Positions 1-64,000 of a DNA stretch of 64,000 nt are shown piece by piece. A program made the translations under genes and the position numbers. How positions within the stretch are numbered: position 1 is the stretch's first letter; each line of letters begins with the position of its first letter. Source of the DNA: Burkholderiaceae bacterium (lineage in GTDB: Bacteria > Pseudomonadota > Gammaproteobacteria > Burkholderiales > Burkholderiaceae_C); the NCBI GenBank assembly GCA_017992055.1, contig JAGOPK010000010.1, forward strand, positions 1 to 64,000, in the 5' to 3' direction. The notes below the pieces were generated by a model. The model saw only the letters and a list, made by a program, of their open reading frames with translations, was not told the DNA's origin and searched no databases.

Positions 1-162
1 GTGAACTTCACTTCTCTACCGTGAGCATTTGATTAGCCTTGCGGCTTACCCAGTAGTTTCACCCACCAGGCAATTCGCACTCGCCTTCAAACACCCACGC
101 TTATCGGCTGTGTGTTGTTAAAGAACTCGCTTTACAGCGCGCTGACTTGTCATCAGCAAAGA
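1..162 (-). other. rRNA operon leader with boxA, 16S gene lies outside the window
   Basis: Read on the minus strand, this stretch carries a boxA-type antitermination signal (GTTCTTTAACA, 126 down to 116), followed by a sequence beginning ACAGCCGATAAGCGTGGGTG that resembles the leader just ahead of 16S rRNA genes in Burkholderiales. A strong promoter sits immediately upstream. The 16S gene itself would begin beyond position 1. No protein gene is credible between 1 and 481; the rest of the gap holds the promoters listed separately and otherwise nothing I recognise. The family resemblance is from memory; the boxA is read directly. Confidence 0.75.
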
Positions 163-168
163 AGCGGA

Positions 169-197
169 ATTATGATTCGGTTTAAAAACCTTGTCAA
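169..197 (-). promoter_or_regulatory. strong sigma-70 promoter of the rRNA operon
   Basis: On the minus strand a perfect -35 box TTGACA (197-192) is followed by a 17-bp spacer and a -10 box CATAAT (174-169). Transcription would start near 162 and run left through the boxA leader. The near-consensus hexamers and optimal spacing fit an rrn promoter. Confidence 0.85.
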
Positions 198-266
198 CCG
201 CTTGGTCTTTCTTTCTTGCCCTGCTGTCGATTGACTTGCGTCGCTCAACCACCTGGCGAGCCGAGG

Positions 267-295
267 ATTGTGTCACCGCAAGCGATGCGTGTAAA
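267..295 (-). promoter_or_regulatory. possible second, upstream rRNA promoter
   Basis: On the minus strand TTTACA (295-290) and CACAAT (272-267) are separated by 17 bp, about 98 bp upstream of the main rrn promoter. Tandem promoters are common for rRNA operons. The match is weaker, so this is a suggestion. Confidence 0.4.
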
Positions 296-481
296 CCCTC
301 GGAAGACCTCTTTGTTGAACTGAGCTGCTTGCGATCCGCGAGCAGTTCCGTTCAGCTAAGCCTTGCAGTCTAGCACGGTCTTTTCGACGCCCGCAAGCTC
401 TGGCCGGAAAATCTCACTCGGTCCGCGTCGGGGCCGCCGCGGGATCGGCCGCCAGGCCGCGAGGGCGTTGGCGCGGCAACC

Positions 482-2251
482 TCAGCCTGATCCGGCCATC
501 GAGGCTGCACCACCCTGCATCCAGGCGGCGGCCGGATCCTGGCTGCCAAGCACGGCCGGCACCCAGCGGGCCAGGCGCGAGGCGTCGGCGCGAAGCACAC
601 GCTGCTTGATCGCCGACACCTGGGTGGGATGCATGGACAGCGAGCGCAGGCCCATGCCCAGCAGCAGCTCGGTGAAGACGGGATCGCCGGCCATCTCGCC
701 GCAGACGCTGACATGCTTGCCGCGCTGGTTGGCGGCGGTGATGACATCCGCGATCAGGCGCAGCACCGCCGGATGCCAGGGGTCGTAGAGATGGGCCACG
801 GACTCGTCGGCCCGGTCGATGGCCAGCGTGTACTGGATCAGGTCGTTGGTGCCGATGGAGACGAAGTCGAAGTGCTGCAGCAGCAGCGGCATGGTCATCG
901 CCGCGGCCGGCACCTCGACCATCGCGCCCACGTCGACATCGGCATAGGGCACGCCGGCTTCGTTGAGCTGGGCCCTGGCACGCGCCAGCGCCTCCAGCAC
1001 GGCCAGGATCTCGCTGCGGTGAGCGACCATCGGCACCAGGATGCGCACCTTGCCATACGCGCTGGCGCGCAGCATGGCGCGCAGCTGCTGGCGGAACATG
1101 CCCGGTTCGGACAGGCTCCAGCGGATGGCGCGCAGGCCCAGCGCCGGGTTCAGCGCATGCTCGTGGCGCAGCTCGTTGACCGACATGCGGTCCAGCGGCT
1201 TGTCGGCACCGATGTCCACGGTGCGGATGGTCACCGGCAGGCCCTTCATGCCCTCGACCGCGGCCCGGTAGGCCTCGAACTGCTCGTCTTCGTCGGGCAG
1301 CTGGCCGTTGCGGTTCATGAACAGGAACTCGGTGCGGAACAGGCCCACGCCCAGCGCGCCGGCCTCCAGCGCCGCGGCGGCGTCATCGGGCAGCTCGATG
1401 TTGGCCAGCAGTTCCACCGGCTGGCCGTCGAGCGTGACCGCCGGCGTGTGGCGCAGCCGGTGCAGCCGCGCCCGCTCCAGCTCGCTCTGGCGCTGGCGGA
1501 AGCGGTACTCCTCCAGCACGATGGGCGCGGGGTTGACCAGCACCACACCATGGTCGCCGTCGATGATGATCCAGTCGTCGTTGCGCACCAGGCGGCTGGC
1601 CTCGCGCGCACCGACCACGGCCGGGATGTCCAGGCTGCGCGCCACGATGGCGGTGTGCGAGGTGCGTCCGCCGACGTCGGTGACGAAGCCGGTGAACACG
1701 CTGCCCTTGAACTGCAGCATGTCGGCTGGCGCGATGTCGTCGGCCACCAGCACCAGCGGGTCTTCGCCGCCGAAGTCACGCAGCGCGGCGTTGTGCGCCA
1801 GCGCACCATCGGCCCGCGTCAGCGCACGCACCAGGCGCTCGGCGACCTGCTCGATGTCGGCCTTGCGCTCGCGCAGGTAGGCGTCCTCCATGTCGTCGAA
1901 CTGGCGCACCAGCACCTCGGTCTGCGCCGTCACCGCCCATTCGGCGTTGTAGTGGCGCACCTCGATCCACTGGCGCAGGGCGTCGGCGATCATCGGGTCG
2001 TGCAGCAGCATCAGGTGCACGTCGAGCAGGGCCGCCAGCTCGGGCGGGGCCTCGGCCGGCAGGTCGTTCTTCAGCGTGCTCAGCTCCTGGGCCACGGTGT
2101 CGCGGGCCTGGCGCAGGCGCTGCACCTCGGCCTCGGCGCGCTCGGGCTCGATGAAGTAGTGCGCGACATCCACCCGGCTGGAATCAACCAGCACCGCCCG
2201 CCCGATGGCCACGCCACGCGAAACGGGCAGGCCGAACATCTGGATGCTCAT
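482..2251 (-). CDS. ptsI: PTS enzyme I (phosphoenolpyruvate-protein phosphotransferase)
   Basis: This cytoplasmic kinase takes phosphate from phosphoenolpyruvate onto a histidine and passes it to HPr. The 589-residue length is normal for the family. The N-terminal HPr-binding and swivelling domains contain GGRTSHTAIVARS with the phosphorylated histidine at residue 199. The C-terminal TIM-barrel PEP-binding part contains the RTEFLFM and VSIGTNDLIQYTL motifs and the catalytic cysteine in HVSVCGEMAGDP. HPr (3287-3556) and an EIIA-Man-like protein (3525-3989) lie on the same strand, but an acyltransferase gene on the opposite strand separates ptsI from them. No EIIB or EIIC permease is visible, so the set is probably regulatory rather than a sugar importer. 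Function is certain; the start could be an ATG four codons later. Confidence 0.97.
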   Translation of the reverse strand: MSIQMFGLPVSRGVAIGRAVLVDSSRVDVAHYFIEPERAEAEVQRLRQARDTVAQELSTLKNDLPAEAPPELAALLDVHLMLLHDPMIADALRQWIEVRHYNAEWAVTAQTEVLVRQFDDMEDAYLRERKADIEQVAERLVRALTRADGALAHNAALRDFGGEDPLVLVADDIAPADMLQFKGSVFTGFVTDVGGRTSHTAIVARSLDIPAVVGAREASRLVRNDDWIIIDGDHGVVLVNPAPIVLEEYRFRQRQSELERARLHRLRHTPAVTLDGQPVELLANIELPDDAAAALEAGALGVGLFRTEFLFMNRNGQLPDEDEQFEAYRAAVEGMKGLPVTIRTVDIGADKPLDRMSVNELRHEHALNPALGLRAIRWSLSEPGMFRQQLRAMLRASAYGKVRILVPMVAHRSEILAVLEALARARAQLNEAGVPYADVDVGAMVEVPAAAMTMPLLLQHFDFVSIGTNDLIQYTLAIDRADESVAHLYDPWHPAVLRLIADVITAANQRGKHVSVCGEMAGDPVFTELLLGMGLRSLSMHPTQVSAIKQRVLRADASRLARWVPAVLGSQDPAAAWMQGGAASMAGSG

Positions 2252-2381
2252 GCCGCCAATGTAGCAGCCGCCTCCGGGCCGGCGGCAGGCCGGTCATGGC
2301 CGCGTCATCGGGGCTTCACCGGATGGTCACCCCGCGGCGCCAGCATCAGTGGCTGTCGAGACACCCGAGCCACCCCAACGG

Positions 2382-3251
2382 ATGCCCGTCGCCATGGACC
2401 TGCCCCTGCTGTCGACCTCCACAACCGTGCTGCATGCGCGGCCCGCGCCCACGCCGTCCGCCACCCCGCCGGGAGCCCGGCTGAGCGTGCGCTGGGCGCG
2501 CCATCTGGACGAGGTGCGTGCCGCCCAGCGCCTGCGTTATGCGGTGTTCGCCGACGAGATGGGCGCGCGGCTGAGCCTGCCGCCCGGCGCGCCGGCGGGC
2601 CACGACGTCGATGCCTTCGATGCGCACTGCGAGCATCTGCTGGTCTGTGCCGGCCACGATGACGACGAGGTCGGCGGCGCCGGCCGGCCGCTGGACCACG
2701 TGGTCGGCACCTACCGCGTGCTGACACCGGCCGGCGCACGCCGGGCCGGCGGGCTGTACAGCGACGGCGAGTTCGACCTGAGCGCGCTGGACGGCCTGCG
2801 CGGCGACATGGTCGAGCTGGGCCGCTCCTGCGTGGCGCCGGACTGGCGCCAGGGCGGCGTGATCCTGGCGCTGTGGGCGGCGCTGGGCGAGTTCATGCAG
2901 CGCAACCGCCTGGGCACCATGGTCGGCTGCGCCAGCGTGGGCATGCGCGATGGCGGCCACGCCGCGGCCAGCCTGTGGCTGCAGCTGCAGCAGCGCCATC
3001 TGGCACCGGCCGCATTGCGCGTCACGCCGCGCCTGCCGCTGCCGGTGGAACGTCTGGCCCAGCCGCAGGCGGTGGTCGAGACTCCGCCGCTGATCAAGGG
3101 CTATCTGCGCTGCGGCGCCCAGCTGCTGGGCGCGCCGGCCTGGGACCCGGACTTCAACACCGCCGACCTGCCGCTGCTGATGCGCCTGGACGAGTTGCCG
3201 GCGCGCTACCGCCGGCACTTCATGGGGCCGGGCGCCGACGCCAACGGCTGA
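2382..3251 (+). CDS. GNAT-type acyltransferase of the OlsB/Acetyltransf_5 group
   Basis: The protein (about 289 residues) shows the features of the ornithine-lipid acyltransferase/N-acyl amino acid synthase group: an N-terminal RLRYAVFADEMGA segment, then VGTYRVLTP, and the central VELGRSCVAPDWRQGG acyl-donor binding region followed by VGCASVGM. Members transfer an acyl group from acyl-ACP to an amino-acid amine. The exact substrate cannot be read from sequence. It is transcribed divergently from ptsI and sits between ptsI and ptsH, an arrangement discussed in the findings. The start is uncertain: GTG 2349, ATG 2382 and ATG 2394 are all in frame and none has a convincing ribosome site. The minus-strand reading frame across the same bases looks like a composition artefact. 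Confidence 0.75.
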   Translation: MPVAMDLPLLSTSTTVLHARPAPTPSATPPGARLSVRWARHLDEVRAAQRLRYAVFADEMGARLSLPPGAPAGHDVDAFDAHCEHLLVCAGHDDDEVGGAGRPLDHVVGTYRVLTPAGARRAGGLYSDGEFDLSALDGLRGDMVELGRSCVAPDWRQGGVILALWAALGEFMQRNRLGTMVGCASVGMRDGGHAAASLWLQLQQRHLAPAALRVTPRLPLPVERLAQPQAVVETPPLIKGYLRCGAQLLGAPAWDPDFNTADLPLLMRLDELPARYRRHFMGPGADANG

Positions 3252-3286
3252 ACCGCCGCCACGCCGGCCGCCGCATCAGCGGCGGC

Positions 3287-3556
3287 TCACTGGCCTTCGC
3301 CGAACTTGTCGTCGATCAAGGCGCGGATGGCCGTCATCGCCGCCTGTTCGTCGGCGCCATCGGTCTCGATCTCCACCTCGCTGCCCAGGCCGGCGGCCAG
3401 CATCATCACGCCCATGATGCTCTTGGCATTGATGCGCCGGCCGTTGCGCGACAGATGGACCTCGCAGGCAAAGCCACCGGCCAGCTTGGTGAGCTTGGCC
3501 GAGGCGCGGGCATGCAGGCCCAGCTTATTGCTGATGGTGATATTGGAGCGAAGCAT
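3287..3556 (-). CDS. ptsH: PTS phosphocarrier protein HPr
   Basis: HPr carries phosphate from enzyme I to EIIA proteins. The 89-residue product has the active-site motif GLHARAS with histidine 15, and the second conserved block KSIMGVMML around residues 45-55, which includes the region of the regulatory serine in other HPr proteins. The start codon lies inside the 3' end of the upstream EIIA gene (32-bp overlap), which implies coupled translation; no clear independent ribosome site is seen. Normally ptsI follows directly, but here an oppositely oriented acyltransferase gene intervenes. Confidence 0.96.
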   Translation of the reverse strand: MLRSNITISNKLGLHARASAKLTKLAGGFACEVHLSRNGRRINAKSIMGVMMLAAGLGSEVEIETDGADEQAAMTAIRALIDDKFGEGQ

Positions 3557-3989
3557 GGGCGGAAGGGGCTAGAGCCGGTGGATGGGCCTGGTTCTGCGGC
3601 GCCGGCGTGGCCAGCGGCTGCACGGCGGCGATGGCGCCTTCGCGCGCGCGCTCGCACAGCACGTCCAGCGGCAGCTGGGCATAGTTCAGCGCCCGCCACA
3701 CCATGGCCAGGTTGACGCCGGCCAACCCGCGGCGGCGGCCGCGCCGCACCAGCTGGGCCGCCAGGTTGCCGGGCGTGGCGCCGACGCTGTCGGTGAGGAT
3801 CAGCACCTCGTCGGCGCCCAGCGCCGCAATCACCGCCTCGGCCTCGGCCAGGTAGCGCTCGGTGTCGTCGCCCGGCGGCACGTCGTAGACGCCAATCGCG
3901 CCGCCGCTGTCGGGAAAGGCGTGCAGGGCCGTGGCCCGCAGGGCGCTGGCCAGCGGGGCATGGGCGATGATGAACAGTCCGGTCTGCAC
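3525..3989 (-). CDS. PTS EIIA component, mannose/sorbose family
   Basis: The 154-residue protein matches the EIIA-Man fold. It begins with a beta strand leading to the phosphorylated histidine at residue 10 (LFIIAHAPL), then has ERYLAEAEAVIAAL and the VLILTDSVGATPGNLA loop typical of ManX-like proteins. I chose GTG 3989 because it places the active histidine at position 10, as in the family, and is preceded by a good ribosome site (GGGAGG). The C-terminal tail is low-complexity and overlaps ptsH by 32 bp. No cognate EIIB/EIIC is present, so its output is likely regulatory. It follows the MFS gene by 19 bp on the same strand. Confidence 0.9.
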   Translation of the reverse strand: MQTGLFIIAHAPLASALRATALHAFPDSGGAIGVYDVPPGDDTERYLAEAEAVIAALGADEVLILTDSVGATPGNLAAQLVRRGRRRGLAGVNLAMVWRALNYAQLPLDVLCERAREGAIAAVQPLATPAPQNQAHPPALAPSAHASLQYHHQQ

Positions 3990-4008
3990 TGCAAAGTCCT
4001 CCCGGCCA

Positions 4009-5268
4009 TTATCGACCGGCGTCCGCCACCGCCGCGTCAGCCACCCCATGCGGGCCGCGCGAGCGCCAGTGCAGCCAGCCGAAGCAGGCCAGGCACAGCA
4101 GCGCAAAGCCGCCGAAGGCCAGGCGGTAGGCCGGCAGCGTGGACCAGCCCAGGCCGCGCAGCGCGTCGATGACCAGGCCCATGCCCCACTGCAGGGCAAA
4201 CACGCCGGCGAAGATCATCAGATTGAAGGCCGACAGCGCGCGGCCGGCCAGCGCCGGCGCAAAGGCCTGGCCCACGGCCGGCTGGCTGAGCGAGACCACG
4301 CTGGTGCACACGCACCACAGCGCCCAGTGCGCGGCGCCGGCCTGCGGGCCCAGCCAGACGATCCAGGCCAGCACCAGCACGCCGGCCGGCCAGGTCAACA
4401 GGATCAGCCGCTCGCCGGCCCAGCCCCGCGCCAGCAGGCGCGGCATGGCCCAGCCCCAGGCCAGGAAGGCACACAGCATCGCGGCATTGACGACAAACAG
4501 GCCCTGGGCGGCGGCAGCGGCATCCAGGCCGCCCACCTGGGTCAGCCAGGGGCCGATCCACAGCGACTGCAGGGCCACCATGCCGCCATAGGCCACGGCG
4601 CCCAGCGGCGCCAGGCGCACAAAGGCCGGATGGCGGAAGACCTCGGCATAACCGCCGGCGCCCGGGTCCGCGGGCGCGGGCTGCGGCGCCACCGGATCAT
4701 CGGCCGGCACGGCCCAGGCCAGCAACGCCATCGCCAGCAGCAGCAGCACGGCGACGATCCAGAACAGGCCGCGCCAGCCGACCACGGGCATCAGCCACTG
4801 CACCGGCAGCGTGGACGCCAGCATGCCCAGCGAGCCGGTCATCAGCATCCAGGCATTGGCGCGCAGCTGGGCGGCGCCCGACAGGCGGTGGCGAAAGCAG
4901 GTCAGCGGTGCCATCAGGCAGGCGGCCACGCCGACGCCGATCAGCAGCCGGGCCAGCAGCAGCTGCGGCAGCGAGCGCGCCGCGGCAAAGGCCATGCAGC
5001 CCAGCACCGCCACCGACAAAAAGGCCAGCAGCACCCGCTTGGCGCCCCAGCGGTCCAGCGCGCTGCCCAGCGGCAGCTGCATGGCCGAGAAGCCCAGGAA
5101 ATAGGCGCCGGCCAGCAGGCCCAGCTCGGCCGCGGCCAGCTGCAGCTCGGCACTGAACACCGGCGCCAGCGTCGCCGTCACCGCGCGCAGCAGGGCCGAG
5201 AAGAAGTAGGCGAAGGCAAAGGCCAGGAACATCGGCACCGCCTGCCGCGCCGCCACGGGCGCACTCAT
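4009..5268 (-). CDS. MFS transporter, inner membrane
   Basis: This 419-residue membrane protein has about twelve hydrophobic segments. The MFS signature between TM2 and TM3 is LDRWGAKRVLLA, and a basic/proline-rich central loop (about residues 190-215) divides the two halves. It belongs to the CynX/NarK-like major facilitator proteins; the substrate is unknown. Its ATG overlaps the stop codon of the upstream lipoprotein gene (ATGA), so the two are probably translated together. The EIIA gene follows after 19 bp. The open frame continues far upstream (to 6795), but only this part has membrane-protein character; the extension is antisense to the 5870-7063 gene. Confidence 0.88.
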   Translation of the reverse strand: MSAPVAARQAVPMFLAFAFAYFFSALLRAVTATLAPVFSAELQLAAAELGLLAGAYFLGFSAMQLPLGSALDRWGAKRVLLAFLSVAVLGCMAFAAARSLPQLLLARLLIGVGVAACLMAPLTCFRHRLSGAAQLRANAWMLMTGSLGMLASTLPVQWLMPVVGWRGLFWIVAVLLLLAMALLAWAVPADDPVAPQPAPADPGAGGYAEVFRHPAFVRLAPLGAVAYGGMVALQSLWIGPWLTQVGGLDAAAAAQGLFVVNAAMLCAFLAWGWAMPRLLARGWAGERLILLTWPAGVLVLAWIVWLGPQAGAAHWALWCVCTSVVSLSQPAVGQAFAPALAGRALSAFNLMIFAGVFALQWGMGLVIDALRGLGWSTLPAYRLAFGGFALLCLACFGWLHWRSRGPHGVADAAVADAGR

Positions 5269-5792
5269 GGCAACACCCGCAAGGCGTCGAACAGCGGCCG
5301 CGCCAGCGCATCGTCGGCACGCGGGCCGATCAGCGTGACCTGGAACACCCGCGTGCCGTGGGCGAACACCAGCACCTGCTCGCGCAGCGGCTGGCCGTCC
5401 GGCCGGCGGCCGCTGAGCCGCCACAGCCGCGCCGCCGCCTGCGGCGTCATGCCGGGCACCTGGGCCGGCGCGTCGCCATCGACGCGGGCGGCCAGGTTCA
5501 GCCGCGCGGCCTCGCCCAGGGCCTGCAGGGCCGGCGCCACGCGAGCCGGGTCGGCCAGGTCGGCCGAAGCCAGGGCAAACACATGGCCATCGGCATCGCA
5601 GGCCCACAGCGCCAGGGCCACCGGCGCGCCAGCCAGCTCCACCGAGCGCTGCTGGGTGGCGGGCCGGCAGGGCAGCGAGGCGGCGATGCCCCAGCCCGGC
5701 GGGCGCAGCTCGCGCCAGTCCAGCGCCGGGGCGCAGGCGGCCGACAACCCGGCCAGCAGCCCGGCCAGCACCCGCCTTCCGCCCGCCCGCAC
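5265..5792 (-). CDS. uncharacterised predicted lipoprotein
   Basis: I do not recognise a family. The product (about 175 residues) starts with a short basic stretch and hydrophobic segment ending in LAGLSAAC, a good lipobox with the cysteine near residue 20, so it is probably lipid-anchored. The mature part is a soluble mixed alpha/beta sequence with a repeated sense of strand-forming segments such as VALALWACD and VLVFAHGTRVFQVTLIG, compatible with a small extracytoplasmic ligand- or membrane-stress-binding protein, though this is only appearance. GTG 5792 is chosen because it begins the signal peptide and follows a G-rich ribosome site. Its stop overlaps the start of the MFS gene. Confidence 0.65.
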   Translation of the reverse strand: MRAGGRRVLAGLLAGLSAACAPALDWRELRPPGWGIAASLPCRPATQQRSVELAGAPVALALWACDADGHVFALASADLADPARVAPALQALGEAARLNLAARVDGDAPAQVPGMTPQAAARLWRLSGRRPDGQPLREQVLVFAHGTRVFQVTLIGPRADDALARPLFDALRVLP

Positions 5793-5869
5793 GGCCCCCC
5801 CGGAGCGTGGGTAGGGGGCTGGCTTGCACGCAGAATGGGAAGGCATCGGGCGCATTATCCGGGCCGGCC

Positions 5870-7063
5870 ATGCCCCCAGTCCTCTGCCGCCCCCGCCCCC
5901 AGCCCAGGCCCTCCGCCGTGACCCCTTCCGCCGCCAGCGGCCCCGACGCCCTCCCCCCCGCCAACGGCCCGGCCGCCAGCCCCCCCCTGGGCACGACAGG
6001 CGGCGCCGAGAACCCGACGCTGGGCGAGGTGGTGGCGCGCGTGGCGGCCGAGGTGGCGATGCCGCTAACCCAGGCGCTGGACCGCGTCAGCGCGCTGGCG
6101 GCCACCGGCAGCATCGACCGCGAGGGCCTGCGCGCGCTGCGCGACGAGATCGACGGCGCACGCCGCGCCGGCCTGCGCGGCCAGCAGATCGCGCGCTTCA
6201 TCGTCGGCCAGGCCCACCCCGGCGTGGAGCGCGTGGCCCTGGACCAGGTGCTGCGCGCCGTGCTCACCGAGCAGGCCGCCAGTGCCCAGCCGGGGGCCGT
6301 CGGCCACCGGCCGCAGCTGAGCGCGCTGCAGGTGATGGGCGATGCCAGCCTGATCCACACGCTGCTGCGGGCCACCGCCGACTGGTGCGTGGCGCAATCG
6401 GCCTCGCCGGTGGACTGGGTGCTGGACCTGAAGCCCTGGCCGGTGCGCGGCCGGCTGCGCTGCGGCTTCCAGCCGCGCCGGCCCGCGCCCGACGCGGCCG
6501 ATCCGGCGCCGGGCCTGTCCGACGACAGCGCGCCGGAGACGCTGGACTGGCTGCTGATGCAGTACGCCGCCCATGTGGCCGGCGTGCTGGTGCTGCGCGA
6601 CAGCGGCGCCCGGCATTGCCAGCTGACGCTGGAGTTTCCGCATGCGGTGGACGGACAGGCCGAGGGCGGCGACCGCCAGGCCGGCAGCGGCCGCGGCGGC
6701 GCCCTGGTCGCCGGCAGCCAGGTGCTGGTGCTGGCCGGGCGGCGCGAGCTGCGCCAGCTGGTGCGCGAGGCGCTGCGCGGCCACGACCTGTTCATCGACT
6801 ACGCGCCCAGCGTGGCGGCGGCGCGCGACTACTGCGCCGAGGGCCTGCCGCAGGTGCTGATCTACGAGGCCGGCTTCGACGGCGACGCGCTGGACGGGCT
6901 GCGCCGCCAGCTGGCCGAGCAGGCGCCGGCGCTGGCGCAGATCGAGATCGCGCCCAGCGGCCAGGACTACGAGATCGCGCCCGACCGCGCCCGCGTCGGC
7001 GCCGATGGCCTGGCCCAGACCCTGCCGGCGGTGCTGGTGATGGAGTTGTCGCGGCGGCGCTGA
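5870..7063 (+). CDS. degenerate hybrid histidine kinase-like protein
   Basis: The protein (about 397 residues) has a proline/alanine-rich start and then a helix pair that aligns with the dimerisation and phosphotransfer region of sensor kinases: AAEVAMPLTQALDRV retains the E and PL of the usual H-E-x-x-x-P-L box, but alanine 60 occupies the histidine position. An ATPase-like domain follows but lacks clear N and G boxes. The C-terminal 110 residues resemble a receiver domain (VLVLAGRRELRQLVREAL, then PQVLIYEAGFDG), with the acidic pocket changed to AG and glutamate where the phospho-aspartate should be. It is therefore probably a non-catalytic partner protein. It is divergent from the lipoprotein gene; GTG 5918 is another possible start. 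Confidence 0.7.
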   Translation: MPPVLCRPRPQPRPSAVTPSAASGPDALPPANGPAASPPLGTTGGAENPTLGEVVARVAAEVAMPLTQALDRVSALAATGSIDREGLRALRDEIDGARRAGLRGQQIARFIVGQAHPGVERVALDQVLRAVLTEQAASAQPGAVGHRPQLSALQVMGDASLIHTLLRATADWCVAQSASPVDWVLDLKPWPVRGRLRCGFQPRRPAPDAADPAPGLSDDSAPETLDWLLMQYAAHVAGVLVLRDSGARHCQLTLEFPHAVDGQAEGGDRQAGSGRGGALVAGSQVLVLAGRRELRQLVREALRGHDLFIDYAPSVAAARDYCAEGLPQVLIYEAGFDGDALDGLRRQLAEQAPALAQIEIAPSGQDYEIAPDRARVGADGLAQTLPAVLVMELSRRR

Positions 7064-7073
7064 GGCGGCCGCT

Positions 7074-7778
7074 TCAGCCGCCGAACACCTTCTTCAGGAT
7101 GGCGCTGCCGGTGCCCAGCGGATCGCGGCGGATCTTCTTTTCTTCCTCGCCGATGATGCGGAACAGGCCGTCCAGCGCCTTGCCGGTGACGTAGCGCTGC
7201 AGGTTGGTGTCGTCGCCCTTCAGCAGGCCCAGCTTGGCGGCCTTGCCGGCCACCGCGTTGTACTTGTCGGCCAGGGACACGCGCTCGGTGGCCTGGGTGA
7301 CGATGGGCAGGAACTGCTCGGTCAGCGGCGCCCGGGTCTTGCCGGCGAAGAAGTCGGTGACCGAGGTCTCGCCGCCGCGCACGATGGCCACCGCGTCCTG
7401 CACGGTCACGGCCTTGGCGGTCTTCACCAGCAGGGCCTGGGCCTTGGGCACGGCCTGCTCGGCGGCGCGGTTCATCGCCGTGACCAGTTCGTCCACGCGC
7501 TTTTGCTGGCCGGTGGCCTTGAGCAGCTTGGCCGCATCGTCCAGAAAGCCCGGCAGCGGGATGCGCACCGCGGGGTTGCCGAGAAAGCCGTCGGGCTTGC
7601 CCAGCAGGGCCACCGCGGCCACCGCGCCACGTTCCAGCGCGGTGCGCATGGCCTGGGCCGCGTCCACATCATTGAACCCGGCGGCCCGAACCGGGTCCAC
7701 CCTCAGCAACGCCAGCCCGGCGGTCAGGCTCAGCAGACCGCCCGTAAACTCACGCCGCTGCTTCGAAGGTGTTTCCAT
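7074..7778 (-). CDS. DUF4197 family periplasmic protein
   Basis: The 234-residue product begins with a signal sequence with twin arginines (QRREFTGGLLSLTAGLALL, cleavage after VRA), then a helical domain with the family landmarks: alternating VDAAQAMRTALERGA, the NPAVRIPLP segment, VTDFF, and a C-terminal GEEEKKIRRDP. DUF4197 proteins are exported and of unknown role. ATG 7778 is preceded by a strong ribosome site (GGGAG on the minus strand). The same CATG tetramer at 7776-7779 also supplies the start codon of the divergent tlpA-like gene, so the two coding regions begin on top of each other. Confidence 0.88.
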   Translation of the reverse strand: METPSKQRREFTGGLLSLTAGLALLRVDPVRAAGFNDVDAAQAMRTALERGAVAAVALLGKPDGFLGNPAVRIPLPGFLDDAAKLLKATGQQKRVDELVTAMNRAAEQAVPKAQALLVKTAKAVTVQDAVAIVRGGETSVTDFFAGKTRAPLTEQFLPIVTQATERVSLADKYNAVAGKAAKLGLLKGDDTNLQRYVTGKALDGLFRIIGEEEKKIRRDPLGTGSAILKKVFGG

Positions 7779-8292
7779 GACGATCTCCCGCCGCCATCTT
7801 GCCACCGCCGCCGCCGTGCTGGTGGCCGCCGGCGCCGGCTGGCTGCTGCTGGGTGGCAGCCAGTCCCGCCAGGCCGCCCCGGTGGTCGACTACACGCTGC
7901 TCAACGGCCAGAAGTTCAACACCGAGCGCTTCAAGGGCCAGGTGACCCTGGTCAACTTCTGGGCCACCAGCTGCACCACCTGCGTGGCCGAGATGCCCGA
8001 GATCGTCGCCACCCACCAGCGCTACCAGGGCAAGGGCTACGACACGCTGGCCGTGGCCATGAGCTACGACCCGCCGGCCTATGTGGCCAGCTTTGCCGAG
8101 ACGCGCAAGCTGCCGTTTGGCGTGGCCATCGACAACACCGGCGAGATTGCCCGGCGCTTTGGCGAGGTGCAGCTGACGCCGACCAGCTTTCTGATCGACA
8201 AGCGCGGCCAGATCGTCAAGCGCTACGTCGGCAAGCCCGACTTCGAGGCGCTGCACGCCCTGGTCGACAAGCTGCTGGCCGAGCCGGCCTGA
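7777..8292 (+). CDS. TlpA-like thiol-disulfide oxidoreductase
   Basis: The 171-residue protein has an N-terminal membrane anchor or signal (residues 7-27) and a thioredoxin fold exposed to the periplasm. The active site FWATSCTTC has cysteines at 66 and 69, and the cis-proline loop is LTPTSFLID. This group (TlpA/ResA/AhpC-TSA-like) reduces or isomerises disulfides, often in cytochrome c or copper-protein assembly. The CTTC pair is unusual compared with the CPPC of most TlpA proteins. It starts in the same CATG as the divergent DUF4197 gene and has a moderate AAGG ribosome site. Confidence 0.88.
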   Translation: MTISRRHLATAAAVLVAAGAGWLLLGGSQSRQAAPVVDYTLLNGQKFNTERFKGQVTLVNFWATSCTTCVAEMPEIVATHQRYQGKGYDTLAVAMSYDPPAYVASFAETRKLPFGVAIDNTGEIARRFGEVQLTPTSFLIDKRGQIVKRYVGKPDFEALHALVDKLLAEPA

Positions 8293-8301
8293 GCCCCGGC
8301 G

Positions 8302-8318
8302 CCCGGCCCGCGGCCGGG
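8302..8318. terminator. GC-rich hairpin between convergent genes
   Basis: CCCGGCC (8302-8308) can pair with GGCCGGG (8312-8318) across a 3-nt loop, between the ends of the tlpA-like gene and lipA. There is no U-tract, so an intrinsic terminator is only a possibility. Confidence 0.35.
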
Positions 8319-8323
8319 CCGGA

Positions 8324-9307
8324 TCAGACCACGCCGGCGCCCGCCGCCTGCTGGTCGGCGTGGTAGCTGGAGCGCACCATCGCGCCCACCGCCGCATGGG
8401 TGAAGCCCATGGCCTGGGCCTCGCGCTCGAACATCTTGAAGGTGTCCGGGTGCACATAGCGCCGCACCGGCAGGTGGTGGCCGCTGGGCGCCAGGTACTG
8501 GCCGATGGTGAGCATGTCGATGTGGTGGGCGCGCATCTCGCGCATCACCGCCAGGATCTCGTCGTCGGTCTCGCCCAGGCCGACCATCAGGCCGCTCTTG
8601 GTCGGCACCTCGGGGTGCAGGGCCTTGAACTTCTTCAGCAGGTTCAGGCTGAAGGCGTAGTCGGAGCCCGGGCGCGCCTCCTTGTACAGGCGCGGCACGG
8701 TCTCCAGGTTGTGGTTCATCACGTCCGGCGGCGCGGCCTTCAGGATCTCCAGCGCGCGGTCGTCGCGGCCGCGGAAGTCGGGCACCAGGATCTCGATGCG
8801 CGTGGCCGGCGACTGCTCGCGCACCTGGCGGATGCACTCGACGAAGTGGCCGGCACCGCCGTCGCGCAGGTCGTCGCGGTCGACGCTGGTGATGACCACG
8901 TACTTCAGCTTCAGCGCGGCGATGGTCTTGGCCAGGTTGGCCGGCTCGGCGGCGTCCAGCGGATCGGGCCGGCCATGGCCGACGTCGCAGAACGGGCAGC
9001 GCCGCGTGCACTTGTCGCCCATGATCATGAAGGTGGCCGTGCCATGGCCGAAGCACTCGCCGATGTTCGGGCACGAGGCTTCTTCGCACACCGTGTGCAG
9101 CTTGTGCTCGCGCAGGATCTGCTTGATCTCGTAGAAGCGCGTGCTGGGGCTGCCGGCCTTGACGCGGATCCAGTCGGGCTTTTTCAGCACCTCGGCCGGC
9201 ACGATCTTGATCGGAATGCGCGCGGTCTTGGCCTGGGCCTTTTGCTTGGCGCTGGCGTCGTAGGTGGGCGCGTCCTGCGCCTGGTGCACGACCTTGTCGG
9301 TGGCCAT
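8324..9307 (-). CDS. lipA: lipoyl synthase
   Basis: This radical-SAM enzyme inserts two sulfurs into the octanoyl chain on lipoyl-dependent enzymes. The 327-residue protein has both cluster motifs: the auxiliary cluster cysteines in [12 protein letters not shown] and the radical-SAM CTRRCPFC. It also has the conserved C-terminal [10 protein letters not shown] (the serine near the end being the auxiliary-cluster ligand). ATG 9307 gives the normal length and lies 26 bp after the end of lipB on the same strand. The frame continues upstream but overlaps lipB and has no family similarity there. Confidence 0.97.
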
Positions 9308-9333
9308 CGGGATTGCTTTCGCGGGGAAATGGA

Positions 9334-10017
9334 TCAGGATCGCGGCCCGAACTGCGCCGCCAGGCGCTGGGCCAGCCGCTCGGCCACGCGGGCCCAGTCG
9401 GCCTCGTCGGCGGGGACGCCGAGTGTAGCCAGGTCGATGGTGGCCAAGCCTGCGTAACCGCAAGGGTTGATGCGGGCAAAGGGCGACAGGTCCATGGCCA
9501 CGTTCAGCGACACGCCGTGGTAGCTGCGGTGGTTGCTGATCTTGATGCCCAGCGCGGCGATCTTGCCCAGGCCGCGGAACGGGTCGCCGCCGGGCTGCGG
9601 GCCGGTGAGCGCGCTGTGGCCGAAGGGATCGTCCAGCTTGACGTAGATGCCCGGCGCGCCGGCCACGCGGTGGCCGGTGACGCCAGCATCGGCCAGCACG
9701 CGCAGCACGGCCGACTCGATGCGGTAGACGTATTCCTTGACGTAGATGCCCAGGCGTCGCAGGTCGATCAGCGGATAGGCCACCACCTGGCCCGGGCCGT
9801 GGTACGTGACCTGGCCGCCGCGGTTGGTGGGCACGACCGGGATGCCGCCGGCGTCCAGCACATGCTCGGCCTTGCCGGCCACGCCCTGGGTGAACACCGG
9901 ATCGTGCTCGACCAGCCAGATCTGGTCGGGCGTGGCCTCGTCGCGCGCCTCGGTGAAGGCGCGCATCGCGTCCAGCGTCTGGGCATAGGGCTGGCGGCCC
10001 AGGTTGCGGATCAGCAT
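9334..10017 (-). CDS. lipB: lipoyl(octanoyl) transferase
   Basis: LipB moves octanoate from octanoyl-ACP to lipoyl domains, giving the substrate of LipA. The 227-residue product has the signature [17 protein letters not shown], the GAPGIYV segment, and the active-site region [15 protein letters not shown]. The invariant cysteine is in INPCGY. It follows the DUF493 gene by 7 bp and precedes lipA, the usual order in betaproteobacteria. Confidence 0.97.
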
Positions 10018-10024
10018 GCGCCGG

Positions 10025-10312
10025 TCACAGCACCACCTTGACCAGCGGATGCGTGCTCAGCGTGCGGTACAGCTCGTCGAGCTGCTCGCGGCTGGTGGCG
10101 GTGACGGTGACGGTCAGGCCCAGGTACTTGCCGCTGCTGCTGGGCCGGTGCTCGATGGTCGCCGGATCGAAGCCGGGGTCGAACTGCAGGGCCACCGCGG
10201 TGATGGCCTCGACATAGCCTTCCACATGCAGGCCCATGACCTTGATCGGAAAGGCGCTGGGATATTCGATCAGCGACTGTTCGGGCGGGATGTCACGGGA
10301 GAAGTCGGTCAT
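10025..10312 (-). CDS. ybeD: YbeD/DUF493 family small protein
   Basis: The 95-residue product matches the DUF493 (YbeD) family, a ferredoxin-like fold placed next to lipB in many proteobacteria. Visible features are [11 protein letters not shown] near the start, a central [20 protein letters not shown], and a short C-terminal strand. A lipoate-related regulatory role has been guessed in the literature but is not demonstrated by sequence. It is 7 bp upstream of lipB and 60 bp downstream of the aminotransferase gene on the same strand. Confidence 0.92.
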
Positions 10313-10372
10313 GGCGGAACTTTCAAACCGCGGTAGATGGGGGCAGCGCGGCGCGGCTCAAGCCAGGCGGGC

Positions 10373-11254
10373 TCAGACGCTTTGCTCGCGCTTGGCGCGC
10401 TGGTAGGCCTCGTACAGCCGCGCATACACCGGCCCCGGCTTGCCACGCAGCGCGCCATGGCCCACCGGCTCGCCGTCCAGGCGCGTCACCGGCAGCACCT
10501 CCTTGCCCGACGAGCTGAGCAGCACCTCGTCGGCGGCGCGCAGGTCGGCCTCGGCGATGGGCCGCAGGTTGTAGGCAATGCCCACTTCCTCGCACAGCTC
10601 GCGCAGCAGCTCGTAGCGTATGCCTTCGAGCACATGCTCGCTCTTGGGCGGGCCCAGCAGCGCACCCTCGTGGGCGATCCAGACATTGCTGTGCGCGGCC
10701 TCGGTGAGCCAGCCGTCGCGCAGCAGGATGGTCTCGGCCGCGCCCTGGTCGGCCGACATCTGCCGCGCCAGCACATTGCCCAGCAGGCTGATGCTCTTGA
10801 TGTCGCCACGCTCCCAGCGGAAGTCGCGCGCGGTGATGCAGGCCACGCCCTGGTGGCGCTGCTCGGCCGACGGCGGGCGCGCCGCATTGCTCATCGCAAA
10901 CACCGTGGGCGGCAGGCCGGCGGGCATCACATGGTCGCGGCTGGGCGCCACGCCGCGCGTGACCTGCAGGTAGACAAACTGGTCCTCGGCCGGCTGGGCG
11001 GCGATCAGCTCGCGCAGCAGGGCCAGCCATTCAGCGCGGCCGTGCGGATTGGCGATGCGCAGCTTGGCCAGGCTGCGGTCCAGCCGGGCCATGTGCTCGT
11101 CAAAGCGGAACAGCCGCCGGCCGTAGACCGGAATGCCCTCGTAGACGCCGTCGCCGAACAGAAAGCCGCGGTCCATCACCGGCACCGTGGCCTCGCGCAG
11201 CGGCAGCAGGCGACCGTTGAGGTGGCACAGGGTGTCGGGCAGGGCAGCGGTCAT
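10373..11254 (-). CDS. dat: D-amino acid aminotransferase (class IV PLP enzyme)
   Basis: The 293-residue protein is a fold-type IV aminotransferase. Landmarks are DRGFLFGDGVYEG near residue 28, the PLP lysine at 153 in IKSISLLGN, EAAHSNVWI, and the cofactor-phosphate loop around GIRYELL. The first-half pattern fits D-alanine/D-glutamate transaminases, which feed peptidoglycan synthesis, rather than branched-chain enzymes. The neighbouring DD-carboxypeptidase upstream supports that. It runs with dacC-dat-ybeD-lipB-lipA on one strand. Confidence 0.9.
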   Translation of the reverse strand: MTAALPDTLCHLNGRLLPLREATVPVMDRGFLFGDGVYEGIPVYGRRLFRFDEHMARLDRSLAKLRIANPHGRAEWLALLRELIAAQPAEDQFVYLQVTRGVAPSRDHVMPAGLPPTVFAMSNAARPPSAEQRHQGVACITARDFRWERGDIKSISLLGNVLARQMSADQGAAETILLRDGWLTEAAHSNVWIAHEGALLGPPKSEHVLEGIRYELLRELCEEVGIAYNLRPIAEADLRAADEVLLSSSGKEVLPVTRLDGEPVGHGALRGKPGPVYARLYEAYQRAKREQSV

Positions 11255-11298
11255 GGCAGAGGTTCCGGCGACGGCATGGCGGCCAGCTTAGCCGCGCC

Positions 11299-12450
11299 TC
11301 ACTTGATCCACAACCGCATCGCATCCCAGGCCCGGCCCAGGATGCCGGCCTGCGGCACGGCCTCCTGCACCACCAGGGGCACGCTGGCGATCTTGGCGCC
11401 GCCGGCGGTGCTGACCTCCAGCGTGCCCACGCGCTGGCCCTGGGCCAGCGGTGCGACCAGCGGATCGGTGCGCTGCACCACGGTCTTCAGCTTGTCGCCC
11501 TCGCCACGCGGCACGGCCACGTACAGCGCGGCGGCCGCACCCAGCTTGGCGCTGGGCGCCGTGCCCTTCCACACAGGCACCGTGGCCGCCGGCGTGCCGG
11601 CCTCGAACAGGCGCACCGCATCCCAGGCGGTGTAGCCCCAGTTCAGCAGCTTCTGGCTTTCGGCGGCGCGGGCCTCGCGCGAGGCCGTGCCCAGCACCAC
11701 GCTGACCAGGCGGCGCTTGCCATTGGGCAGATCACGCTGGGCGCTGGCCACCAGGCAGTAGCCGGCGGCCTCGGTGTAGCCGGTCTTCATGCCGTCCACC
11801 GCCGGATCGCGGCCCAGCAGCATGTTGCGGTTGTCCTGCTTGATCTTGTTGTAGGTGTAGTTGCGCTGGGCGTAGTAGGTGGCGTACTGCTCCGGGAAGT
11901 CGCGCACGATGCGCGCGGCGATCACGCCCAGGTCACGCGCCGAGGCCTGGTGGCCGGCCTCGGACATGCCGGTGGGGTTCTTGAACTGCGTGTTCTTCAG
12001 GCCCCAGGCCTGGGCCTGGCGGTTCATCATGCCGACGAAGGTCTCGACCGAGCCGCCCACGCCCTCGGCCAGCGTGATCGCGGCGTCGTTGCCCGAGACG
12101 ATGATCATGCCGCGCAGCAGCTCATCGACCGTCGGCGTCATCGTGGTGTCGATGAACATCAGCGAACCGCCGAGCTTGCGCTCGTTCCAGGCGCGCACCG
12201 ACACCGGCAGGGTCTGGGTCAGGCTCAGCTTCTTCGCCTTCAGCGCATCGAACACCAGCCAGGCGGTCATCAGCTTGGTCAGCGAGGCCGGGTCGACGGC
12301 CTGGTCGGCATTGCGCTCGGCCAGCACCTGGTCGGCGGTGACGTCGAACAGCAGATAGCTCTTGGCGGCGATCTCGGGCGGCTGCGGGGCCTGGGCATGG
12401 CTGGCCAGGGACATGGCCAGGGCCAGTGCAAAAGCAAGAAGTCGGTTCAT
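11299..12450 (-). CDS. dacC: serine-type D-alanyl-D-alanine carboxypeptidase (PBP5/6 type)
   Basis: This periplasmic enzyme trims the terminal D-alanine from peptidoglycan side chains. The 383-residue product has a signal peptide (cleavage after SHAQA, about residue 21) and all three penicillin-binding motifs: SLTK with the acylated serine 56, SGN at 119-121 and KTG at 222-224. A PBP5-type C-terminal beta domain follows, ending in an amphipathic helix (RAWDAMRLWIK) of the kind that anchors these enzymes to the inner membrane. It heads the run leading to lipA. Which E. coli paralogue it equals (DacA or DacC) cannot be decided here. Confidence 0.95.
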   Translation of the reverse strand: MNRLLAFALALAMSLASHAQAPQPPEIAAKSYLLFDVTADQVLAERNADQAVDPASLTKLMTAWLVFDALKAKKLSLTQTLPVSVRAWNERKLGGSLMFIDTTMTPTVDELLRGMIIVSGNDAAITLAEGVGGSVETFVGMMNRQAQAWGLKNTQFKNPTGMSEAGHQASARDLGVIAARIVRDFPEQYATYYAQRNYTYNKIKQDNRNMLLGRDPAVDGMKTGYTEAAGYCLVASAQRDLPNGKRRLVSVVLGTASREARAAESQKLLNWGYTAWDAVRLFEAGTPAATVPVWKGTAPSAKLGAAAALYVAVPRGEGDKLKTVVQRTDPLVAPLAQGQRVGTLEVSTAGGAKIASVPLVVQEAVPQAGILGRAWDAMRLWIK

Positions 12451-12509
12451 CGGGATGCGAGTCGGAGAACGGGCGGCGGGTTCCGCCGCCGGAAAAAGGC
12501 CGGCTGCGC

Positions 12510-13133
12510 TCAGCGCAGCGCCTGCACCAGCAGCTGCTTGAGCAGCGTGAGCTGGCCGTGGAAAAAATGGCCGACGCCGGGGATCACCGTCACCGGCAGC
12601 ACCTGGGGCCGGGCCCAGTCCAGCGTGGCCTGCAGCGGCACCACGTCGTCGGCCTCGCCGTGGATGACCACGGTGTCGGCCGGCACCGGCGGCAGCTCAA
12701 AGCGGCTGGTCGCCGGGCCCACCAGCACCAGGCGTGCGGCCGGCGTGCCGGCCTGGGCCAGGCGCGCCGCGGCGCTGGCGGCGACAAAGCTGCCGAACGA
12801 AAAGCCGCCCAGCAGCAGCGGCTGGCCGGGCTGGCGCAACGCGGCGATCACCGCCAGGGCGTCGTCGGTCTCGCCGCGGCCTTCGTCATAGGCCCCGGCC
12901 GAGGCGCCGACGCCGCGGAAATTGAAGCGCACGGCGCGCCAGCCCAGGGCCACCACGGCGCGGGCCAGGGTCTGCACCACCTTGTTGTCCATGGTGCCGC
13001 CATGCAGCGGATGCGGATGGCACAGCACGGCCACGCCGCGCGCCGGGCCGGTGTCGGCGGCCGGCTCGTCGATGGCGCAGGCAATGGCCCCGGCCGGGCC
13101 GGCCACGCTGATCAGCTGGGTGTCGCGGTTCAT
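12510..13133 (-). CDS. alpha/beta hydrolase, COG2945 type
   Basis: The 207-residue protein is a small serine hydrolase. Seen are CHPHPLHGG near residue 38, VRFNFRGVGAS, the nucleophile elbow GGFSFGSF, an acidic residue region VIHGEADDVVP and the catalytic histidine in GVGHFFHG. This exact pattern marks the COG2945 hydrolases common in Burkholderiales; their substrate is unknown. It lies 21 bp downstream of the ferredoxin-like gene on the same strand and upstream of dacC. Confidence 0.88.
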   Translation of the reverse strand: MNRDTQLISVAGPAGAIACAIDEPAADTGPARGVAVLCHPHPLHGGTMDNKVVQTLARAVVALGWRAVRFNFRGVGASAGAYDEGRGETDDALAVIAALRQPGQPLLLGGFSFGSFVAASAAARLAQAGTPAARLVLVGPATSRFELPPVPADTVVIHGEADDVVPLQATLDWARPQVLPVTVIPGVGHFFHGQLTLLKQLLVQALR

Positions 13134-13154
13134 GCCAAGCCCCGGGGCCCGGCC

Positions 13155-13481
13155 TCAGCGGCCGACGTCGGCCGGCAGCACCAGGCGCTCGACGACCTGG
13201 CCGTTCTTCAGGTGCGACTCGACGATCTCGTCGATGTCGCTCTTGTCGACGAAGGTGTACCAGACGGCCTCGGGATAGACCACGGCCACCGGCCCGCCGG
13301 CGCAGCGGTCCAGGCAGCCGGCCTTGTTGACACGCACCCCGCCCGGCCCGGCCAGGCCGGCGGCCTTGACCTGGGCCTTGCAATGGTCGAACGCCGCCTG
13401 GGCATCGTGATCGGCGCAGCAGGCCTCGCCATTGCTGCGCTGGTTCAGGCAGACGAACAGGTGGTGCTTGTAATAGCTCAT
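13155..13481 (-). CDS. thioredoxin-like [2Fe-2S] ferredoxin
   Basis: This 108-residue protein belongs to the (2Fe-2S) ferredoxin group with a thioredoxin fold. Cluster cysteines are visible in FVCLNQRSNGEACC and in VNKAGCLDRCAGGP, followed by VVYPEAVWY, a motif found throughout the family. Its electron-transfer partners are unknown. It precedes the COG2945 hydrolase by 21 bp and follows the VanZ-like gene by 25 bp on the same strand, so the three may be cotranscribed. Confidence 0.9.
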   Translation of the reverse strand: MSYYKHHLFVCLNQRSNGEACCADHDAQAAFDHCKAQVKAAGLAGPGGVRVNKAGCLDRCAGGPVAVVYPEAVWYTFVDKSDIDEIVESHLKNGQVVERLVLPADVGR

Positions 13482-13506
13482 GGCGCAATTCTAGGGTTGA
13501 CCCCAT

Positions 13507-14661
13507 TCAGCGCCGCTCGCCGCCGGCGCCCAGCCGCGCCAGCAGCCAGGCCATGGCCGCAAACGGCCACAGCCAGCCCAGCCAGCGTGCCAGGCCATGG
13601 AAGCGGATGAAGCGGCCCTGCTCCCAGTCCTGCAGGCTTTGCGCGAAATACGGATCACCCGGCGCCTGGTGCACCAGGCCGACCAGGCCGCTCAGCACCA
13701 CCAGGGCCAGGGCCGCGGCCACGCGCGGGCCCAGCCAGGCCAGCGCCACGGCCAGCGCCAGGCCGGCGCCCAGGGCCGCCAGATGGGCCGGCGTGGCCCA
13801 GGCCAGCGCATGGTCGGGGCCGAAGTTCAGCGCCGTCGACAAGGTGGTGCCGGCCGCCGCCAGCCCGCCGGCGCCGGCCACGAAGGCCAGGCGCCGGCCG
13901 CCACGCGGCGAGCAGGCAAAGGCCAGCAGGCAGGGCGCCAGCATGCCCAGCAGCACCGCCAGGGCCTCGGCCGGCGGCGCCAGCCGGGCCGCGGTCGCCG
14001 GCGCCGCGGTCAGCCAGTCGGCCGCCGGCTGGGCCCAGGCCACGTCGTCCAGCCAGTCGGCCAGGGTTTCGGTCAAGGCCGGGCCCCAGCGGCCCAGGCC
14101 CAGCGGCACCGGCGCCGGAAACAGCAGGGCCACCGGCCACAGCAGCAGCAGGGCCAGCGCGCCGCCCTGGCCACGCTCCAGCCAGCGCTCGCGCGTGGCC
14201 TGCCAGCGGCGGATCAGGCCCAGCCCCGCCGCGGCCCAGGCCAGCAGCGCGCCCAGCAGGGCGCCGGCGCTGTTCAGCACCCAGTCCAGCAGCGAGGGCA
14301 CACGCTGCGGCAGCCAGTGCTGCAGCAGCTCCAGCGCATACGAGGCGGCGGCGCCGGCCGCCGTGGCCAGCAGCACCGCCGCCAGCGCACCGCCACCACG
14401 CCTCAGCCGCGACAGCGCCAGCAGAAAGCCCAGCGGCGCATAACCCAGCAGGTTGCTGCTGATGTCGAACGGGATGAAGTAGCGCGGCCAGGGCAGGCGC
14501 AGCAGGTCCGGCAGGGCCAGGCCCACCGGCCAGCGCCAGCCCTCCAGCGGAAACAGGCTGGCATAGGCGATGGTCGCCAGCCACACCGCGGCCAGCGGCG
14601 CCGCGGCGCTGCGCACGCCGGCCGCCGGGGCCGCGGACAGGCGGGCGGAACGCCGGGCCAT
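13507..14661 (-). CDS. VanZ-like multi-span membrane protein
   Basis: The 384-residue membrane protein has an N-terminal VanZ-like domain with DISSNLLGYAPLGFLLAL, then SYALELLQHWLPQRVPSLLDWVLNSAGALLG, whose E-Q and D-N residues are the family hallmarks. Further hydrophobic segments fill the C-terminal half. VanZ itself gives low-level teicoplanin resistance in enterococci, but most proteobacterial members have no known role. ATG 14661 is chosen because upstream residues are arginine-rich and overlap the hemJ gene. It lies 14 bp after hemJ on the same strand. Confidence 0.8.
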   Translation of the reverse strand: MARRSARLSAAPAAGVRSAAAPLAAVWLATIAYASLFPLEGWRWPVGLALPDLLRLPWPRYFIPFDISSNLLGYAPLGFLLALSRLRRGGGALAAVLLATAAGAAASYALELLQHWLPQRVPSLLDWVLNSAGALLGALLAWAAAGLGLIRRWQATRERWLERGQGGALALLLLWPVALLFPAPVPLGLGRWGPALTETLADWLDDVAWAQPAADWLTAAPATAARLAPPAEALAVLLGMLAPCLLAFACSPRGGRRLAFVAGAGGLAAAGTTLSTALNFGPDHALAWATPAHLAALGAGLALAVALAWLGPRVAAALALVVLSGLVGLVHQAPGDPYFAQSLQDWEQGRFIRFHGLARWLGWLWPFAAMAWLLARLGAGGERR

Positions 14662-14675
14662 GGCCGCCGCGCGGG

Positions 14676-16401
<1,726 letters not shown>

Positions 16402-16402
<1 letters not shown>

Positions 16403-17502
16403 TGCGCCTGTTCCACATCCAGCGCGAGGTCTACACCGAGCTGCAGGCCCTGCCCGAGGCGCTGCCGGCCGACGGCTTTCTGTGGATCGGCAGCGGCCGG
16501 CGCGAGTTCGAGGTGGCTGCGCCCGATCTGCAGGCCGCGCTGCAGCGCTGGGGCCTGGGCCAGCTGGTCTACCTGCATGTGGCCGACCTGCTGAACCACC
16601 AGCTGCCCAGCCAGTTCGACACCACCTCCTGGTACGACCTGCTGGTGTTCCGCCGCCTGGCCGCCGCCGCCGGCAGCGACCAGCTGTTTGCCGACGACGA
16701 GCATGGCACGGCCGGCTCGGCGCGCCAGGCGCTGGGCGCCATCGACACCAGCCCGGTGGGCTTTGCGGTGTTCGACCGCCTGCTGATCACCGTGCACCCG
16801 GCCGACTGCGCGGTGCGCGAGTACTACGCCGAGCGCCTGGCGGTGCTGGCGCGCAATGCCGGCGACAGCCGCGGCCCGCGCCTGCCCACCAGCCCCTCGG
16901 AGCTGATGCTGCGCATGGTCAACCACATGGTCGACAGCTACCTGGACCTGCGGCGCCTGCTGACGCGCCAACTGGGCTGGCTGCAGCAGCAGCTGCTGGA
17001 CAACCGCGGCCTGTTCCACGACTGGCGCATGCTGCTGGACAGCCGCAACACCCTGCACGGCCTGGAGGACACCTGCGAAGACCAGCGCGCGGCGATCCAG
17101 GAGTGGATCGATGCGCTGGACGACTGGCCCGACGAGCAGGATGTGGCGCTGCGCCGCGAGCGTGAACTGCTGCGCGTGCGCGCCCGCGACGTGCTGGAGC
17201 ACACCGAGCGCGTGCTGACCCATGTGCGCCGGCTGGAGCAGTCCATCGAGACCGCGGTGCAGCTGCACTTCTCGGCGCTGGGCCACCGCACCAACGACAT
17301 CATGCGCACGCTGACCGCGCTGACCGCGGTGTTCCTGCCGCTGAACCTGATCACCGGCTTCTTCGGCATGAACTTCGACGGCCTGCCGCTGATCCACAGC
17401 GCCACCGGCGTGTGGATCGCGGTGGCGATGATGGTGGTGGTGGTGGTGGCGCTGGGCGGCTTCTTCTGGCGCCGGCGCTACCTGGGCACGCGGCGGCGCT
17501 GA
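16402..17502 (+). CDS. CorA-family magnesium/divalent cation transporter
   Basis: The 366-residue protein has a long cytoplasmic N-terminal funnel domain, a charged coiled-coil helix (about residues 240-300), and two C-terminal membrane spans. The first span ends with the family signature GMN at 322-324 (LITGFFGMNFDG), and the tail is strongly basic. CorA-type channels import magnesium, and the ZntB branch moves zinc; the sequence does not settle which. The start overlaps the hemB stop by one base. A link to the apparently magnesium-type HemB is an attractive inference. Confidence 0.92.
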
Positions 17503-17508
17503 AGCACC

Positions 17509-17524
17509 GGCGGGCCAGCCCGCC
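17509..17524. terminator. hairpin between convergent genes
   Basis: GGCGGG (17509-17514) pairs with CCCGCC (17519-17524) over a CCAG loop between the ends of the CorA-like gene and ybeY. No U-tract follows on either strand, so termination is uncertain. Confidence 0.35.
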
Positions 17525-17980
17525 TCAGCCCGCGTAAGGGTCGTGCAGGCCCAGGCCGGCCAGGATCTCGGTCTCGCGCGCCTCCATGGCCTCGGCATCC
17601 TCGTCACTGGTCTCGTGGTCCCAGCCCTGGGCATGCAGGGTGCCGTGCACCAGCAGATGGGCTACATGGTCGGCCACGGCCAAGCCCAGCTCGGCGGCCT
17701 CGCGCGCCACCACGCCGGCGGCCAGCACCAGGTCGGCCACCACCACCGGCTCCTGCGCATAGTCGAAGGTCAGCACATTGGTGGCGTAGTCCCTGGCGCG
17801 GTAGTCCTTGTTCAGCGCGCGGCCCTCGTCGTCGTCGACGAAGCGCACGGTGATCTCGGCCGGCGCGTCCAGCGCCGCGCGGATCCAGCGCGCCACCTTG
17901 TGCCGCGGCAGCAGCGGGCGCAGGCGGGCGTCGGCGAACTGCAGCGACAGGCTCAGCTCGGGTCGGGCGGCTCGGCTCAC
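17525..17980 (-). CDS. ybeY: endoribonuclease YbeY (rRNA maturation)
   Basis: YbeY is a metal-dependent endoribonuclease needed for 16S rRNA 3'-end maturation and ribosome quality control. The 151-residue product has the zinc-binding motif [11 protein letters not shown] with histidines 112, 116 and 122, plus the conserved NVLTFDY segment. The start is GTG 17980, which overlaps the phoH stop (GTGA). phoH-ybeY is the standard order in proteobacteria. Confidence 0.97.
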
Positions 17981-18969
17981 AGCGCACGCCCCTCGGACTT
18001 CTTGGCCGCGTCCACCGCCTCATAGGCCTCGACGATGCGCGCCACCAGCGGATGGCGCACCACGTCGGCGGCGGTGAACTGGCTGAAGGCGATGCCGCGC
18101 ACCCGGCCCAGCACGCGCTGGGCATCGACCAGGCCGCTGGTGCTGCCCTTGGGCAGGTCGACCTGGCTGGTATCGCCGGTGACCACCGCCCGGCTGCCGA
18201 AGCCGATGCGGGTGAGGAACATCTTCATCTGCTCGGGCGTGGTGTTCTGCGCCTCGTCGAGGATGACGAAGGCATGGTTCAGCGTGCGCCCGCGCATGAA
18301 GGCCAGCGGCGCGATCTCCAGCTGGCCCTTGTCGAAGGCCGCCTGCACACGCTCGAAGCCCATCAGGTCGTACAGCGCGTCGTACAGCGGTCGCAGATAG
18401 GGATCGACCTTCTGCGCCAGGTCGCCGGGCAGAAAGCCCAGGCGCTCGCCGGCCTCCACCGCCGGCCGGGTGAGCACGATGCGCTGCACGCTGCTGCGCT
18501 CCAGCGCATCGACCGCGCAGGCCACGGCCAGAAAGGTCTTGCCGGTGCCGGCCGGGCCGATGCCGAAGGTGATGTCGTGGGCCAGGATCTGGCGCAGGTA
18601 CTGCACCTGGTTGGGCGTGCGGCCGCGCAGGTCGGCACGCCGCGTGTGCAGCACGATGGCCTCGGCATCCGGCGTGGTCAGGGCCATGGCGTCGGGGTCG
18701 GCCGGCCGCGCCGACTGGCGCGCCTCCACCAGGGCCAGCTGCAGGGCCTCGGCGGCGATGGGCCGCGCCGCGCGCTCGTACAGCGACTGCAGCAGGCCCA
18801 GCGCACGCTGGGCCGCGTCGCGCTCGCCGTCGACGCTGAAGGCACCGCCACGCCGGACGATGCGCACCGCCAGCGCGTCCTCGATGGCGCGCAGGTGCTC
18901 GTCGAAGGCGCCCGAGAGATGGGCCAGGCGGGCGTTGTCGGTGGGTTCGAAGACGTGGCGCAGGATCAC
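17977..18969 (-). CDS. ybeZ: PhoH family ATPase (PhoH-like/YbeZ)
   Basis: The product (about 330 residues) is a P-loop NTPase partnering YbeY in rRNA metabolism. It has an N-terminal KH-like region, then [10 protein letters not shown], Walker [33 protein letters not shown], and Walker [16 protein letters not shown], with sensor segment [15 protein letters not shown] 18969 is chosen because upstream residues lack family character; the ribosome site is weak, so an upstream start remains possible. It is divergent from the sensor kinase gene. Confidence 0.95.
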
Positions 18970-19061
18970 GGCAGAAGCTGGTGCGTTGCAGCGCGCATTC
19001 TCCAACGAATGCGCGCACGGGCCGGTGGGCCGGCGGGCCGCTTGGCCCACAATCCGGCGCG

Positions 19062-20939
19062 ATGCGCGCAGTCCCCCGTTTCCAGCCCCTGCACCCTGCC
19101 CTGGTCCTGCTGGCCTGGCTGCTGTGGCTGCTGCCGCTGGGGCCGCTGCAGGCCGCCGGCGTGCAGCAGCTGGACCGGGCGCTGGTGATCGAGGCCACGC
19201 CGGGCCAGGCGCCCGACTGGACCCGCGCGCGCCGCCTGCAGCTGCCCGACGACTGGGCCGAGAACCCGCCCGGCCCGTCGGGCCAGCGCTGGTATCGCCT
19301 GAACCTGCAGGGCCCGGCCGATGCCGACACCACGCTGTGGGCGCTGTACATCGAGCGCGCCTGCAGCGTGCTGCAGCTGCGGCTGAACGGCCAGCTGCTG
19401 CACGACGGCGGACGCTTCGCCGAGCCGGTCACCCGCCACTGCCACCGGCCGCAGCTGATCACGGTTCCGGCGGCCCTGCTGCTGCCCGGCGACAACCAGC
19501 TGGAGCTGCGCGTGCGCGGCTTTGCGCGCAGCGAGGTCACCTCGCGCCAGCGCGCCGGCGGGCTGTCGGCGGTGGAATTCGGCCCGCAGGCGCTGATGGC
19601 CGGCCACCACGAGCGCCGCCTGCTGTTTGCGATCCGCCTGCCCGAGGTGCTGAGCGGCACCCTGCTGCTGATGGGCGGGCTGATGTTCGTGATGGGCTGG
19701 TTCAACCGCGCGCAGAGCTATCTGTCCTACTTCGGCGCGCTGATGGTCAGCTGGTCGCTGCTGCTGGCGCGGCTGTGGGCCGCCGACCTGCCGGTGGACA
19801 CGCCGGTGGCCGAGGCCACGCTGGCCCTGCTGATGAGCGTGGCCACCATGGCCGCGGTGCAGTTCCTGCTGCGCTATGGCGGCCGGCGCGTGCGCTGGAT
19901 CAATGCCGCGCTGCCGCTGCAGGTGCTGGTGATGGCCGGCAGCCTGGCGCTGGCCGGTGGCCAGGCCCTGGCCTGGCCGGCTGGCCTGTGGTTTGGCCTG
20001 CTGGGCGCCGAGGTGGTGTTTGCGGCCCTGCTGTACCTGCACCATGCGCGGCGCCAGCACAGCCGCCAGTTCCTGCCGATGGCGGTGCTGCTGGCCGTGG
20101 TCGGCCTGGCCATCGTGGTGCAGGTGCTGGTGATCGTGCTGCCGCTGGACAGCCGCGTCGGCTATGTCGCCGAGCTGGTGCCGCCGCTGGCCTTCATCGG
20201 CATGGGCCTGCGCCTGGTGCAGCAGTTCGGCCGCGCCTTCCAGACCTCGGAGCAGAGCCGCGCCGAGCTGGAGGTGCGCATCCGCGAGGCCACGGCGCAG
20301 ATCGAGCGCAACTTCACCCAGCTGTCGGAGCTGAAGGTCGAACAGGTCACCGACCGCGAGCGCAAGCGCATCGCCGCCGACCTGCACGACGACCTGGGCG
20401 CCAAGCTGCTGACCATCGTGCACACCAGCGAGAGCGAGCGCATCAGCACGCTGGCGCGCGAGGCGCTGGAGGAGATGCGCCTGTCGGTGCGTGGCCTGAC
20501 CGGCAAGCCGGTGAAGCTGGCCGATGCCTTTGGCGACTGGCGCGCCGAGGTCATGGGCCGGCTGTCGCAGTCGGGCATCCAGGGCGAGTGGAGCGCGCCG
20601 CCCGAGGAGGAGGTGCCGCAGACGCTGTCCTCGCGTGCCTATGTGCAGACCACGCGCATCCTGCGCGAGGCGGTCAGCAACATCATCAAGCACAGCGGCG
20701 CCTCGCAGTGCAGCGTCAGCTGCGCCATCGCCGAGGGCGACTTCCAGCTGATCATCCAGGACAACGGCCGCGGCATCCCGACCGAGCTGGACGGCCGCCT
20801 GGACAAGGGCCACGGCATGGCCAGCATGAAAGGCCGCGCCAAACAGCTGCAAGGCCAGTGCCTGGTGGAATCGAGCCCAGGCTACGGGACCGTGATACGC
20901 CTCACGCTGCCCCTGGTACAGCAGCTTGCCAGCGGCTGA
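19062..20939 (+). CDS. membrane sensor histidine kinase (NarX/DegS-type HisKA_3)
   Basis: The 625-residue kinase has a signal or first span, an extracytoplasmic beta-sandwich region (about residues 30-190, with paired cysteines), and seven or so membrane spans (about 190-400), an arrangement of the 7TMR-DISM sensor kind. A coiled linker leads to the phosphorylation helix KRIAADLHDDLGAKLL with histidine 442, and an ATPase domain has an N-box (REAVSNIIKHS) and G-box (DNGRGIP). The ligand is unknown. The LuxR-type response regulator 62 bp downstream is its obvious partner. Confidence 0.92.
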   Translation: MRAVPRFQPLHPALVLLAWLLWLLPLGPLQAAGVQQLDRALVIEATPGQAPDWTRARRLQLPDDWAENPPGPSGQRWYRLNLQGPADADTTLWALYIERACSVLQLRLNGQLLHDGGRFAEPVTRHCHRPQLITVPAALLLPGDNQLELRVRGFARSEVTSRQRAGGLSAVEFGPQALMAGHHERRLLFAIRLPEVLSGTLLLMGGLMFVMGWFNRAQSYLSYFGALMVSWSLLLARLWAADLPVDTPVAEATLALLMSVATMAAVQFLLRYGGRRVRWINAALPLQVLVMAGSLALAGGQALAWPAGLWFGLLGAEVVFAALLYLHHARRQHSRQFLPMAVLLAVVGLAIVVQVLVIVLPLDSRVGYVAELVPPLAFIGMGLRLVQQFGRAFQTSEQSRAELEVRIREATAQIERNFTQLSELKVEQVTDRERKRIAADLHDDLGAKLLTIVHTSESERISTLAREALEEMRLSVRGLTGKPVKLADAFGDWRAEVMGRLSQSGIQGEWSAPPEEEVPQTLSSRAYVQTTRILREAVSNIIKHSGASQCSVSCAIAEGDFQLIIQDNGRGIPTELDGRLDKGHGMASMKGRAKQLQGQCLVESSPGYGTVIRLTLPLVQQLASG

Positions 20940-21001
20940 AGCCACGCTAGTATGACCGGGTCCCCCCGCGTGGGGCCCTTGAACATCGGCGCCCTCACCG
21001 C

Positions 21002-21658
21002 ATGCACACCATGAACCAGATCCTGCTGCTCGAAGACCTGCCCGAGATCCGTGCCTGGCTCAAGAGCCTGGTGCTGCAGGTGTTTCCCCATGCGCGCATC
21101 ACCGAATGCTCGCGCGTGCACGATGCGCTGCACCAGGTGCAGCAGCTGCGCTTCGACCTGGCCCTGATCGACCTGGGCCTGCCCGACGGCAGCGGCACCG
21201 ACGTGGTGGCCAAGCTGCGCGACATGCAGCCCGAGGCGCAGAGCGTGGTGGTCACCATCCACGACGACGACGAGCACCTGTTCCCGGCGCTGCAGGCCGG
21301 CGCCTACGGCTACATCCTGAAGGAGCAGTCGCGCGAGCTGATCACCGAGCAGCTGCAGCGCATCAGCCAGGGCGAGCCGCCGCTGTCGCCGTCGATCGCG
21401 CGCAAGGTCATCAAGTACTTCGCCAGCCAGGCCCAGCCGCAGGCCAATGCCATGCCCGACGTGCAGCTGACCGAGCGCGAGAGCGAGGTGCTGCTGCGCG
21501 TGGCCAAGGGCTTCACCCTGCCCGAGATCGGCGTGCAACTGGGCCTGTCGCGTCACACGATTGCCGACTACGTGAAGCAGATCTACCGCAAGCTGAACGT
21601 CAGCTCGCGGGCTGAAGCGGCGCTGGAGGCGCAGCGGCTGGGGCTGTTCAGGCGCTGA
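21002..21658 (+). CDS. LuxR/NarL-family response regulator
   Basis: The 218-residue protein has an N-terminal receiver domain (acidic pocket ED at 11-12, phospho-aspartate 57 in LALIDLGLPDGSG, conserved lysine in YILKE) and a C-terminal LuxR helix-turn-helix (LTERESEVLLRVAKGFTLPE, then IADYVKQIYRKLNVSSRAEA). It is paired with the upstream HisKA_3 kinase. A second start at 21011 is possible. An unusual block of nested inverted repeats follows immediately. Confidence 0.95.
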   Translation: MHTMNQILLLEDLPEIRAWLKSLVLQVFPHARITECSRVHDALHQVQQLRFDLALIDLGLPDGSGTDVVAKLRDMQPEAQSVVVTIHDDDEHLFPALQAGAYGYILKEQSRELITEQLQRISQGEPPLSPSIARKVIKYFASQAQPQANAMPDVQLTERESEVLLRVAKGFTLPEIGVQLGLSRHTIADYVKQIYRKLNVSSRAEAALEAQRLGLFRR

Positions 21659-21702
21659 TGTCTAGGTTTCTTGCGCCCGTGGTCTGAGCGACCGCGGCGC
21701 GA

Positions 21703-21785
21703 CGGGCGGACCCGTTCCGCTCCGTGTCCCCCGGGCCGGCTTTCGCCGGCCCTCCTCCTTTACCTGCGCGGAACGGGTCCGCCCG
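21703..21785. repeat. REP-like inverted-repeat element, copy 1
   Basis: Perfect 18-bp inverted arms (21703-21720 and 21768-21785) flank a 47-bp core (21721-21767). The core contains its own perfect 8-bp hairpin GGGCCGGC-TTTC-GCCGGCCC (21733-21752). The core is about 91% identical, in inverted orientation, to the core of copy 2 at 21882-21927. It follows the response-regulator gene and could also act as its 3' structure. Confidence 0.85.
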
Positions 21786-21797
21786 CCACGCCGCTCA

Positions 21798-21852
21798 GCA
21801 CCACCGTGGCATGCGAGCAGTGGCATGCCACGATGGCAGGTCTCGGTGGTGC
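21798..21852. repeat. nested inverted repeats between the two REP-like elements
   Basis: Outer 9-bp arms GCACCACCG (21798-21806) and CGGTGGTGC (21844-21852) enclose a second 9-bp pair, GTGGCATGC (21806-21814) and GCATGCCAC (21823-21831). The segment links the two larger elements and shows no coding potential. Confidence 0.75.
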
Positions 21853-21853
21853 A

Positions 21854-21955
21854 GACCGGGAGCAGCGGGTGCCCGGCTGCCGCAGGTAAAGGAGGAGGGG
21901 CGGCGCAGCCGACCCGGGGGACACGGAGGCAGCCGGGCACCCGCTGCTCCCGGTC
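21854..21955. repeat. REP-like inverted-repeat element, copy 2
   Basis: Perfect 28-bp inverted arms (21854-21881 and 21928-21955) flank a core (21882-21927) that is the inverted, slightly diverged copy of the core at 21721-21767. The arms differ in sequence from those of copy 1, so the core is conserved while each copy keeps its own self-complementary arms. ruvA begins 50 bp further on. Confidence 0.85.
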
Positions 21956-22005
21956 CCGCGCGACCACAAGCAAGCAACCCAGCCCGCTCGATACACTGCG
22001 CCCCC

Positions 22006-22584
22006 ATGATCGGACGGCTCAGCGGCACGCTGGCGGAGAAGTCTCCGCCCCAGGTTCTCCTCGATGTCAACGGCGTCGGCTACGAGGTCGACGTGCCGAT
22101 GTCCAGCTTCTACAACCTGCCCGCCCTGGGCGAGCGCGTGGTGCTGCTGACGCACCAGGTGTTCCGCGAAGACGCGCAGCAGCTGTTCGGCTTTCTCACC
22201 GCCGAGGAACGGGCCACCTTCCGCCAGCTGATCAAGATCTCCGGCATCGGCCCCAAGATGGCGCTGAGCCTGCTGTCGGGCCTGTCGGTGGCCGAGCTGA
22301 CCCAGGCCGTGACCCAGCAGCAGGTCGGCCGATTGGTCAAGGTGCCCGGCATCGGCAAGAAGACCGCCGAGCGCCTGCTGCTGGAGCTGAAGGGCAAGCT
22401 GGGCCCCGAGCTGGCCCTGGCCGGCGGCGCGGCCGTGGCCAGCGACGCCCAGGCCGACATCGTGCAGGCGCTGATCGCGCTGGGCTACAGCGAGAAGGAG
22501 GCCGCCGCCGCGCTGAAGACGCTGCCGGCCGACACCGGCGTGTCCGACGGCATCAAGGCGGCGCTGAAGGCGCTGAGCAAGTAG
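22006..22584 (+). CDS. ruvA: Holliday junction branch migration protein RuvA
   Basis: RuvA binds four-way junctions and loads the RuvB motor. The 192-residue product has the N-terminal OB fold ([17 protein letters not shown]), two helix-hairpin-helix motifs ([15 protein letters not shown] and [17 protein letters not shown]), and the C-terminal three-helix RuvB-binding domain ([16 protein letters not shown]). ATG 22006 gives the standard N-terminus. ruvB follows after 34 bp. Confidence 0.98.
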
Positions 22585-22618
22585 CCCAGCGTCCACGGTT
22601 TGCGTGGACAATGACTGT

Positions 22619-23698
<1,080 letters not shown>

Positions 23699-23735
23699 CG
23701 CCGCAGGGATTTGGCCGCGCTGGCAAGATCGCGCC

Positions 23736-24620
23736 ATGCCCCTGCCCGCCCGGTCCTGGTTGATGCGCCCCCGCCATGCCCTGCTGGCCCTGCTGGCCGG
23801 CGCCGCCCTGGTCAGCGGCTGCGCCACGCTGGATGCCAAGCAGCGCGAATGGATCTTCCAGCCCAGCGACCGCACCTGGTCCGGCGGCCTGGCCGCGGCC
23901 CAGGGCATGGACGAGGTGTGGATAGAGCACCGCTCGGCCGAGACCGGCGAGCACGTGCGCCTGCACGGCCTGTGGCTGCCGCAGGATCGGCCCGATGCGC
24001 CGGTGCTGCTGTACCTGCACGGCGCGCGCTGGGACGTGCGCGGCAGCGCGCCGCGCATGCGCCGCCTGCATGGCCTGGGCTTCGCGGTGCTGGGCATCGA
24101 CTACCGCGGCTTCGGCCAGAGCAGCAAGGCCCTGCCGTCCGAGAGCCTGGCCTACGAGGATGCCCGCGCCGCCTGGGACTGGCTGGCGCGCCAGCATCCG
24201 CAGGCGCGGCGCCATGTGTTCGGCCATTCGCTGGGCGGGGCCATCGCGGTGCACCTGGCGGCCGAGGCCCCCGATGTGGCCGGCCTGATGGTCGAGGGCA
24301 GCTTCACCTCCATCCCCGACGTGGTGTCCAGCTTCCAGTGGGGCTGGCTGCCGCTGGGGCCGCTGATCACCCAGCGCTTCGATGCGGCCAGCCGCATCGC
24401 CCGCGTCAAGGCGCCGGTGCTGGTGGTGCACGGCAGCGCCGACAGCCTGATCCAGCCGGCGCTGGGCCGCGCGCTGTACGAGCGCGCGCCCGAGCCCAAG
24501 CGCTGGGTGCTGGTGGACGGCGGCTCGCACCACAACACCAATGGCCTGGGCCAGGCCCAGTACCGCGAGGCGGTGGCGGCGCTGTTTGGCGTGACGCCGC
24601 CGGCGCAGGCCGGCCAGTGA
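23736..24620 (+). CDS. alpha/beta hydrolase lipoprotein
   Basis: The 294-residue protein has a signal sequence ending in the lipobox LVSGC (cysteine near residue 29), so it is likely lipid-anchored. The hydrolase fold shows YLHGARWDVRG, the nucleophile GHSLGG, GIDYRGFGQS and a terminal histidine in GGSHHNT. It resembles the FrsA/BEM46-like serine hydrolases; substrate unknown. ATG 23763 would give a shorter signal peptide and is also plausible. It converges with the GAF-domain gene, and a 7-bp stem (GCCGGCC/GGCCGGC) spans the junction. Confidence 0.85.
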   Translation: MPLPARSWLMRPRHALLALLAGAALVSGCATLDAKQREWIFQPSDRTWSGGLAAAQGMDEVWIEHRSAETGEHVRLHGLWLPQDRPDAPVLLYLHGARWDVRGSAPRMRRLHGLGFAVLGIDYRGFGQSSKALPSESLAYEDARAAWDWLARQHPQARRHVFGHSLGGAIAVHLAAEAPDVAGLMVEGSFTSIPDVVSSFQWGWLPLGPLITQRFDAASRIARVKAPVLVVHGSADSLIQPALGRALYERAPEPKRWVLVDGGSHHNTNGLGQAQYREAVAALFGVTPPAQAGQ

Positions 24621-24629
24621 GCCGCGGCC

Positions 24630-25154
24630 TCAGGCCGGCGCGCCCTGGCGCGCGGCGGCGCGCTTGAGCGCCAGGCCGATCAGCACGCCCACCTGGCGCA
24701 GAAACTCCACGTCGGCGCTGCTCCAGGCCTTCTGGAAGGTCACGTTCTCGCAGCAGAACAGGCCGAAGGGCGCGCCGGCGACGGTGATGCCCACGTCGAG
24801 CAGCGAGACGATGTTCAGCGGCTCGAAGTACAGCTCCTTGAAGCAGGACGTGGCCGGATGCGTGTGGGCATCGGTGGCGATGATCAGGTTGTCCGCACGC
24901 ATGGCCGCGAAATAGGGCGCGAAGTCGTCTTCCGACAGGCTCATGCCCTCGGCCCATTCCTGGGTGCCGGCGTCGTACAGGCATTGCAGGTCGATGCGGC
25001 TGCGCAGGCTGTCGCCATAGGTCCAGAAGCTGGCGCGCGAGCAGCCCAGCTGCCGCGTGATCTCCTGGGTCAGGCCGTGCAAGAAGGCATCGCGGTCCAG
25101 CGTGCCCTGCATCAGGCCGTTGGCCAGGGCCATGATGGGTTTGGGATCTGCCAT
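24630..25154 (-). CDS. stand-alone GAF domain protein
   Basis: The 174-residue protein is a single GAF domain with no attached output. Visible elements are an N-terminal helix (DAFLHGLTQEITRQLG), CSRASFWTYGD, a central HTHPATSCF segment, and FGLFCCENVTFQKAWSSADVEFLRQVG, the last two strands and helix typical of the fold. Such single GAF proteins bind small ligands or act as diffusible sensors. The ligand and partner are unknown. It is divergent from the acyl-CoA ligase, with 137 bp between starts. Confidence 0.8.
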   Translation of the reverse strand: MADPKPIMALANGLMQGTLDRDAFLHGLTQEITRQLGCSRASFWTYGDSLRSRIDLQCLYDAGTQEWAEGMSLSEDDFAPYFAAMRADNLIIATDAHTHPATSCFKELYFEPLNIVSLLDVGITVAGAPFGLFCCENVTFQKAWSSADVEFLRQVGVLIGLALKRAAARQGAPA

Positions 25155-25291
25155 GGGGGGACTCCGTCGTTGGAATCGGCACAGATCGGCTGTCGCCTGG
25201 GCGACTTGAGGCCGGGGCCGCTACCGATGGCCGTCGGGCGTGACGGCCGTTACGGTGCAGGCCTGTCCCGCAGCCCGAGGCACCCACCGCC

Positions 25292-26869
25292 ATGCCCTCT
25301 CCCGCCCTGCACCGCCAGACCCTGGCCGACCTGCTGCGCCGCACCGCGGCGCGCCTGCCGCACAAGACCGCCATCGCCTGCGGCGACACACGCTGGAGCT
25401 TTGCCGAGTTCAATGCCCTGGTCGGCCGCCTGGCCGCCGGCCTGGCCGGCCAGGGCGTGGCCCACGGCGAGCGCGTGGCCGTGCTGGCGCGCAACTCGCA
25501 CGGCTTTGCCGCGCTGCGCTTTGCGCTGGCGCGGCTGGGCGCGGTGCTGGTGCCGGTGAACTTCATGCTCAATGCCGACGAGGCCGCCTACATCCTGCGC
25601 CATGCCGGTGCGCGCCTGCTGGCCACCGACAGCGGCCTGGCCGCGCTGGCCCGCGACGCGGCGGCGCGCGACACCGCGGTGCAGCGCCTGCTGTGGCTGC
25701 CGTCCGAAGCGCCCTCGACCTGCCCGGACGACTGCCTGGACTTCCACGCGCTGGCCGCCTGCGCCGACGCGCCGCCCGAGATCACGGTGGCCGAGCACGA
25801 GCTGCTGCAGATCGTCTACACCAGCGGCACCGAAAGCCTGCCCAAGGGCGCGATGCTCAGCCACCGCGCGGTGATCGACCAGTACGTCAGCTGCATCGTC
25901 GAGGGCGGCATGGCCGAGGACGACGTGATGCTGCATGCGCTGCCGCTGTACCACTGCGCCCAGCTCGACGTGTTCCTGGGCCCGGCCGTCTACCTGGGCT
26001 GCACCAGCTGGATCACCGCCACGCCCACGCCCGACAAGCTGCTGCCGCTGCTGGCCGAGCGGCGCATCAGCTCGTTCTTCGCGCCGCCCACGGTGTGGAT
26101 CGGCCTGCTGCGCAGCCCGCTGTTCGACCAGGTGGACCTGGCCGCGCTGAACAAGGGCTATTACGGCGCGTCCATCATGCCGGTGGCCGTGCTGCGCGAG
26201 CTGGCCCAGCGCCTGCCCCAGGTGCGGCTGTGGAATTTCTACGGCCAGACCGAGATCGCGCCGCTGGCCACCGTGCTCAAGCCCGAGGACCAGCTGCGCA
26301 AGGCCGGCTCGGCCGGGCGCGCGGCGCTGAACGTCGAGACCCGCGTCGTCGACGATGAGATGAACGATGTCGCGCCCGGCGAGGTGGGCGAGATCGTGCA
26401 CCGCAGCCCGCAGCTGCTGCAGGGCTACTTCAACGACCCCGAACGCACGGCGGCGGCCTTTGCCGGCGACTGGTTCCACTCGGGCGACCTGGCGGTGATC
26501 GACGACGAGGGCTACATCACGGTCGTCGACCGCAAGAAGGACATGATCAAGACCGGCGGCGAAAACGTCGCCAGCCGCGAGGTGGAAGAGGCGCTGTACC
26601 GGCTGGACGGCGTCAGCGAGGTGGCCGTGATTGGCCTGCCGCATCCGCGCTGGGTGGAGGCGGTGGCGGCCGTGGTGGTGGCCAAGGCCGGTGTGACGCT
26701 GAGCGAAGCCCAGGTGCTGGCCCATGCCGCGGCCCAGCTGGCGCATTTCAAGTGCCCCAAGGCCGTGCTGTTTGTCGAGGCCCTGCCCAAGAACCCCAGC
26801 GGCAAGCTGCTGAAGCGCCTGCTGCGCCAGCGCTTCGAGGACCATTTCGGCAGCGCCGGCGGACAATGA
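25292..26869 (+). CDS. acyl-CoA synthetase (AMP-forming)
   Basis: This 525-residue ligase activates a carboxylic acid as acyl-AMP and then as the CoA thioester. It has the P-loop-like signature YTSGTESLPKGAMLSH, the adenine-binding YGQTE, the hinge region YITVVDRKKDMIKTGGENV, and the C-terminal lysine in PKNPSGKLLKR. It resembles long- or medium-chain fatty acyl-CoA ligases of Burkholderiales. The proline normally found in TSGTTGxPKG is replaced by an E-S-L step. The alpha/beta hydrolase gene follows by 4 bp, suggesting one operon. Confidence 0.9.
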   Translation: MPSPALHRQTLADLLRRTAARLPHKTAIACGDTRWSFAEFNALVGRLAAGLAGQGVAHGERVAVLARNSHGFAALRFALARLGAVLVPVNFMLNADEAAYILRHAGARLLATDSGLAALARDAAARDTAVQRLLWLPSEAPSTCPDDCLDFHALAACADAPPEITVAEHELLQIVYTSGTESLPKGAMLSHRAVIDQYVSCIVEGGMAEDDVMLHALPLYHCAQLDVFLGPAVYLGCTSWITATPTPDKLLPLLAERRISSFFAPPTVWIGLLRSPLFDQVDLAALNKGYYGASIMPVAVLRELAQRLPQVRLWNFYGQTEIAPLATVLKPEDQLRKAGSAGRAALNVETRVVDDEMNDVAPGEVGEIVHRSPQLLQGYFNDPERTAAAFAGDWFHSGDLAVIDDEGYITVVDRKKDMIKTGGENVASREVEEALYRLDGVSEVAVIGLPHPRWVEAVAAVVVAKAGVTLSEAQVLAHAAAQLAHFKCPKAVLFVEALPKNPSGKLLKRLLRQRFEDHFGSAGGQ

Positions 26870-26873
26870 TCCG

Positions 26874-27743
26874 ATGCTGATCCCGATTGCCGCCGGCACG
26901 CCGCTGGCCACCCGCCTGTTCGTCGACGTCGAGGGCCCGGCCTGGGTGCCCGACGGCCCGGCGCTGCGCGAGAAGCCGACGCTGATCGTGCTGCACGGCG
27001 GCCCCGGCTACGACCATTCGGGCTTCAAGCCGGCCTTCTCGGCCCTGGCCGACCTGTGCCAGATCGTCTACCTCGATCACCGCGGCCATGGCCGCAGCGA
27101 GCGCCGGCCGTCGCACGAGTGGACGCTGGACTGCTGGGCCGACGACGTGGTGCGCGTCTGCGACACGCTGGGCATTACCCGTCCCATCGTGCTGGGCCAG
27201 AGCTTTGGCGGCTTCGTCGCCCAGCGCTATCTGGCGCGCCACCCCGATCACCCGGCCAAGGTGGTGCTGTCGTCGACCTCGGCGGCAATGAACCTGGAGC
27301 GCAAGCTGGCGATGTTCGAGCGCCTGGGCGGGCCGCTGGCGCGCGAGGCCGCGCGGGGGTTCTGGACCGCACCGAATGCCGACACCTGGGCCGCCTATCA
27401 GCAGGCCTGCATGGCGCTGTACAACACGAATGCGGCCGTGCGTGGCGACCCGCAGGCCCGCGCCCGCACCATCTTCCACGAGCCCATCCTGTTCCACTTC
27501 GCCGGCGGCGAGATGCAGGCCATGGACCTGGCGCCGGGCCTGGCCGCGGCCCGCTGCCCGGTGCTGGTGATGGCCGGCACGCAAGACCCGGTGTGCCCGC
27601 TGGCCGATGCGCGCGACATCTTCGACGCGCTGCCGGCCGAGTGGCGGCAATGGGCGGAGTTCACGGCCTCGGGCCACGGCGCCTGGCGCGATGAGCCCGA
27701 GGCGGCCTTCGCCGCCTTGCGGCGCTTCATCGTTCAGGCGTAG
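26874..27743 (+). CDS. alpha/beta hydrolase, proline iminopeptidase-like
   Basis: The 289-residue protein has the features of the proline iminopeptidase/epoxide hydrolase group: VLHGGPGYDHSG, YLDHRGHGRSE, the nucleophile GQSFGGFVAQRYL, and MAGTQDPVCP with the acidic residue. The catalytic histidine is in ASGHGAWRDEP. The substrate is not clear. It starts 4 bp after the acyl-CoA ligase. Its last 10 bases overlap the end of the convergent FlxA-like gene. Confidence 0.85.
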   Translation: MLIPIAAGTPLATRLFVDVEGPAWVPDGPALREKPTLIVLHGGPGYDHSGFKPAFSALADLCQIVYLDHRGHGRSERRPSHEWTLDCWADDVVRVCDTLGITRPIVLGQSFGGFVAQRYLARHPDHPAKVVLSSTSAAMNLERKLAMFERLGGPLAREAARGFWTAPNADTWAAYQQACMALYNTNAAVRGDPQARARTIFHEPILFHFAGGEMQAMDLAPGLAAARCPVLVMAGTQDPVCPLADARDIFDALPAEWRQWAEFTASGHGAWRDEPEAAFAALRRFIVQA

Positions 27744-28063
27744 ACGTCGAGCAGGGCCTCGCTGGCCTGACGGGCCTGATGGGCCGACGGGTCCGAACGC
27801 TGGGTCTGCTGCTCGGCCACTTTCTGGGCCTGTTGCTGCTGACGGGCCTGCAACGCCTGGATCTGCGCCTGGACCATCTCGATCTGGGCCTGGATCAGCT
27901 CGGTCTGCTGCTGCTTGGTCTTGGCATCGCCGTCGCCGGAGGCCACCTTCTGCAACTGGGTCTGCAGCGACTTGAGCTGCTTTTGCAGCGTGGCGATTTC
28001 GCTGCCGGCCCCCTGGCTGGCACTGCTGGACGACGCGGCGGAGGAGATGGACAGACTGCTCAT
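27734..28063 (-). CDS. FlxA-like coiled-coil protein
   Basis: The 109-residue protein has a serine-rich start (residues 1-20), then a continuous glutamine/leucine-rich coiled coil (about 22-85, heptads in IATLQKQLKSLQTQLQKV and QAQIEMVQAQIQALQ), matching the FlxA-like family. The role is unknown. It lies 41 bp after the pullulanase on the same strand and overlaps the convergent hydrolase gene by 10 bp at its 3' end. ATG 28063 is supported by the change from out-of-frame arginine-rich residues to the serine-rich N-terminus; the ribosome site is weak. Confidence 0.75.
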   Translation of the reverse strand: MSSLSISSAASSSSASQGAGSEIATLQKQLKSLQTQLQKVASGDGDAKTKQQQTELIQAQIEMVQAQIQALQARQQQQAQKVAEQQTQRSDPSAHQARQASEALLDVYA

Positions 28064-28104
28064 GCCCGGGTTGTCGGCGCCCTGGCGCCCCGGCTTGAAC
28101 GGCT

Positions 28105-30915
28105 TTACCGCACCCACACAATGGCGCTGCGGCCGGGCACGGCCAGGCGGCCGTCGGCCAGGCTGGCCTCGCGGCGCAGCCGCGCATCGGCGGCACCGGG
28201 CGCGGCCAGCACCGGGTGCAGGCGCCAGGGGCCGCCGCCACGCAACGCATCGACGGCCAGCGTCTGCGCCTCGGGATGGGCATTCAGCACCAGCAGCAGG
28301 CCCTGCCAGCGCGCGCCGGGCAGGCCGCGGCCATCGAGCTCGGCCACGATCAGTGCGGGATTGGACTGCGGCCCGGCGCCATGGAAGCGCAGCCGCTGCT
28401 GCACCTGCTCGGCCGTGGTCAGGCGCAGCAGCCTGGTGCTGGCGCGCACCGCCAGCCAGTCGCGCAGGGCCTGGCGGGCGTAGGCGATGTCGGCCGGCGT
28501 GGCGCGCAACGCGGGGTCGCGCAGCCGCGGCGCCATCAGGCCATGCAGGCCGGCGTTGTCGCGGGCCGGCGGCAGGCCGCTGCCGAAGTGGTGCTGCTGG
28601 CCGCTCCAGTCCAGGCGGTTGAACCAGTCGCCCGAGTCGTAGCTGTTGCCGTCCATGCTCTTGCTGCGCAGCAGGTCGATGCCGGCATGGAAGTAGGGCA
28701 CGCCCTGGCTCAGCGCGGTCAGCGCCATGCCCAGCACCTGGGCGCGGGCGCGCTCGCTGGACGGCGTGGCCAGCGGCAGCTTGAAGGCATGCAGGTCCCA
28801 CAGCGTGGCGTTGTCGTGGTTCTCCACGTAATTGACCACCTCGTCGGGCTGCTGGGCATAACCGGCGCCGGGCTGGCCGGCATACACCAGCTCGGCGCCC
28901 GGGCGCGGCCGGCCGTCGGCATCGGGCACCTTCACCGTGGCCAGCGTGCCGGCCAGGCCCAGGCGGATCAGGGCCGCCGCCTCTTGGGCCTGGCGCTGCT
29001 GCGCGGCCTGGCCTTCAGCCGGCAGGCGCTGGCTGGCCTCGTTGGGCGCCACGCCCAGGCCGTTGAGCCAGCCCTGGCGGCTGATCACCGCCTCGCCGGC
29101 ATCGCCGAAGCCGCCGCCGCGCGCCGCGTCGCGCGCACGGTCGCTGAAGGTGGCGATGCCGCTGCCGCCCAGCCGGCCCTGGGCGGCCTGCACGAAGCGC
29201 GCGCCGTCGGCCACCTCGCCGAAGTTCCAGCCCTCGCCGATCAGCTGGATGTCGCGGCCGTTGTCGGCGCGCAGCTGCGCCTTCAGCGCCAGCATGGCCT
29301 CGCGCGGCTGGTGGCCCATCAGGTCGAAGCGGAACGAGTCGATGCGGTACTGGCGCGCCCACAGGCGCACGCTGTCGCTCATCAGCCGGGCCATCATGCG
29401 GTGCTCGGTGGCGCTGTTGTCGCAGCAGGTGCTGCGCTCGACCTCGCCGTTGGCATTGAGCCGGTGGTAGTAGCCGGGCACGATGCGGTCCAGCACCGAC
29501 TGGGGATGCTGGCCGCTGGCCGACAAATGGTTGTAGACCACGTCCATGCCCACGCGCAGGCCCGCCGCATGCAGGGCCATGACCATCTGGCGGAACTCGC
29601 GGATGCGCATGGCGCCGTCCGACGCATCGCTGGCATAGCTGCCCTCGGGCGCGTTGAAGTGCAGCGGGTCGTAGCCCCAGTTGAAGCAGTCGCTGGCGGC
29701 CTGGGCCACCACCGCGGCCTGCTGGGCCAGGCTGTCGGGCGCGGCCTGCGGCACCTGGGGTGTGCTGCAGCCCTGCTCGGGCACGCTGGCCAGGTCGAAC
29801 ACCGGCAGCAGGTGCACATCGCTCAGGCCGGCGCGGGCCAGCGCGCGCAGATGGGCCATGCCCTGGCTGCGGCTTTGCGTGAAGGCCGCGTACTTGCCGC
29901 GCTGGGCGGCGGGCACGCTGGCATCGTCGCGCGAGAAGTCGCGCACATGCAGCTCGTAGATGGCCATGTCCACATTGCTGCGCAGCGGCGCCGGGCGCCG
30001 GGCCTGGGCCCAGCCGGGCGGTGCCAGGCGCACATCGTCCAGGTGGCCGATCCAGCTGCGGTGCGAATCGGCGCCCAGGCTGATGCTGTAGGGGTCGCTG
30101 ACACGCTGGCGCACCCGGCCCTGGCCGGGCACCCAGACCTCGACCAGATAGCGGTAGTAGCGGCCGCGCAGATCACCCGGCAGCCGGGCCTGCCAGAAGC
30201 CGCTGCCGGCCACCGCCTGCAGCGGCTGCACGCTGCGCGCCGCGGCCTGGTCGTCGTCGTACAGACACAGGGCCACGGCGCGGGCGGTGGGCGCCCACAG
30301 CGTGGCCGTGGTGGCATGCGGCGCGCGCAGCGTGGGCACGCTGCCCAGGCTCAGCGGCGCGCTCTGGTCGGCGGCATAGAGGTCGTCCAGCGCACCGGCG
30401 ATCTGCAGCCGCGTGGCCTGCAGCACCTGGCCGGCCGCATCCTCCAGCACCAGCAGCTGCTGGCCGCGGTGCAGCACGGCCAGACGCTCGGGCGTGGCGG
30501 CCTCGGCCGGCAGCTGCCAGCGCGCGCCGGGCCGCAGGTGCGCAAAGCGCGTGGCCAGCGGCGGCGGCAGCGCATCGGTCCAGGCCTGGAGTTCCAGCGC
30601 ATGGTCAAAGCCGCTGGCCGGCGCGCCGGGCTGGGCGCGGATCGTCGGCGCCTCGGCCAGCAGCAGGCGGGCGCGGCCGCCGGCGGGCACCTCCCGCCCG
30701 GGCCACTGCAGGCGCCGGCGGTCCAGCCAGATGCCCTGCGCCGCCGGCAGCGCCTGGGCCTCGGCCTGCAGCAGCGTGGCCCAGGCCGGACCATCGCAGG
30801 CGGCGCGCAGTTCGGCCCCGCCCTGGGCCTGGACCCACAGCGGTAGGCACAGCAGGGCCGTAGCAAAACTACCAGCCAAACGGCCGAAGCAGCCAGTCTT
30901 CTTCGTTGACTTCAT
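28105..30915 (-). CDS. pulA: secreted pullulanase-type alpha-1,6-glucosidase (GH13)
   Basis: The 936-residue enzyme debranches pullulan and starch-derived dextrins. A signal peptide (cleavage after WVQAQ, about residue 31) is followed by an accessory N-terminal region, a CBM48-like beta domain (about 195-300, LWAPTARAVALCLYDDD), and a catalytic TIM barrel. The type I pullulanase signature appears as FNWGYDPLHF. Catalytic residues are aspartate 531 (FRFDLMGH), glutamate 561 (LIGEGWNFGE) and aspartate 701 (VENHDNATL). Two HexR-like operators flank its start, one inside the signal-peptide coding region. It is divergent from another GH13 gene. Confidence 0.95.
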   Translation of the reverse strand: MKSTKKTGCFGRLAGSFATALLCLPLWVQAQGGAELRAACDGPAWATLLQAEAQALPAAQGIWLDRRRLQWPGREVPAGGRARLLLAEAPTIRAQPGAPASGFDHALELQAWTDALPPPLATRFAHLRPGARWQLPAEAATPERLAVLHRGQQLLVLEDAAGQVLQATRLQIAGALDDLYAADQSAPLSLGSVPTLRAPHATTATLWAPTARAVALCLYDDDQAAARSVQPLQAVAGSGFWQARLPGDLRGRYYRYLVEVWVPGQGRVRQRVSDPYSISLGADSHRSWIGHLDDVRLAPPGWAQARRPAPLRSNVDMAIYELHVRDFSRDDASVPAAQRGKYAAFTQSRSQGMAHLRALARAGLSDVHLLPVFDLASVPEQGCSTPQVPQAAPDSLAQQAAVVAQAASDCFNWGYDPLHFNAPEGSYASDASDGAMRIREFRQMVMALHAAGLRVGMDVVYNHLSASGQHPQSVLDRIVPGYYHRLNANGEVERSTCCDNSATEHRMMARLMSDSVRLWARQYRIDSFRFDLMGHQPREAMLALKAQLRADNGRDIQLIGEGWNFGEVADGARFVQAAQGRLGGSGIATFSDRARDAARGGGFGDAGEAVISRQGWLNGLGVAPNEASQRLPAEGQAAQQRQAQEAAALIRLGLAGTLATVKVPDADGRPRPGAELVYAGQPGAGYAQQPDEVVNYVENHDNATLWDLHAFKLPLATPSSERARAQVLGMALTALSQGVPYFHAGIDLLRSKSMDGNSYDSGDWFNRLDWSGQQHHFGSGLPPARDNAGLHGLMAPRLRDPALRATPADIAYARQALRDWLAVRASTRLLRLTTAEQVQQRLRFHGAGPQSNPALIVAELDGRGLPGARWQGLLLVLNAHPEAQTLAVDALRGGGPWRLHPVLAAPGAADARLRREASLADGRLAVPGRSAIVWVR
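30860..30872. promoter_or_regulatory. HexR-like operator 1 (inside pulA 5' coding region)
   Basis: GTAG-CAAAA-CTAC lies 43 bp into the pullulanase coding sequence. The same 13-mer recurs at 59812-59824 next to the glucokinase-hexR gene. A site inside the gene could act as a roadblock. Confidence 0.55.
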
Positions 30916-30957
30916 GAGGGAATCCGCGGTGCAGCAGCCGGAAAGCAGTTGCTAAAG

Positions 30958-30972
30958 TGTAGTTTCACTACG
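30958..30972. promoter_or_regulatory. HexR-like operator 2 (pulA/GH13 divergent region)
   Basis: TGTAG-TTTCA-CTACG matches the repeated TGTAG-N5-CTACA palindrome with one outer-base mismatch. It lies in the 72-bp gap between the divergent starts of pullulanase and the 30988 GH13 gene. Confidence 0.7.
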
Positions 30973-30987
30973 AATACAGGTCTCTCC

Positions 30988-32716
30988 ATGGCACTACCGA
31001 TGCGCCAGCGGCTTTGCCACGGGCTGGGCGCCGCCCTGCTGGCCCTGGCCACCACCGGCCCGGCCCCGGCCGCCCAGGCCGTCCAGGGCGCCCAAGCCGG
31101 CGCGATGCCCGACACCCGCCCGGTGCCGCAGCGCGCCGACCGCCTGCCGCCGCTGCCGGCGCACTGGGAGCGCGGCGTGTTCATGGAGATCTTCGTGCGC
31201 GCCTATGCCGACAGCGATGGCGACGGCATCGGCGATCTGCGCGGCCTGATCTCGCGGCTGGACTACCTGGCCGACCTGGGTGTGCGTGGCCTGTGGCTGA
31301 TGCCCATCACCGCCAGCGCCGACCGCGACCATGGCTATGCCACCGTGGACCACCGTGCCATCGAGCGCGACTACGGCACGCTGGCCGACCTGGACGAGCT
31401 GCTGCGCCAGGCGCGGCGCCGCGGCATCGGGGTGATCATCGACTACGTGGTCAACCATGCGGCGGCCGACCACCCCTGGTTCCGCGCCGCGCGCGAGGAT
31501 ACGTCCAGCCCCTGGCGCGACTGGTTCGTCTGGGCCGATGCCAGGCCCGAGGGCTGGGACATCTGGGGCGTGGACCCCTGGTACCACCTGGCCAGCGCGC
31601 CCTGGACCTACAAGGGCGACCTGAAAGCCATGCCCAGGCCAGAAAGCCAGGCCCGCGGCTTCTATTTCGCCACCTTCGGGCCGCACATGCCCGACTTCAA
31701 CCTGCGCCACGGCCCGGCGCTGCGCTACCACCAGGACAGCCTGCGCTTCTGGCTCAACCGCGGCATTGCCGGCTTCCGCCTCGACGCCGTGCCGCACCTG
31801 GTGGAAAACAGCGCGCAGGACTGGAACGACCAGCCCGAGAGCCGGGCCATGACCAAGGCGCTGACCGACCTGATCCGCCGCTATCCGCGCCGCATGGCGG
31901 TGTGCGAGGCCACGGCCCAGCCGCAGGCCTGGGGCGATCCGGCGGTGTGCGGCGGTGCCTTCGCCTTCGGCCATGTGCAGCACCATGTGGGCGCGGCCCT
32001 GGGCCGGGCCGAATCGGTGCAGGCCCTGGCCGACTACCACCGCACGGCACGGCCAACCATGGCCGGCTTCGTCTCCAACCACGACCGCTTTGCCGGACTG
32101 CGCCTGTGGGACCAGGTGGCCGGCGACGACACCGCCTACCGCCTGGCCGCGGCCAGCTACCTGCTGCAGCCGGGCACGCCCTATGTCTACTACGGCGAGG
32201 AGATCGGCCAGGCCGGCCTGGCCGATGCCGACAACCGCCTGGGCGACCGGCCGCTGCGCGCACCGATGAGCTGGAGCGCCGACGAGCGCACGGCCGGCTT
32301 CACCACCGGCACGCCGTTCCGCGAGCTGTCGCCCAACCGCGCCACGCACAACGCACAAGCCCAGCGCGCCGATCCGGGATCGCTGCATGCGCACTACAAG
32401 GCCTTGATCGGCCTGCGCAACCGCTGGCCGTCGATCGCCCGCGGCAGCTTCGAGCACAGCTTTGCCGACGGCCTGGTGCTGGGCTTCCAGCGCGCGCTGC
32501 CGGGCGAGCGCACGCTGGTGCTGATCAACTACGGCGCCGAGGCCGCCCGCGTGCAGGTGCCCGGGCTGGCAGAGGGCATGCGGCTTCAGCCGCTGTTCGG
32601 CGCCGAGGCTTTGCCGCAGCCTCGGCCGGCGCCCGCACCGGGCCAGGCCTGGACCCTGGCGCCACGGACGGCCCAGGTCTGGCGGCTGCTGCCGCCGCGG
32701 CAGCCGGGCTCACGGC

Positions 32717-32739
<23 letters not shown>
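30988..32739 (+). CDS. exported GH13 alpha-amylase-family glucosidase
   Basis: The 583-residue protein has an N-terminal signal peptide (about residues 5-30, ending near APAAQA) and a complete (beta/alpha)8 catalytic domain. Catalytic residues are aspartate 266 (FRLDAVPH), glutamate 307 (AVCEATAQP) and aspartate 366 (SNHDRF). The start of the barrel ([20 protein letters not shown]) carries the D-x-D-G-D-G-I-G-D calcium/substrate loop of oligo-1,6-glucosidase, trehalulose-type and maltogenic enzymes. Precise linkage is uncertain. It is divergent from pullulanase and shares its HexR-like operator region. ATG 31000 is an alternative start. Confidence 0.9.
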
Positions 32740-33810
<1,071 letters not shown>

Positions 33811-33814
<4 letters not shown>

Positions 33815-34509
33815 GGCGCGGCCTCGGCCAGCCCGGCGGCGCGGCGCTGGGCGCGCCGGTTCAGCCACTGCAGCAGCAACAGCACGCTCAGCGCAAACAC
33901 CAGCATGCCGGCGGCCAGTCGGTGGGCGGCGTCGAACTCAGTGGCCTCCACATGCTCGTAGATGGCCACCGACAGCACGCGGGTCTGGCCCGGGATGTTG
34001 CCGCCCATCATCAGCACCACGCCGAACTCGCCCACCGTGTGCGCAAAACCCAGCACCGCGGCGGTCAGAAAGCCCGGCCGGGCCAGCGGCAGGGCCACGG
34101 TGGCAAAGCGGTCCCAGGGCCCCGCACGCAGCGTGGCCGCGGCCTCCAGCGCCCGCTCGGGAATGGCCTCGAAGGCCTGCTGCAGCGGCTGCACGACAAA
34201 GGGCATCGAATACAGCACCGAGGCCAGCACCAGGCCGGCAAAGGTGAAGGGCAGCCGGCCCAGGCCCAGGGCCTGGGTGAGCTGGCCGACCGGGCCGTTG
34301 GGCCCCATCAGCAGCAGCAGGTAGAAGCCCAGCACCGACGGCGGCAGCACCAGCGGCATGGCCACCACCGCGGCCACCAGCGGCTTGGCGGCCGAGCGTG
34401 TGCGCGCCAGCCACCAGGCCAGCGGCGTGCCGACGATCAGCAGCAGCACGGTGGTCAGGCCCGCCAGCTCGGCGGTCAGGCGCACGGCGATCCAGTCGGC
34501 GGGGCTCAT
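33811..34509 (-). CDS. modB: molybdate ABC transporter permease
   Basis: The 232-residue inner-membrane protein has about five spans and the ABC-permease EAA motif in [23 protein letters not shown], whose glycine contacts ModC. The segment [19 protein letters not shown] is typical of ModB. It lies between modA (16-bp gap) and modC (4-bp overlap) in one operon. Confidence 0.96.
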
Positions 34510-34525
34510 GGCGATGCGGCCGGCC

Positions 34526-35287
34526 TCAGCGGTAGCCGTAAGCGGCGATCACGGCCTTGGCCGGCGCGCTTTTCAGATAGTCCAGCAAGGCCCGGGCGGC
34601 GGCGTTCTTCTCGCCGGCCTTCAGCAGCACGGCGTCCTGGCGGATCTCGCCATACAGGTGCTGCGGCACGCGCCACATCGAGCCGCTGGCCGGCTTGCCC
34701 GGCACCGCCACCTGGCTGAGCGCCACAAAACCCAGCTCGGCATTGCCCGAGAGCACGAACTGATGGGCCTGGGCGATGGAATCTGCCGTCACCAGCTTGG
34801 GCATGATGGCCTCGCTCAAACCCCGCGCCTTGATGACCTCCAGCCCGGCCGTGCCATAGGGCGCGATCTTGGGGTTGGCGATGGCCAGCTTGCTGAACCG
34901 GGCGGCCTGGCCCAGCACCGCGCCCTGCTCGTCCACCAGGCCCGGCGTGGCGCTCCACAGCACCAGCTGGCCGATGGCATAGCTGAAGTTGCTGCCTGCC
35001 ACGCCCTGGCCGTCGGCGATCAGCTTCTTCGGCGTCTCGTCGTCGGCGGCGATCAACACCTCGAAGGGCGCGCCGCCGGCGACGATCTGCGTATAGAACT
35101 TGCCGGTGGCGCCGGCCGAGGCCTTGACCTGGTGGCCGGTGGCGGCGCTGAAGCCTTCGGCGATCTTCTGCAGCGGGCCGGCAAAGTTGGCGGCCACGGC
35201 CACCAGCACCTCGTCGGCGCGGGCCGGCGCGGCGGCCGACGCCAGGGCCGAGACGGCGGCGGCCAGGGTCAGGGACAGGGCTTTCAT
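34526..35287 (-). CDS. modA: molybdate-binding periplasmic protein
   Basis: This 253-residue binding protein delivers molybdate to ModB. A signal peptide ends at APARA (about residue 24); the mature protein begins [18 protein letters not shown], the family start whose ASN/serine residues line the oxyanion pocket, with [12 protein letters not shown] and GLEVIKARG following. A good GGAGA ribosome site precedes ATG 35287. modE lies 31 bp upstream on the same strand, so regulator and transporter may share a transcript. Confidence 0.96.
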
Positions 35288-35318
35288 CGTTTTCTCCAGA
35301 TCAATGGGACGGCTGGCC

Positions 35319-36164
35319 TCAATCGAGCACGGCCAGGATCACGCTGGACACCTTGAAGGCCGCGCTGGCCCGCCGGCCGGGCTCCAGGCCCAGCGCGGCC
35401 ACGGCCTCGCGCGTGAGCACGGCCACCGCCGTGCGGCCGGCGCCCAGGTCCAGCGTGACCTCGGCATTCACCGGCCCGTCGACGATGCGCGCCACCGTGC
35501 CCCACAGCTGGTTGCGCGCACTGATGCGCAGCGCCGGGTCGGTGACGATCAGCAGCGACGAGGCCTTGACCAGGGCGATGACCTCGCTGCCCAGGCGCAG
35601 GCCCAGCTGCTCGGCCGACTCGCGCGTGACCACGGCCACCAGCTCCAGGGCCGGGTCCAGGCGCACGCGCACCTCGTAGTCCACCGGCCCCTCGCGCAGC
35701 CCGGACACCGTGCCCAGGAACTGGTTGCGTGCACTGGTGCGCACCGACATGCGCCGCAGCAGGCGCTGGAACGAGGGCCGGTCGCCCACCGGCAGATCGG
35801 CAAACCGCTGCGCCAGCCGGTCGAGTGCGGCCTGGTACTCGGCCTCGACCGCGCGGTACATGGCGATCACACGCTGGCCATGGGGCGTGAGCTTGGTGCC
35901 GCCGCCGGCCCGGCCGCCGGTGCTGCGCTCCACCAGCGGCTGCTCGGCCAGGTTGTTCATCGCGTCCACCGCGTCCCAGGCCGCCTTGTACGACAGCGGC
36001 ACCTGCTTGGCCGCCTGCGAGATCGAGCCGCAGCGGGCGATGGCCTCCAGCAGTCGCACCCGGGTGTCGCCCAGAAAAGCGCCCAGCTCGGTATCGACCT
36101 CCAGCCGGCCGGTCAGGCGCGGGGCAGCGGTGGCGGTGGCGGTGGGCAAGGCCTTGGGCTTCAT
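35319..36164 (-). CDS. modE: molybdate-responsive regulator ModE
   Basis: The 281-residue protein has an N-terminal winged helix (GSISQAAKQVPLSYKAAWDAV, ending in GGRAGGGTKLTPHG) and two C-terminal Mop/TOBE repeats (SARNQFLGTVSGL and SARNQLWGTVARI, about 140-281) that bind molybdate. In E. coli molybdate-bound ModE represses modABC. Here it heads the modE-modABC run and is divergent from a separate Mop protein; a ModE-like palindrome occupies the 73-bp gap between them. Confidence 0.95.
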   Translation of the reverse strand: MKPKALPTATATAAPRLTGRLEVDTELGAFLGDTRVRLLEAIARCGSISQAAKQVPLSYKAAWDAVDAMNNLAEQPLVERSTGGRAGGGTKLTPHGQRVIAMYRAVEAEYQAALDRLAQRFADLPVGDRPSFQRLLRRMSVRTSARNQFLGTVSGLREGPVDYEVRVRLDPALELVAVVTRESAEQLGLRLGSEVIALVKASSLLIVTDPALRISARNQLWGTVARIVDGPVNAEVTLDLGAGRTAVAVLTREAVAALGLEPGRRASAAFKVSSVILAVLD

Positions 36165-36200
36165 GGTCGGGCGGCGCGCGCTTGTCGGGAACACGACAAT

Positions 36201-36224
36201 CGTCGTATTCTGAACGATATAACG
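36201..36224. promoter_or_regulatory. ModE-like operator between modE and the Mop gene
   Basis: A 24-bp imperfect palindrome has left arm CGTCGTATTC and right arm CGATATAACG with 4 bp between. The right arm fits the TAxATAACG half-site remembered for ModE boxes. It lies in the divergent promoter region, suitable for controlling both modE-modABC and the Mop gene. Confidence 0.65.
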
Positions 36225-36237
36225 CAATCCACATGCC

Positions 36238-36738
36238 ATGATGCTTGAGCCACCGGCCGGCCTGGGCTCCGACAACCTGCTGGCAGCGCAGGTGCTGGCG
36301 CTGAACAGCGGGCCCATCAACTGCGAGCTGCTGCTGGCGCTGGCCGGCGGCGAGCGCCTGGCGGCGGTGGTGACCCGCGCCGCCAGCGAGGAACTGGGCC
36401 TGGCCCCGGGCCGGCCGGTGTGGGCCCTGCCGCTGACCGTGCTGCTGGCCACCGGCGGCACGCCCGACGGCACGGCCAAAAGCACGGCCAAAAGCACGGC
36501 CGGCCTGCAGAATCACCTGGCCGGCGTGGTCGAGACGGTACAGCCGCGGGGCCTGAATGCCCGCGTCGGCCTGCGCCTGGCCGGCGGCAGCCGGCTGCAG
36601 GCGGTGGTCACCACCGAGGCGGTGGCGGTGCTGGGCCTGGCGCCGGGGGTGGCCGCCTGGGCGCTGATCCCGGCCAGCCAGGTGCTGCTGGTCGGGCCAT
36701 CGCCGCAGCCAGGCAGCGTCGTAGCCAAAACTACATAA
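36238..36738 (+). CDS. di-Mop molybdate-binding protein (molbindin-like)
   Basis: The 166-residue protein consists of two Mop/TOBE repeats: residues about 10-72 (NLLAAQVLALNSGPINCELLLAL) and about 90-155 (NHLAGVVETVQPRGLNARVGLRL). They are joined by a linker carrying a short tandem repeat (KSTAKSTA, encoded by a 12-bp DNA repeat near 36475-36503). Such proteins store or buffer molybdate in the cytoplasm. It is divergent from modE. A second ModE-like palindrome overlaps its stop codon. Confidence 0.88.
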   Translation: MMLEPPAGLGSDNLLAAQVLALNSGPINCELLLALAGGERLAAVVTRAASEELGLAPGRPVWALPLTVLLATGGTPDGTAKSTAKSTAGLQNHLAGVVETVQPRGLNARVGLRLAGGSRLQAVVTTEAVAVLGLAPGVAAWALIPASQVLLVGPSPQPGSVVAKTT

Positions 36739-36740
36739 CG
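36717..36740. promoter_or_regulatory. second ModE-like palindrome at the end of the Mop gene
   Basis: This 24-bp palindrome starts CGTCGTAG and ends CTACATAACG, sharing 18 of 24 positions with the box at 36201-36224. It overlaps the Mop stop codon. No promoter it could serve is evident, as malQ ends convergently 28 bp further on. Confidence 0.5.
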
Positions 36741-36767
36741 AATACCGGGCCGCGGCCGGCCCTTGCT

Positions 36768-38318
36768 TCAGTACGAGGCCGGCGGCGCGTGCTTGGCCGG
36801 CACGCCGATGCCCAGCAGCGCAAAGTCGCCGCGGCCGCTGGCGGCCGTCAGCAGGCCCAGCACACGGCCCGGCTCGTCGCCGATCATCGGCCAGTCGAAG
36901 CGCCAGCTCCAGTTGGCATCGCCCAGCGTGCCCGGCGTGTTCATGCGGTGCTCGCTGCCCAGGCCCAGCACGTCCTGCAGCGGAAACACCGCCAGGTTGG
37001 CCACCGAATTGAGCGCGGCGCGGATCATGGCCCAGTGCACATCGTGGGCGCCGCAGGCCAGGTAGGTGCCGGCAAAGCGCCGCTCGCGCTCGGCCGCCGC
37101 ATCCCACCAGCCGCGCGCGGTGTCGTTGTCGTGGGTGCCGGTGTAGACCACCACGTCGCGGCGCCAGGTGTGGGGCAGGAACTCGTGCTCGCCGTCGCCA
37201 CCAAAGGCGAACTGCAGGATCTTCATGCCCGGATAGCCCAGCGCGTCGCGCAGCTGGTGCACGTCCGGCGTGATGAAGCCCAGGTCCTCGGCGACGATGG
37301 GCAGCGCGCCCAGGGCCCGCGAGATGGCGTCGAACAGCGGCTGGCCCGGGCCCTTCTTCCACTGGCCGGTCTGGGCATCGGGGCTCTCGGCCGGGATCTC
37401 GTAATAGCCGGCAAAGCCGCGGAAGTGGTCGATGCGGAAGGCATCGGCCTGGTGCAGCATGCGGCGCACGCGCGCCGTCCACCAGGCCCAGTCCTCGACG
37501 GCCATGCGCTCCCAGCGGTACATGGGGTTGCCCCAGCGCTGGCCCAGCGGGCCCAGGTCGTCGGGCGGCACGCCGGCCACCACGGTGGGCTGGCAGTCAT
37601 CGTCCAGCAGGTACAGGTCGGGCCGGGCCCAGCAGTCGGCGCTGTGGTGGGCGACGAAGATCGGCAGGTCGCCGAGGATGTGCACGCCCTTGGCATTGGC
37701 ATGGGCCTTCAGCGCCGTGCACTGGCTGTCGAAGCACCATTGCACAAAGGTCCAGAAAGCGATCTCGTCGGCCAGCTCGCGCCGCGCCGCGGCCAGCGCC
37801 GCCGGCTCGCGCCCGCGCAGCGGTGCCGGCCACAGCCACCAGGGCTGGCCGGCCTGGGCGGTTTCCAGCGCCATGAACAGCACGTAGTCGTCCAGCCAGT
37901 CGGCATTGGCCGCGGCCCAGGCCGCCAGGCTGGCGCGCTGGGCCGGCGTGGCCCGGGCGCCGTAGCCGGCAAAGGCCAAGCGCAGCTGGGCCATGCGCCA
38001 GGGCACGACGGCGCAGAAGTCCACCCGCGTGGCATCGAAGCCGCCGGGCGGCAGCTCGGGCGCGGGCAGCCAGCCCTGCTCGACCAGCGGCTCCAGCGCC
38101 ACCATCAGCGGGCTGCCGGCAAAGGCCGAGACGCTCTGGTAGGGCGAGTTGCCGGGGCCGATGGGCGTGGTCGGCAGCCACTGCCACAGGCGCTGGCCGC
38201 AGCCGGCCAGCCAGTCGACGAAATGGTGGGCCGCGGGGCCGAAGTCGCCGATGCCGTGCGGGCCGGGCAGCGAGGTGATGTGCAGCAGCACACCGGAGGC
38301 GCGTTGGTTCAGGTTCAT
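36768..38318 (-). CDS. malQ: 4-alpha-glucanotransferase (amylomaltase)
   Basis: MalQ disproportionates maltodextrins, releasing glucose and lengthening chains for phosphorolysis. The 516-residue product is GH77: early SGVLLHITSLPGPHGIGDFG, substrate loop WLPTTPIGPGNSPYQ, the nucleophile in AFRIDHFRGF, acid/base in LPIVAEDLGF and third aspartate in YTGTHDNDT. ATG 38318 overlaps the glgX stop (ATGA). It is last in the glgP-glgB-glgX-malQ run. Confidence 0.97.
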   Translation of the reverse strand: MNLNQRASGVLLHITSLPGPHGIGDFGPAAHHFVDWLAGCGQRLWQWLPTTPIGPGNSPYQSVSAFAGSPLMVALEPLVEQGWLPAPELPPGGFDATRVDFCAVVPWRMAQLRLAFAGYGARATPAQRASLAAWAAANADWLDDYVLFMALETAQAGQPWWLWPAPLRGREPAALAAARRELADEIAFWTFVQWCFDSQCTALKAHANAKGVHILGDLPIFVAHHSADCWARPDLYLLDDDCQPTVVAGVPPDDLGPLGQRWGNPMYRWERMAVEDWAWWTARVRRMLHQADAFRIDHFRGFAGYYEIPAESPDAQTGQWKKGPGQPLFDAISRALGALPIVAEDLGFITPDVHQLRDALGYPGMKILQFAFGGDGEHEFLPHTWRRDVVVYTGTHDNDTARGWWDAAAERERRFAGTYLACGAHDVHWAMIRAALNSVANLAVFPLQDVLGLGSEHRMNTPGTLGDANWSWRFDWPMIGDEPGRVLGLLTAASGRGDFALLGIGVPAKHAPPASY

Positions 38319-40483
38319 GGGGCGGCGTCGAGGGTCTCTTTGAACACCAGCAGCGACTGCGCCGGCACACGCAGCACGCCGCCGGCCGGCACGGACAGGC
38401 CGGGCGCGAGGTCGAGCGAAGAATCCAGCGCCAGCTGCCAGCCGCTGTGCGGCGTGCCATGCGGCGCCGGCAGCGTGAACGGCTGGGCCTGGGCCTCCGG
38501 GTTGAAGCACAGCAGCAGCGCATGGCGGCCGGGACTGGCCACGGTGCCACGGTCCTGGCCATTGATGCGGCAGGCCAGGGCCTGCTGCTGGCCGTCGTGC
38601 CAGTCGTGCACCTGCATGTCCTGGCCCGAGGGCGCAAACCAGTTCAGCGTGCGCTCCAGCGCACTGCCGCCGCTGCCCGGGCGCGACTGGGACTGGAACC
38701 AGCGGTCGTGGTGCAGGCCGGGCTCGGCGGCACGCAGCGCGGCCAGCGCGGCGACAAAGCCGATCTGCGCCTCGTCGGCGCGCGCCCAGTCCAGCCAGCC
38801 GGTGGGGTTGTCCTGGCAATAGGCGTTGTTGTTGCCGCCCTGGCTGTTGCCGAACTCGTCGCCGGCGCCCAGCATCGGCGTGCCCTGGGCCAGCATCAGC
38901 GTGGCCAGCAGGGCGCGGCGCACGCGGCCGCGCAGGGCCAGGATGGCGGCGTCGCCGGTGTCGCCCTCGATGCCGAAGTGGGCCGCCGGCTCGTCGTTGC
39001 GGCCGTCGCGGTTGTCCTCGCCATTGGCCTGGTTGTGCTTGCGGCTGTAGGACGTGACATCGGCCAGCGTGAAGCCGTCGTGCACCGACACGAAGTTGAC
39101 GCTGGACGAGGGCCGGCGCTGGCCGTGGTGGAACAGGTCGGAGCTGGCGGTGAAGCGGCGCGCAAACTCGCCGCGGCTGACGCCCATGCCGTTGGCCCGG
39201 CCCAGCCAGTAGCGGCGCACGGTGTCGCGGAACTTGTCGTTCCATTCCAGCCAGCGTCCCGGAAAGCGGCCCACCTGGTAGCCGTCGGCCGCGGCATCCC
39301 AGGGCTCGGCGATCAGGTGCACGCCGCTGAGCACGGGGTCCTGCTTCAGCGCGGTGAAAAACGCCGCATGCGGATCGAAGCCGTGGCGGGTGCGGCCCAG
39401 CACCGGCGCCAGGTCGAAGCGGAAGCCGTCGACACCGTATTCCTGCACCCAGCAGCGCAGCGAGTCGAGCACAAACTGCGCCACCCGCGGATGCGAGACA
39501 TGCACGGTATTGCCACAGCCGGTGAGGTTCTCGCAGCGGCCCAGGTCACCGGGCACCAGGCGATACCAGCTGGCATGGTCGAGGCCGCGGAAGCTGATGC
39601 TGGGCCCGGTCTCGCCACCTTCGGCCGTGTGGTTGTAGACCACGTCCAGCACCACCTCCAGGCCATGCTGATGCAGCGTGGCCACCATCTGGCGGAACTC
39701 CTCGGCCACCGCCGTGGGATCGTCGGGCCGCTGCGCATAACGCGGATCGGGCGCGAAGAAACCCAGCGTGTTGTAGCCCCAGTAGTTGACCGCGCCGCGC
39801 GTGGCCAGGTGCGGCTCGTCCAGGTGGTAGTGCACCGGCAGCAGGCTCAGCGTGGTCACGCCCAGGCGCTTGAAGTGGGCGATGGCCGCCGGATGCGCCA
39901 GGCCGGCATAGCTGCCGCGCAGCGCCTCGGGGATGCCCGGGTGCTGCATGGTGAAGCCCTTGACATGCAGCTCGTACAGCACCAGGTCGGCATTGGCCAC
40001 ACGCGGCGCATTCAGCCGGCCCGGCGCCGTGGTCGGCGGCGGCGCCACGCGGGCCTTCAGCGCATGCACGGCGTTGTCGCGCAGGTCCAGCGAGCGCATG
40101 CCGTCCGGGTGGCCCATCTCATAGCCATGGTGCTCGGTCATCCAGCGCCAGCGGCCGACGATCTCGCGCGCGCAGGGGTCGAGCAGCAGCTTGTGCGGAT
40201 TGAAGCGGTGGCCATGCTCGGGCTGCTGCGGACCGTGGGCGCGCAGGCCGTAGACCAGGCCGGGCCCGACGCCGGGCAAAAAGCCATGCCACAGGCCGTC
40301 GTGCGGGCCGTGCAGCGCATAGCGCTTCAGCTCGCGCGTGCCGTCGGCATCGAACAGGCACAGCTCGATGCGCTGGGCATGCTGGGAGAACACGCAGAAG
40401 TTGACGCCGCCGTCGCGGGCCAGCGAGCCCATGGGCTCGGCGCGGCCTTCTTGCAGCTGTTCGGGCAGGGTGGAGCGCATCAT
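38315..40483 (-). CDS. glgX: glycogen debranching enzyme GlgX (GH13)
   Basis: GlgX hydrolyses alpha-1,6 branches of limit dextrins left by phosphorylase. The 722-residue protein has an N-terminal CBM48 domain ([19 protein letters not shown]), then [13 protein letters not shown], and GH13 residues in [22 protein letters not shown] and [10 protein letters not shown]. The early [19 protein letters not shown] motif is typical of GlgX/TreX. Its start overlaps the glgB stop (ATGA), with a second ATG directly after. Confidence 0.96.
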
Positions 40484-42723
40484 TGGCTGGCTTCTTCGTC
40501 GGGCACCAGGAACAGCGTGGCCAGCGGCGGCAGGGTCAGCGTGATGCTGTGCGGCCGGCCGTGCGCCGGCCGCGGCTGGGCCGGCAGGGCCAGGCCGCCA
40601 TTGCCCAGGTTGCTGCCGCCGTAATGGGCCGAATCGGTGTTCAGCGCCTCGCGCCAGGCGCTGCCGTCGGGCACGCCCAGCCGGTAGCCCTCGCGTGGCA
40701 CCGGCGTGAAGTTGCAGACCACGATCACGCGGCCGCCCTGGCCGTCGTGGCGCAGCCAGGCATAGACCGAGGTCTCGGCCTCGTCGGCGGCGATCCATTC
40801 AAAGCCGGCCGGCTCGCAGTCCAGCCGGTGCAGCGCGCTGCGCTCGCGCAGCAGCCGGTTCAGGTCGCCCACCAGGCGCTGCACGCCGGCATGGCGGGCA
40901 TCGCCCAGCAGCGGCCAGGGCAGCTCGGCATCGTGGTTCCACTCGGTGGGCTGGGCGAACTCCTGGCCCATGAACAGCAGCTTCTTGCCCGGGTGGCCCC
41001 ACATGAAGCCGTAATAGGCGCGCAGATTGGCAAAGCGCTGCCAGTCGTCGCCCGGCATGCGGCCGAGGATCGAGCCCTTGCCATGCACCACCTCGTCGTG
41101 CGACAGCGGCAGCACGAAGTTCTCGCTGAACGCATAGACCAGGCCGAAGCTCATGCGGCCGTGGTGCCAGCGGCGGTGCACCGGGTCTTCGGCCATGTAG
41201 GCCAGGCTGTCGTTCATCCAGCCCATGTTCCACTTGTAGTGGAAGCCCAGGCCGCCGGCGAAGGTGGGCGCCGAGACGCCGGCAAAGGCCGTGCTTTCTT
41301 CGGCCACGGTGATGGCGCCCGGGCATTCGGCGCCGATGACCTCGTTGCTGCGCTTGAGAAAGGCGATCGCCTCCAGGTTCTCGCGCCCGCCGTGCACATT
41401 GGGGATCCATTCGCCGGCCGGGCGCGAATAGTCGCGGTACAGCATCGAGGCCACGGCATCCACGCGCAGGCCGTCGACGCCGCAGCGCTCGATCCAGTAC
41501 AGCGCCGAGCCGACCAGGAAGTTGCGCACCTCGTGGCGGCCGAAGTTGAAGATGGCGGTGTTCCAGTCGCGGTGGAAGCCTTCGCGCGGATCGGCGTATT
41601 CGTACAGCGCCGTGCCGTCGAACTGCGCCAGGCCATGGGCGTCGGTGGGAAAGTGCGCCGGCACCCAGTCCAGCAGCAGGCCCAGGCCCTGGGCATGGCA
41701 GGCCTGCACGAAGCGGCTGAAGCCCGCGGCATCGCCGAAGCGCGCGGTGGCCGCATACAGGCCCAGGGTCTGGTAGCCCCAGCTGCCGTCAAACGGATGC
41801 TCGCTGATCGGCAGCAGCTCGATGTGGGTGAAGCCCAGCGACGCGGCATAACTGGGCAGAGCCGCGGCCAGCGTGTCCCAGTCGTGCCAGGAGCCGTCGG
41901 GATGGCGGCGCCACGAGCCCAGGTGCACCTCGTAGATGCTGATCGGCGCATCACGCCGGTTGGCCGGGTCCCGGCCGGCCGGTAGCGCATGGCGGGCCGG
42001 CAGCGGCGGCGGCACGATGCTGGCCGTGGCCGGCCGCAGCTGGCTGGCGCGGGCAAAGGGGTCGGCCTTCAGCGGCAGCACGCGGCCGTCGCGGGTGCGG
42101 ATCTCGTACTTGTACAGATCACCGGGCGCCACCTGCGGGACGAACAGCTCCCACAGCCCCGACGAGCCGCGCGAGCGCATCGGATGGCGGCGGCCATCCC
42201 AGTTGTTGAAACTGCCGACCACGCTGACGCGCGAGGCATTCGGCGCCCACACGGCAAAGCGTGTGCCGCTGGTTTCGTGCGGCCCCTCGCCCAGGATCTG
42301 CGGATGCGCGCCCAGCACCTCGAAAGGCCGCAGGTGCGAGCCCTCGCCCAGGTAGTGCAGGTCCTGCTCGCCGATCAGCGGGCCGTGGGCGTAGGCATCG
42401 CCCATGCGCACCGGGCGGCCGTCGCCCCAGTCGACGTCGAGCCGGTAGCCGAAGGGCTGGCTGCGGCCGGGCGCGAGGCGGTCCACCCGGGCCTCGAACA
42501 GGCCGCTGGGCCGGCCATCGGCCAGCCAGCGCTGAGGCAGCGGGCCCAGGTGCTGGCCGCTGGCGGCATCGCACAGCTGCACGCCGCTGGCGCCGGGCAG
42601 CCAAGCGCGCAGCCACAGGCCGGCGCCGCCGGAGCCCGGGTCCAGCGCATGCAGGCCCAGCACCGCAAACGGGTCGGGGTGGCGCGCCTCGCACAGCGCG
42701 TAGAGGTCGTCGTCGCTCAGCAT
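40480..42723 (-). CDS. glgB: 1,4-alpha-glucan branching enzyme
   Basis: GlgB makes alpha-1,6 branches in glycogen. The 747-residue protein has two N-terminal beta domains (about 1-115 and CBM48 at 130-230, [23 protein letters not shown]), the catalytic barrel with [28 protein letters not shown] and [12 protein letters not shown], and a C-terminal amylase domain. It is the full-length (two N-domain) form. It follows glgP by 29 bp. No glgA or glgC is present, so polymer synthesis genes must lie elsewhere. Confidence 0.97.
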
Positions 42724-42752
42724 CGGCCGCAGTGTGCCCGCATCCGCCGCCG

Positions 42753-45221
42753 TCAGCGGGCCGGCGGCGCCCAGACCTGGGCCACGTAGTCGCGGATGGT
42801 GCGGTCGACGCTGAAGAAGCCCATGCCGGCGACGTTGCGGATGGCGCGCTCGGCCCAGGCCGCCGGCTGGGCATACAGCGCATCCACCTGCTGCTGCATG
42901 GCCACGTAGCTGGCAAAGTCGGCCAGCAGCAGATAGGGGTCGCGCGTCAGCAGGTTGTTGACCAGGCCCTTGTAGCGCTCGGGCTCGTGGTGCGAGAAGG
43001 CGCCACCGGCGATGGCATCGAGCACGGCCTTGAGCTGCAGGTTCTCCTCCACATGCAGGCGCGGGTCGTAGCCGGCGGCCTTGATCGCCGCCACCTGCTC
43101 GGTGCGCAGGCCGAACACGAACATGTTCTCCTCGCCCATGCACTGCGCCATCTCGATGTTGGCGCCGTCCCAGGTGCCGATGGTGCAGGCGCCGTTGAGC
43201 GCAAACTTCATGTTGCCGGTGCCCGAGGCCTCGGTGCCGGCGGTGGAGATCTGCTCGCTGAGGTCGGCCGCCGGGATGATGGTCTCGGCCAGGCTGACGC
43301 CGTAGTTGGGCAGGTAGACCAGCTTGAGCTTGTCGCCGACCAGCGGGTCGCTGTTGACGACGCGGGCGATGTCGTGGGCCAGCTGGATGATCTGCTTGGC
43401 GGCAAAGTAGGCCGAGGCCGCCTTGCCGGCCAGGATCACCGTGCGCGGCTGCCACGCTGCATTGGGATTGGCCACGATGGCCTGGTAGCGCGCCACCACA
43501 TGCAGCAGGTTCAGCAGCTGGCGCTTGTATTCGTGGATGCGCTTGATCTGCACGTCGAACAGGCTGGACGCGTCCACCGCCAGGCCCAGCTCGCGGCGGA
43601 TGTGGGCCGCCAGGCGCTCCTTGTTGGCGCGCTTGACCTTCAGGAAGTCGGCGCCCAGCTTCTTGCCGGCGGCCTTGGGCGCCAGCTTCTTCAGCTCGTC
43701 CAGATCACCGCGCCAGCCGGCGCCGATGGTCTTGTCCAGCAGGCCGGCCAGGCCCGGGTTGGCCTGGGCCAGCCAGCGCCGCGGCGTGACGCCGTTGGTG
43801 ACATTGGTGAAGCGATCCGGCCACAGCGCCGCATAGTCGGCAAACAGGGTCTGCACCATCAGCTCGGAATGCAGGGCCGACACGCCATTGACCTTGTGCG
43901 AGGCCACCACCGCCAGCGCCGCCATGCGCACGCGGCGCTCGCCCTGCTCGTCGATCAGCGACATGCGCGCCACGCGGCCCTCGTCGTGCGGGAAGCGCTC
44001 GCGCACCTGCTGCAGGAAGCGGGCATTGATCTCGTAGACGATCTCCAGGTGGCGCGGCAGCAGACGCTCGAACAGCGGCAGGCTCCAGGTCTCCAGCGCC
44101 TCGGGCATCAGCGTGTGGTTGGTGTAGCTCACCGCCTGCTGGGTGATGGCCCAGGCCTCGCTCCAGCCCAGGCCCTGCTCGTCCAGCAGCACGCGCATCA
44201 GCTCGGCCGGCGCCAGCGCCGGATGGGTGTCGTTCAGGTGCACCGCGTTCGTGCGGCCGAAGCTGTGGATGTCGCCACCGGTTTCGCGCAGGTGGCGGGC
44301 CAGCATGTCCTGCACCGAGGCGCTGACCAGGAAGTACTCCTGGCGCAGCCGCAGCTCGCGGCCGGCCGGCGTGCTGTCGTCGGGGTACAGCACCCAGTTC
44401 AGGCGCTCGCTTTCCAGCAAATGGGCGGCGGCGGCCAGGTGCTCGCCGCGGCAGAAGGCGGCGAAGTCGATCGAATGCGAGGGCTGGGCATTCCACTGCC
44501 GCAGCGTGGAGACGCGCTCGGTGGCATGGCCGGGCACGATGAAGTCGTAGGCCTGGGCCAGGATCACCTCGCCGGGGATCCAGCGGCGCTGGCCGCCCTC
44601 GGCCACCACCATGCCGCCAAAGCCCACCGGAAAGCGCAGCTCGGGCCGCAGCAGCTCCCAGGGGTTGCCGTTGCGCAGCCATTCGTCGGGCAGCTCGACC
44701 TGGCGGCCGTCCTGGATGACCTGGGCGAACATGCCGTGCTCATAGCGCAGGCCGTAGCCGAAGCTGGGCAGGCCCAGCGTGGCAAAGGCATCCAGAAAGC
44801 AGGCCGCCAGCCGGCCCAGGCCGCCATTGCCCAGCGCCGCGTCGGGCTCGTGGTGCACCAGGGCCTGCAGGCTGGGCGCGGCCTTGCCCAGGGCCGCGGG
44901 CAGGTCGCCGTCCAGGCCCAGCGCGGCCAGCGCGTTGTGCATGGCCCGGCCCATCAGAAACTCCATCGACAGGTAGTGCACGCGCCGCGCCGGCGCCTTG
45001 GCCTTCAGCCGCTTGGCATCGGCGGCCTGGGTGTCGGCCCAGCGCTCGGCCAGCAGCGTGCGCGCGGCCTCGGCGGCGGCGGCCGACAGCGCGCCTTCGG
45101 CCGGTGCATCGCTGCGCTGCGCCAGCGCACGCGCATAGACGCGGCGGAAGTCGTTGGCCAGCGCCGCCGGCGTGGCGGCCGGTGCTTGTGGGGCGGTGGC
45201 GGAGGTCGTGGTCTTGGGCAT
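42753..45221 (-). CDS. glgP: glycogen/maltodextrin phosphorylase
   Basis: This 822-residue PLP enzyme cleaves alpha-1,4 glucan with phosphate to glucose-1-phosphate. Landmarks are [14 protein letters not shown] and [14 protein letters not shown] in the N-terminal half, [12 protein letters not shown], the phosphate-binding [17 protein letters not shown], and [15 protein letters not shown], which contains the PLP lysine. A strong AGGAG ribosome site precedes the ATG. It heads the glgP-glgB-glgX-malQ operon, divergent from malK; a HexR-like operator lies 60 bp upstream. Confidence 0.97.
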
Positions 45222-45280
45222 GGCGGGACTCCTGGCAGACCGCAGTATCGACCAGACGCTGGTCGCTCGGCGGTTGATTG

Positions 45281-45295
45281 TGTAGTTATCCTACA
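45281..45295. promoter_or_regulatory. HexR-like operator 3 (upstream of glgP)
   Basis: TGTAG-TTATC-CTACA is a perfect match to the repeated palindrome arms. It is in the 335-bp glgP-malK divergent region, 60 bp from the glgP start. The rest of this region (45222-45556) holds the malK promoter and no gene. Confidence 0.8.
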
Positions 45296-45370
45296 TCGGG
45301 AAAGCCCGGGTAGGCGTCTAAGTTGTTGTTTTAATTGATTTACATTGCTTGTACCCAGGTCTACCGCGCA

Positions 45371-45399
45371 TTGTCACGCGACGGCATGGCCTGTATATT
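45371..45399 (+). promoter_or_regulatory. sigma-70 promoter of the malK-malE-malF-malG operon
   Basis: TTGTCA (45371-45376), a 17-bp spacer and TATATT (45394-45399) form a good promoter pointing to malK, giving a 5' leader of about 150 nt. The HexR-like palindrome at 45392-45406 covers the -10 box and probable start point, a position suited to repression. Confidence 0.8.
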
Positions 45400-45406
45400 C
45401 TCTACA
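45392..45406. promoter_or_regulatory. HexR-like operator 4 (over the malK -10 box)
   Basis: TGTAT-ATTCT-CTACA matches nine of the ten arm positions of the repeated palindrome. It overlaps the -10 box of the malK promoter. Confidence 0.7.
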
Positions 45407-45556
45407 ACACGCCGGTTGCAACGCGGCGCAAACACGCAACACACGAGGACGACAAGGCCGGTGGCTGCCGGCAGGCTGGGCTTGATGCGGCTGGGCGCAA
45501 TGCTCGCCCGCCTGAAAGATCCGTGCCTGACCGCCCGCACGCCCCGGAAGCAGACC

Positions 45557-46683
<1,127 letters not shown>

Positions 46684-46687
<4 letters not shown>

Positions 46688-47913
46688 CGGGCCGCAGCAT
46701 GCGCGGCCTGCCGGGCCTGCGGGCCGCTGTCGCCACGGCCGCGCTGGCCGCAACGGCCCTGACCAGCCTGACGCCCCTGACGGCCGCCGCCACGCCGGAA
46801 CCACCCCAGCGCCTGCTGGTCTGGATCAACGGCGACAAGGGCTACAACGGCCTGCAGCGCATCGGCGATGCCTTCAGCCGCGTTTCCGGCGTGCCGGTGG
46901 TGGTGCAGCATCCCGAGGGTGCGCCGGACAAGTTCCAGGCCGCCGCCGGCGCCGGCAAGGGGCCGGACATCTTCTGCTGGCCGCACGACCGTGTCGGCGA
47001 GTGGGCCAAGTCGGGCCTGATCGTGCCGCTGCGGCCGTCGAAGGCGGTGCGCGAGGCCATCGAGCCGGCGGCCTGGCAGGCCTTCAGCTGGCGCGGCAAG
47101 GTCTGGGGCTATCCGCTGTCCTTCGAGGCCATCGGCCTGATCGTCAACCGCAGGCTGGTCGAGGTGCCGCCGGCACGCTTCGAGGACCTGCCGGCGCTGG
47201 ACGCCCAGCTCAAGGCCCGCGGCGCCCGCGCCATCCTGTGGGACTACAACAAGAGCTTCTTCAGCTGGCCGATGCTGGCCGCGGCCGGCGGCCAGATCTT
47301 CGGCCAGGGCGCCGGCGGCGAGTACGACACGTCCCAGGTCGGCGTCAACAATGACGGCGCGCTGGCCGGCGCCACGCTGCTGCGCCAGCTGATCGACGGC
47401 GGCACGCTGCCACGCGGCGCGCGCTATTCCGACATGGAATCGCAGTTCGCCGCCGGCAAGGTGGCGATGATGATCTCCGGCCCCTGGGCCTGGGACAACG
47501 CGCGCAAGAGCGGCATCGACTTCATGGTCGCGCCCATCCCGTCGGTGCAGGGCCGGCCGGCCCAGCCCTTCGTCGGCGTGCTGGGCTGCATGGTCACCGC
47601 GCCCAGCCGGCAGAAGGACATCGCGCGCGAGTTCCTGGAGCAGCATGTGCTGAGCCTGCAGGGCCTGAAGACCATCGCCGCCGACGTGCCGCTGGGCACG
47701 CCGGCCAACAAGGCCTATTACGCCGAGCTGGCGGCCGACCCGCTGATCCGCGCCACCATGGCCAATGTGCGCGCCGGACGCGCCATTCCCAACATCCCCG
47801 AGGTCGGCCGCTTCTGGCCGGCGCTGGATGCCGCGCTGGAAGCCCTGACCCAGGGCCGGCAGACGCCCAAGGAGGCGCTGGACGGCGCCGCCGCACGGAT
47901 GCTGGCCAAATGA
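46684..47913 (+). CDS. malE: maltose/maltodextrin-binding periplasmic protein
   Basis: The 409-residue protein has a signal peptide (cleavage around LTAAATP, residue 35-38). The mature start closely follows E. coli Mal[19 protein letters not shown], then [37 protein letters not shown] and [10 protein letters not shown]. It captures maltose and maltodextrins in the periplasm. ATGA overlaps with malK upstream and malF downstream indicate tightly coupled expression. Confidence 0.96.
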
Positions 47914-49436
47914 AGCCCGTGCTGCACTGGGGCCTCACCGGCCTGGCCACGCTGGGCCTGCTGTGGACGGTGATGCGCACCCACGCCGCCGGCCAGCCGC
48001 TGTGGGCCGTGGCCCTGCTGGCCTTTGGCGCGCTGGCGATCTGGATCTATGCCAGCGCGCGCAGCCTGGCCTGGAAGTACCTGCTGCCCGGCGTGGCCGG
48101 CATGCTGGTGTTCGTGGCCTTTCCGCTGCTGTACACGGTGCAGATCGGCTTCAGCAACTACTCGTCGGCCCATCTGCTCAGCGAGGACCGCGCCCGCGCC
48201 TACCTGCTGGAGCAGACCGAGGTCGACGAGGCCAGCCTGCGCGGCTTTGCCCTGCACCGCGACGGCGCCGCGCTGCGCCTGGTGCTGGCGCCGCCGGCCG
48301 AAGGCCCGGACAGCGCCGGCCCGGCCCTGGTGTCGCCGCCGCTGGACCTGGCACGCGGCGCGCCCGCCACGCCGGTGGCGATGGCCGCCGGCAGCGCGCC
48401 GGCCGGCCCGGTGCTGACGCTGCGCGAGGTGATCGCGCTGCGGCCAGCGCTGCAGGCCCTGGTGCTGCAGCTGCCCGAGGGCAAGCCGCTGGCCTATGCC
48501 GGCCTGCGCGAGTTCGGCCGCGTGCAGCCGCTGTGGACGGCCCAGGCCGACGGCAGCCTGGTGCAGGCCGCCACCGCCGAGCGTTATGCGCCCGACCACC
48601 AGCGCGGCTTCTTCGCCAATGCCCGCGGCGAGGCGCTGACGCCCGGCTTCAAGGTTGGCGTGGGCTGGGCCAACTACCAGCGCATGCTGTTCGATGCCGA
48701 CTTCCGCGGCCCCTTCGTCAGCATCTTCGTCTGGACCGTCAGCTTCGCGGCGCTGACGGTGCTGTTCTCCACCGCGCTGGGCCTGGCGCTGGCGGTGGCG
48801 CTGAACTGGGAGGGCCTGCGCTACCGCACGCTGTACCGCACGCTGCTGTTCCTGCCCTATGCGGTGCCGGGCTTCATCTCCATCCTGGTGTTCAAGGGCC
48901 TGTTCAACCAGAACTTCGGCGAGATCAATGCCATCCTCGATGCGCTGTTCGGCATCCGCCCGGCCTGGTTTGCCGATCCGCTGCTGGCCAAGGCCATGCT
49001 GCTGATCGTCAACACCTGGCTGGGCTATCCGTACATCATGGTGCTGGCCACCGGCCTGATCAAGGCCATCCCGGCCGACCTGTACGAGGCCTCGGCCATC
49101 GCCGGCGCCGGCCCCTGGACCAACTTCCGCCGCATCACCGCGCCGCTGATCGCCAAGCCGCTGGCGCCGCTGCTGATCAGCGCCTTCGCCTTCAACTTCA
49201 ACAACTTCGTGCTCATCAGCCTGCTCACCGACGGCCGGCCCGACTACCTGAACACCAAGCTGCCGGCGGGCACCACCGACATCCTGGTCAGCTACACCTA
49301 CCGCATCGCCTTCACCGACGCCGGCCAGAACTTCGGCCTGGCGGCGGCGATCTCGACGCTGATCTTCGGCATGGTGGCGCTGATGGCGCTGCTGCAGCTG
49401 CGCTTCATGCGTGGCTCGGAACAAGGCAAAACCTGA
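47910..49436 (+). CDS. malF: maltose ABC transporter permease MalF
   Basis: The 508-residue inner-membrane protein is about the size of E. coli MalF (514). It has two N-terminal spans, a third near 65-82, a large periplasmic P2-like loop (about 90-250), and the permease core with the EAA motif [22 protein letters not shown] contacting MalK. It makes the pore with MalG. It overlaps malE by 4 bp. Confidence 0.96.
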
Positions 49437-49437
49437 C

Positions 49438-50328
49438 ATGGCCCTGGTCACCGGCAAGAACCAGCGCTGGCGCGTGCTGGCCCTGCACCTGGCGCTGTGG
49501 GCGCTGATCGCGGTCACGCTGTTTCCGCTGCTGGCGGTGCTGTCGATCTCGCTGCGGCCCGGCAACTTCGCCACCGGCTCGCTGATCCCCACGCAGATCA
49601 GCTGGGAGCACTGGCAGCTGGCGCTGGGCTTCACGGTCACGCGGCCCGACGGCACGCTGGTGCCGCCGCCGTTTCCGGTGCTGCTGTGGCTGTGGAACTC
49701 GATCAAGATCGCCACCGCCAGCGCGCTGCTGATCGTGGCCATCTCCACCACCGCGGCCTATGCCTTTGCGCGGCTGAAGTTCGCGCGCAAGCAGAGCATC
49801 CTGAACAGCCTGCTGCTGCTGCAGATGTTTCCGGTGGCGGTGGCCCTGGTGGCGGTGTATGCCATCTTCGAGACCCTGGGCCAGGCCGTGCCGGCGCTGG
49901 GCGTCGAGACCCATGCCGGCCTGGTGCTGGCCTATTGCGGCGGCGTGGCCACCCACATCTGGACCATCAAGGGCTACTTCGACACCATCCCGGTGGAGAT
50001 CGAGGAGAACGCCAAGGTCGACGGCGCCACGCACTGGCAGGCCTTCCGCCGCGTGCTGCTGCCGATGGCCCTGCCCATCCTGGTGGTGGTGTTCGTGCTG
50101 GCCTTCATCGGCACCATCATCGAGTACCCGATCGCCAGCGTGCTGCTGCGCGAGGAGCCCAATCTGACGCTGGCCGTGGGCAGCAAGTTCTACCTCTACG
50201 AGCAGAAGTACCTGTGGGGCGACTTCGCCGCCGCGGCGGTGCTGTCGGGCCTGCCGATCACGCTGGTGTTCCTGGCCGCGCAGCGCTGGATCGTCTCCGG
50301 GCTGACCGCCGGCGGCGTCAAGGGATGA
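49438..50328 (+). CDS. malG: maltose ABC transporter permease MalG
   Basis: The 296-residue permease has six spans and the EAA motif [22 protein letters not shown]. The periplasmic segment after TM1 and the [20 protein letters not shown] start of the core match MalG. The C-terminal end (TAGGVKG) is the conserved G-x-V-K-G tail that inserts into the MalF/MalE interface in E. coli. It follows malF by 1 bp and precedes the GH13 gene by 4 bp. Confidence 0.96.
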
Positions 50329-50332
50329 GGCG

Positions 50333-51931
50333 ATGAAGCTGCGCACCCTGCTGGCCGCTCTGGCCGCCGCCACCGGCCTGACCGCCACCGCCCAACCCGT
50401 CGCGACCCCCATGCCTCTTGCCAACCGACACGACCAGGCCGTCGCCGGCCGCTATGCCCAGCGCGAGGCCGACTGGCGCAACGGCGCCGTGGTCTACCAG
50501 GTGCTGGTCGACCGCTTCGCGCCCAGCGCCGACCTGCCGGCCAAGCGCCACCTGTACCCGGCGCCCAAGACCCTGCGCGCCTGGACCGACGAGCCGCGCC
50601 AGGGCCGCTACCTGGAGCGCGAAAAGCTCTGGAGCCACGAGATCGACTTTTGGGGCGGCGACCTGGCCAGCACCGCGTCCCGGCTCGACCATGTGCAGCA
50701 GCTGGGCGCCGACGTGCTGTACCTGAACCCCATCGTGCTGGCCACCACCAACCACAAGTACGACGCGCTGGACTATCTGCAGATCTCGCCCGAATACGGC
50801 ACGCGCGAGGACCTGCGGCGCCTGGGTGCCGCGGCCAGGGCGCGTGGCCTGAAGCTGGTGCTGGACGGCGTGTTCAACCACATGGGCCGCAACTCGCCCA
50901 AGTACCGCGCGGCCGAGGCCGGCGACGCCACCTACAAGGACTGGTTCGTCTTCGGCCCGCAGTACCAGGGCGGCACGCGCACCTGGTGGAATGCGCAGAA
51001 CCTGCCCGAGCTGAACCTGGAGAACCCGGCCGTGCGCCAGCACCTCTGGGAAGCGCCCGACTCAGTGGTGCGCAGCTATCTGCGCGACGGCGCCGACGGC
51101 TGGCGCCTGGACGTGGCCTTCGACATCGGCTTCAAGCACCTGCAGGCGCTGACCGACGCCGTCCATGCCGAGAAGCCCGGCTCGCTGGTGGTGGGCGAGA
51201 TCCCCAACTACCCGCGCGAGTGGTTTCCGTCGGTGGATGGCGTGATGCACTTCGGCCTGCGCAAGCTGCTGATCGCGCTGGCCCGCGGCGAGCTGGACGG
51301 CGCCAGCTTCCAGCGCCTGGTGTCGCGCATGATCGGCGATGCCGACTACGAGCACCTGCTCAAGAGCTGGGTCTACCTCGACAACCACGACACGCCGCGG
51401 CTGGCCACGGCGATCCCCCAGCCGGCCGCGCGCCGCCTGGCCCAGGTGCTGCAGTTCACCCTGCCCGGCAGCGTCAACCTGTACTACGGCAGCGAGGTCG
51501 GCATGGAGGGCGACGACGACCCCGAGATGCGCGGGGCCATGCGCTGGGACCGCGTGGCCGCCGGCCATCCCGAGCTGGCCTGGACCCAGCAGCTGGTGGC
51601 GCTGCGCAAGAAGCATCGCGCGCTGCGCGTGGGCGACTTCCGCACGCTGGAGGCCAGCGGCAACGTCATCGCCTTCCAGCGCCACACCGACCGCGTGGCC
51701 GACTCGGTGCTGGTGCTGGTCAACCCGTCCGGCAGCGAGCAGCGCAGCACGGTGCTGGTCACCGATTCCAAGCTGATGGATGGCGAGACCCTGGTCGACG
51801 TGCTCGGCGGCCGCGCCTTCAGCCTGCAGGGCGCGCTGCTGCAGACCACGCTGCCGCCGCAGTCGGCCTTTGTGCTGACGCCGCGGCTGGCCACGCCGGG
51901 CGGCTACAGCAACTTCAAGCGCGTGCAGTGA
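50333..51931 (+). CDS. exported GH13 amylase/neopullulanase-type enzyme
   Basis: The 532-residue protein has a signal peptide (cleavage after TATAQ, about residue 21) and a GH13 barrel beginning VVYQVLVDRFAPS. Catalytic residues are aspartate 260 (WRLDVAF), glutamate 289 (VVGEIPN) and aspartate 353 (DNHDTPR). It lacks the N-terminal domain of cytoplasmic maltogenic amylases. Exact product specificity is unknown. It is in the malKEFG operon; its stop is shared with the GTG start of the next GH13 gene. The periplasm is its likely place of action, trimming dextrins before MalE. Confidence 0.92.
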   Translation: MKLRTLLAALAAATGLTATAQPVATPMPLANRHDQAVAGRYAQREADWRNGAVVYQVLVDRFAPSADLPAKRHLYPAPKTLRAWTDEPRQGRYLEREKLWSHEIDFWGGDLASTASRLDHVQQLGADVLYLNPIVLATTNHKYDALDYLQISPEYGTREDLRRLGAAARARGLKLVLDGVFNHMGRNSPKYRAAEAGDATYKDWFVFGPQYQGGTRTWWNAQNLPELNLENPAVRQHLWEAPDSVVRSYLRDGADGWRLDVAFDIGFKHLQALTDAVHAEKPGSLVVGEIPNYPREWFPSVDGVMHFGLRKLLIALARGELDGASFQRLVSRMIGDADYEHLLKSWVYLDNHDTPRLATAIPQPAARRLAQVLQFTLPGSVNLYYGSEVGMEGDDDPEMRGAMRWDRVAAGHPELAWTQQLVALRKKHRALRVGDFRTLEASGNVIAFQRHTDRVADSVLVLVNPSGSEQRSTVLVTDSKLMDGETLVDVLGGRAFSLQGALLQTTLPPQSAFVLTPRLATPGGYSNFKRVQ

Positions 51932-54633
51932 GCCTCGCCACCCGCCTGCCGGCCCTGGCCGTGCTGCTGGCCGCGCTGTTGGCGGCGTCGGCGGCATCCG
52001 GCGCACCGGCGGCCTGCCGCGACGATCCGCTGCAGGGCCGCGCCCTGTACTGGCGCGGCAGCGTCAACGGCTGGACCGCCGACGAGCGCCAGCGCCTGCG
52101 CTGGGCCTGCGACCGCTGGAGCGGCGTGTTTGCGCTGGCCGGCGAGCAGCGCTTCAAGATCGGCGACGAGGCCTGGAGCGCCGATGCCAACTTCGGCGAA
52201 GGCACGGCACCCGACCGTCTCGCAGCCCAGGGCCGCGACCTGCTGCGGCAGCTGCCGGCCGCCACCTACCGCGTCAGCCTGCAGCCCCAGGCCCAGGGCG
52301 GCCCGCAGCTGAGCCTCCAGGCCTGCCCCGAAGCGCCCCGGCCCTGGGACCGCCAGCCGCCACGGCTGCGCGTCGATGGCGATGCCGCCACGCCGCGCAG
52401 CTTTCTGCTGCAGTGCGACGCGTTCTACCTGAACCTGCGCAGCGAACGGCCGCAGACGGTGCAGGCCACCGACGCCCAGGGCCAGCCCCTGCCCGGCCTG
52501 GCGCCGCTGGCCGTGCCGGCCGGCGAGCACACGCTGCGCCTGGCGCGCGGCGAGCAGGGGCGCTGGCACCTGCAGGCCGGCCCGCTGAACTTTGCCGATC
52601 CGCGCGAACCCAGCGTGCGCGATCCGGTGGCCGCCGGCCTGCGCTACGACTCGCGCGATGTGGCCCACCGCTCGCCATTCGGCGCCGTGCCCGCCGGCAG
52701 CACGCTGCGTTTTGCCGTTGGCGCACCGCCGGGTGTTGAGTCGCTGACCCTGGTGGTCGAGCGCCGCGTGCTCGAAGGCAACCAGGAGCGCCTGCACTAC
52801 GAGCCGCTGGCGCGCGTGGCCATGGTGCGCGAGCCCGCTGCCGACGGTGGCGAGCGCTTCGTCGCCCAGCATCGCTTCGATGCGGTGGGTGTGCACGGCC
52901 ACTGGTTCGAGGCCCAGATCGGCGGCCAGCGCTATGCGCTGCACAACAACGCCGACGCCGTGGCCTGGACGCGCGAAAAAGGCAGCGGCGGCCTGGCCAC
53001 GGTCGATCCGCTGCCCGCCGACCCGGCCCGCGTGCGGCGCATGCGCATCAGCGTGCACCAGCCGGGGTTTGCCGTGCCGTCCTGGGCCGCCGATGCCATC
53101 TGGTACCAGGTCTTCCCCGAGCGCTTCCGCAATGGCGATGCGTCCAACGATCCCCAGCCCGGCCACCAGCGCTACCAGCGCCATGGCATCGAGCGCCATG
53201 CGCGCTGGCTGGAACTGCCCTACAAGCCCGGCAGCGGCGATGGCAGCGACGGCGTCTACAACAACGACTTCTTCGGCGGCGACCTGGCCGGCCTGACCGA
53301 CAAGCTGCCGCACCTGCAGCGCCTGGGCGTGACCACGATCTACAGCACGCCGCTGTTCAAGGCCGCCAGCAACCACAAGTACGACCATGCCGACTACCGG
53401 CAGATCGACCCCGGCTTCGGCCGCAATGCCGACTTCGAGCGCCTGACGCGCGAGGCGGCGCGGCGCGGCATGCGCATCGTGCCCGACGCCTCGTTCAACC
53501 ACACCGGCAGCGACTCGGTCTACTTCGACCGCTACGGCAACCATGGCGGCGCCGATTCGCCCGGCGCCTTTGCCAACGGCCGGCCCAACCCGGCCTCGCC
53601 CTGGGCGCGCTGGTACCGCTTCGACCTGGCGCAGACCGAGCCGGACAAGCAGTACCAGGGCTGGCTGAACGTGCCCGACCTGCCCGAGGTCGACAAGGCC
53701 GATGCCGGCTGGCGCGACTTTGCCTTCCGCGCGCCCGACTCCATCACCCGGCTGTGGCTGGGGCGCGGCGCGGCCGGCTGGCGCATGGACGTGGCGCCCT
53801 ATGTGGCCGATGACTTCTGGCGCGAGTGGCGGGCCGTGGTCAAGGCCAGCAATCCCGAGGCCATCACCGTGGCCGAGACCTGGTTCGAGCCGGCCAAGCA
53901 CCTGCTGGGCGACATGTTCGACGCCAGCATGAACTACGTCTTCCGCAATGCCGTGCTCGACTGGGCGCGTGGCGGCAGCGCACGCGAGATGACCGCCCAG
54001 CTGGAGCTGCTGCGCGAGCAGCTGCCGGCGCCGGCCCTGCATGCGATGCTGAACCTGCTGTCCAGCCACGATGTGCCACGCGCGCTGACCGTGCTGGGCG
54101 ACGAGGGCCCGGCCACGCCGGCCGCCCAGCGTGCGCTGGCACGGCAGCGCTTTGTGCTGGCCACGCGGCTGCAGATGGCCTGGCCCGGCGCGCCCATGGT
54201 CTATTACGGCGACGAGGTCGGCATGACCGGCGGCGACGACCCCTACAACCGCGGCCCCTATCCCTGGGCCGACCAGGGCGGTGCGCCCGACACCGCGCTG
54301 GAGGACGAACTGCGCCGGCTGATCGCGCTGCGCCGGGCGCACCCGGTGCTGTCGCGCGGCACGCTGCTGGCGCCGCTGTGGGTGGACGACGAGGTGCTGG
54401 TGGTGGCGCGCCGGCTGGACGACGGCCAGGCCGCCGGCCCACGCTGGGCCATCACCGCCTTCAGCAATGCCGACGGGCCGCGCCGGCTGCGTGTGCGCCT
54501 GCCCGAAGGCGCGCCGGCCAGCGGCTGGCGCGACCTGCTGGCACCTGCGGCACCTGCGGCGCCACGCTCGGCCGCGCAAGGTGAACTGCCGATCGAGCTG
54601 CCGGCCCGTGGCGCGGCCTGGCTGCTGCCCTGA
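51928..54633 (+). CDS. large exported GH13 cyclomaltodextrinase/alpha-amylase-type enzyme
   Basis: The 901-residue protein starts at GTG 51928, overlapping the previous stop (GTGA). A signal peptide ends near SAASGA (about residue 27). About 350 residues of non-catalytic N-terminal domains follow, including a starch-binding-like start (LYWRGSVNGWT ... FKIGDEAWSADANFG) and a neopullulanase-type N-domain. The barrel begins IWYQVFPERFRNGD, with catalytic aspartate 621 (WRMDVAP), glutamate 650 (TVAETWFE) and aspartate 715 (SSHDVPR), the motif set of cyclomaltodextrinase/neopullulanase. The extra N-terminal part suggests binding of polymeric starch. It ends the malK operon. Confidence 0.92.
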   Translation: MSLATRLPALAVLLAALLAASAASGAPAACRDDPLQGRALYWRGSVNGWTADERQRLRWACDRWSGVFALAGEQRFKIGDEAWSADANFGEGTAPDRLAAQGRDLLRQLPAATYRVSLQPQAQGGPQLSLQACPEAPRPWDRQPPRLRVDGDAATPRSFLLQCDAFYLNLRSERPQTVQATDAQGQPLPGLAPLAVPAGEHTLRLARGEQGRWHLQAGPLNFADPREPSVRDPVAAGLRYDSRDVAHRSPFGAVPAGSTLRFAVGAPPGVESLTLVVERRVLEGNQERLHYEPLARVAMVREPAADGGERFVAQHRFDAVGVHGHWFEAQIGGQRYALHNNADAVAWTREKGSGGLATVDPLPADPARVRRMRISVHQPGFAVPSWAADAIWYQVFPERFRNGDASNDPQPGHQRYQRHGIERHARWLELPYKPGSGDGSDGVYNNDFFGGDLAGLTDKLPHLQRLGVTTIYSTPLFKAASNHKYDHADYRQIDPGFGRNADFERLTREAARRGMRIVPDASFNHTGSDSVYFDRYGNHGGADSPGAFANGRPNPASPWARWYRFDLAQTEPDKQYQGWLNVPDLPEVDKADAGWRDFAFRAPDSITRLWLGRGAAGWRMDVAPYVADDFWREWRAVVKASNPEAITVAETWFEPAKHLLGDMFDASMNYVFRNAVLDWARGGSAREMTAQLELLREQLPAPALHAMLNLLSSHDVPRALTVLGDEGPATPAAQRALARQRFVLATRLQMAWPGAPMVYYGDEVGMTGGDDPYNRGPYPWADQGGAPDTALEDELRRLIALRRAHPVLSRGTLLAPLWVDDEVLVVARRLDDGQAAGPRWAITAFSNADGPRRLRVRLPEGAPASGWRDLLAPAAPAAPRSAAQGELPIELPARGAAWLLP

Positions 54634-54660
54634 GCCCGGCCGAGGGCGCCCTCTGGCTGG

Positions 54661-55479
54661 CTAGCGGAAGGGCTCGATGTCGGTCTGGCGGCCCGACCAC
54701 AGGTCGAACATGGCCACCACCCGCGCCAGGTTGGACAGGCGGTGCTTGTCGGCCGTGCCGTAGCGCAGCTTCTTCAGGCCCAGCAGGCTGCGGTAGCCAT
54801 AGCGTGTGCCGCCCAGGCGTTCGAGCATCACGCCCCACTGCATCTCGCCCGGGGCCACCACGCTCAGGCCCATGAAGCGGATGTCGCCATGGTTCTCGAT
54901 GCGCAGGTGCACGCGGTCGGCATCCTGGTGCACCAGGCGGATGGCATAAGGCACCAGGGCCGACGAGCGGTTGTCGCTGTGCACGAAGAACAGGTCGCGG
55001 CCGCGCTGCAGGTCGGCCAGCGTGTAGTCGGGCCGCGGCGTGGTGCTGCCCGGCGTCTCCACCGCATACGAGTCGCGGATCAGCACCTGGCGCTTGCGGT
55101 CGGTGTAGCTCCAGTACGGCAGGCCCTTGAGCTGGGACACGGCACCGAAGCGCGCCAGCTGCTCATCCAGCCCGCCGGGCAGCACGGCGCTGGCCGTCAG
55201 GCGGATCAGCAGGCCATGGTCGGTCTGGCGCAGCAGGCTGCAATCGGGCCGCGGGCCGTCCTGGCGGTCGGCATCGATCCAGCACTGCAGCAGCGGCGGC
55301 CGGTCCACCGGCGGAAAGGCCGGCGGCGGTGCACTGCCGCACTGCGGCGTGGCATCACCCCAGGCCCGGACGGCCGGGGCGGCCAGCCCCAGGGCGCCGG
55401 CCCCCAGCAGCCCGGCCCAGCCCAGCAGCCGACGGCGCAGCGGGCAGGCCGGTTGGGCGGCGGTATCGGACGCGGGCAT
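54661..55479 (-). CDS. unrecognised exported protein with Tat-like signal
   Basis: I do not recognise a family. The 272-residue protein has a signal with consecutive arginines (PLRRRLLGWAGLLGAGALGL, cleavage near VRA, residue 39), compatible with Tat export. The mature part has two early cysteines (QCG, LQCWID) and strand-rich segments such as RVHLRIENHGDIRFMGLSVV. It lies between the amylase operon (convergent) and the TonB-dependent receptor (same strand, 47 bp upstream of its start), so it may be cotranscribed with the receptor and assist glucan uptake; that is inference only. Confidence 0.65.
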   Translation of the reverse strand: MPASDTAAQPACPLRRRLLGWAGLLGAGALGLAAPAVRAWGDATPQCGSAPPPAFPPVDRPPLLQCWIDADRQDGPRPDCSLLRQTDHGLLIRLTASAVLPGGLDEQLARFGAVSQLKGLPYWSYTDRKRQVLIRDSYAVETPGSTTPRPDYTLADLQRGRDLFFVHSDNRSSALVPYAIRLVHQDADRVHLRIENHGDIRFMGLSVVAPGEMQWGVMLERLGGTRYGYRSLLGLKKLRYGTADKHRLSNLARVVAMFDLWSGRQTDIEPFR

Positions 55480-55526
55480 CCGGCAATGCTAATCGCAGCG
55501 CCGGCTGCAGCGCCGGATGACCGGCA

Positions 55527-58253
55527 TCAGAAGCGGTAGCTGGCCTGCAGCGCGTAGTTCTTGCCGTACTTGGCCGACGACGAGATCTCCTGCGCACCGT
55601 CGGCATTCAGGCGGTACTTCTGGAAGGTGGCGTCGGTCAGGTTGTTGACCTGGAACACCAGCGACAGGCCGGCCACCGGACCGGACCTGAACTCGTAGCC
55701 CATCTGGAAGTCGACGATGGTCTCGCCCTTGATGTAGGTGAGCTTGCGTTCGTACTCGTTGGTGGTGAACTCGCCGATGAAGTCGGAGCGGTCACGCACG
55801 CCGACGCGGGCCGAGAAGCCGTCCTTCTCGTAGTAGGCGCTGAGGTTGGTGACGCGCTTGGACAGGCCGGGCAGGCCCATGCGCGTGGCGCCGCCGCCGA
55901 TGGAGTTGGGAATGTCCACCGAGCTGTGCGTGTCGGAGTAGTTCACGTACAGGCCAAAGCCGGCCAGGCTGGGCGACAGCAGGTCCAGCGGCACATTGGC
56001 GGTCAGCTCGAAGCCCGAGATGTTGCCGCCCTTGCCGTTTTTCGGGCCCGAGTAGTCCAGCGTCGGATAGCCGCTCAGGCCGTACTTGCTGGACAGGATG
56101 TCGCTCTTGAACGACTCCTGGTAGATGAAGGTGTCGAGCTTGCGGTAGAAGCCGGCCGCGCCCACGTAGGCACGCTTGCCGAAGTACTTCTCGTAGCCCA
56201 GGTCCAGCGTGGTGGCGCGGAACGGGTCCAGCTGCGGATTGCCGCCGCTGCCGCTGTGGTTGCCGCTGCAGCTCTTGGGGTTGCTGGCCGGCGACCAGCA
56301 TTCGTAGATGGCATTGGCGCGCATGTCGCGCATGGTCGGCCGGGCCAGCATCTTGCCCATGCCGAAGCGCGCGATCTGGTCGTTGCCCAGTTCGAAGGTC
56401 AGGTTCAGGCTGGGCAGCACGTCGTTGTAGGACTTGCTGCCGCTCTGCTGCACCGTCTCCTTGACCACGTAGACATTGGGGCCGCCGTTGACGTCGTCCC
56501 AGGTGGCCACGGTGGCGTCGTTGAGGCCGCGCGAGCTCTGCTCGGTCTTGACGAACTGCACGCCCAGGTTGCCGCGCACCGGCACGCCGGCCAGCTTGCT
56601 GTCGATGTCGAGCTTGGCAAAGGTGTTCAGCACCTTCTCCTCGACCTTCCAGTTCTTCATGATCGCCCAGGTCTGGTCGCCCATGTCGGTGTACTGGTAG
56701 ACGGTGTCGATCAGCGCCAGCGAATCCCAGCCCAGGATCTGGATGTCCGACAGGCCGGCACGGATCGGCGAGGCATTGGGCAGCTTGGCGCTGTTGGCAC
56801 CCGACTTGAAGCTCAGCGAGCCCTCGGTCATGCCCAGGGTCTTGCTGCGGTTGGAGTAGTGCGCGCCAACGGTGAAGCCGTTGAAGTAGGCGTTGTCCAG
56901 GCCGCGGCTCAGGCTCAGGCGCAGCGTGTCCATCTTGTCGTCGATGCTGGGCTTCTTCAGCCAGCCCTTGCCCCAGGGCGTGTCGCCCAGCAGCAGGGTG
57001 TTGGCATCGGTCAGGTTGCCGCTGAACGAGAAGGCCGGGATGCTGCCGCGGCTGTCGAAGCTCAGCGAGCCGGTGCTGCCGGTGACGGCATTGGAGTCGA
57101 TCGCCGTTTCCTTGCGCTTGCTCTTGGAATGCGCCAGGTCGACGATGGCCGACCAGCCGTCGGCCAGCGTGAAGCGGTTGTTCCAGCCCAGCGCCAGGTT
57201 CTCGTCCTCCTGGCGGTTGCCGATGGTCTGCACGATGCCGGTGACGCCGGAGATGGTGCCGGCCACGGCCACGCCGTTGACGAGGGTGGCGTTGCTCAGC
57301 GTGCCGTTGTTGAAGTTGGGGAAGGCCACCTGGTGCTTCAGCGAGGTGCGCTCGGTGGTCGAGGCCAGCAGGTCCAGCGTGGTGCTGTAGCTCTTGCTGG
57401 GCTTGATCTCGACCACGGCCATCACGCCGTCGCGGGTGTATTCGCTGCGGCTGGTGGCCTGGGTCACGCTCTTCTGGAACGGCAGCTTGGTGCCGTCGGA
57501 GAAGGTGCCGCTGTCGTCGAAGCTGTTGACCTCGCGCCCGGTGTTGTCACCGGTCTTGCGCGACACGCCCAGGGCCACGCCGATGGTCTTGTTGAACTGG
57601 TCGATGTACGAGAAGCTGAAGTTGTCGCCCTTGCCGCGCGGCGGCTGGCCCACGTTGTTGACCTGGCGGCCATAGCCCAGCATCAGCTTACGGCCATCGA
57701 AGCTCAGCGGACGCACGGTCTGCAGGTCGATGGTGCCCGAGATGCCCTGGCCCATCAGGCTGGCGTCGGGGGTCTTGTACAGCACCACGCCGCTGAGCAG
57801 CTCGGACGGGTAGGCGTCGAACTCCACGCCGCGGCCATCGCCCGGGTTGACCTGCTCGCGGCCGTTGAGCAGCGTGGTCGCAAAGTCCGGCGGCATGCCG
57901 CGCACGCTGACCTGGCTGGCGCGGCCGTCGCCGCTGCGCTGCGCGGCCACGCCGGGCAGGCGGGCGATCGAGTCGGCGATGCTCACGTCGGGCAGCTTGC
58001 CCAGGTCTTCGGCCGAGATGGCCTCGACCACGCCGTCGGCGTTTTTCTTCACCGAGATGGCGCTCTCGATGGCGCGGCGGATGCCGGTGACCACCACCTC
58101 CTGCGCCGGCGCTGCGGCCTGCTGGGCCAGGGCCAGCTCGCTGGCGCCAGCGCCCAGCAGCAGCACGCAGCCCACGGCCACCGGCCGCAGCCCGCAACGG
58201 AGAGGGGAAACGCGGCCGGCGGACCGCGCACGCTGGATGGATCGGCTCTTCAT
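55527..58253 (-). CDS. TonB-dependent receptor, MalA-type (maltodextrin uptake likely)
   Basis: The 908-residue outer-membrane receptor has a signal peptide (cleavage near LALAQQ, residue 44), a TonB-box-like EVVVTGIRRAIESA, and the plug domain (VVEAISAEDLGKLPDVSIADSIARLPGV), the pattern of the Xanthomonas/Caulobacter TIGR01782 group that includes Caulobacter MalA. A long 22-strand barrel ends in aromatic YRF. A strong AGGAG site precedes ATG 58253. Ligand assignment rests on context: HexR-like operators upstream, glucokinase genes next door and the mal genes. No LamB-type porin is present. Confidence 0.92.
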   Translation of the reverse strand: MKSRSIQRARSAGRVSPLRCGLRPVAVGCVLLLGAGASELALAQQAAAPAQEVVVTGIRRAIESAISVKKNADGVVEAISAEDLGKLPDVSIADSIARLPGVAAQRSGDGRASQVSVRGMPPDFATTLLNGREQVNPGDGRGVEFDAYPSELLSGVVLYKTPDASLMGQGISGTIDLQTVRPLSFDGRKLMLGYGRQVNNVGQPPRGKGDNFSFSYIDQFNKTIGVALGVSRKTGDNTGREVNSFDDSGTFSDGTKLPFQKSVTQATSRSEYTRDGVMAVVEIKPSKSYSTTLDLLASTTERTSLKHQVAFPNFNNGTLSNATLVNGVAVAGTISGVTGIVQTIGNRQEDENLALGWNNRFTLADGWSAIVDLAHSKSKRKETAIDSNAVTGSTGSLSFDSRGSIPAFSFSGNLTDANTLLLGDTPWGKGWLKKPSIDDKMDTLRLSLSRGLDNAYFNGFTVGAHYSNRSKTLGMTEGSLSFKSGANSAKLPNASPIRAGLSDIQILGWDSLALIDTVYQYTDMGDQTWAIMKNWKVEEKVLNTFAKLDIDSKLAGVPVRGNLGVQFVKTEQSSRGLNDATVATWDDVNGGPNVYVVKETVQQSGSKSYNDVLPSLNLTFELGNDQIARFGMGKMLARPTMRDMRANAIYECWSPASNPKSCSGNHSGSGGNPQLDPFRATTLDLGYEKYFGKRAYVGAAGFYRKLDTFIYQESFKSDILSSKYGLSGYPTLDYSGPKNGKGGNISGFELTANVPLDLLSPSLAGFGLYVNYSDTHSSVDIPNSIGGGATRMGLPGLSKRVTNLSAYYEKDGFSARVGVRDRSDFIGEFTTNEYERKLTYIKGETIVDFQMGYEFRSGPVAGLSLVFQVNNLTDATFQKYRLNADGAQEISSSAKYGKNYALQASYRF

Positions 58254-58355
58254 GTGTATCTCCTCGTGCCCAAGAAACCCCTTGTGCACCCGCTGGGCAA
58301 CGTGGGCCCGGCAGCGTCGGCACAAGGACTGCAAAAAACTGCAACGCCGCCATCT

Positions 58356-58370
58356 TGTACTAAAACTAGA
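58356..58370. promoter_or_regulatory. HexR-like operator 5 (weak, upstream of the receptor)
   Basis: TGTAC-TAAAA-CTAGA matches eight of ten palindrome arm positions, 103 bp upstream of the receptor start. It is the most degenerate copy. The 377-bp gap 58254-58630 otherwise holds operator 6 and no gene. Confidence 0.4.
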
Positions 58371-58508
58371 TGGATTGCCAAGCCTGCGCCCGAGCGTCAA
58401 CGGGGCCGAAATCCTCGCTCCCCTGCGTGAAACGCCATGTAACTCACTATCAACTAGGGAAAGCACGGGGTTTGAGTTGCACAAAGGCAACGCCGTGGTT
58501 TTGATCGA

Positions 58509-58523
58509 TGTAGGCGTACTACA
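58509..58523. promoter_or_regulatory. HexR-like operator 6 (between receptor and glucokinase)
   Basis: TGTAG-GCGTA-CTACA has perfect arms, extended to ATGTAG/CTACAT. It is in the gap between the TonB-dependent receptor and the upstream glucokinase. Confidence 0.8.
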
Positions 58524-58630
58524 TGATCGACGGATCCATTGCCCTGTCCTGGGGCCAGAACGACGCCCAGGCTGGCGCCGGCCCGGCGATCGGGCCCTGC
58601 GAGAGGCGAGGGAGGGACGGGAGCGGACGC

Positions 58631-59692
58631 TCAGGCCGTGGCGGCCAGGTGCTGCTCGATGGCCAGCGCAGCGCCGTCCAGCGCCACCAGGGTGTCGGTG
58701 ATCAGCGCCGTGGGCACGGCGGCCAGGTAGTCGCGGAAGCGCCCCTTGGCCTCGAAGCGCTCGCGGAAGGCCGAGGCGAAGAAGCGATCGGCAAAGCGCG
58801 GCACGATGCCGCCGCCGATGTACAGGCCGCCACGGGCACCGACGGTGAGCACCACATTGCCGGCGAAGCTGCCCAGCAGCGCGCAGAACAGGTCCAGCGT
58901 CTGCCCGGCCAGCGCGTCGCTGCCGTCCAGGGCCGCGGCGACGATGGCCTCGGTGCTGGCCGCAGCGCCGGCCGACGGCGGGTGTCCCTGCACCTCACCC
59001 AGGGCCGCATGCAGCAGCGGCAGGCCGATGCCCGACAGCAGGCGCTCGGCCGAGACATGGGCGTACTGCCGGCGCACCACGGCAATCACCGCGGCCTCCA
59101 GCGCGTCGCCGGCGGCCAGCGTGGCATGCCCACCCTCGCCGGGCAGGGCCACCCAGCGCCCGCCGGCCGGCACCACCGCGCCCACGCCCAGGCCGGTGCC
59201 GGGGCCGACCACGGCCAGCGGCGCGTCGCTGCGCGGCGGCTGGCCATGGGCACGCCGCTGCGCGCCGCTCAGGCGCGGCAGCGACAAGGCCAGCGCCTCG
59301 AAGTCGTTGAGCAGCAGCAGCGACTCCAGGCCCAGCGCGCGACGCACCGCCTCGCGCGAAAAGTCCCAGTGGCTGTTGGTGAAGGCCACGCGATCGCCGC
59401 CCACCGCGGTGGCCACGGCAAAGGCCGCATGCCGCGGCGCGCAGTCGGTCACGCCCCGCGAGGCCAGCGTGGCCAGGTAGGCCTGGGTCGCCTCGGCCGG
59501 GCCGGCATGGGCAGGCACCGGCAGGGTGCACAGCTGCGCCACCTTGGCGCCCGGCTGCGCGATCCAGCCGAAGCGCGCATTGGTGCCACCGATGTCGGCC
59601 ACCAGCCGCGGATGGCCGCCCTGCCCCGCCACAAGCGGGGACGGGCCCTGGGCGCCGGGCGAAGGCAGGGAATGAGCGGTCGTCAAGGCCAC
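58631..59692 (-). CDS. glk: glucokinase (stand-alone, ROK-independent Glk family)
   Basis: The product (about 353 residues) phosphorylates glucose with ATP. It has the phosphate-1 motif LVADIGGTNARF (DIGGT at 33-37), FTNSHWDFS, LLLLNDFEAL, VVGPGTGLGVGAVV, GEGGHATLA and GLYIGGGIVPRF, all of the bacterial Glk (Glucokinase, non-ROK) family. GTG 59692 is chosen as the nearest start before DIGGT without poor upstream sequence; it lacks a clear ribosome site. It lies upstream of the TonB-dependent receptor and is divergent from the glucokinase-HexR fusion gene. Confidence 0.92.
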   Translation of the reverse strand: MALTTAHSLPSPGAQGPSPLVAGQGGHPRLVADIGGTNARFGWIAQPGAKVAQLCTLPVPAHAGPAEATQAYLATLASRGVTDCAPRHAAFAVATAVGGDRVAFTNSHWDFSREAVRRALGLESLLLLNDFEALALSLPRLSGAQRRAHGQPPRSDAPLAVVGPGTGLGVGAVVPAGGRWVALPGEGGHATLAAGDALEAAVIAVVRRQYAHVSAERLLSGIGLPLLHAALGEVQGHPPSAGAAASTEAIVAAALDGSDALAGQTLDLFCALLGSFAGNVVLTVGARGGLYIGGGIVPRFADRFFASAFRERFEAKGRFRDYLAAVPTALITDTLVALDGAALAIEQHLAATA

Positions 59693-59810
59693 GTTGGATG
59701 CGTCTCGAGGGCAAGGAGAAGGCAGGGCCGGCCCGCCGATGGGCCAGGCCAGCAACCCCCGGGCCAGCTTGGCATGGGCCATGCCAACAGCCCGGCCGGG
59801 GCGCGCGGAA

Positions 59811-59825
59811 GGTAGCAAAACTACA
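59811..59825. promoter_or_regulatory. HexR-like operator 7 (glk/glk-hexR divergent region)
   Basis: GGTAG-CAAAA-CTACA matches the repeated palindrome with one outer mismatch; its inner 13-mer equals operator 1 exactly. It is 119 bp upstream of the stand-alone glucokinase start. Confidence 0.75.
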
Positions 59826-59926
59826 GCGCGCCGTCCAGCCGCAGCTTCCCCAATGCGGTGCGCTGGGGCTTCGCCCTTCCCTCGTGTGGGGCGGGCCGCA
59901 GCCGCGCATCCAAGGGGAAGCGCCGA

Positions 59927-59941
59927 TGTAGTCAGGCTACA
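59927..59941. promoter_or_regulatory. HexR-like operator 8 (autoregulatory, ahead of glk-hexR)
   Basis: TGTAG-TCAGG-CTACA has perfect arms and lies 50 bp before ATG 59991. It is placed for autoregulation of the fusion gene. The 298-bp gap 59693-59990 contains this site and operator 7 and no gene. Confidence 0.8.
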
Positions 59942-59990
59942 GCATATGACATACTGCCCGGCGCCTGATCGGCAGGCCGCACCGCAGCAC

Positions 59991-61883
59991 ATGGCCCCCT
60001 TCGACAGCCCCCGGCTCATCGCCGACATCGGCGGCACCTACGCCCGCTTTGCCCTGGAGACCGCGCCTGGCGAGTTCAGCCGCCAGGCCTCGCTGCGCTG
60101 TGCCGACCATGCTGACTTCCATGCGGCGGTGCGCGCCTACCTGGACCGACTGCCGGCCGGACTGTACGTCAACCATGCGGCGGTGGCGATTGCCAACCCG
60201 GTGGAAGGCGACCAGGTGCGCATGACCAACTACACCTGGGAGTTTTCGATCGAGGCCATGCGCCAGCGCCTGGGCTTCGACACCCTGCTGGTGGTCAACG
60301 ACTTCACCGCGCTGGCGATGTCGCTGCCGCGCCTGGGCAGCGACGGCGTGCGCCAGGTCGGCGGCGGCCAGGCCCGGCCGCGCAGCGTGATGGGCCTGCT
60401 GGGCTCGGGCAGCGGCCTGGGTGTGTCGGCCCTGATCCCGGCCGGCGACGGCTGGGTCTCGCTGGGCTCGGAAGGCGGCCACACGGCGTTTTCGCCACGC
60501 AACGAGCGCGAGGTGGCCGTGCTGCGCCATGCCTGGCAGCACTACGACCATGTGTCGTTCGAGCGCCTGCTGTCCGGCCCCGGCCTGGAGCTGATCTACC
60601 GCGCCCTGGCCGAGCGCGCCGGCAGCCCGGTGGCCGTGGAGCAGACGCCGGCGGCCACCGAGATCACGCGCCGAGCGCTCGAAGGCGGCGACGACATCGC
60701 CGCCGAGACCCTGGAAGCCTTTTGCAGCATGCTGGCCACCACCGCGGCCAACCTGGCGGTGACCCTGGGCGCCTTTGGCGGCATCTACATCGGCGGCGCC
60801 ATCGTGCCGCGGCTGGGCGAGTACTTCGACCGCTCGGGCTTTCGCGCCCGCTTCGAGGACAAGGGCCGCTTCGGACGCTATGTGGCGGCAATCCCGACCT
60901 ATGTGGTGACCGCGCCCGAGGCCACCTTCATCGGCGTGTCGGCGATCCTCGATTCGCAGCTCAAGGCGATGCAGAGCGCACCGGGCGCCACCATCCTGGC
61001 GCAGATCCGCCGTGCCTGCAGCGAGCTGTCGCCGGCCGAGCTGCGCGTGGCCGAGCATGTGCTGGCCCAGCCGCGCACCGTGCTCAACCAGCCGATCGCC
61101 GACATCGCCAAGGCCGCCCAGGTCAGCCAGCCGACGGTGATCCGCTTCTGCCGCAGCCTGGGCTGCGAGGGCCTGTCGGACTTCAAGCTGCGCCTGGCCT
61201 CGGGCCTGACCGGCACGCTGCCGATCACCCATGTGCAGGTGACCAACGACGACTCCACGGTCGAGCTGGGCACCAAGGTGCTGGGCAACAGCGCCAGCGC
61301 CATCCTGCAGATGCGCAGCCAGCTCAACCGCGAGATGATCGACCGCGCCATCGAGCTGCTGGTGAGCGCCAACCGGGTGGAGTTCTGCACCGTGGGCCAG
61401 TACGGCGCGGTGGCCATCGATGCGCAGTTCAAGTTCCTGCGCTTCGGCATCCCGGCCGGCGCCTACACCGATCCGCGCATGCAGCTGCTGGCCGTGGGCG
61501 TGCTGAAAGCCGGCGACGTGGCCGTGGTCATCAGCGCCAGCGGCCGCCTGCCCGAGCTGCTGGAGGTGGCCGACCGTGCCCATGAACGTGGCGCCAAGGT
61601 CATCGCCATCACCAGCAGCCAGAGCCCGCTGGCGCGCAAGGCCGACACGGTGCTGGCGGTCGACCATGTGGAAGACGCCGCCACCCAGGTGCCGATGATC
61701 GGCCGCATCCTGCAGCTGCTGGTGATCGACATCCTGACCGTGGGCGTGGCCATGCGCCGCCAGCCGGCCGGTGGCCTGGCCCTGCCAGTGCCGGCCGAGC
61801 CGGCCCATGCCGGCCTGCCCACGCTCAGCGAGGAGGCCAGCCTGCCGGCCTCGCTGGCGCACATGACGCTGCACAGCCGTTGA
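59991..61883 (+). CDS. glucokinase fused to a HexR/RpiR-family regulator
   Basis: The 630-residue protein joins a glucokinase (about 1-325; LIADIGGTYARF, LLVVNDFTALAM, LGSGSGLGVSALI, GSEGGHTAF, GIYIGGAIVPRL) to an RpiR-type helix-turn-helix (about 330-410; AQVSQPTVIRFCRSLGCEGLSD) and a SIS sugar-phosphate-binding domain (about 440-600; VEFCTVGQYGAVAID, AVVISASGRLPELLEVA). The HTH closely resembles HexR. Similar bifunctional Glk/RpiR proteins are known in Burkholderia. It could make glucose-6-phosphate while its SIS domain senses a hexose-phosphate or KDPG. ATG 59946 is in frame but sits next to operator 8, so ATG 59991 is preferred. Confidence 0.93.
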   Translation: MAPFDSPRLIADIGGTYARFALETAPGEFSRQASLRCADHADFHAAVRAYLDRLPAGLYVNHAAVAIANPVEGDQVRMTNYTWEFSIEAMRQRLGFDTLLVVNDFTALAMSLPRLGSDGVRQVGGGQARPRSVMGLLGSGSGLGVSALIPAGDGWVSLGSEGGHTAFSPRNEREVAVLRHAWQHYDHVSFERLLSGPGLELIYRALAERAGSPVAVEQTPAATEITRRALEGGDDIAAETLEAFCSMLATTAANLAVTLGAFGGIYIGGAIVPRLGEYFDRSGFRARFEDKGRFGRYVAAIPTYVVTAPEATFIGVSAILDSQLKAMQSAPGATILAQIRRACSELSPAELRVAEHVLAQPRTVLNQPIADIAKAAQVSQPTVIRFCRSLGCEGLSDFKLRLASGLTGTLPITHVQVTNDDSTVELGTKVLGNSASAILQMRSQLNREMIDRAIELLVSANRVEFCTVGQYGAVAIDAQFKFLRFGIPAGAYTDPRMQLLAVGVLKAGDVAVVISASGRLPELLEVADRAHERGAKVIAITSSQSPLARKADTVLAVDHVEDAATQVPMIGRILQLLVIDILTVGVAMRRQPAGGLALPVPAEPAHAGLPTLSEEASLPASLAHMTLHSR

Positions 61884-61955
61884 GGCGCGGGCGCCGCCGG
61901 CGGCGGCCGCCACCGTCAGCATGCTGATCATGGTGCTAGCATGCGCCGCGCCGCC

Positions 61956-62432
61956 ATGAGCCCCGACACGCCCGACCACATCGCCCTGGACCAACTGCCC
62001 GGTCACCACATCCGCCGGTTGCAGCAGATCGCCGTGGCCATCTTCCTGCAGGAGACCGAGGCCCATGGCATCACGCCGGTGCAGTTTGGTGCGCTGCAGG
62101 CGGTGCACGACCTGCCGGGGCTGGACCAGCGCTCGCTGGCGCGCAGCGTGGGCCTGGACACCTCGACCATCGCCGGCGTGGTCGACCGGCTGGAGGCCCG
62201 CGGCTGGCTGCAGCGCAATGCCTCGCCCAGCGACCGCCGCGTGCGGCTGCTGAGCATCACCGAGGCCGGCGCGCGGCTGCTGGCCGAGGTGCAGCCGGCC
62301 ATGCTGCGCGCCCAGCAGCGCATGCTGGAACCGCTGGAACCCGCCGAGCGGGCCGAGTTCATGCGCATGCTGCAGCGCCTGGTGACGGCCAACAACGAAC
62401 TCAGCCGCGCCCCGAGCGAGCCGCAGTCCTGA
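61956..62432 (+). CDS. MarR-family transcriptional regulator
   Basis: The 158-residue protein is a winged-helix MarR regulator: dimerisation helices (IRRLQQIAVAIFLQE), recognition region LARSVGLDTSTIAGVVDRLEARGWL, wing NASPSDRRVRLLSITEAG, and a C-terminal helix pair. MarR proteins usually respond to small phenolic or redox ligands. The upstream gap has an imperfect AGCATGCT/GCTAGCATG dyad (61919-61944) that may be its operator. A GH1 gene follows 44 bp later. ATG 61941 is an alternative start. Confidence 0.88.
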   Translation: MSPDTPDHIALDQLPGHHIRRLQQIAVAIFLQETEAHGITPVQFGALQAVHDLPGLDQRSLARSVGLDTSTIAGVVDRLEARGWLQRNASPSDRRVRLLSITEAGARLLAEVQPAMLRAQQRMLEPLEPAERAEFMRMLQRLVTANNELSRAPSEPQS

Positions 62433-62476
62433 GCAGGCCAGGCCAGGCAGCGGCGGGCGCCGCTACCATCGCCGCC

Positions 62477-63823
62477 ATGCCCGTCCAAGACCCCAACCCC
62501 ACCCACTTCCCGCCCGGCTTTCGCTGGGGCGTGGCCACCAGTTCGTTCCAGATCGAGGGCGCGGCCCGCGACGACGGCAAGGGCGAGTCGATCTGGGACC
62601 GCTTCTGCCGCCAGCCCGGCGCCATCCTCGATGCCAGCAACGGCGACATCGCCTGCGACCACTACCACCGCCTGGAGGCCGATCTCGACCTGATCGCCAG
62701 CCTGGGCGTGGACTGCTACCGCTTCAGCATCAGCTGGCCGCGCGTGCAGCCCGACGGCCAGGGTGCATGGAACGAGGCCGGCCTGGCCTTCTACGACCGC
62801 CTGGTCGACGGCCTGGCCGCACGGGGCATCCAGGCCTTTGTCACGCTGTACCACTGGGATCTGCCGCAGGCCCTGCAGGACCGCGGCGGCTGGGCGCACC
62901 GCGACACCGTGCACCACTTCGTCGAGTACGCCCGTGTCATGCAGCGCCGCCTGGGCGACCGCGTGGCGGCCATCACCACGCACAACGAGCCCTGGGTCAT
63001 CGCCACGCTGGGCCACGAGGTCGGCCAGCTGGCGCCGGGCCTGCGCAACCGCGCCATCGCCGCCCAGGTCTCGCACCACCTGCTGCTCAGCCACGGCCTG
63101 GCCCAGCAGGCGCTGCGCGCCGACGGCTGCCAGCTGCCACTGGGCATCGTGCTGAACCTGTCGCCCACCGAGGCCGCCAGCGCCGACGCCGCCGACCAGG
63201 CCCGCGCGCGGCTGGAAGACGGCAAGCTGCTGCGCTGGTATGCCGATCCGCTGTTCGGCCGCGGCTATCCGCAGGATGTGTGGGACGACCTGGGCGCCGA
63301 CGCACCGCGCATCGAGTCCGGCGACCTCCAGGCCATCGCCTCGCCACTGGACTATCTGGGCATCAACTACTACACACGCAACGTGTTCAACGCCCAGGGA
63401 CCGGTGGATGCCGCGGCCCAGGGCAAACCGGTCAGCGAGATGGGCTGGGAGATCCATGCGCCCAGCCTGACCGCGTTGCTGACCCGGCTGCACCACGACT
63501 ACCCGCTGCCGCCGGTCTACATCACCGAGAACGGTGGCGCTTTCGCCGACCCGGTGCAGGCCGACGGCCGCGTGCACGACGCAGACCGCAGCGACTATCT
63601 GCGCGGCCACATCGCCGCCGTGACCGACGCGCTGCGCCAGGGCGTGCCCATGGCCGGCTACATGGTGTGGAGCCTGATGGACAACTTCGAGTGGTCCTTC
63701 GGCTATGCCAAGCGCTTTGGCATCGTGCACGTCGACTATGCAACGCTGGAACGCACGCCCAAGCACAGCGCGCTGTGGTACCGCGACTTCGTCGCCCGCT
63801 GCCGCGCGGCACGGCAGTCTTGA
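62477..63823 (+). CDS. bglB: beta-glucosidase (GH1)
   Basis: The 448-residue cytoplasmic enzyme hydrolyses beta-glucosides. GH1 landmarks are the N-terminal FRWGVATSSFQIEGAARDDGKG, acid/base glutamate in TTHNEPW, nucleophile in YITENGG, and the WSLMDNFEWSFGYAKRFG aglycone region. No signal peptide is present, so its substrate must be imported. The MarR gene 44 bp upstream is its likely regulator. A clear intrinsic terminator follows. Confidence 0.95.
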   Translation: MPVQDPNPTHFPPGFRWGVATSSFQIEGAARDDGKGESIWDRFCRQPGAILDASNGDIACDHYHRLEADLDLIASLGVDCYRFSISWPRVQPDGQGAWNEAGLAFYDRLVDGLAARGIQAFVTLYHWDLPQALQDRGGWAHRDTVHHFVEYARVMQRRLGDRVAAITTHNEPWVIATLGHEVGQLAPGLRNRAIAAQVSHHLLLSHGLAQQALRADGCQLPLGIVLNLSPTEAASADAADQARARLEDGKLLRWYADPLFGRGYPQDVWDDLGADAPRIESGDLQAIASPLDYLGINYYTRNVFNAQGPVDAAAQGKPVSEMGWEIHAPSLTALLTRLHHDYPLPPVYITENGGAFADPVQADGRVHDADRSDYLRGHIAAVTDALRQGVPMAGYMVWSLMDNFEWSFGYAKRFGIVHVDYATLERTPKHSALWYRDFVARCRAARQS

Positions 63824-63857
63824 GCGCAGGCCCGGGATTCCCTGGGCCCGGAAAGCG

Positions 63858-63885
63858 AAAGGCCCGCACGAGGCGGGCCTTTCAT
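63858..63885 (+). terminator. intrinsic terminator after the beta-glucosidase gene
   Basis: AAAGGCCCGC (63858-63867) pairs with GCGGGCCTTT (63873-63882) across a 5-nt loop, followed by TTTC. On the minus strand the same stem is followed by TTTCGCTTT, so it may also end the tRNA transcript. Confidence 0.85.
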
Positions 63886-63892
63886 TCGATCT

Positions 63893-63969
<77 letters not shown>

Positions 63970-63981
63970 ACTGAAGCTAGC

Positions 63982-63987
63982 AGTATA
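63982..63987 (-). promoter_or_regulatory. -10 box of the tRNA-fMet gene
   Basis: On the minus strand TATACT lies 12 bp upstream of the tRNA 5' end. The -35 box would fall beyond position 64000. Confidence 0.65.
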
Positions 63988-64000
63988 GCAAGGAATTGCT

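What the first reader, a model, noticed from the sequence alone, without database searches (positions are those of the whole stretch)
30860..59941. A paired 15-bp palindrome marks every promoter region of the alpha-glucan cluster: a likely HexR glucan regulon
TGTAG-N5-CTACA (seen directly) occurs at 30860, 30958, 45281, 45392, 58356 (weak), 58509, 59811 and 59927. These fall as one pair in each of four promoter regions: pulA/GH13, glgP/malK, TonB receptor/glk, and glk/glk-hexR. I found none elsewhere in the window. The motif resembles the HexR operator described in proteobacteria (from memory, TGTARTWWWACTACA-like). HexR is known for Entner-Doudoroff and central carbon genes; control of a whole starch-to-glucose-6-phosphate system, by a regulator fused to glucokinase, would be an expansion. 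One copy covers the malK -10 box. Pair spacings centre to centre are about 99, 111, 153 and 116 bp.
Basis: partly seen in the sequence, partly recalled or inferred. Interest (0 to 1): 0.8.

Follow-up and report, generated by a model that had tools for sequence, protein, structure and literature searches.

The report
Paired switches for a starch regulon
A short, mostly paired DNA sign marks the starch-eating genes of this bacterium and almost nothing else in its genome; comparison with relatives suggests that it is read by a sugar kinase fused to a gene regulator, which leaves glucose breakdown to a sister regulator and may itself have become a glucose sensor.

Summary
GTAG-N5-CTAC occurs 7 times in the 5.9-Mb genome, 6 of them in this cluster. 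Of 150 family genomes, 30 carry a Glk-HexR fusion and average 6.3 sites; 76 with only a stand-alone HexR average 2.7. Relatives repeat the sites at glk/glk-hexR, TonB receptor, pulA/GH13 and glgP/malK.

The "HexR expansion" is only partly right. A second, stand-alone HexR sits beside zwf, with a different likely operator (GTAA-N5-TTAC) at zwf, edd and ppc: two paralogues, two operators, two regulons. The fusion's operator equals the published 15-bp site of Pseudomonas RccR, but the fusion lacks most KDPG contacts. In most fusions the kinase phosphate-1 motif is changed too, while glucose contacts stay in 40 of 40. Most likely it is a repressor of alpha-glucan uptake and breakdown; glucose sensing through the kinase domain is a bold, untested reading.

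The parts
30859..30873 (.). operator CGTAGCAAAACTACC, inside the 5' codons of pulA
   Evidence: matrix score 18.2; AGTAGCAAAACTACA at pulA in 7 of 12 relatives' pulA/GH13 regions scanned
30958..30972 (.). operator TGTAGTTTCACTACG, centre 23 nt before the GH13 start
   Evidence: score 22.0
45281..45295 (.). operator TGTAGTTATCCTACA, centre 67 nt before the glgP start
   Evidence: score 23.7; site at glgP/malK in 15 relatives' loci
45392..45406 (.). weak operator TGTATATTCTCTACA over a -10-like TATATT, centre 158 nt before malK
   Evidence: score 4.9, background; but TGTATATT-type copies 110-111 bp from the strong site in 8 of 15 relatives and in Ideonella
58356..58370 (.). weak element TGTACTAAAACTAGA, centre 110 nt before the TonB receptor start
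   Evidence: score 12.8; same or near copy in 17 of 18 relatives' receptor promoters
58509..58523 (.). operator TGTAGGCGTACTACA, centre 263 nt before the TonB receptor start
   Evidence: score 18.1; a site scoring 18.9 or more in 17 of 18 relatives
59811..59825 (.). operator GGTAGCAAAACTACA before glk
   Evidence: score 23.6; like sites between glk and glk-hexR in relatives
59927..59941 (.). operator TGTAGTCAGGCTACA, centre 12 nt before the likely start of glk-hexR
   Evidence: score 23.8; autoregulation inferred
59946..61883 (+). Glk-HexR fusion (glucokinase + RpiR HTH + SIS), the proposed regulator; start could also be 59991
   Evidence: PF02685, PF01418, PF01380
58631..59692 (-). stand-alone glucokinase with intact GGTN and NDF motifs (start approximate)
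55527..58253 (-). TonB-dependent receptor
45557..46687 (+). malK
46690..47913 (+). malE-like binding protein (start approximate)
47910..49436 (+). malF
49411..50328 (+). malG-type permease
50333..51931 (+). GH13 enzyme
42753..45221 (-). glycogen/maltodextrin phosphorylase glgP
40480..43455 (-). branching enzyme glgB (longest frame; true start lies further in)
38315..40798 (-). glgX-like debranching enzyme (longest frame)
28105..30915 (-). pulA, pullulanase-type enzyme
30988..32739 (+). GH13 alpha-amylase family enzyme

Best explanation
The palindromes are operators of the Glk-HexR fusion encoded beside them. They form a small regulon: outer-membrane import (TonB receptor), pullulanase and amylase, maltodextrin ABC transport, phosphorolysis, glucose phosphorylation, and the regulator itself. 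Supported by comparison: the sites, their target genes, their link to the fusion, and their separation from the Entner-Doudoroff genes, which carry another palindrome next to a stand-alone HexR. Inferred: the fusion binds the sites, acts as a repressor (sites over a -10 and at gene starts), and can grip two operators at once as an RpiR oligomer. Inferred and least certain: release is triggered through the glucokinase domain or the altered SIS pocket when alpha-glucan is broken down, not by KDPG.
For: 6 of 7 genome-wide GTAG-N5-CTAC sites in the cluster. Spacer of exactly 5: 52 sites in 29 fusion regions, at most 3 for each other spacer from 0 to 11. 30 fusion genomes: mean 6.27 sites, none with zero; 76 with stand-alone HexR only: 2.74; 44 with neither: 2.30; fusion versus stand-alone p=1e-8, stand-alone versus neither p=0.19. 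In a named collection 11 of 13 fusion loci hold the exact core, 0 of 17 loci without fusion do, though many of these come from other classes. Distal sites listed for 22 fusion genomes: 38 of 99 lie at or beside alpha-glucan, TonB-receptor or zwf genes. 30 MalK-like loci of non-fusion genomes hold no exact site. Where no second HexR was found (G140), zwf carries the G-type site; so does zwf in L037 and L040. All 12 zwf-hexR2 promoters examined have the A-type palindrome with at most one mismatch of 8.
Against: No binding or expression data. 8 of 29 fusion regions have no exact site, one of them cut at a contig end. 61 of 99 distal sites lie elsewhere; 14 of these score 18 or more, for example before PHB depolymerase and tryptophan halogenase genes. 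Some genomes without the fusion have 11 to 19 sites (G112, G039, G113, G136, G031), unexplained. Spacing at glk/glk-hexR is not helically phased. The same operator is bound by RccR in Pseudomonas, so the operator alone does not name the protein.
Confidence: 0.85

Rival explanations
1. The stand-alone HexR (beside zwf) reads both palindromes, and the fusion is mainly an enzyme.
For: Both have an RpiR HTH with similar recognition helices.
Against: Genomes with only the stand-alone HexR show no excess of G-type sites over genomes with neither; G140 has the sites and no second HexR match; the 11 zwf-hexR2 regions hold 0 exact G-type and 6 exact A-type sites.
Confidence: 0.06
2. Another regulator of the cluster (MarR at 61941, the LysR/ModE-like one at 35319, or one not recognised) binds the sites.
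For: They are near in the window.
Against: No marR hit in the 29 fusion regions of relatives, while sites persist in 21 of them. The ModE-like gene lies 24 kb from the fusion in the window, beyond the reach of those regions, so it is judged only by its usual role (recalled).
Confidence: 0.04
3. It is a classical KDPG-responsive HexR regulon that has grown to include alpha-glucan genes.
For: HexR family domains; zwf carries G-type sites in L037, L040 and G140.
Against: In the own genome zwf, edd and ppc carry the other palindrome; KDPG contacts are mostly lost in the fusion and kept in the stand-alone HexR.
Confidence: 0.1

Closest known systems
RccR of Pseudomonas (PMC5489143 and PMC10810197, passages seen; PDB 8K3B)
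   Same: 15-bp operator TGTAGT-N3-ACTACA, used in two copies at aceE (68 bp apart); its two aceE sites score 26.7 and 29.5 of at most 30.8 on the matrix made here; RpiR fold.
   Different: RccR is not fused, governs aceEF and glyoxylate/gluconeogenesis genes and binds KDPG; the fusion lacks most KDPG contacts, and all fusions lie on one side of a branch of the tree, RccR on the other (96/87).
HexR of Proteobacteria (Leyn 2011 not held; passages of PMC5343134, PMC11906056, PMC3223726)
   Same: RpiR HTH plus SIS; sugar metabolism genes.
   Different: The Vibrio HexR motif TGTAATTAAATTACA scores 16.7 here; zwf and edd go with the other paralogue in this genome. PMC11906056 names glgX as a predicted HexR target in Vibrio, so a glycogen link is not wholly new.
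PRK14101 bifunctional transcriptional regulator/glucokinase
   Same: Same domain order.
   Different: Score 793 against a cut-off of 920; phosphate-1 motif GGTY instead of GGTN; zwf-linked fusions L037, L040, L269 and L271 keep GGTN.
ROK repressors (kinase-fold sugar sensors with a DNA-binding domain; recalled)
   Same: Idea of a sugar-kinase fold turned sensor in a repressor; the fold search lists ROK repressor Lmo0178 far down (rank 32).
   Different: Here the kinase part is PF02685 glucokinase with no ROK hit, and the DNA-binding part is of RpiR type.

Membership tests
HexR | RpiR HTH plus SIS domain | tested here: met
   PF01418 and PF01380
HexR | NCBIfam HexR cut-off (296 bits) | tested here: not met
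   232.4 bits; the genome's stand-alone HexR is also below, 246
HexR | operator of the TGTAAT-N3-ATTACA type | tested here: not met
   G/C at position 5; the A-type lies at zwf, edd and ppc
HexR | control of zwf and edd-eda | tested here: not met
   no GTAG-N5-CTAC outside the cluster except one inside an ORF; zwf and edd carry the A-type
HexR | KDPG sensing | tested here: inconclusive
   contact residues mostly lost by sequence; no binding assay
RccR | 15-bp operator TGTAGT-N3-ACTACA | tested here: met
RccR | nine KDPG contacts | tested here: not met
   window: S139Y, H148F, H164R, S188L, no K270 counterpart; R152, S183, S185 kept; R277 lies beyond the reference letters used
RccR | regulon of aceEF and glyoxylate genes, 28-bp sites | not tested
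   only the 15-bp form was searched
PRK14101 bifunctional regulator/glucokinase | curated score of 920 bits | tested here: not met
   793.2
PRK14101 bifunctional regulator/glucokinase | working glucokinase | not testable with these tools
   catalytic Asp and glucose contacts kept, phosphate-1 Asn replaced by Tyr
ROK repressor | ROK family domain | tested here: not met
   only PF02685, PF01418, PF01380 and PF13580 found

The most novel reading that the evidence does not exclude
A glucokinase fused to an RpiR repressor has turned from enzyme plus KDPG sensor into a sensor of glucose or a related sugar. It lost the KDPG pocket and the intact phosphate-1 motif of the kinase, in one subclade also the catalytic aspartate, but kept the glucose contacts. 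An intact glucokinase beside it took over catalysis, a stand-alone HexR kept the Entner-Doudoroff genes, and the sensor took the alpha-glucan genes through paired, partly helix-phased operators: a second, independent invention of the ROK-repressor principle.
Probability: 0.4. Interest if true: 0.8.

Novelty: new variant of a known kind. Interest (0 to 1): 0.62.

Why it matters
It shows, within one family of bacteria, how two sister regulators may split one job: two operators that differ by one symmetric base pair, two sets of genes, and two different states of the ligand pocket. That makes the step from an enzyme to a sensor testable with purified proteins. It also helps to read starch use in Burkholderiales such as Ideonella, whose fusion is annotated only as glucokinase.

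Tried and rejected
Chance palindromes: rejected by genome count, spacer test and conservation. As letter-order controls, other arrangements of the same four letters with spacer 5 gave 0 to 38 sites in the fusion regions against 52; GATG-N5-CATC (38) and AGGT-N5-ACCT (19) are common words there. Classical HexR regulon: rejected for this genome by the second paralogue and its own palindrome. MarR: not seen beside the fusion in relatives. 45392 as noise: first taken so from the matrix, then reversed by its conserved spacing. General helical phasing: found only at pulA/GH13 (13 spacings, one resting on a weak site; R 0.82 at 10.7 bp; 0 of 5000 null draws); glk/glk-hexR (23 spacings, one of them before glk alone in L110) gave p 0.27, the TonB receptor (17) p 0.02; the spacings come from related genomes and are not independent. 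One-mismatch sites in the own genome: TGTAGYNNNRCTACA with up to one mismatch gave 30, 25 of them outside the cluster and not examined one by one. The 7th GTAG-N5-CTAC site is inside an ORF. Recognition-helix residues as the cause of operator choice: only a lead (the L275 fusion, with a GYDG helix like the stand-alone HexR, has three A-type sites; but E. coli HexR differs). Not all fusions off zwf have a changed phosphate-1 motif: L275 keeps GGTN and L044 has GATN. A tree-display call failed on names and was repeated; the tree joins the stand-alone HexRs with RccR and E. coli HexR on long branches, so that join is unsure. The structure model (mean pLDDT 73) served only to confirm the two folds. 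One search repeated an earlier Pfam scan by mistake.
Full report
Observation. Exact TGTAG-N5-CTACA holds at three; the others carry one or two mismatches. The exact palindrome occurs three times in the 5,895,641-base genome, all in this cluster. The core GTAG-N5-CTAC occurs seven times, six of them here, and the seventh lies inside an ORF. In 29 regions around the fusion in relatives (548 kb) the core occurs 52 times with spacer 5 and at most 3 times with any other spacer from 0 to 11; other arrangements of the same letters give 0 to 38. A matrix made from 83 sites of relatives, without the window, puts seven of the eight sites at ranks 1 to 7 in the window; 45392 scores at background.

What surrounds it. 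The window holds pulA, a GH13 enzyme, glgX-like, glgB and glgP genes, malK-malE-malF-malG, a second GH13, a TonB-dependent receptor, a stand-alone glucokinase and a glucokinase fused to a HexR-type regulator. A molybdate-transport and ModE-like set lies between, without strong sites. Site 30859 is inside the first codons of pulA; 45392 overlaps a TATATT that could be the malK -10; 59927 ends just before the likely start of the fusion.

Link to the fusion. Of 150 genomes of the family, the own one included, 30 carry the fusion by the match list. Their site count is 6.27 on average with none at zero; 76 genomes with only a stand-alone HexR have 2.74, and 44 with neither have 2.30. In a separate named collection, 11 of 13 fusion loci carry the exact core and 0 of 17 loci without fusion do, many of the latter from other classes. 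Around the fusion, L090 to L104 (15 of 15) have a site of the GTA[AG] type between glk and glk-hexR; L105, L106 and L109 do not. Of 18 TonB-receptor promoters scanned, 17 have a site scoring 18.9 or more. Sites outside the fusion region were asked for in 23 fusion genomes; G077 and two sites of G034 were not listed, and six further fusion genomes were not asked. All 99 listed were fetched: 16 lie at glgP/malK (15 loci), 15 at pulA with or without GH13 (13 loci), 7 at or beside zwf, malE, a TonB receptor or amylase-like genes, and 61 elsewhere, close to the background of about 2.6 per genome. The first three groups have A+T-rich spacers (0.76-0.79), the rest do not (0.41). These loci were found by their sites, so the counts say where sites lie, not how many such promoters lack one. 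In several genomes the modules lie on other contigs than the fusion (for example G062, G140). Of ten genes beside nine high-scoring sites of the rest, two are alpha-amylase-type and one ExbB-type; others are unrelated, such as PHB depolymerase and tryptophan halogenase. Of the 30 MalK-like loci held from 80 non-fusion genomes none has an exact site; only two of them show a malE-like neighbour, so this control is small.

Pairs. The two weak members are old. At glgP/malK, TGTATATT-type copies lie 110 or 111 bp from the strong site in 8 of 15 relatives, a variant in a ninth, and one in Ideonella dechloratans on a 709-kb plasmid, whose two sites there are both weak (12.5 and 14.8). Nine of the 15 have another second site at 87 to 90 bp, four of them in addition. 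At the TonB receptor TGTACTAAAACTAGA or a near copy is found in 17 of 18, in 11 of them 150-155 bp from the strong site (153 in the window). It may be a half-operator over a promoter element. At pulA/GH13 the 13 spacings fall into steps of about 10.7 bp (76-79, 86-89, 98-100, 119), a hint of looping or same-face binding; at glk/glk-hexR they do not.

The sister regulator. The genome holds a second HexR, unfused, beside zwf. Only four GTAA-N5-TTAC sites exist in the genome: before zwf-hexR, at the 5' end of edd with a KDPG aldolase behind it, at the 5' end of the PEP carboxylase gene, and near a UvrD-like gene. All 12 zwf-hexR2 promoters examined (the own and 11 of relatives) have this A-type site with at most one mismatch of 8, six of them exact. 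In G140, where no second HexR was found, and in L037 and L040, zwf carries the G-type site. Zwf-linked fusions (L269, L271) and unfused glk and hexR genes behind zwf (L272, L273, L274, L276, L277) exist in other families of the order. So the older state may be a zwf-linked pair that fused, and the G-type operator may be older than the alpha-glucan role; this is inference.

What the regulator may sense. Published RccR-KDPG contacts (PMC10810197, passages; structure 8K3B) are S139, H148, R152, H164, S183, S185, S188, K270, R277. The stand-alone HexR keeps the first seven in 12 of 12 (S188 is Thr in one), and a C-terminal Lys/Arg motif in 12 of 12. In 31 fusions of the window's clade, 139 is Tyr in 29, 148 is never His, 164 is Arg in 29 and His in one, 188 is never Ser, and the C-terminal motif is absent in all; R152 and S183 are kept in all. 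Nine deeper fusions are partly changed: seven keep S139 and H148. The model has no ordered C-terminal helix there. In the kinase domain, GGTN of the phosphate-1 motif is intact in 2 of 40 fusions (one unreadable), while 21 of 22 readable neighbouring stand-alone glucokinases keep GGTN or GGSN; the catalytic Asp is Asn in 6 of 40 fusions; N99, E157, H160 and E187 are kept in 40 of 40 (the roles of these residues are recalled). Zwf-linked fusions keep GGTN in 4 of 4 (L037, L040, L269, L271), but so does L275, where no zwf was seen in the short locus. This pattern fits a change from enzyme to sensor. It does not prove it: the catalytic Asp is still there in the window's protein.

Known and unknown. 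The operator equals the 15-bp RccR site (PMC5489143, passages). HexR motifs and regulons were seen in passages of PMC5343134, PMC3223726, PMC11906056, PMC3840689, PMC5507952, and related passages in PMC12568896, PMC4052901 and PMC8231600. Searches for HexR with betaproteobacteria and maltodextrin, with starch and pullulanase, with Comamonadaceae, with maltose and TonB, and for fused glucokinase with RpiR listed 0, 0, 1, 3 and 9 papers; I read passages of three of these and only the listing of the rest, and saw no such regulon. The main HexR paper (Leyn 2011), the RegPrecise pages and supplementary tables were not seen, so prior description cannot be excluded.

Verdict.

Noticed in passing
G000 C17:647028-649384 (L025): Stand-alone HexR beside zwf with its own A-type palindrome; the same site type at edd and PEP carboxylase.
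   Followed up: yes
L113-L118: Six fusions have the catalytic Asp of the glucokinase domain replaced by Asn while glucose contacts remain.
   Followed up: partly
L027 (C2:347445) and L181: Operator-like sites before a gene that looks like tonB by eye in the own genome (score 14.1) and beside an ExbB-type gene in a relative: perhaps energy supply for the receptor belongs to the regulon.
   Followed up: partly
window 32717-36497: Molybdate transport and ModE-like genes sit inside the alpha-glucan cluster, without strong operators.
   Followed up: no
window 61941-63823: MarR-type regulator and a GH1 enzyme follow the fusion; not seen beside it in the relatives' regions.
   Followed up: partly
L275: A fusion with a different recognition helix and three TGTAA-N5-TTACA sites before it.
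   Followed up: partly
G112, G039, G113, G136, G031: Genomes without the fusion but with 11 to 19 GTAG-N5-CTAC sites.
   Followed up: no
L279 (NZ_CP088082.1): Ideonella dechloratans carries the alpha-glucan cluster and fusion on a 709-kb plasmid; both glucokinase-type genes are annotated simply as glucokinase.
   Followed up: yes
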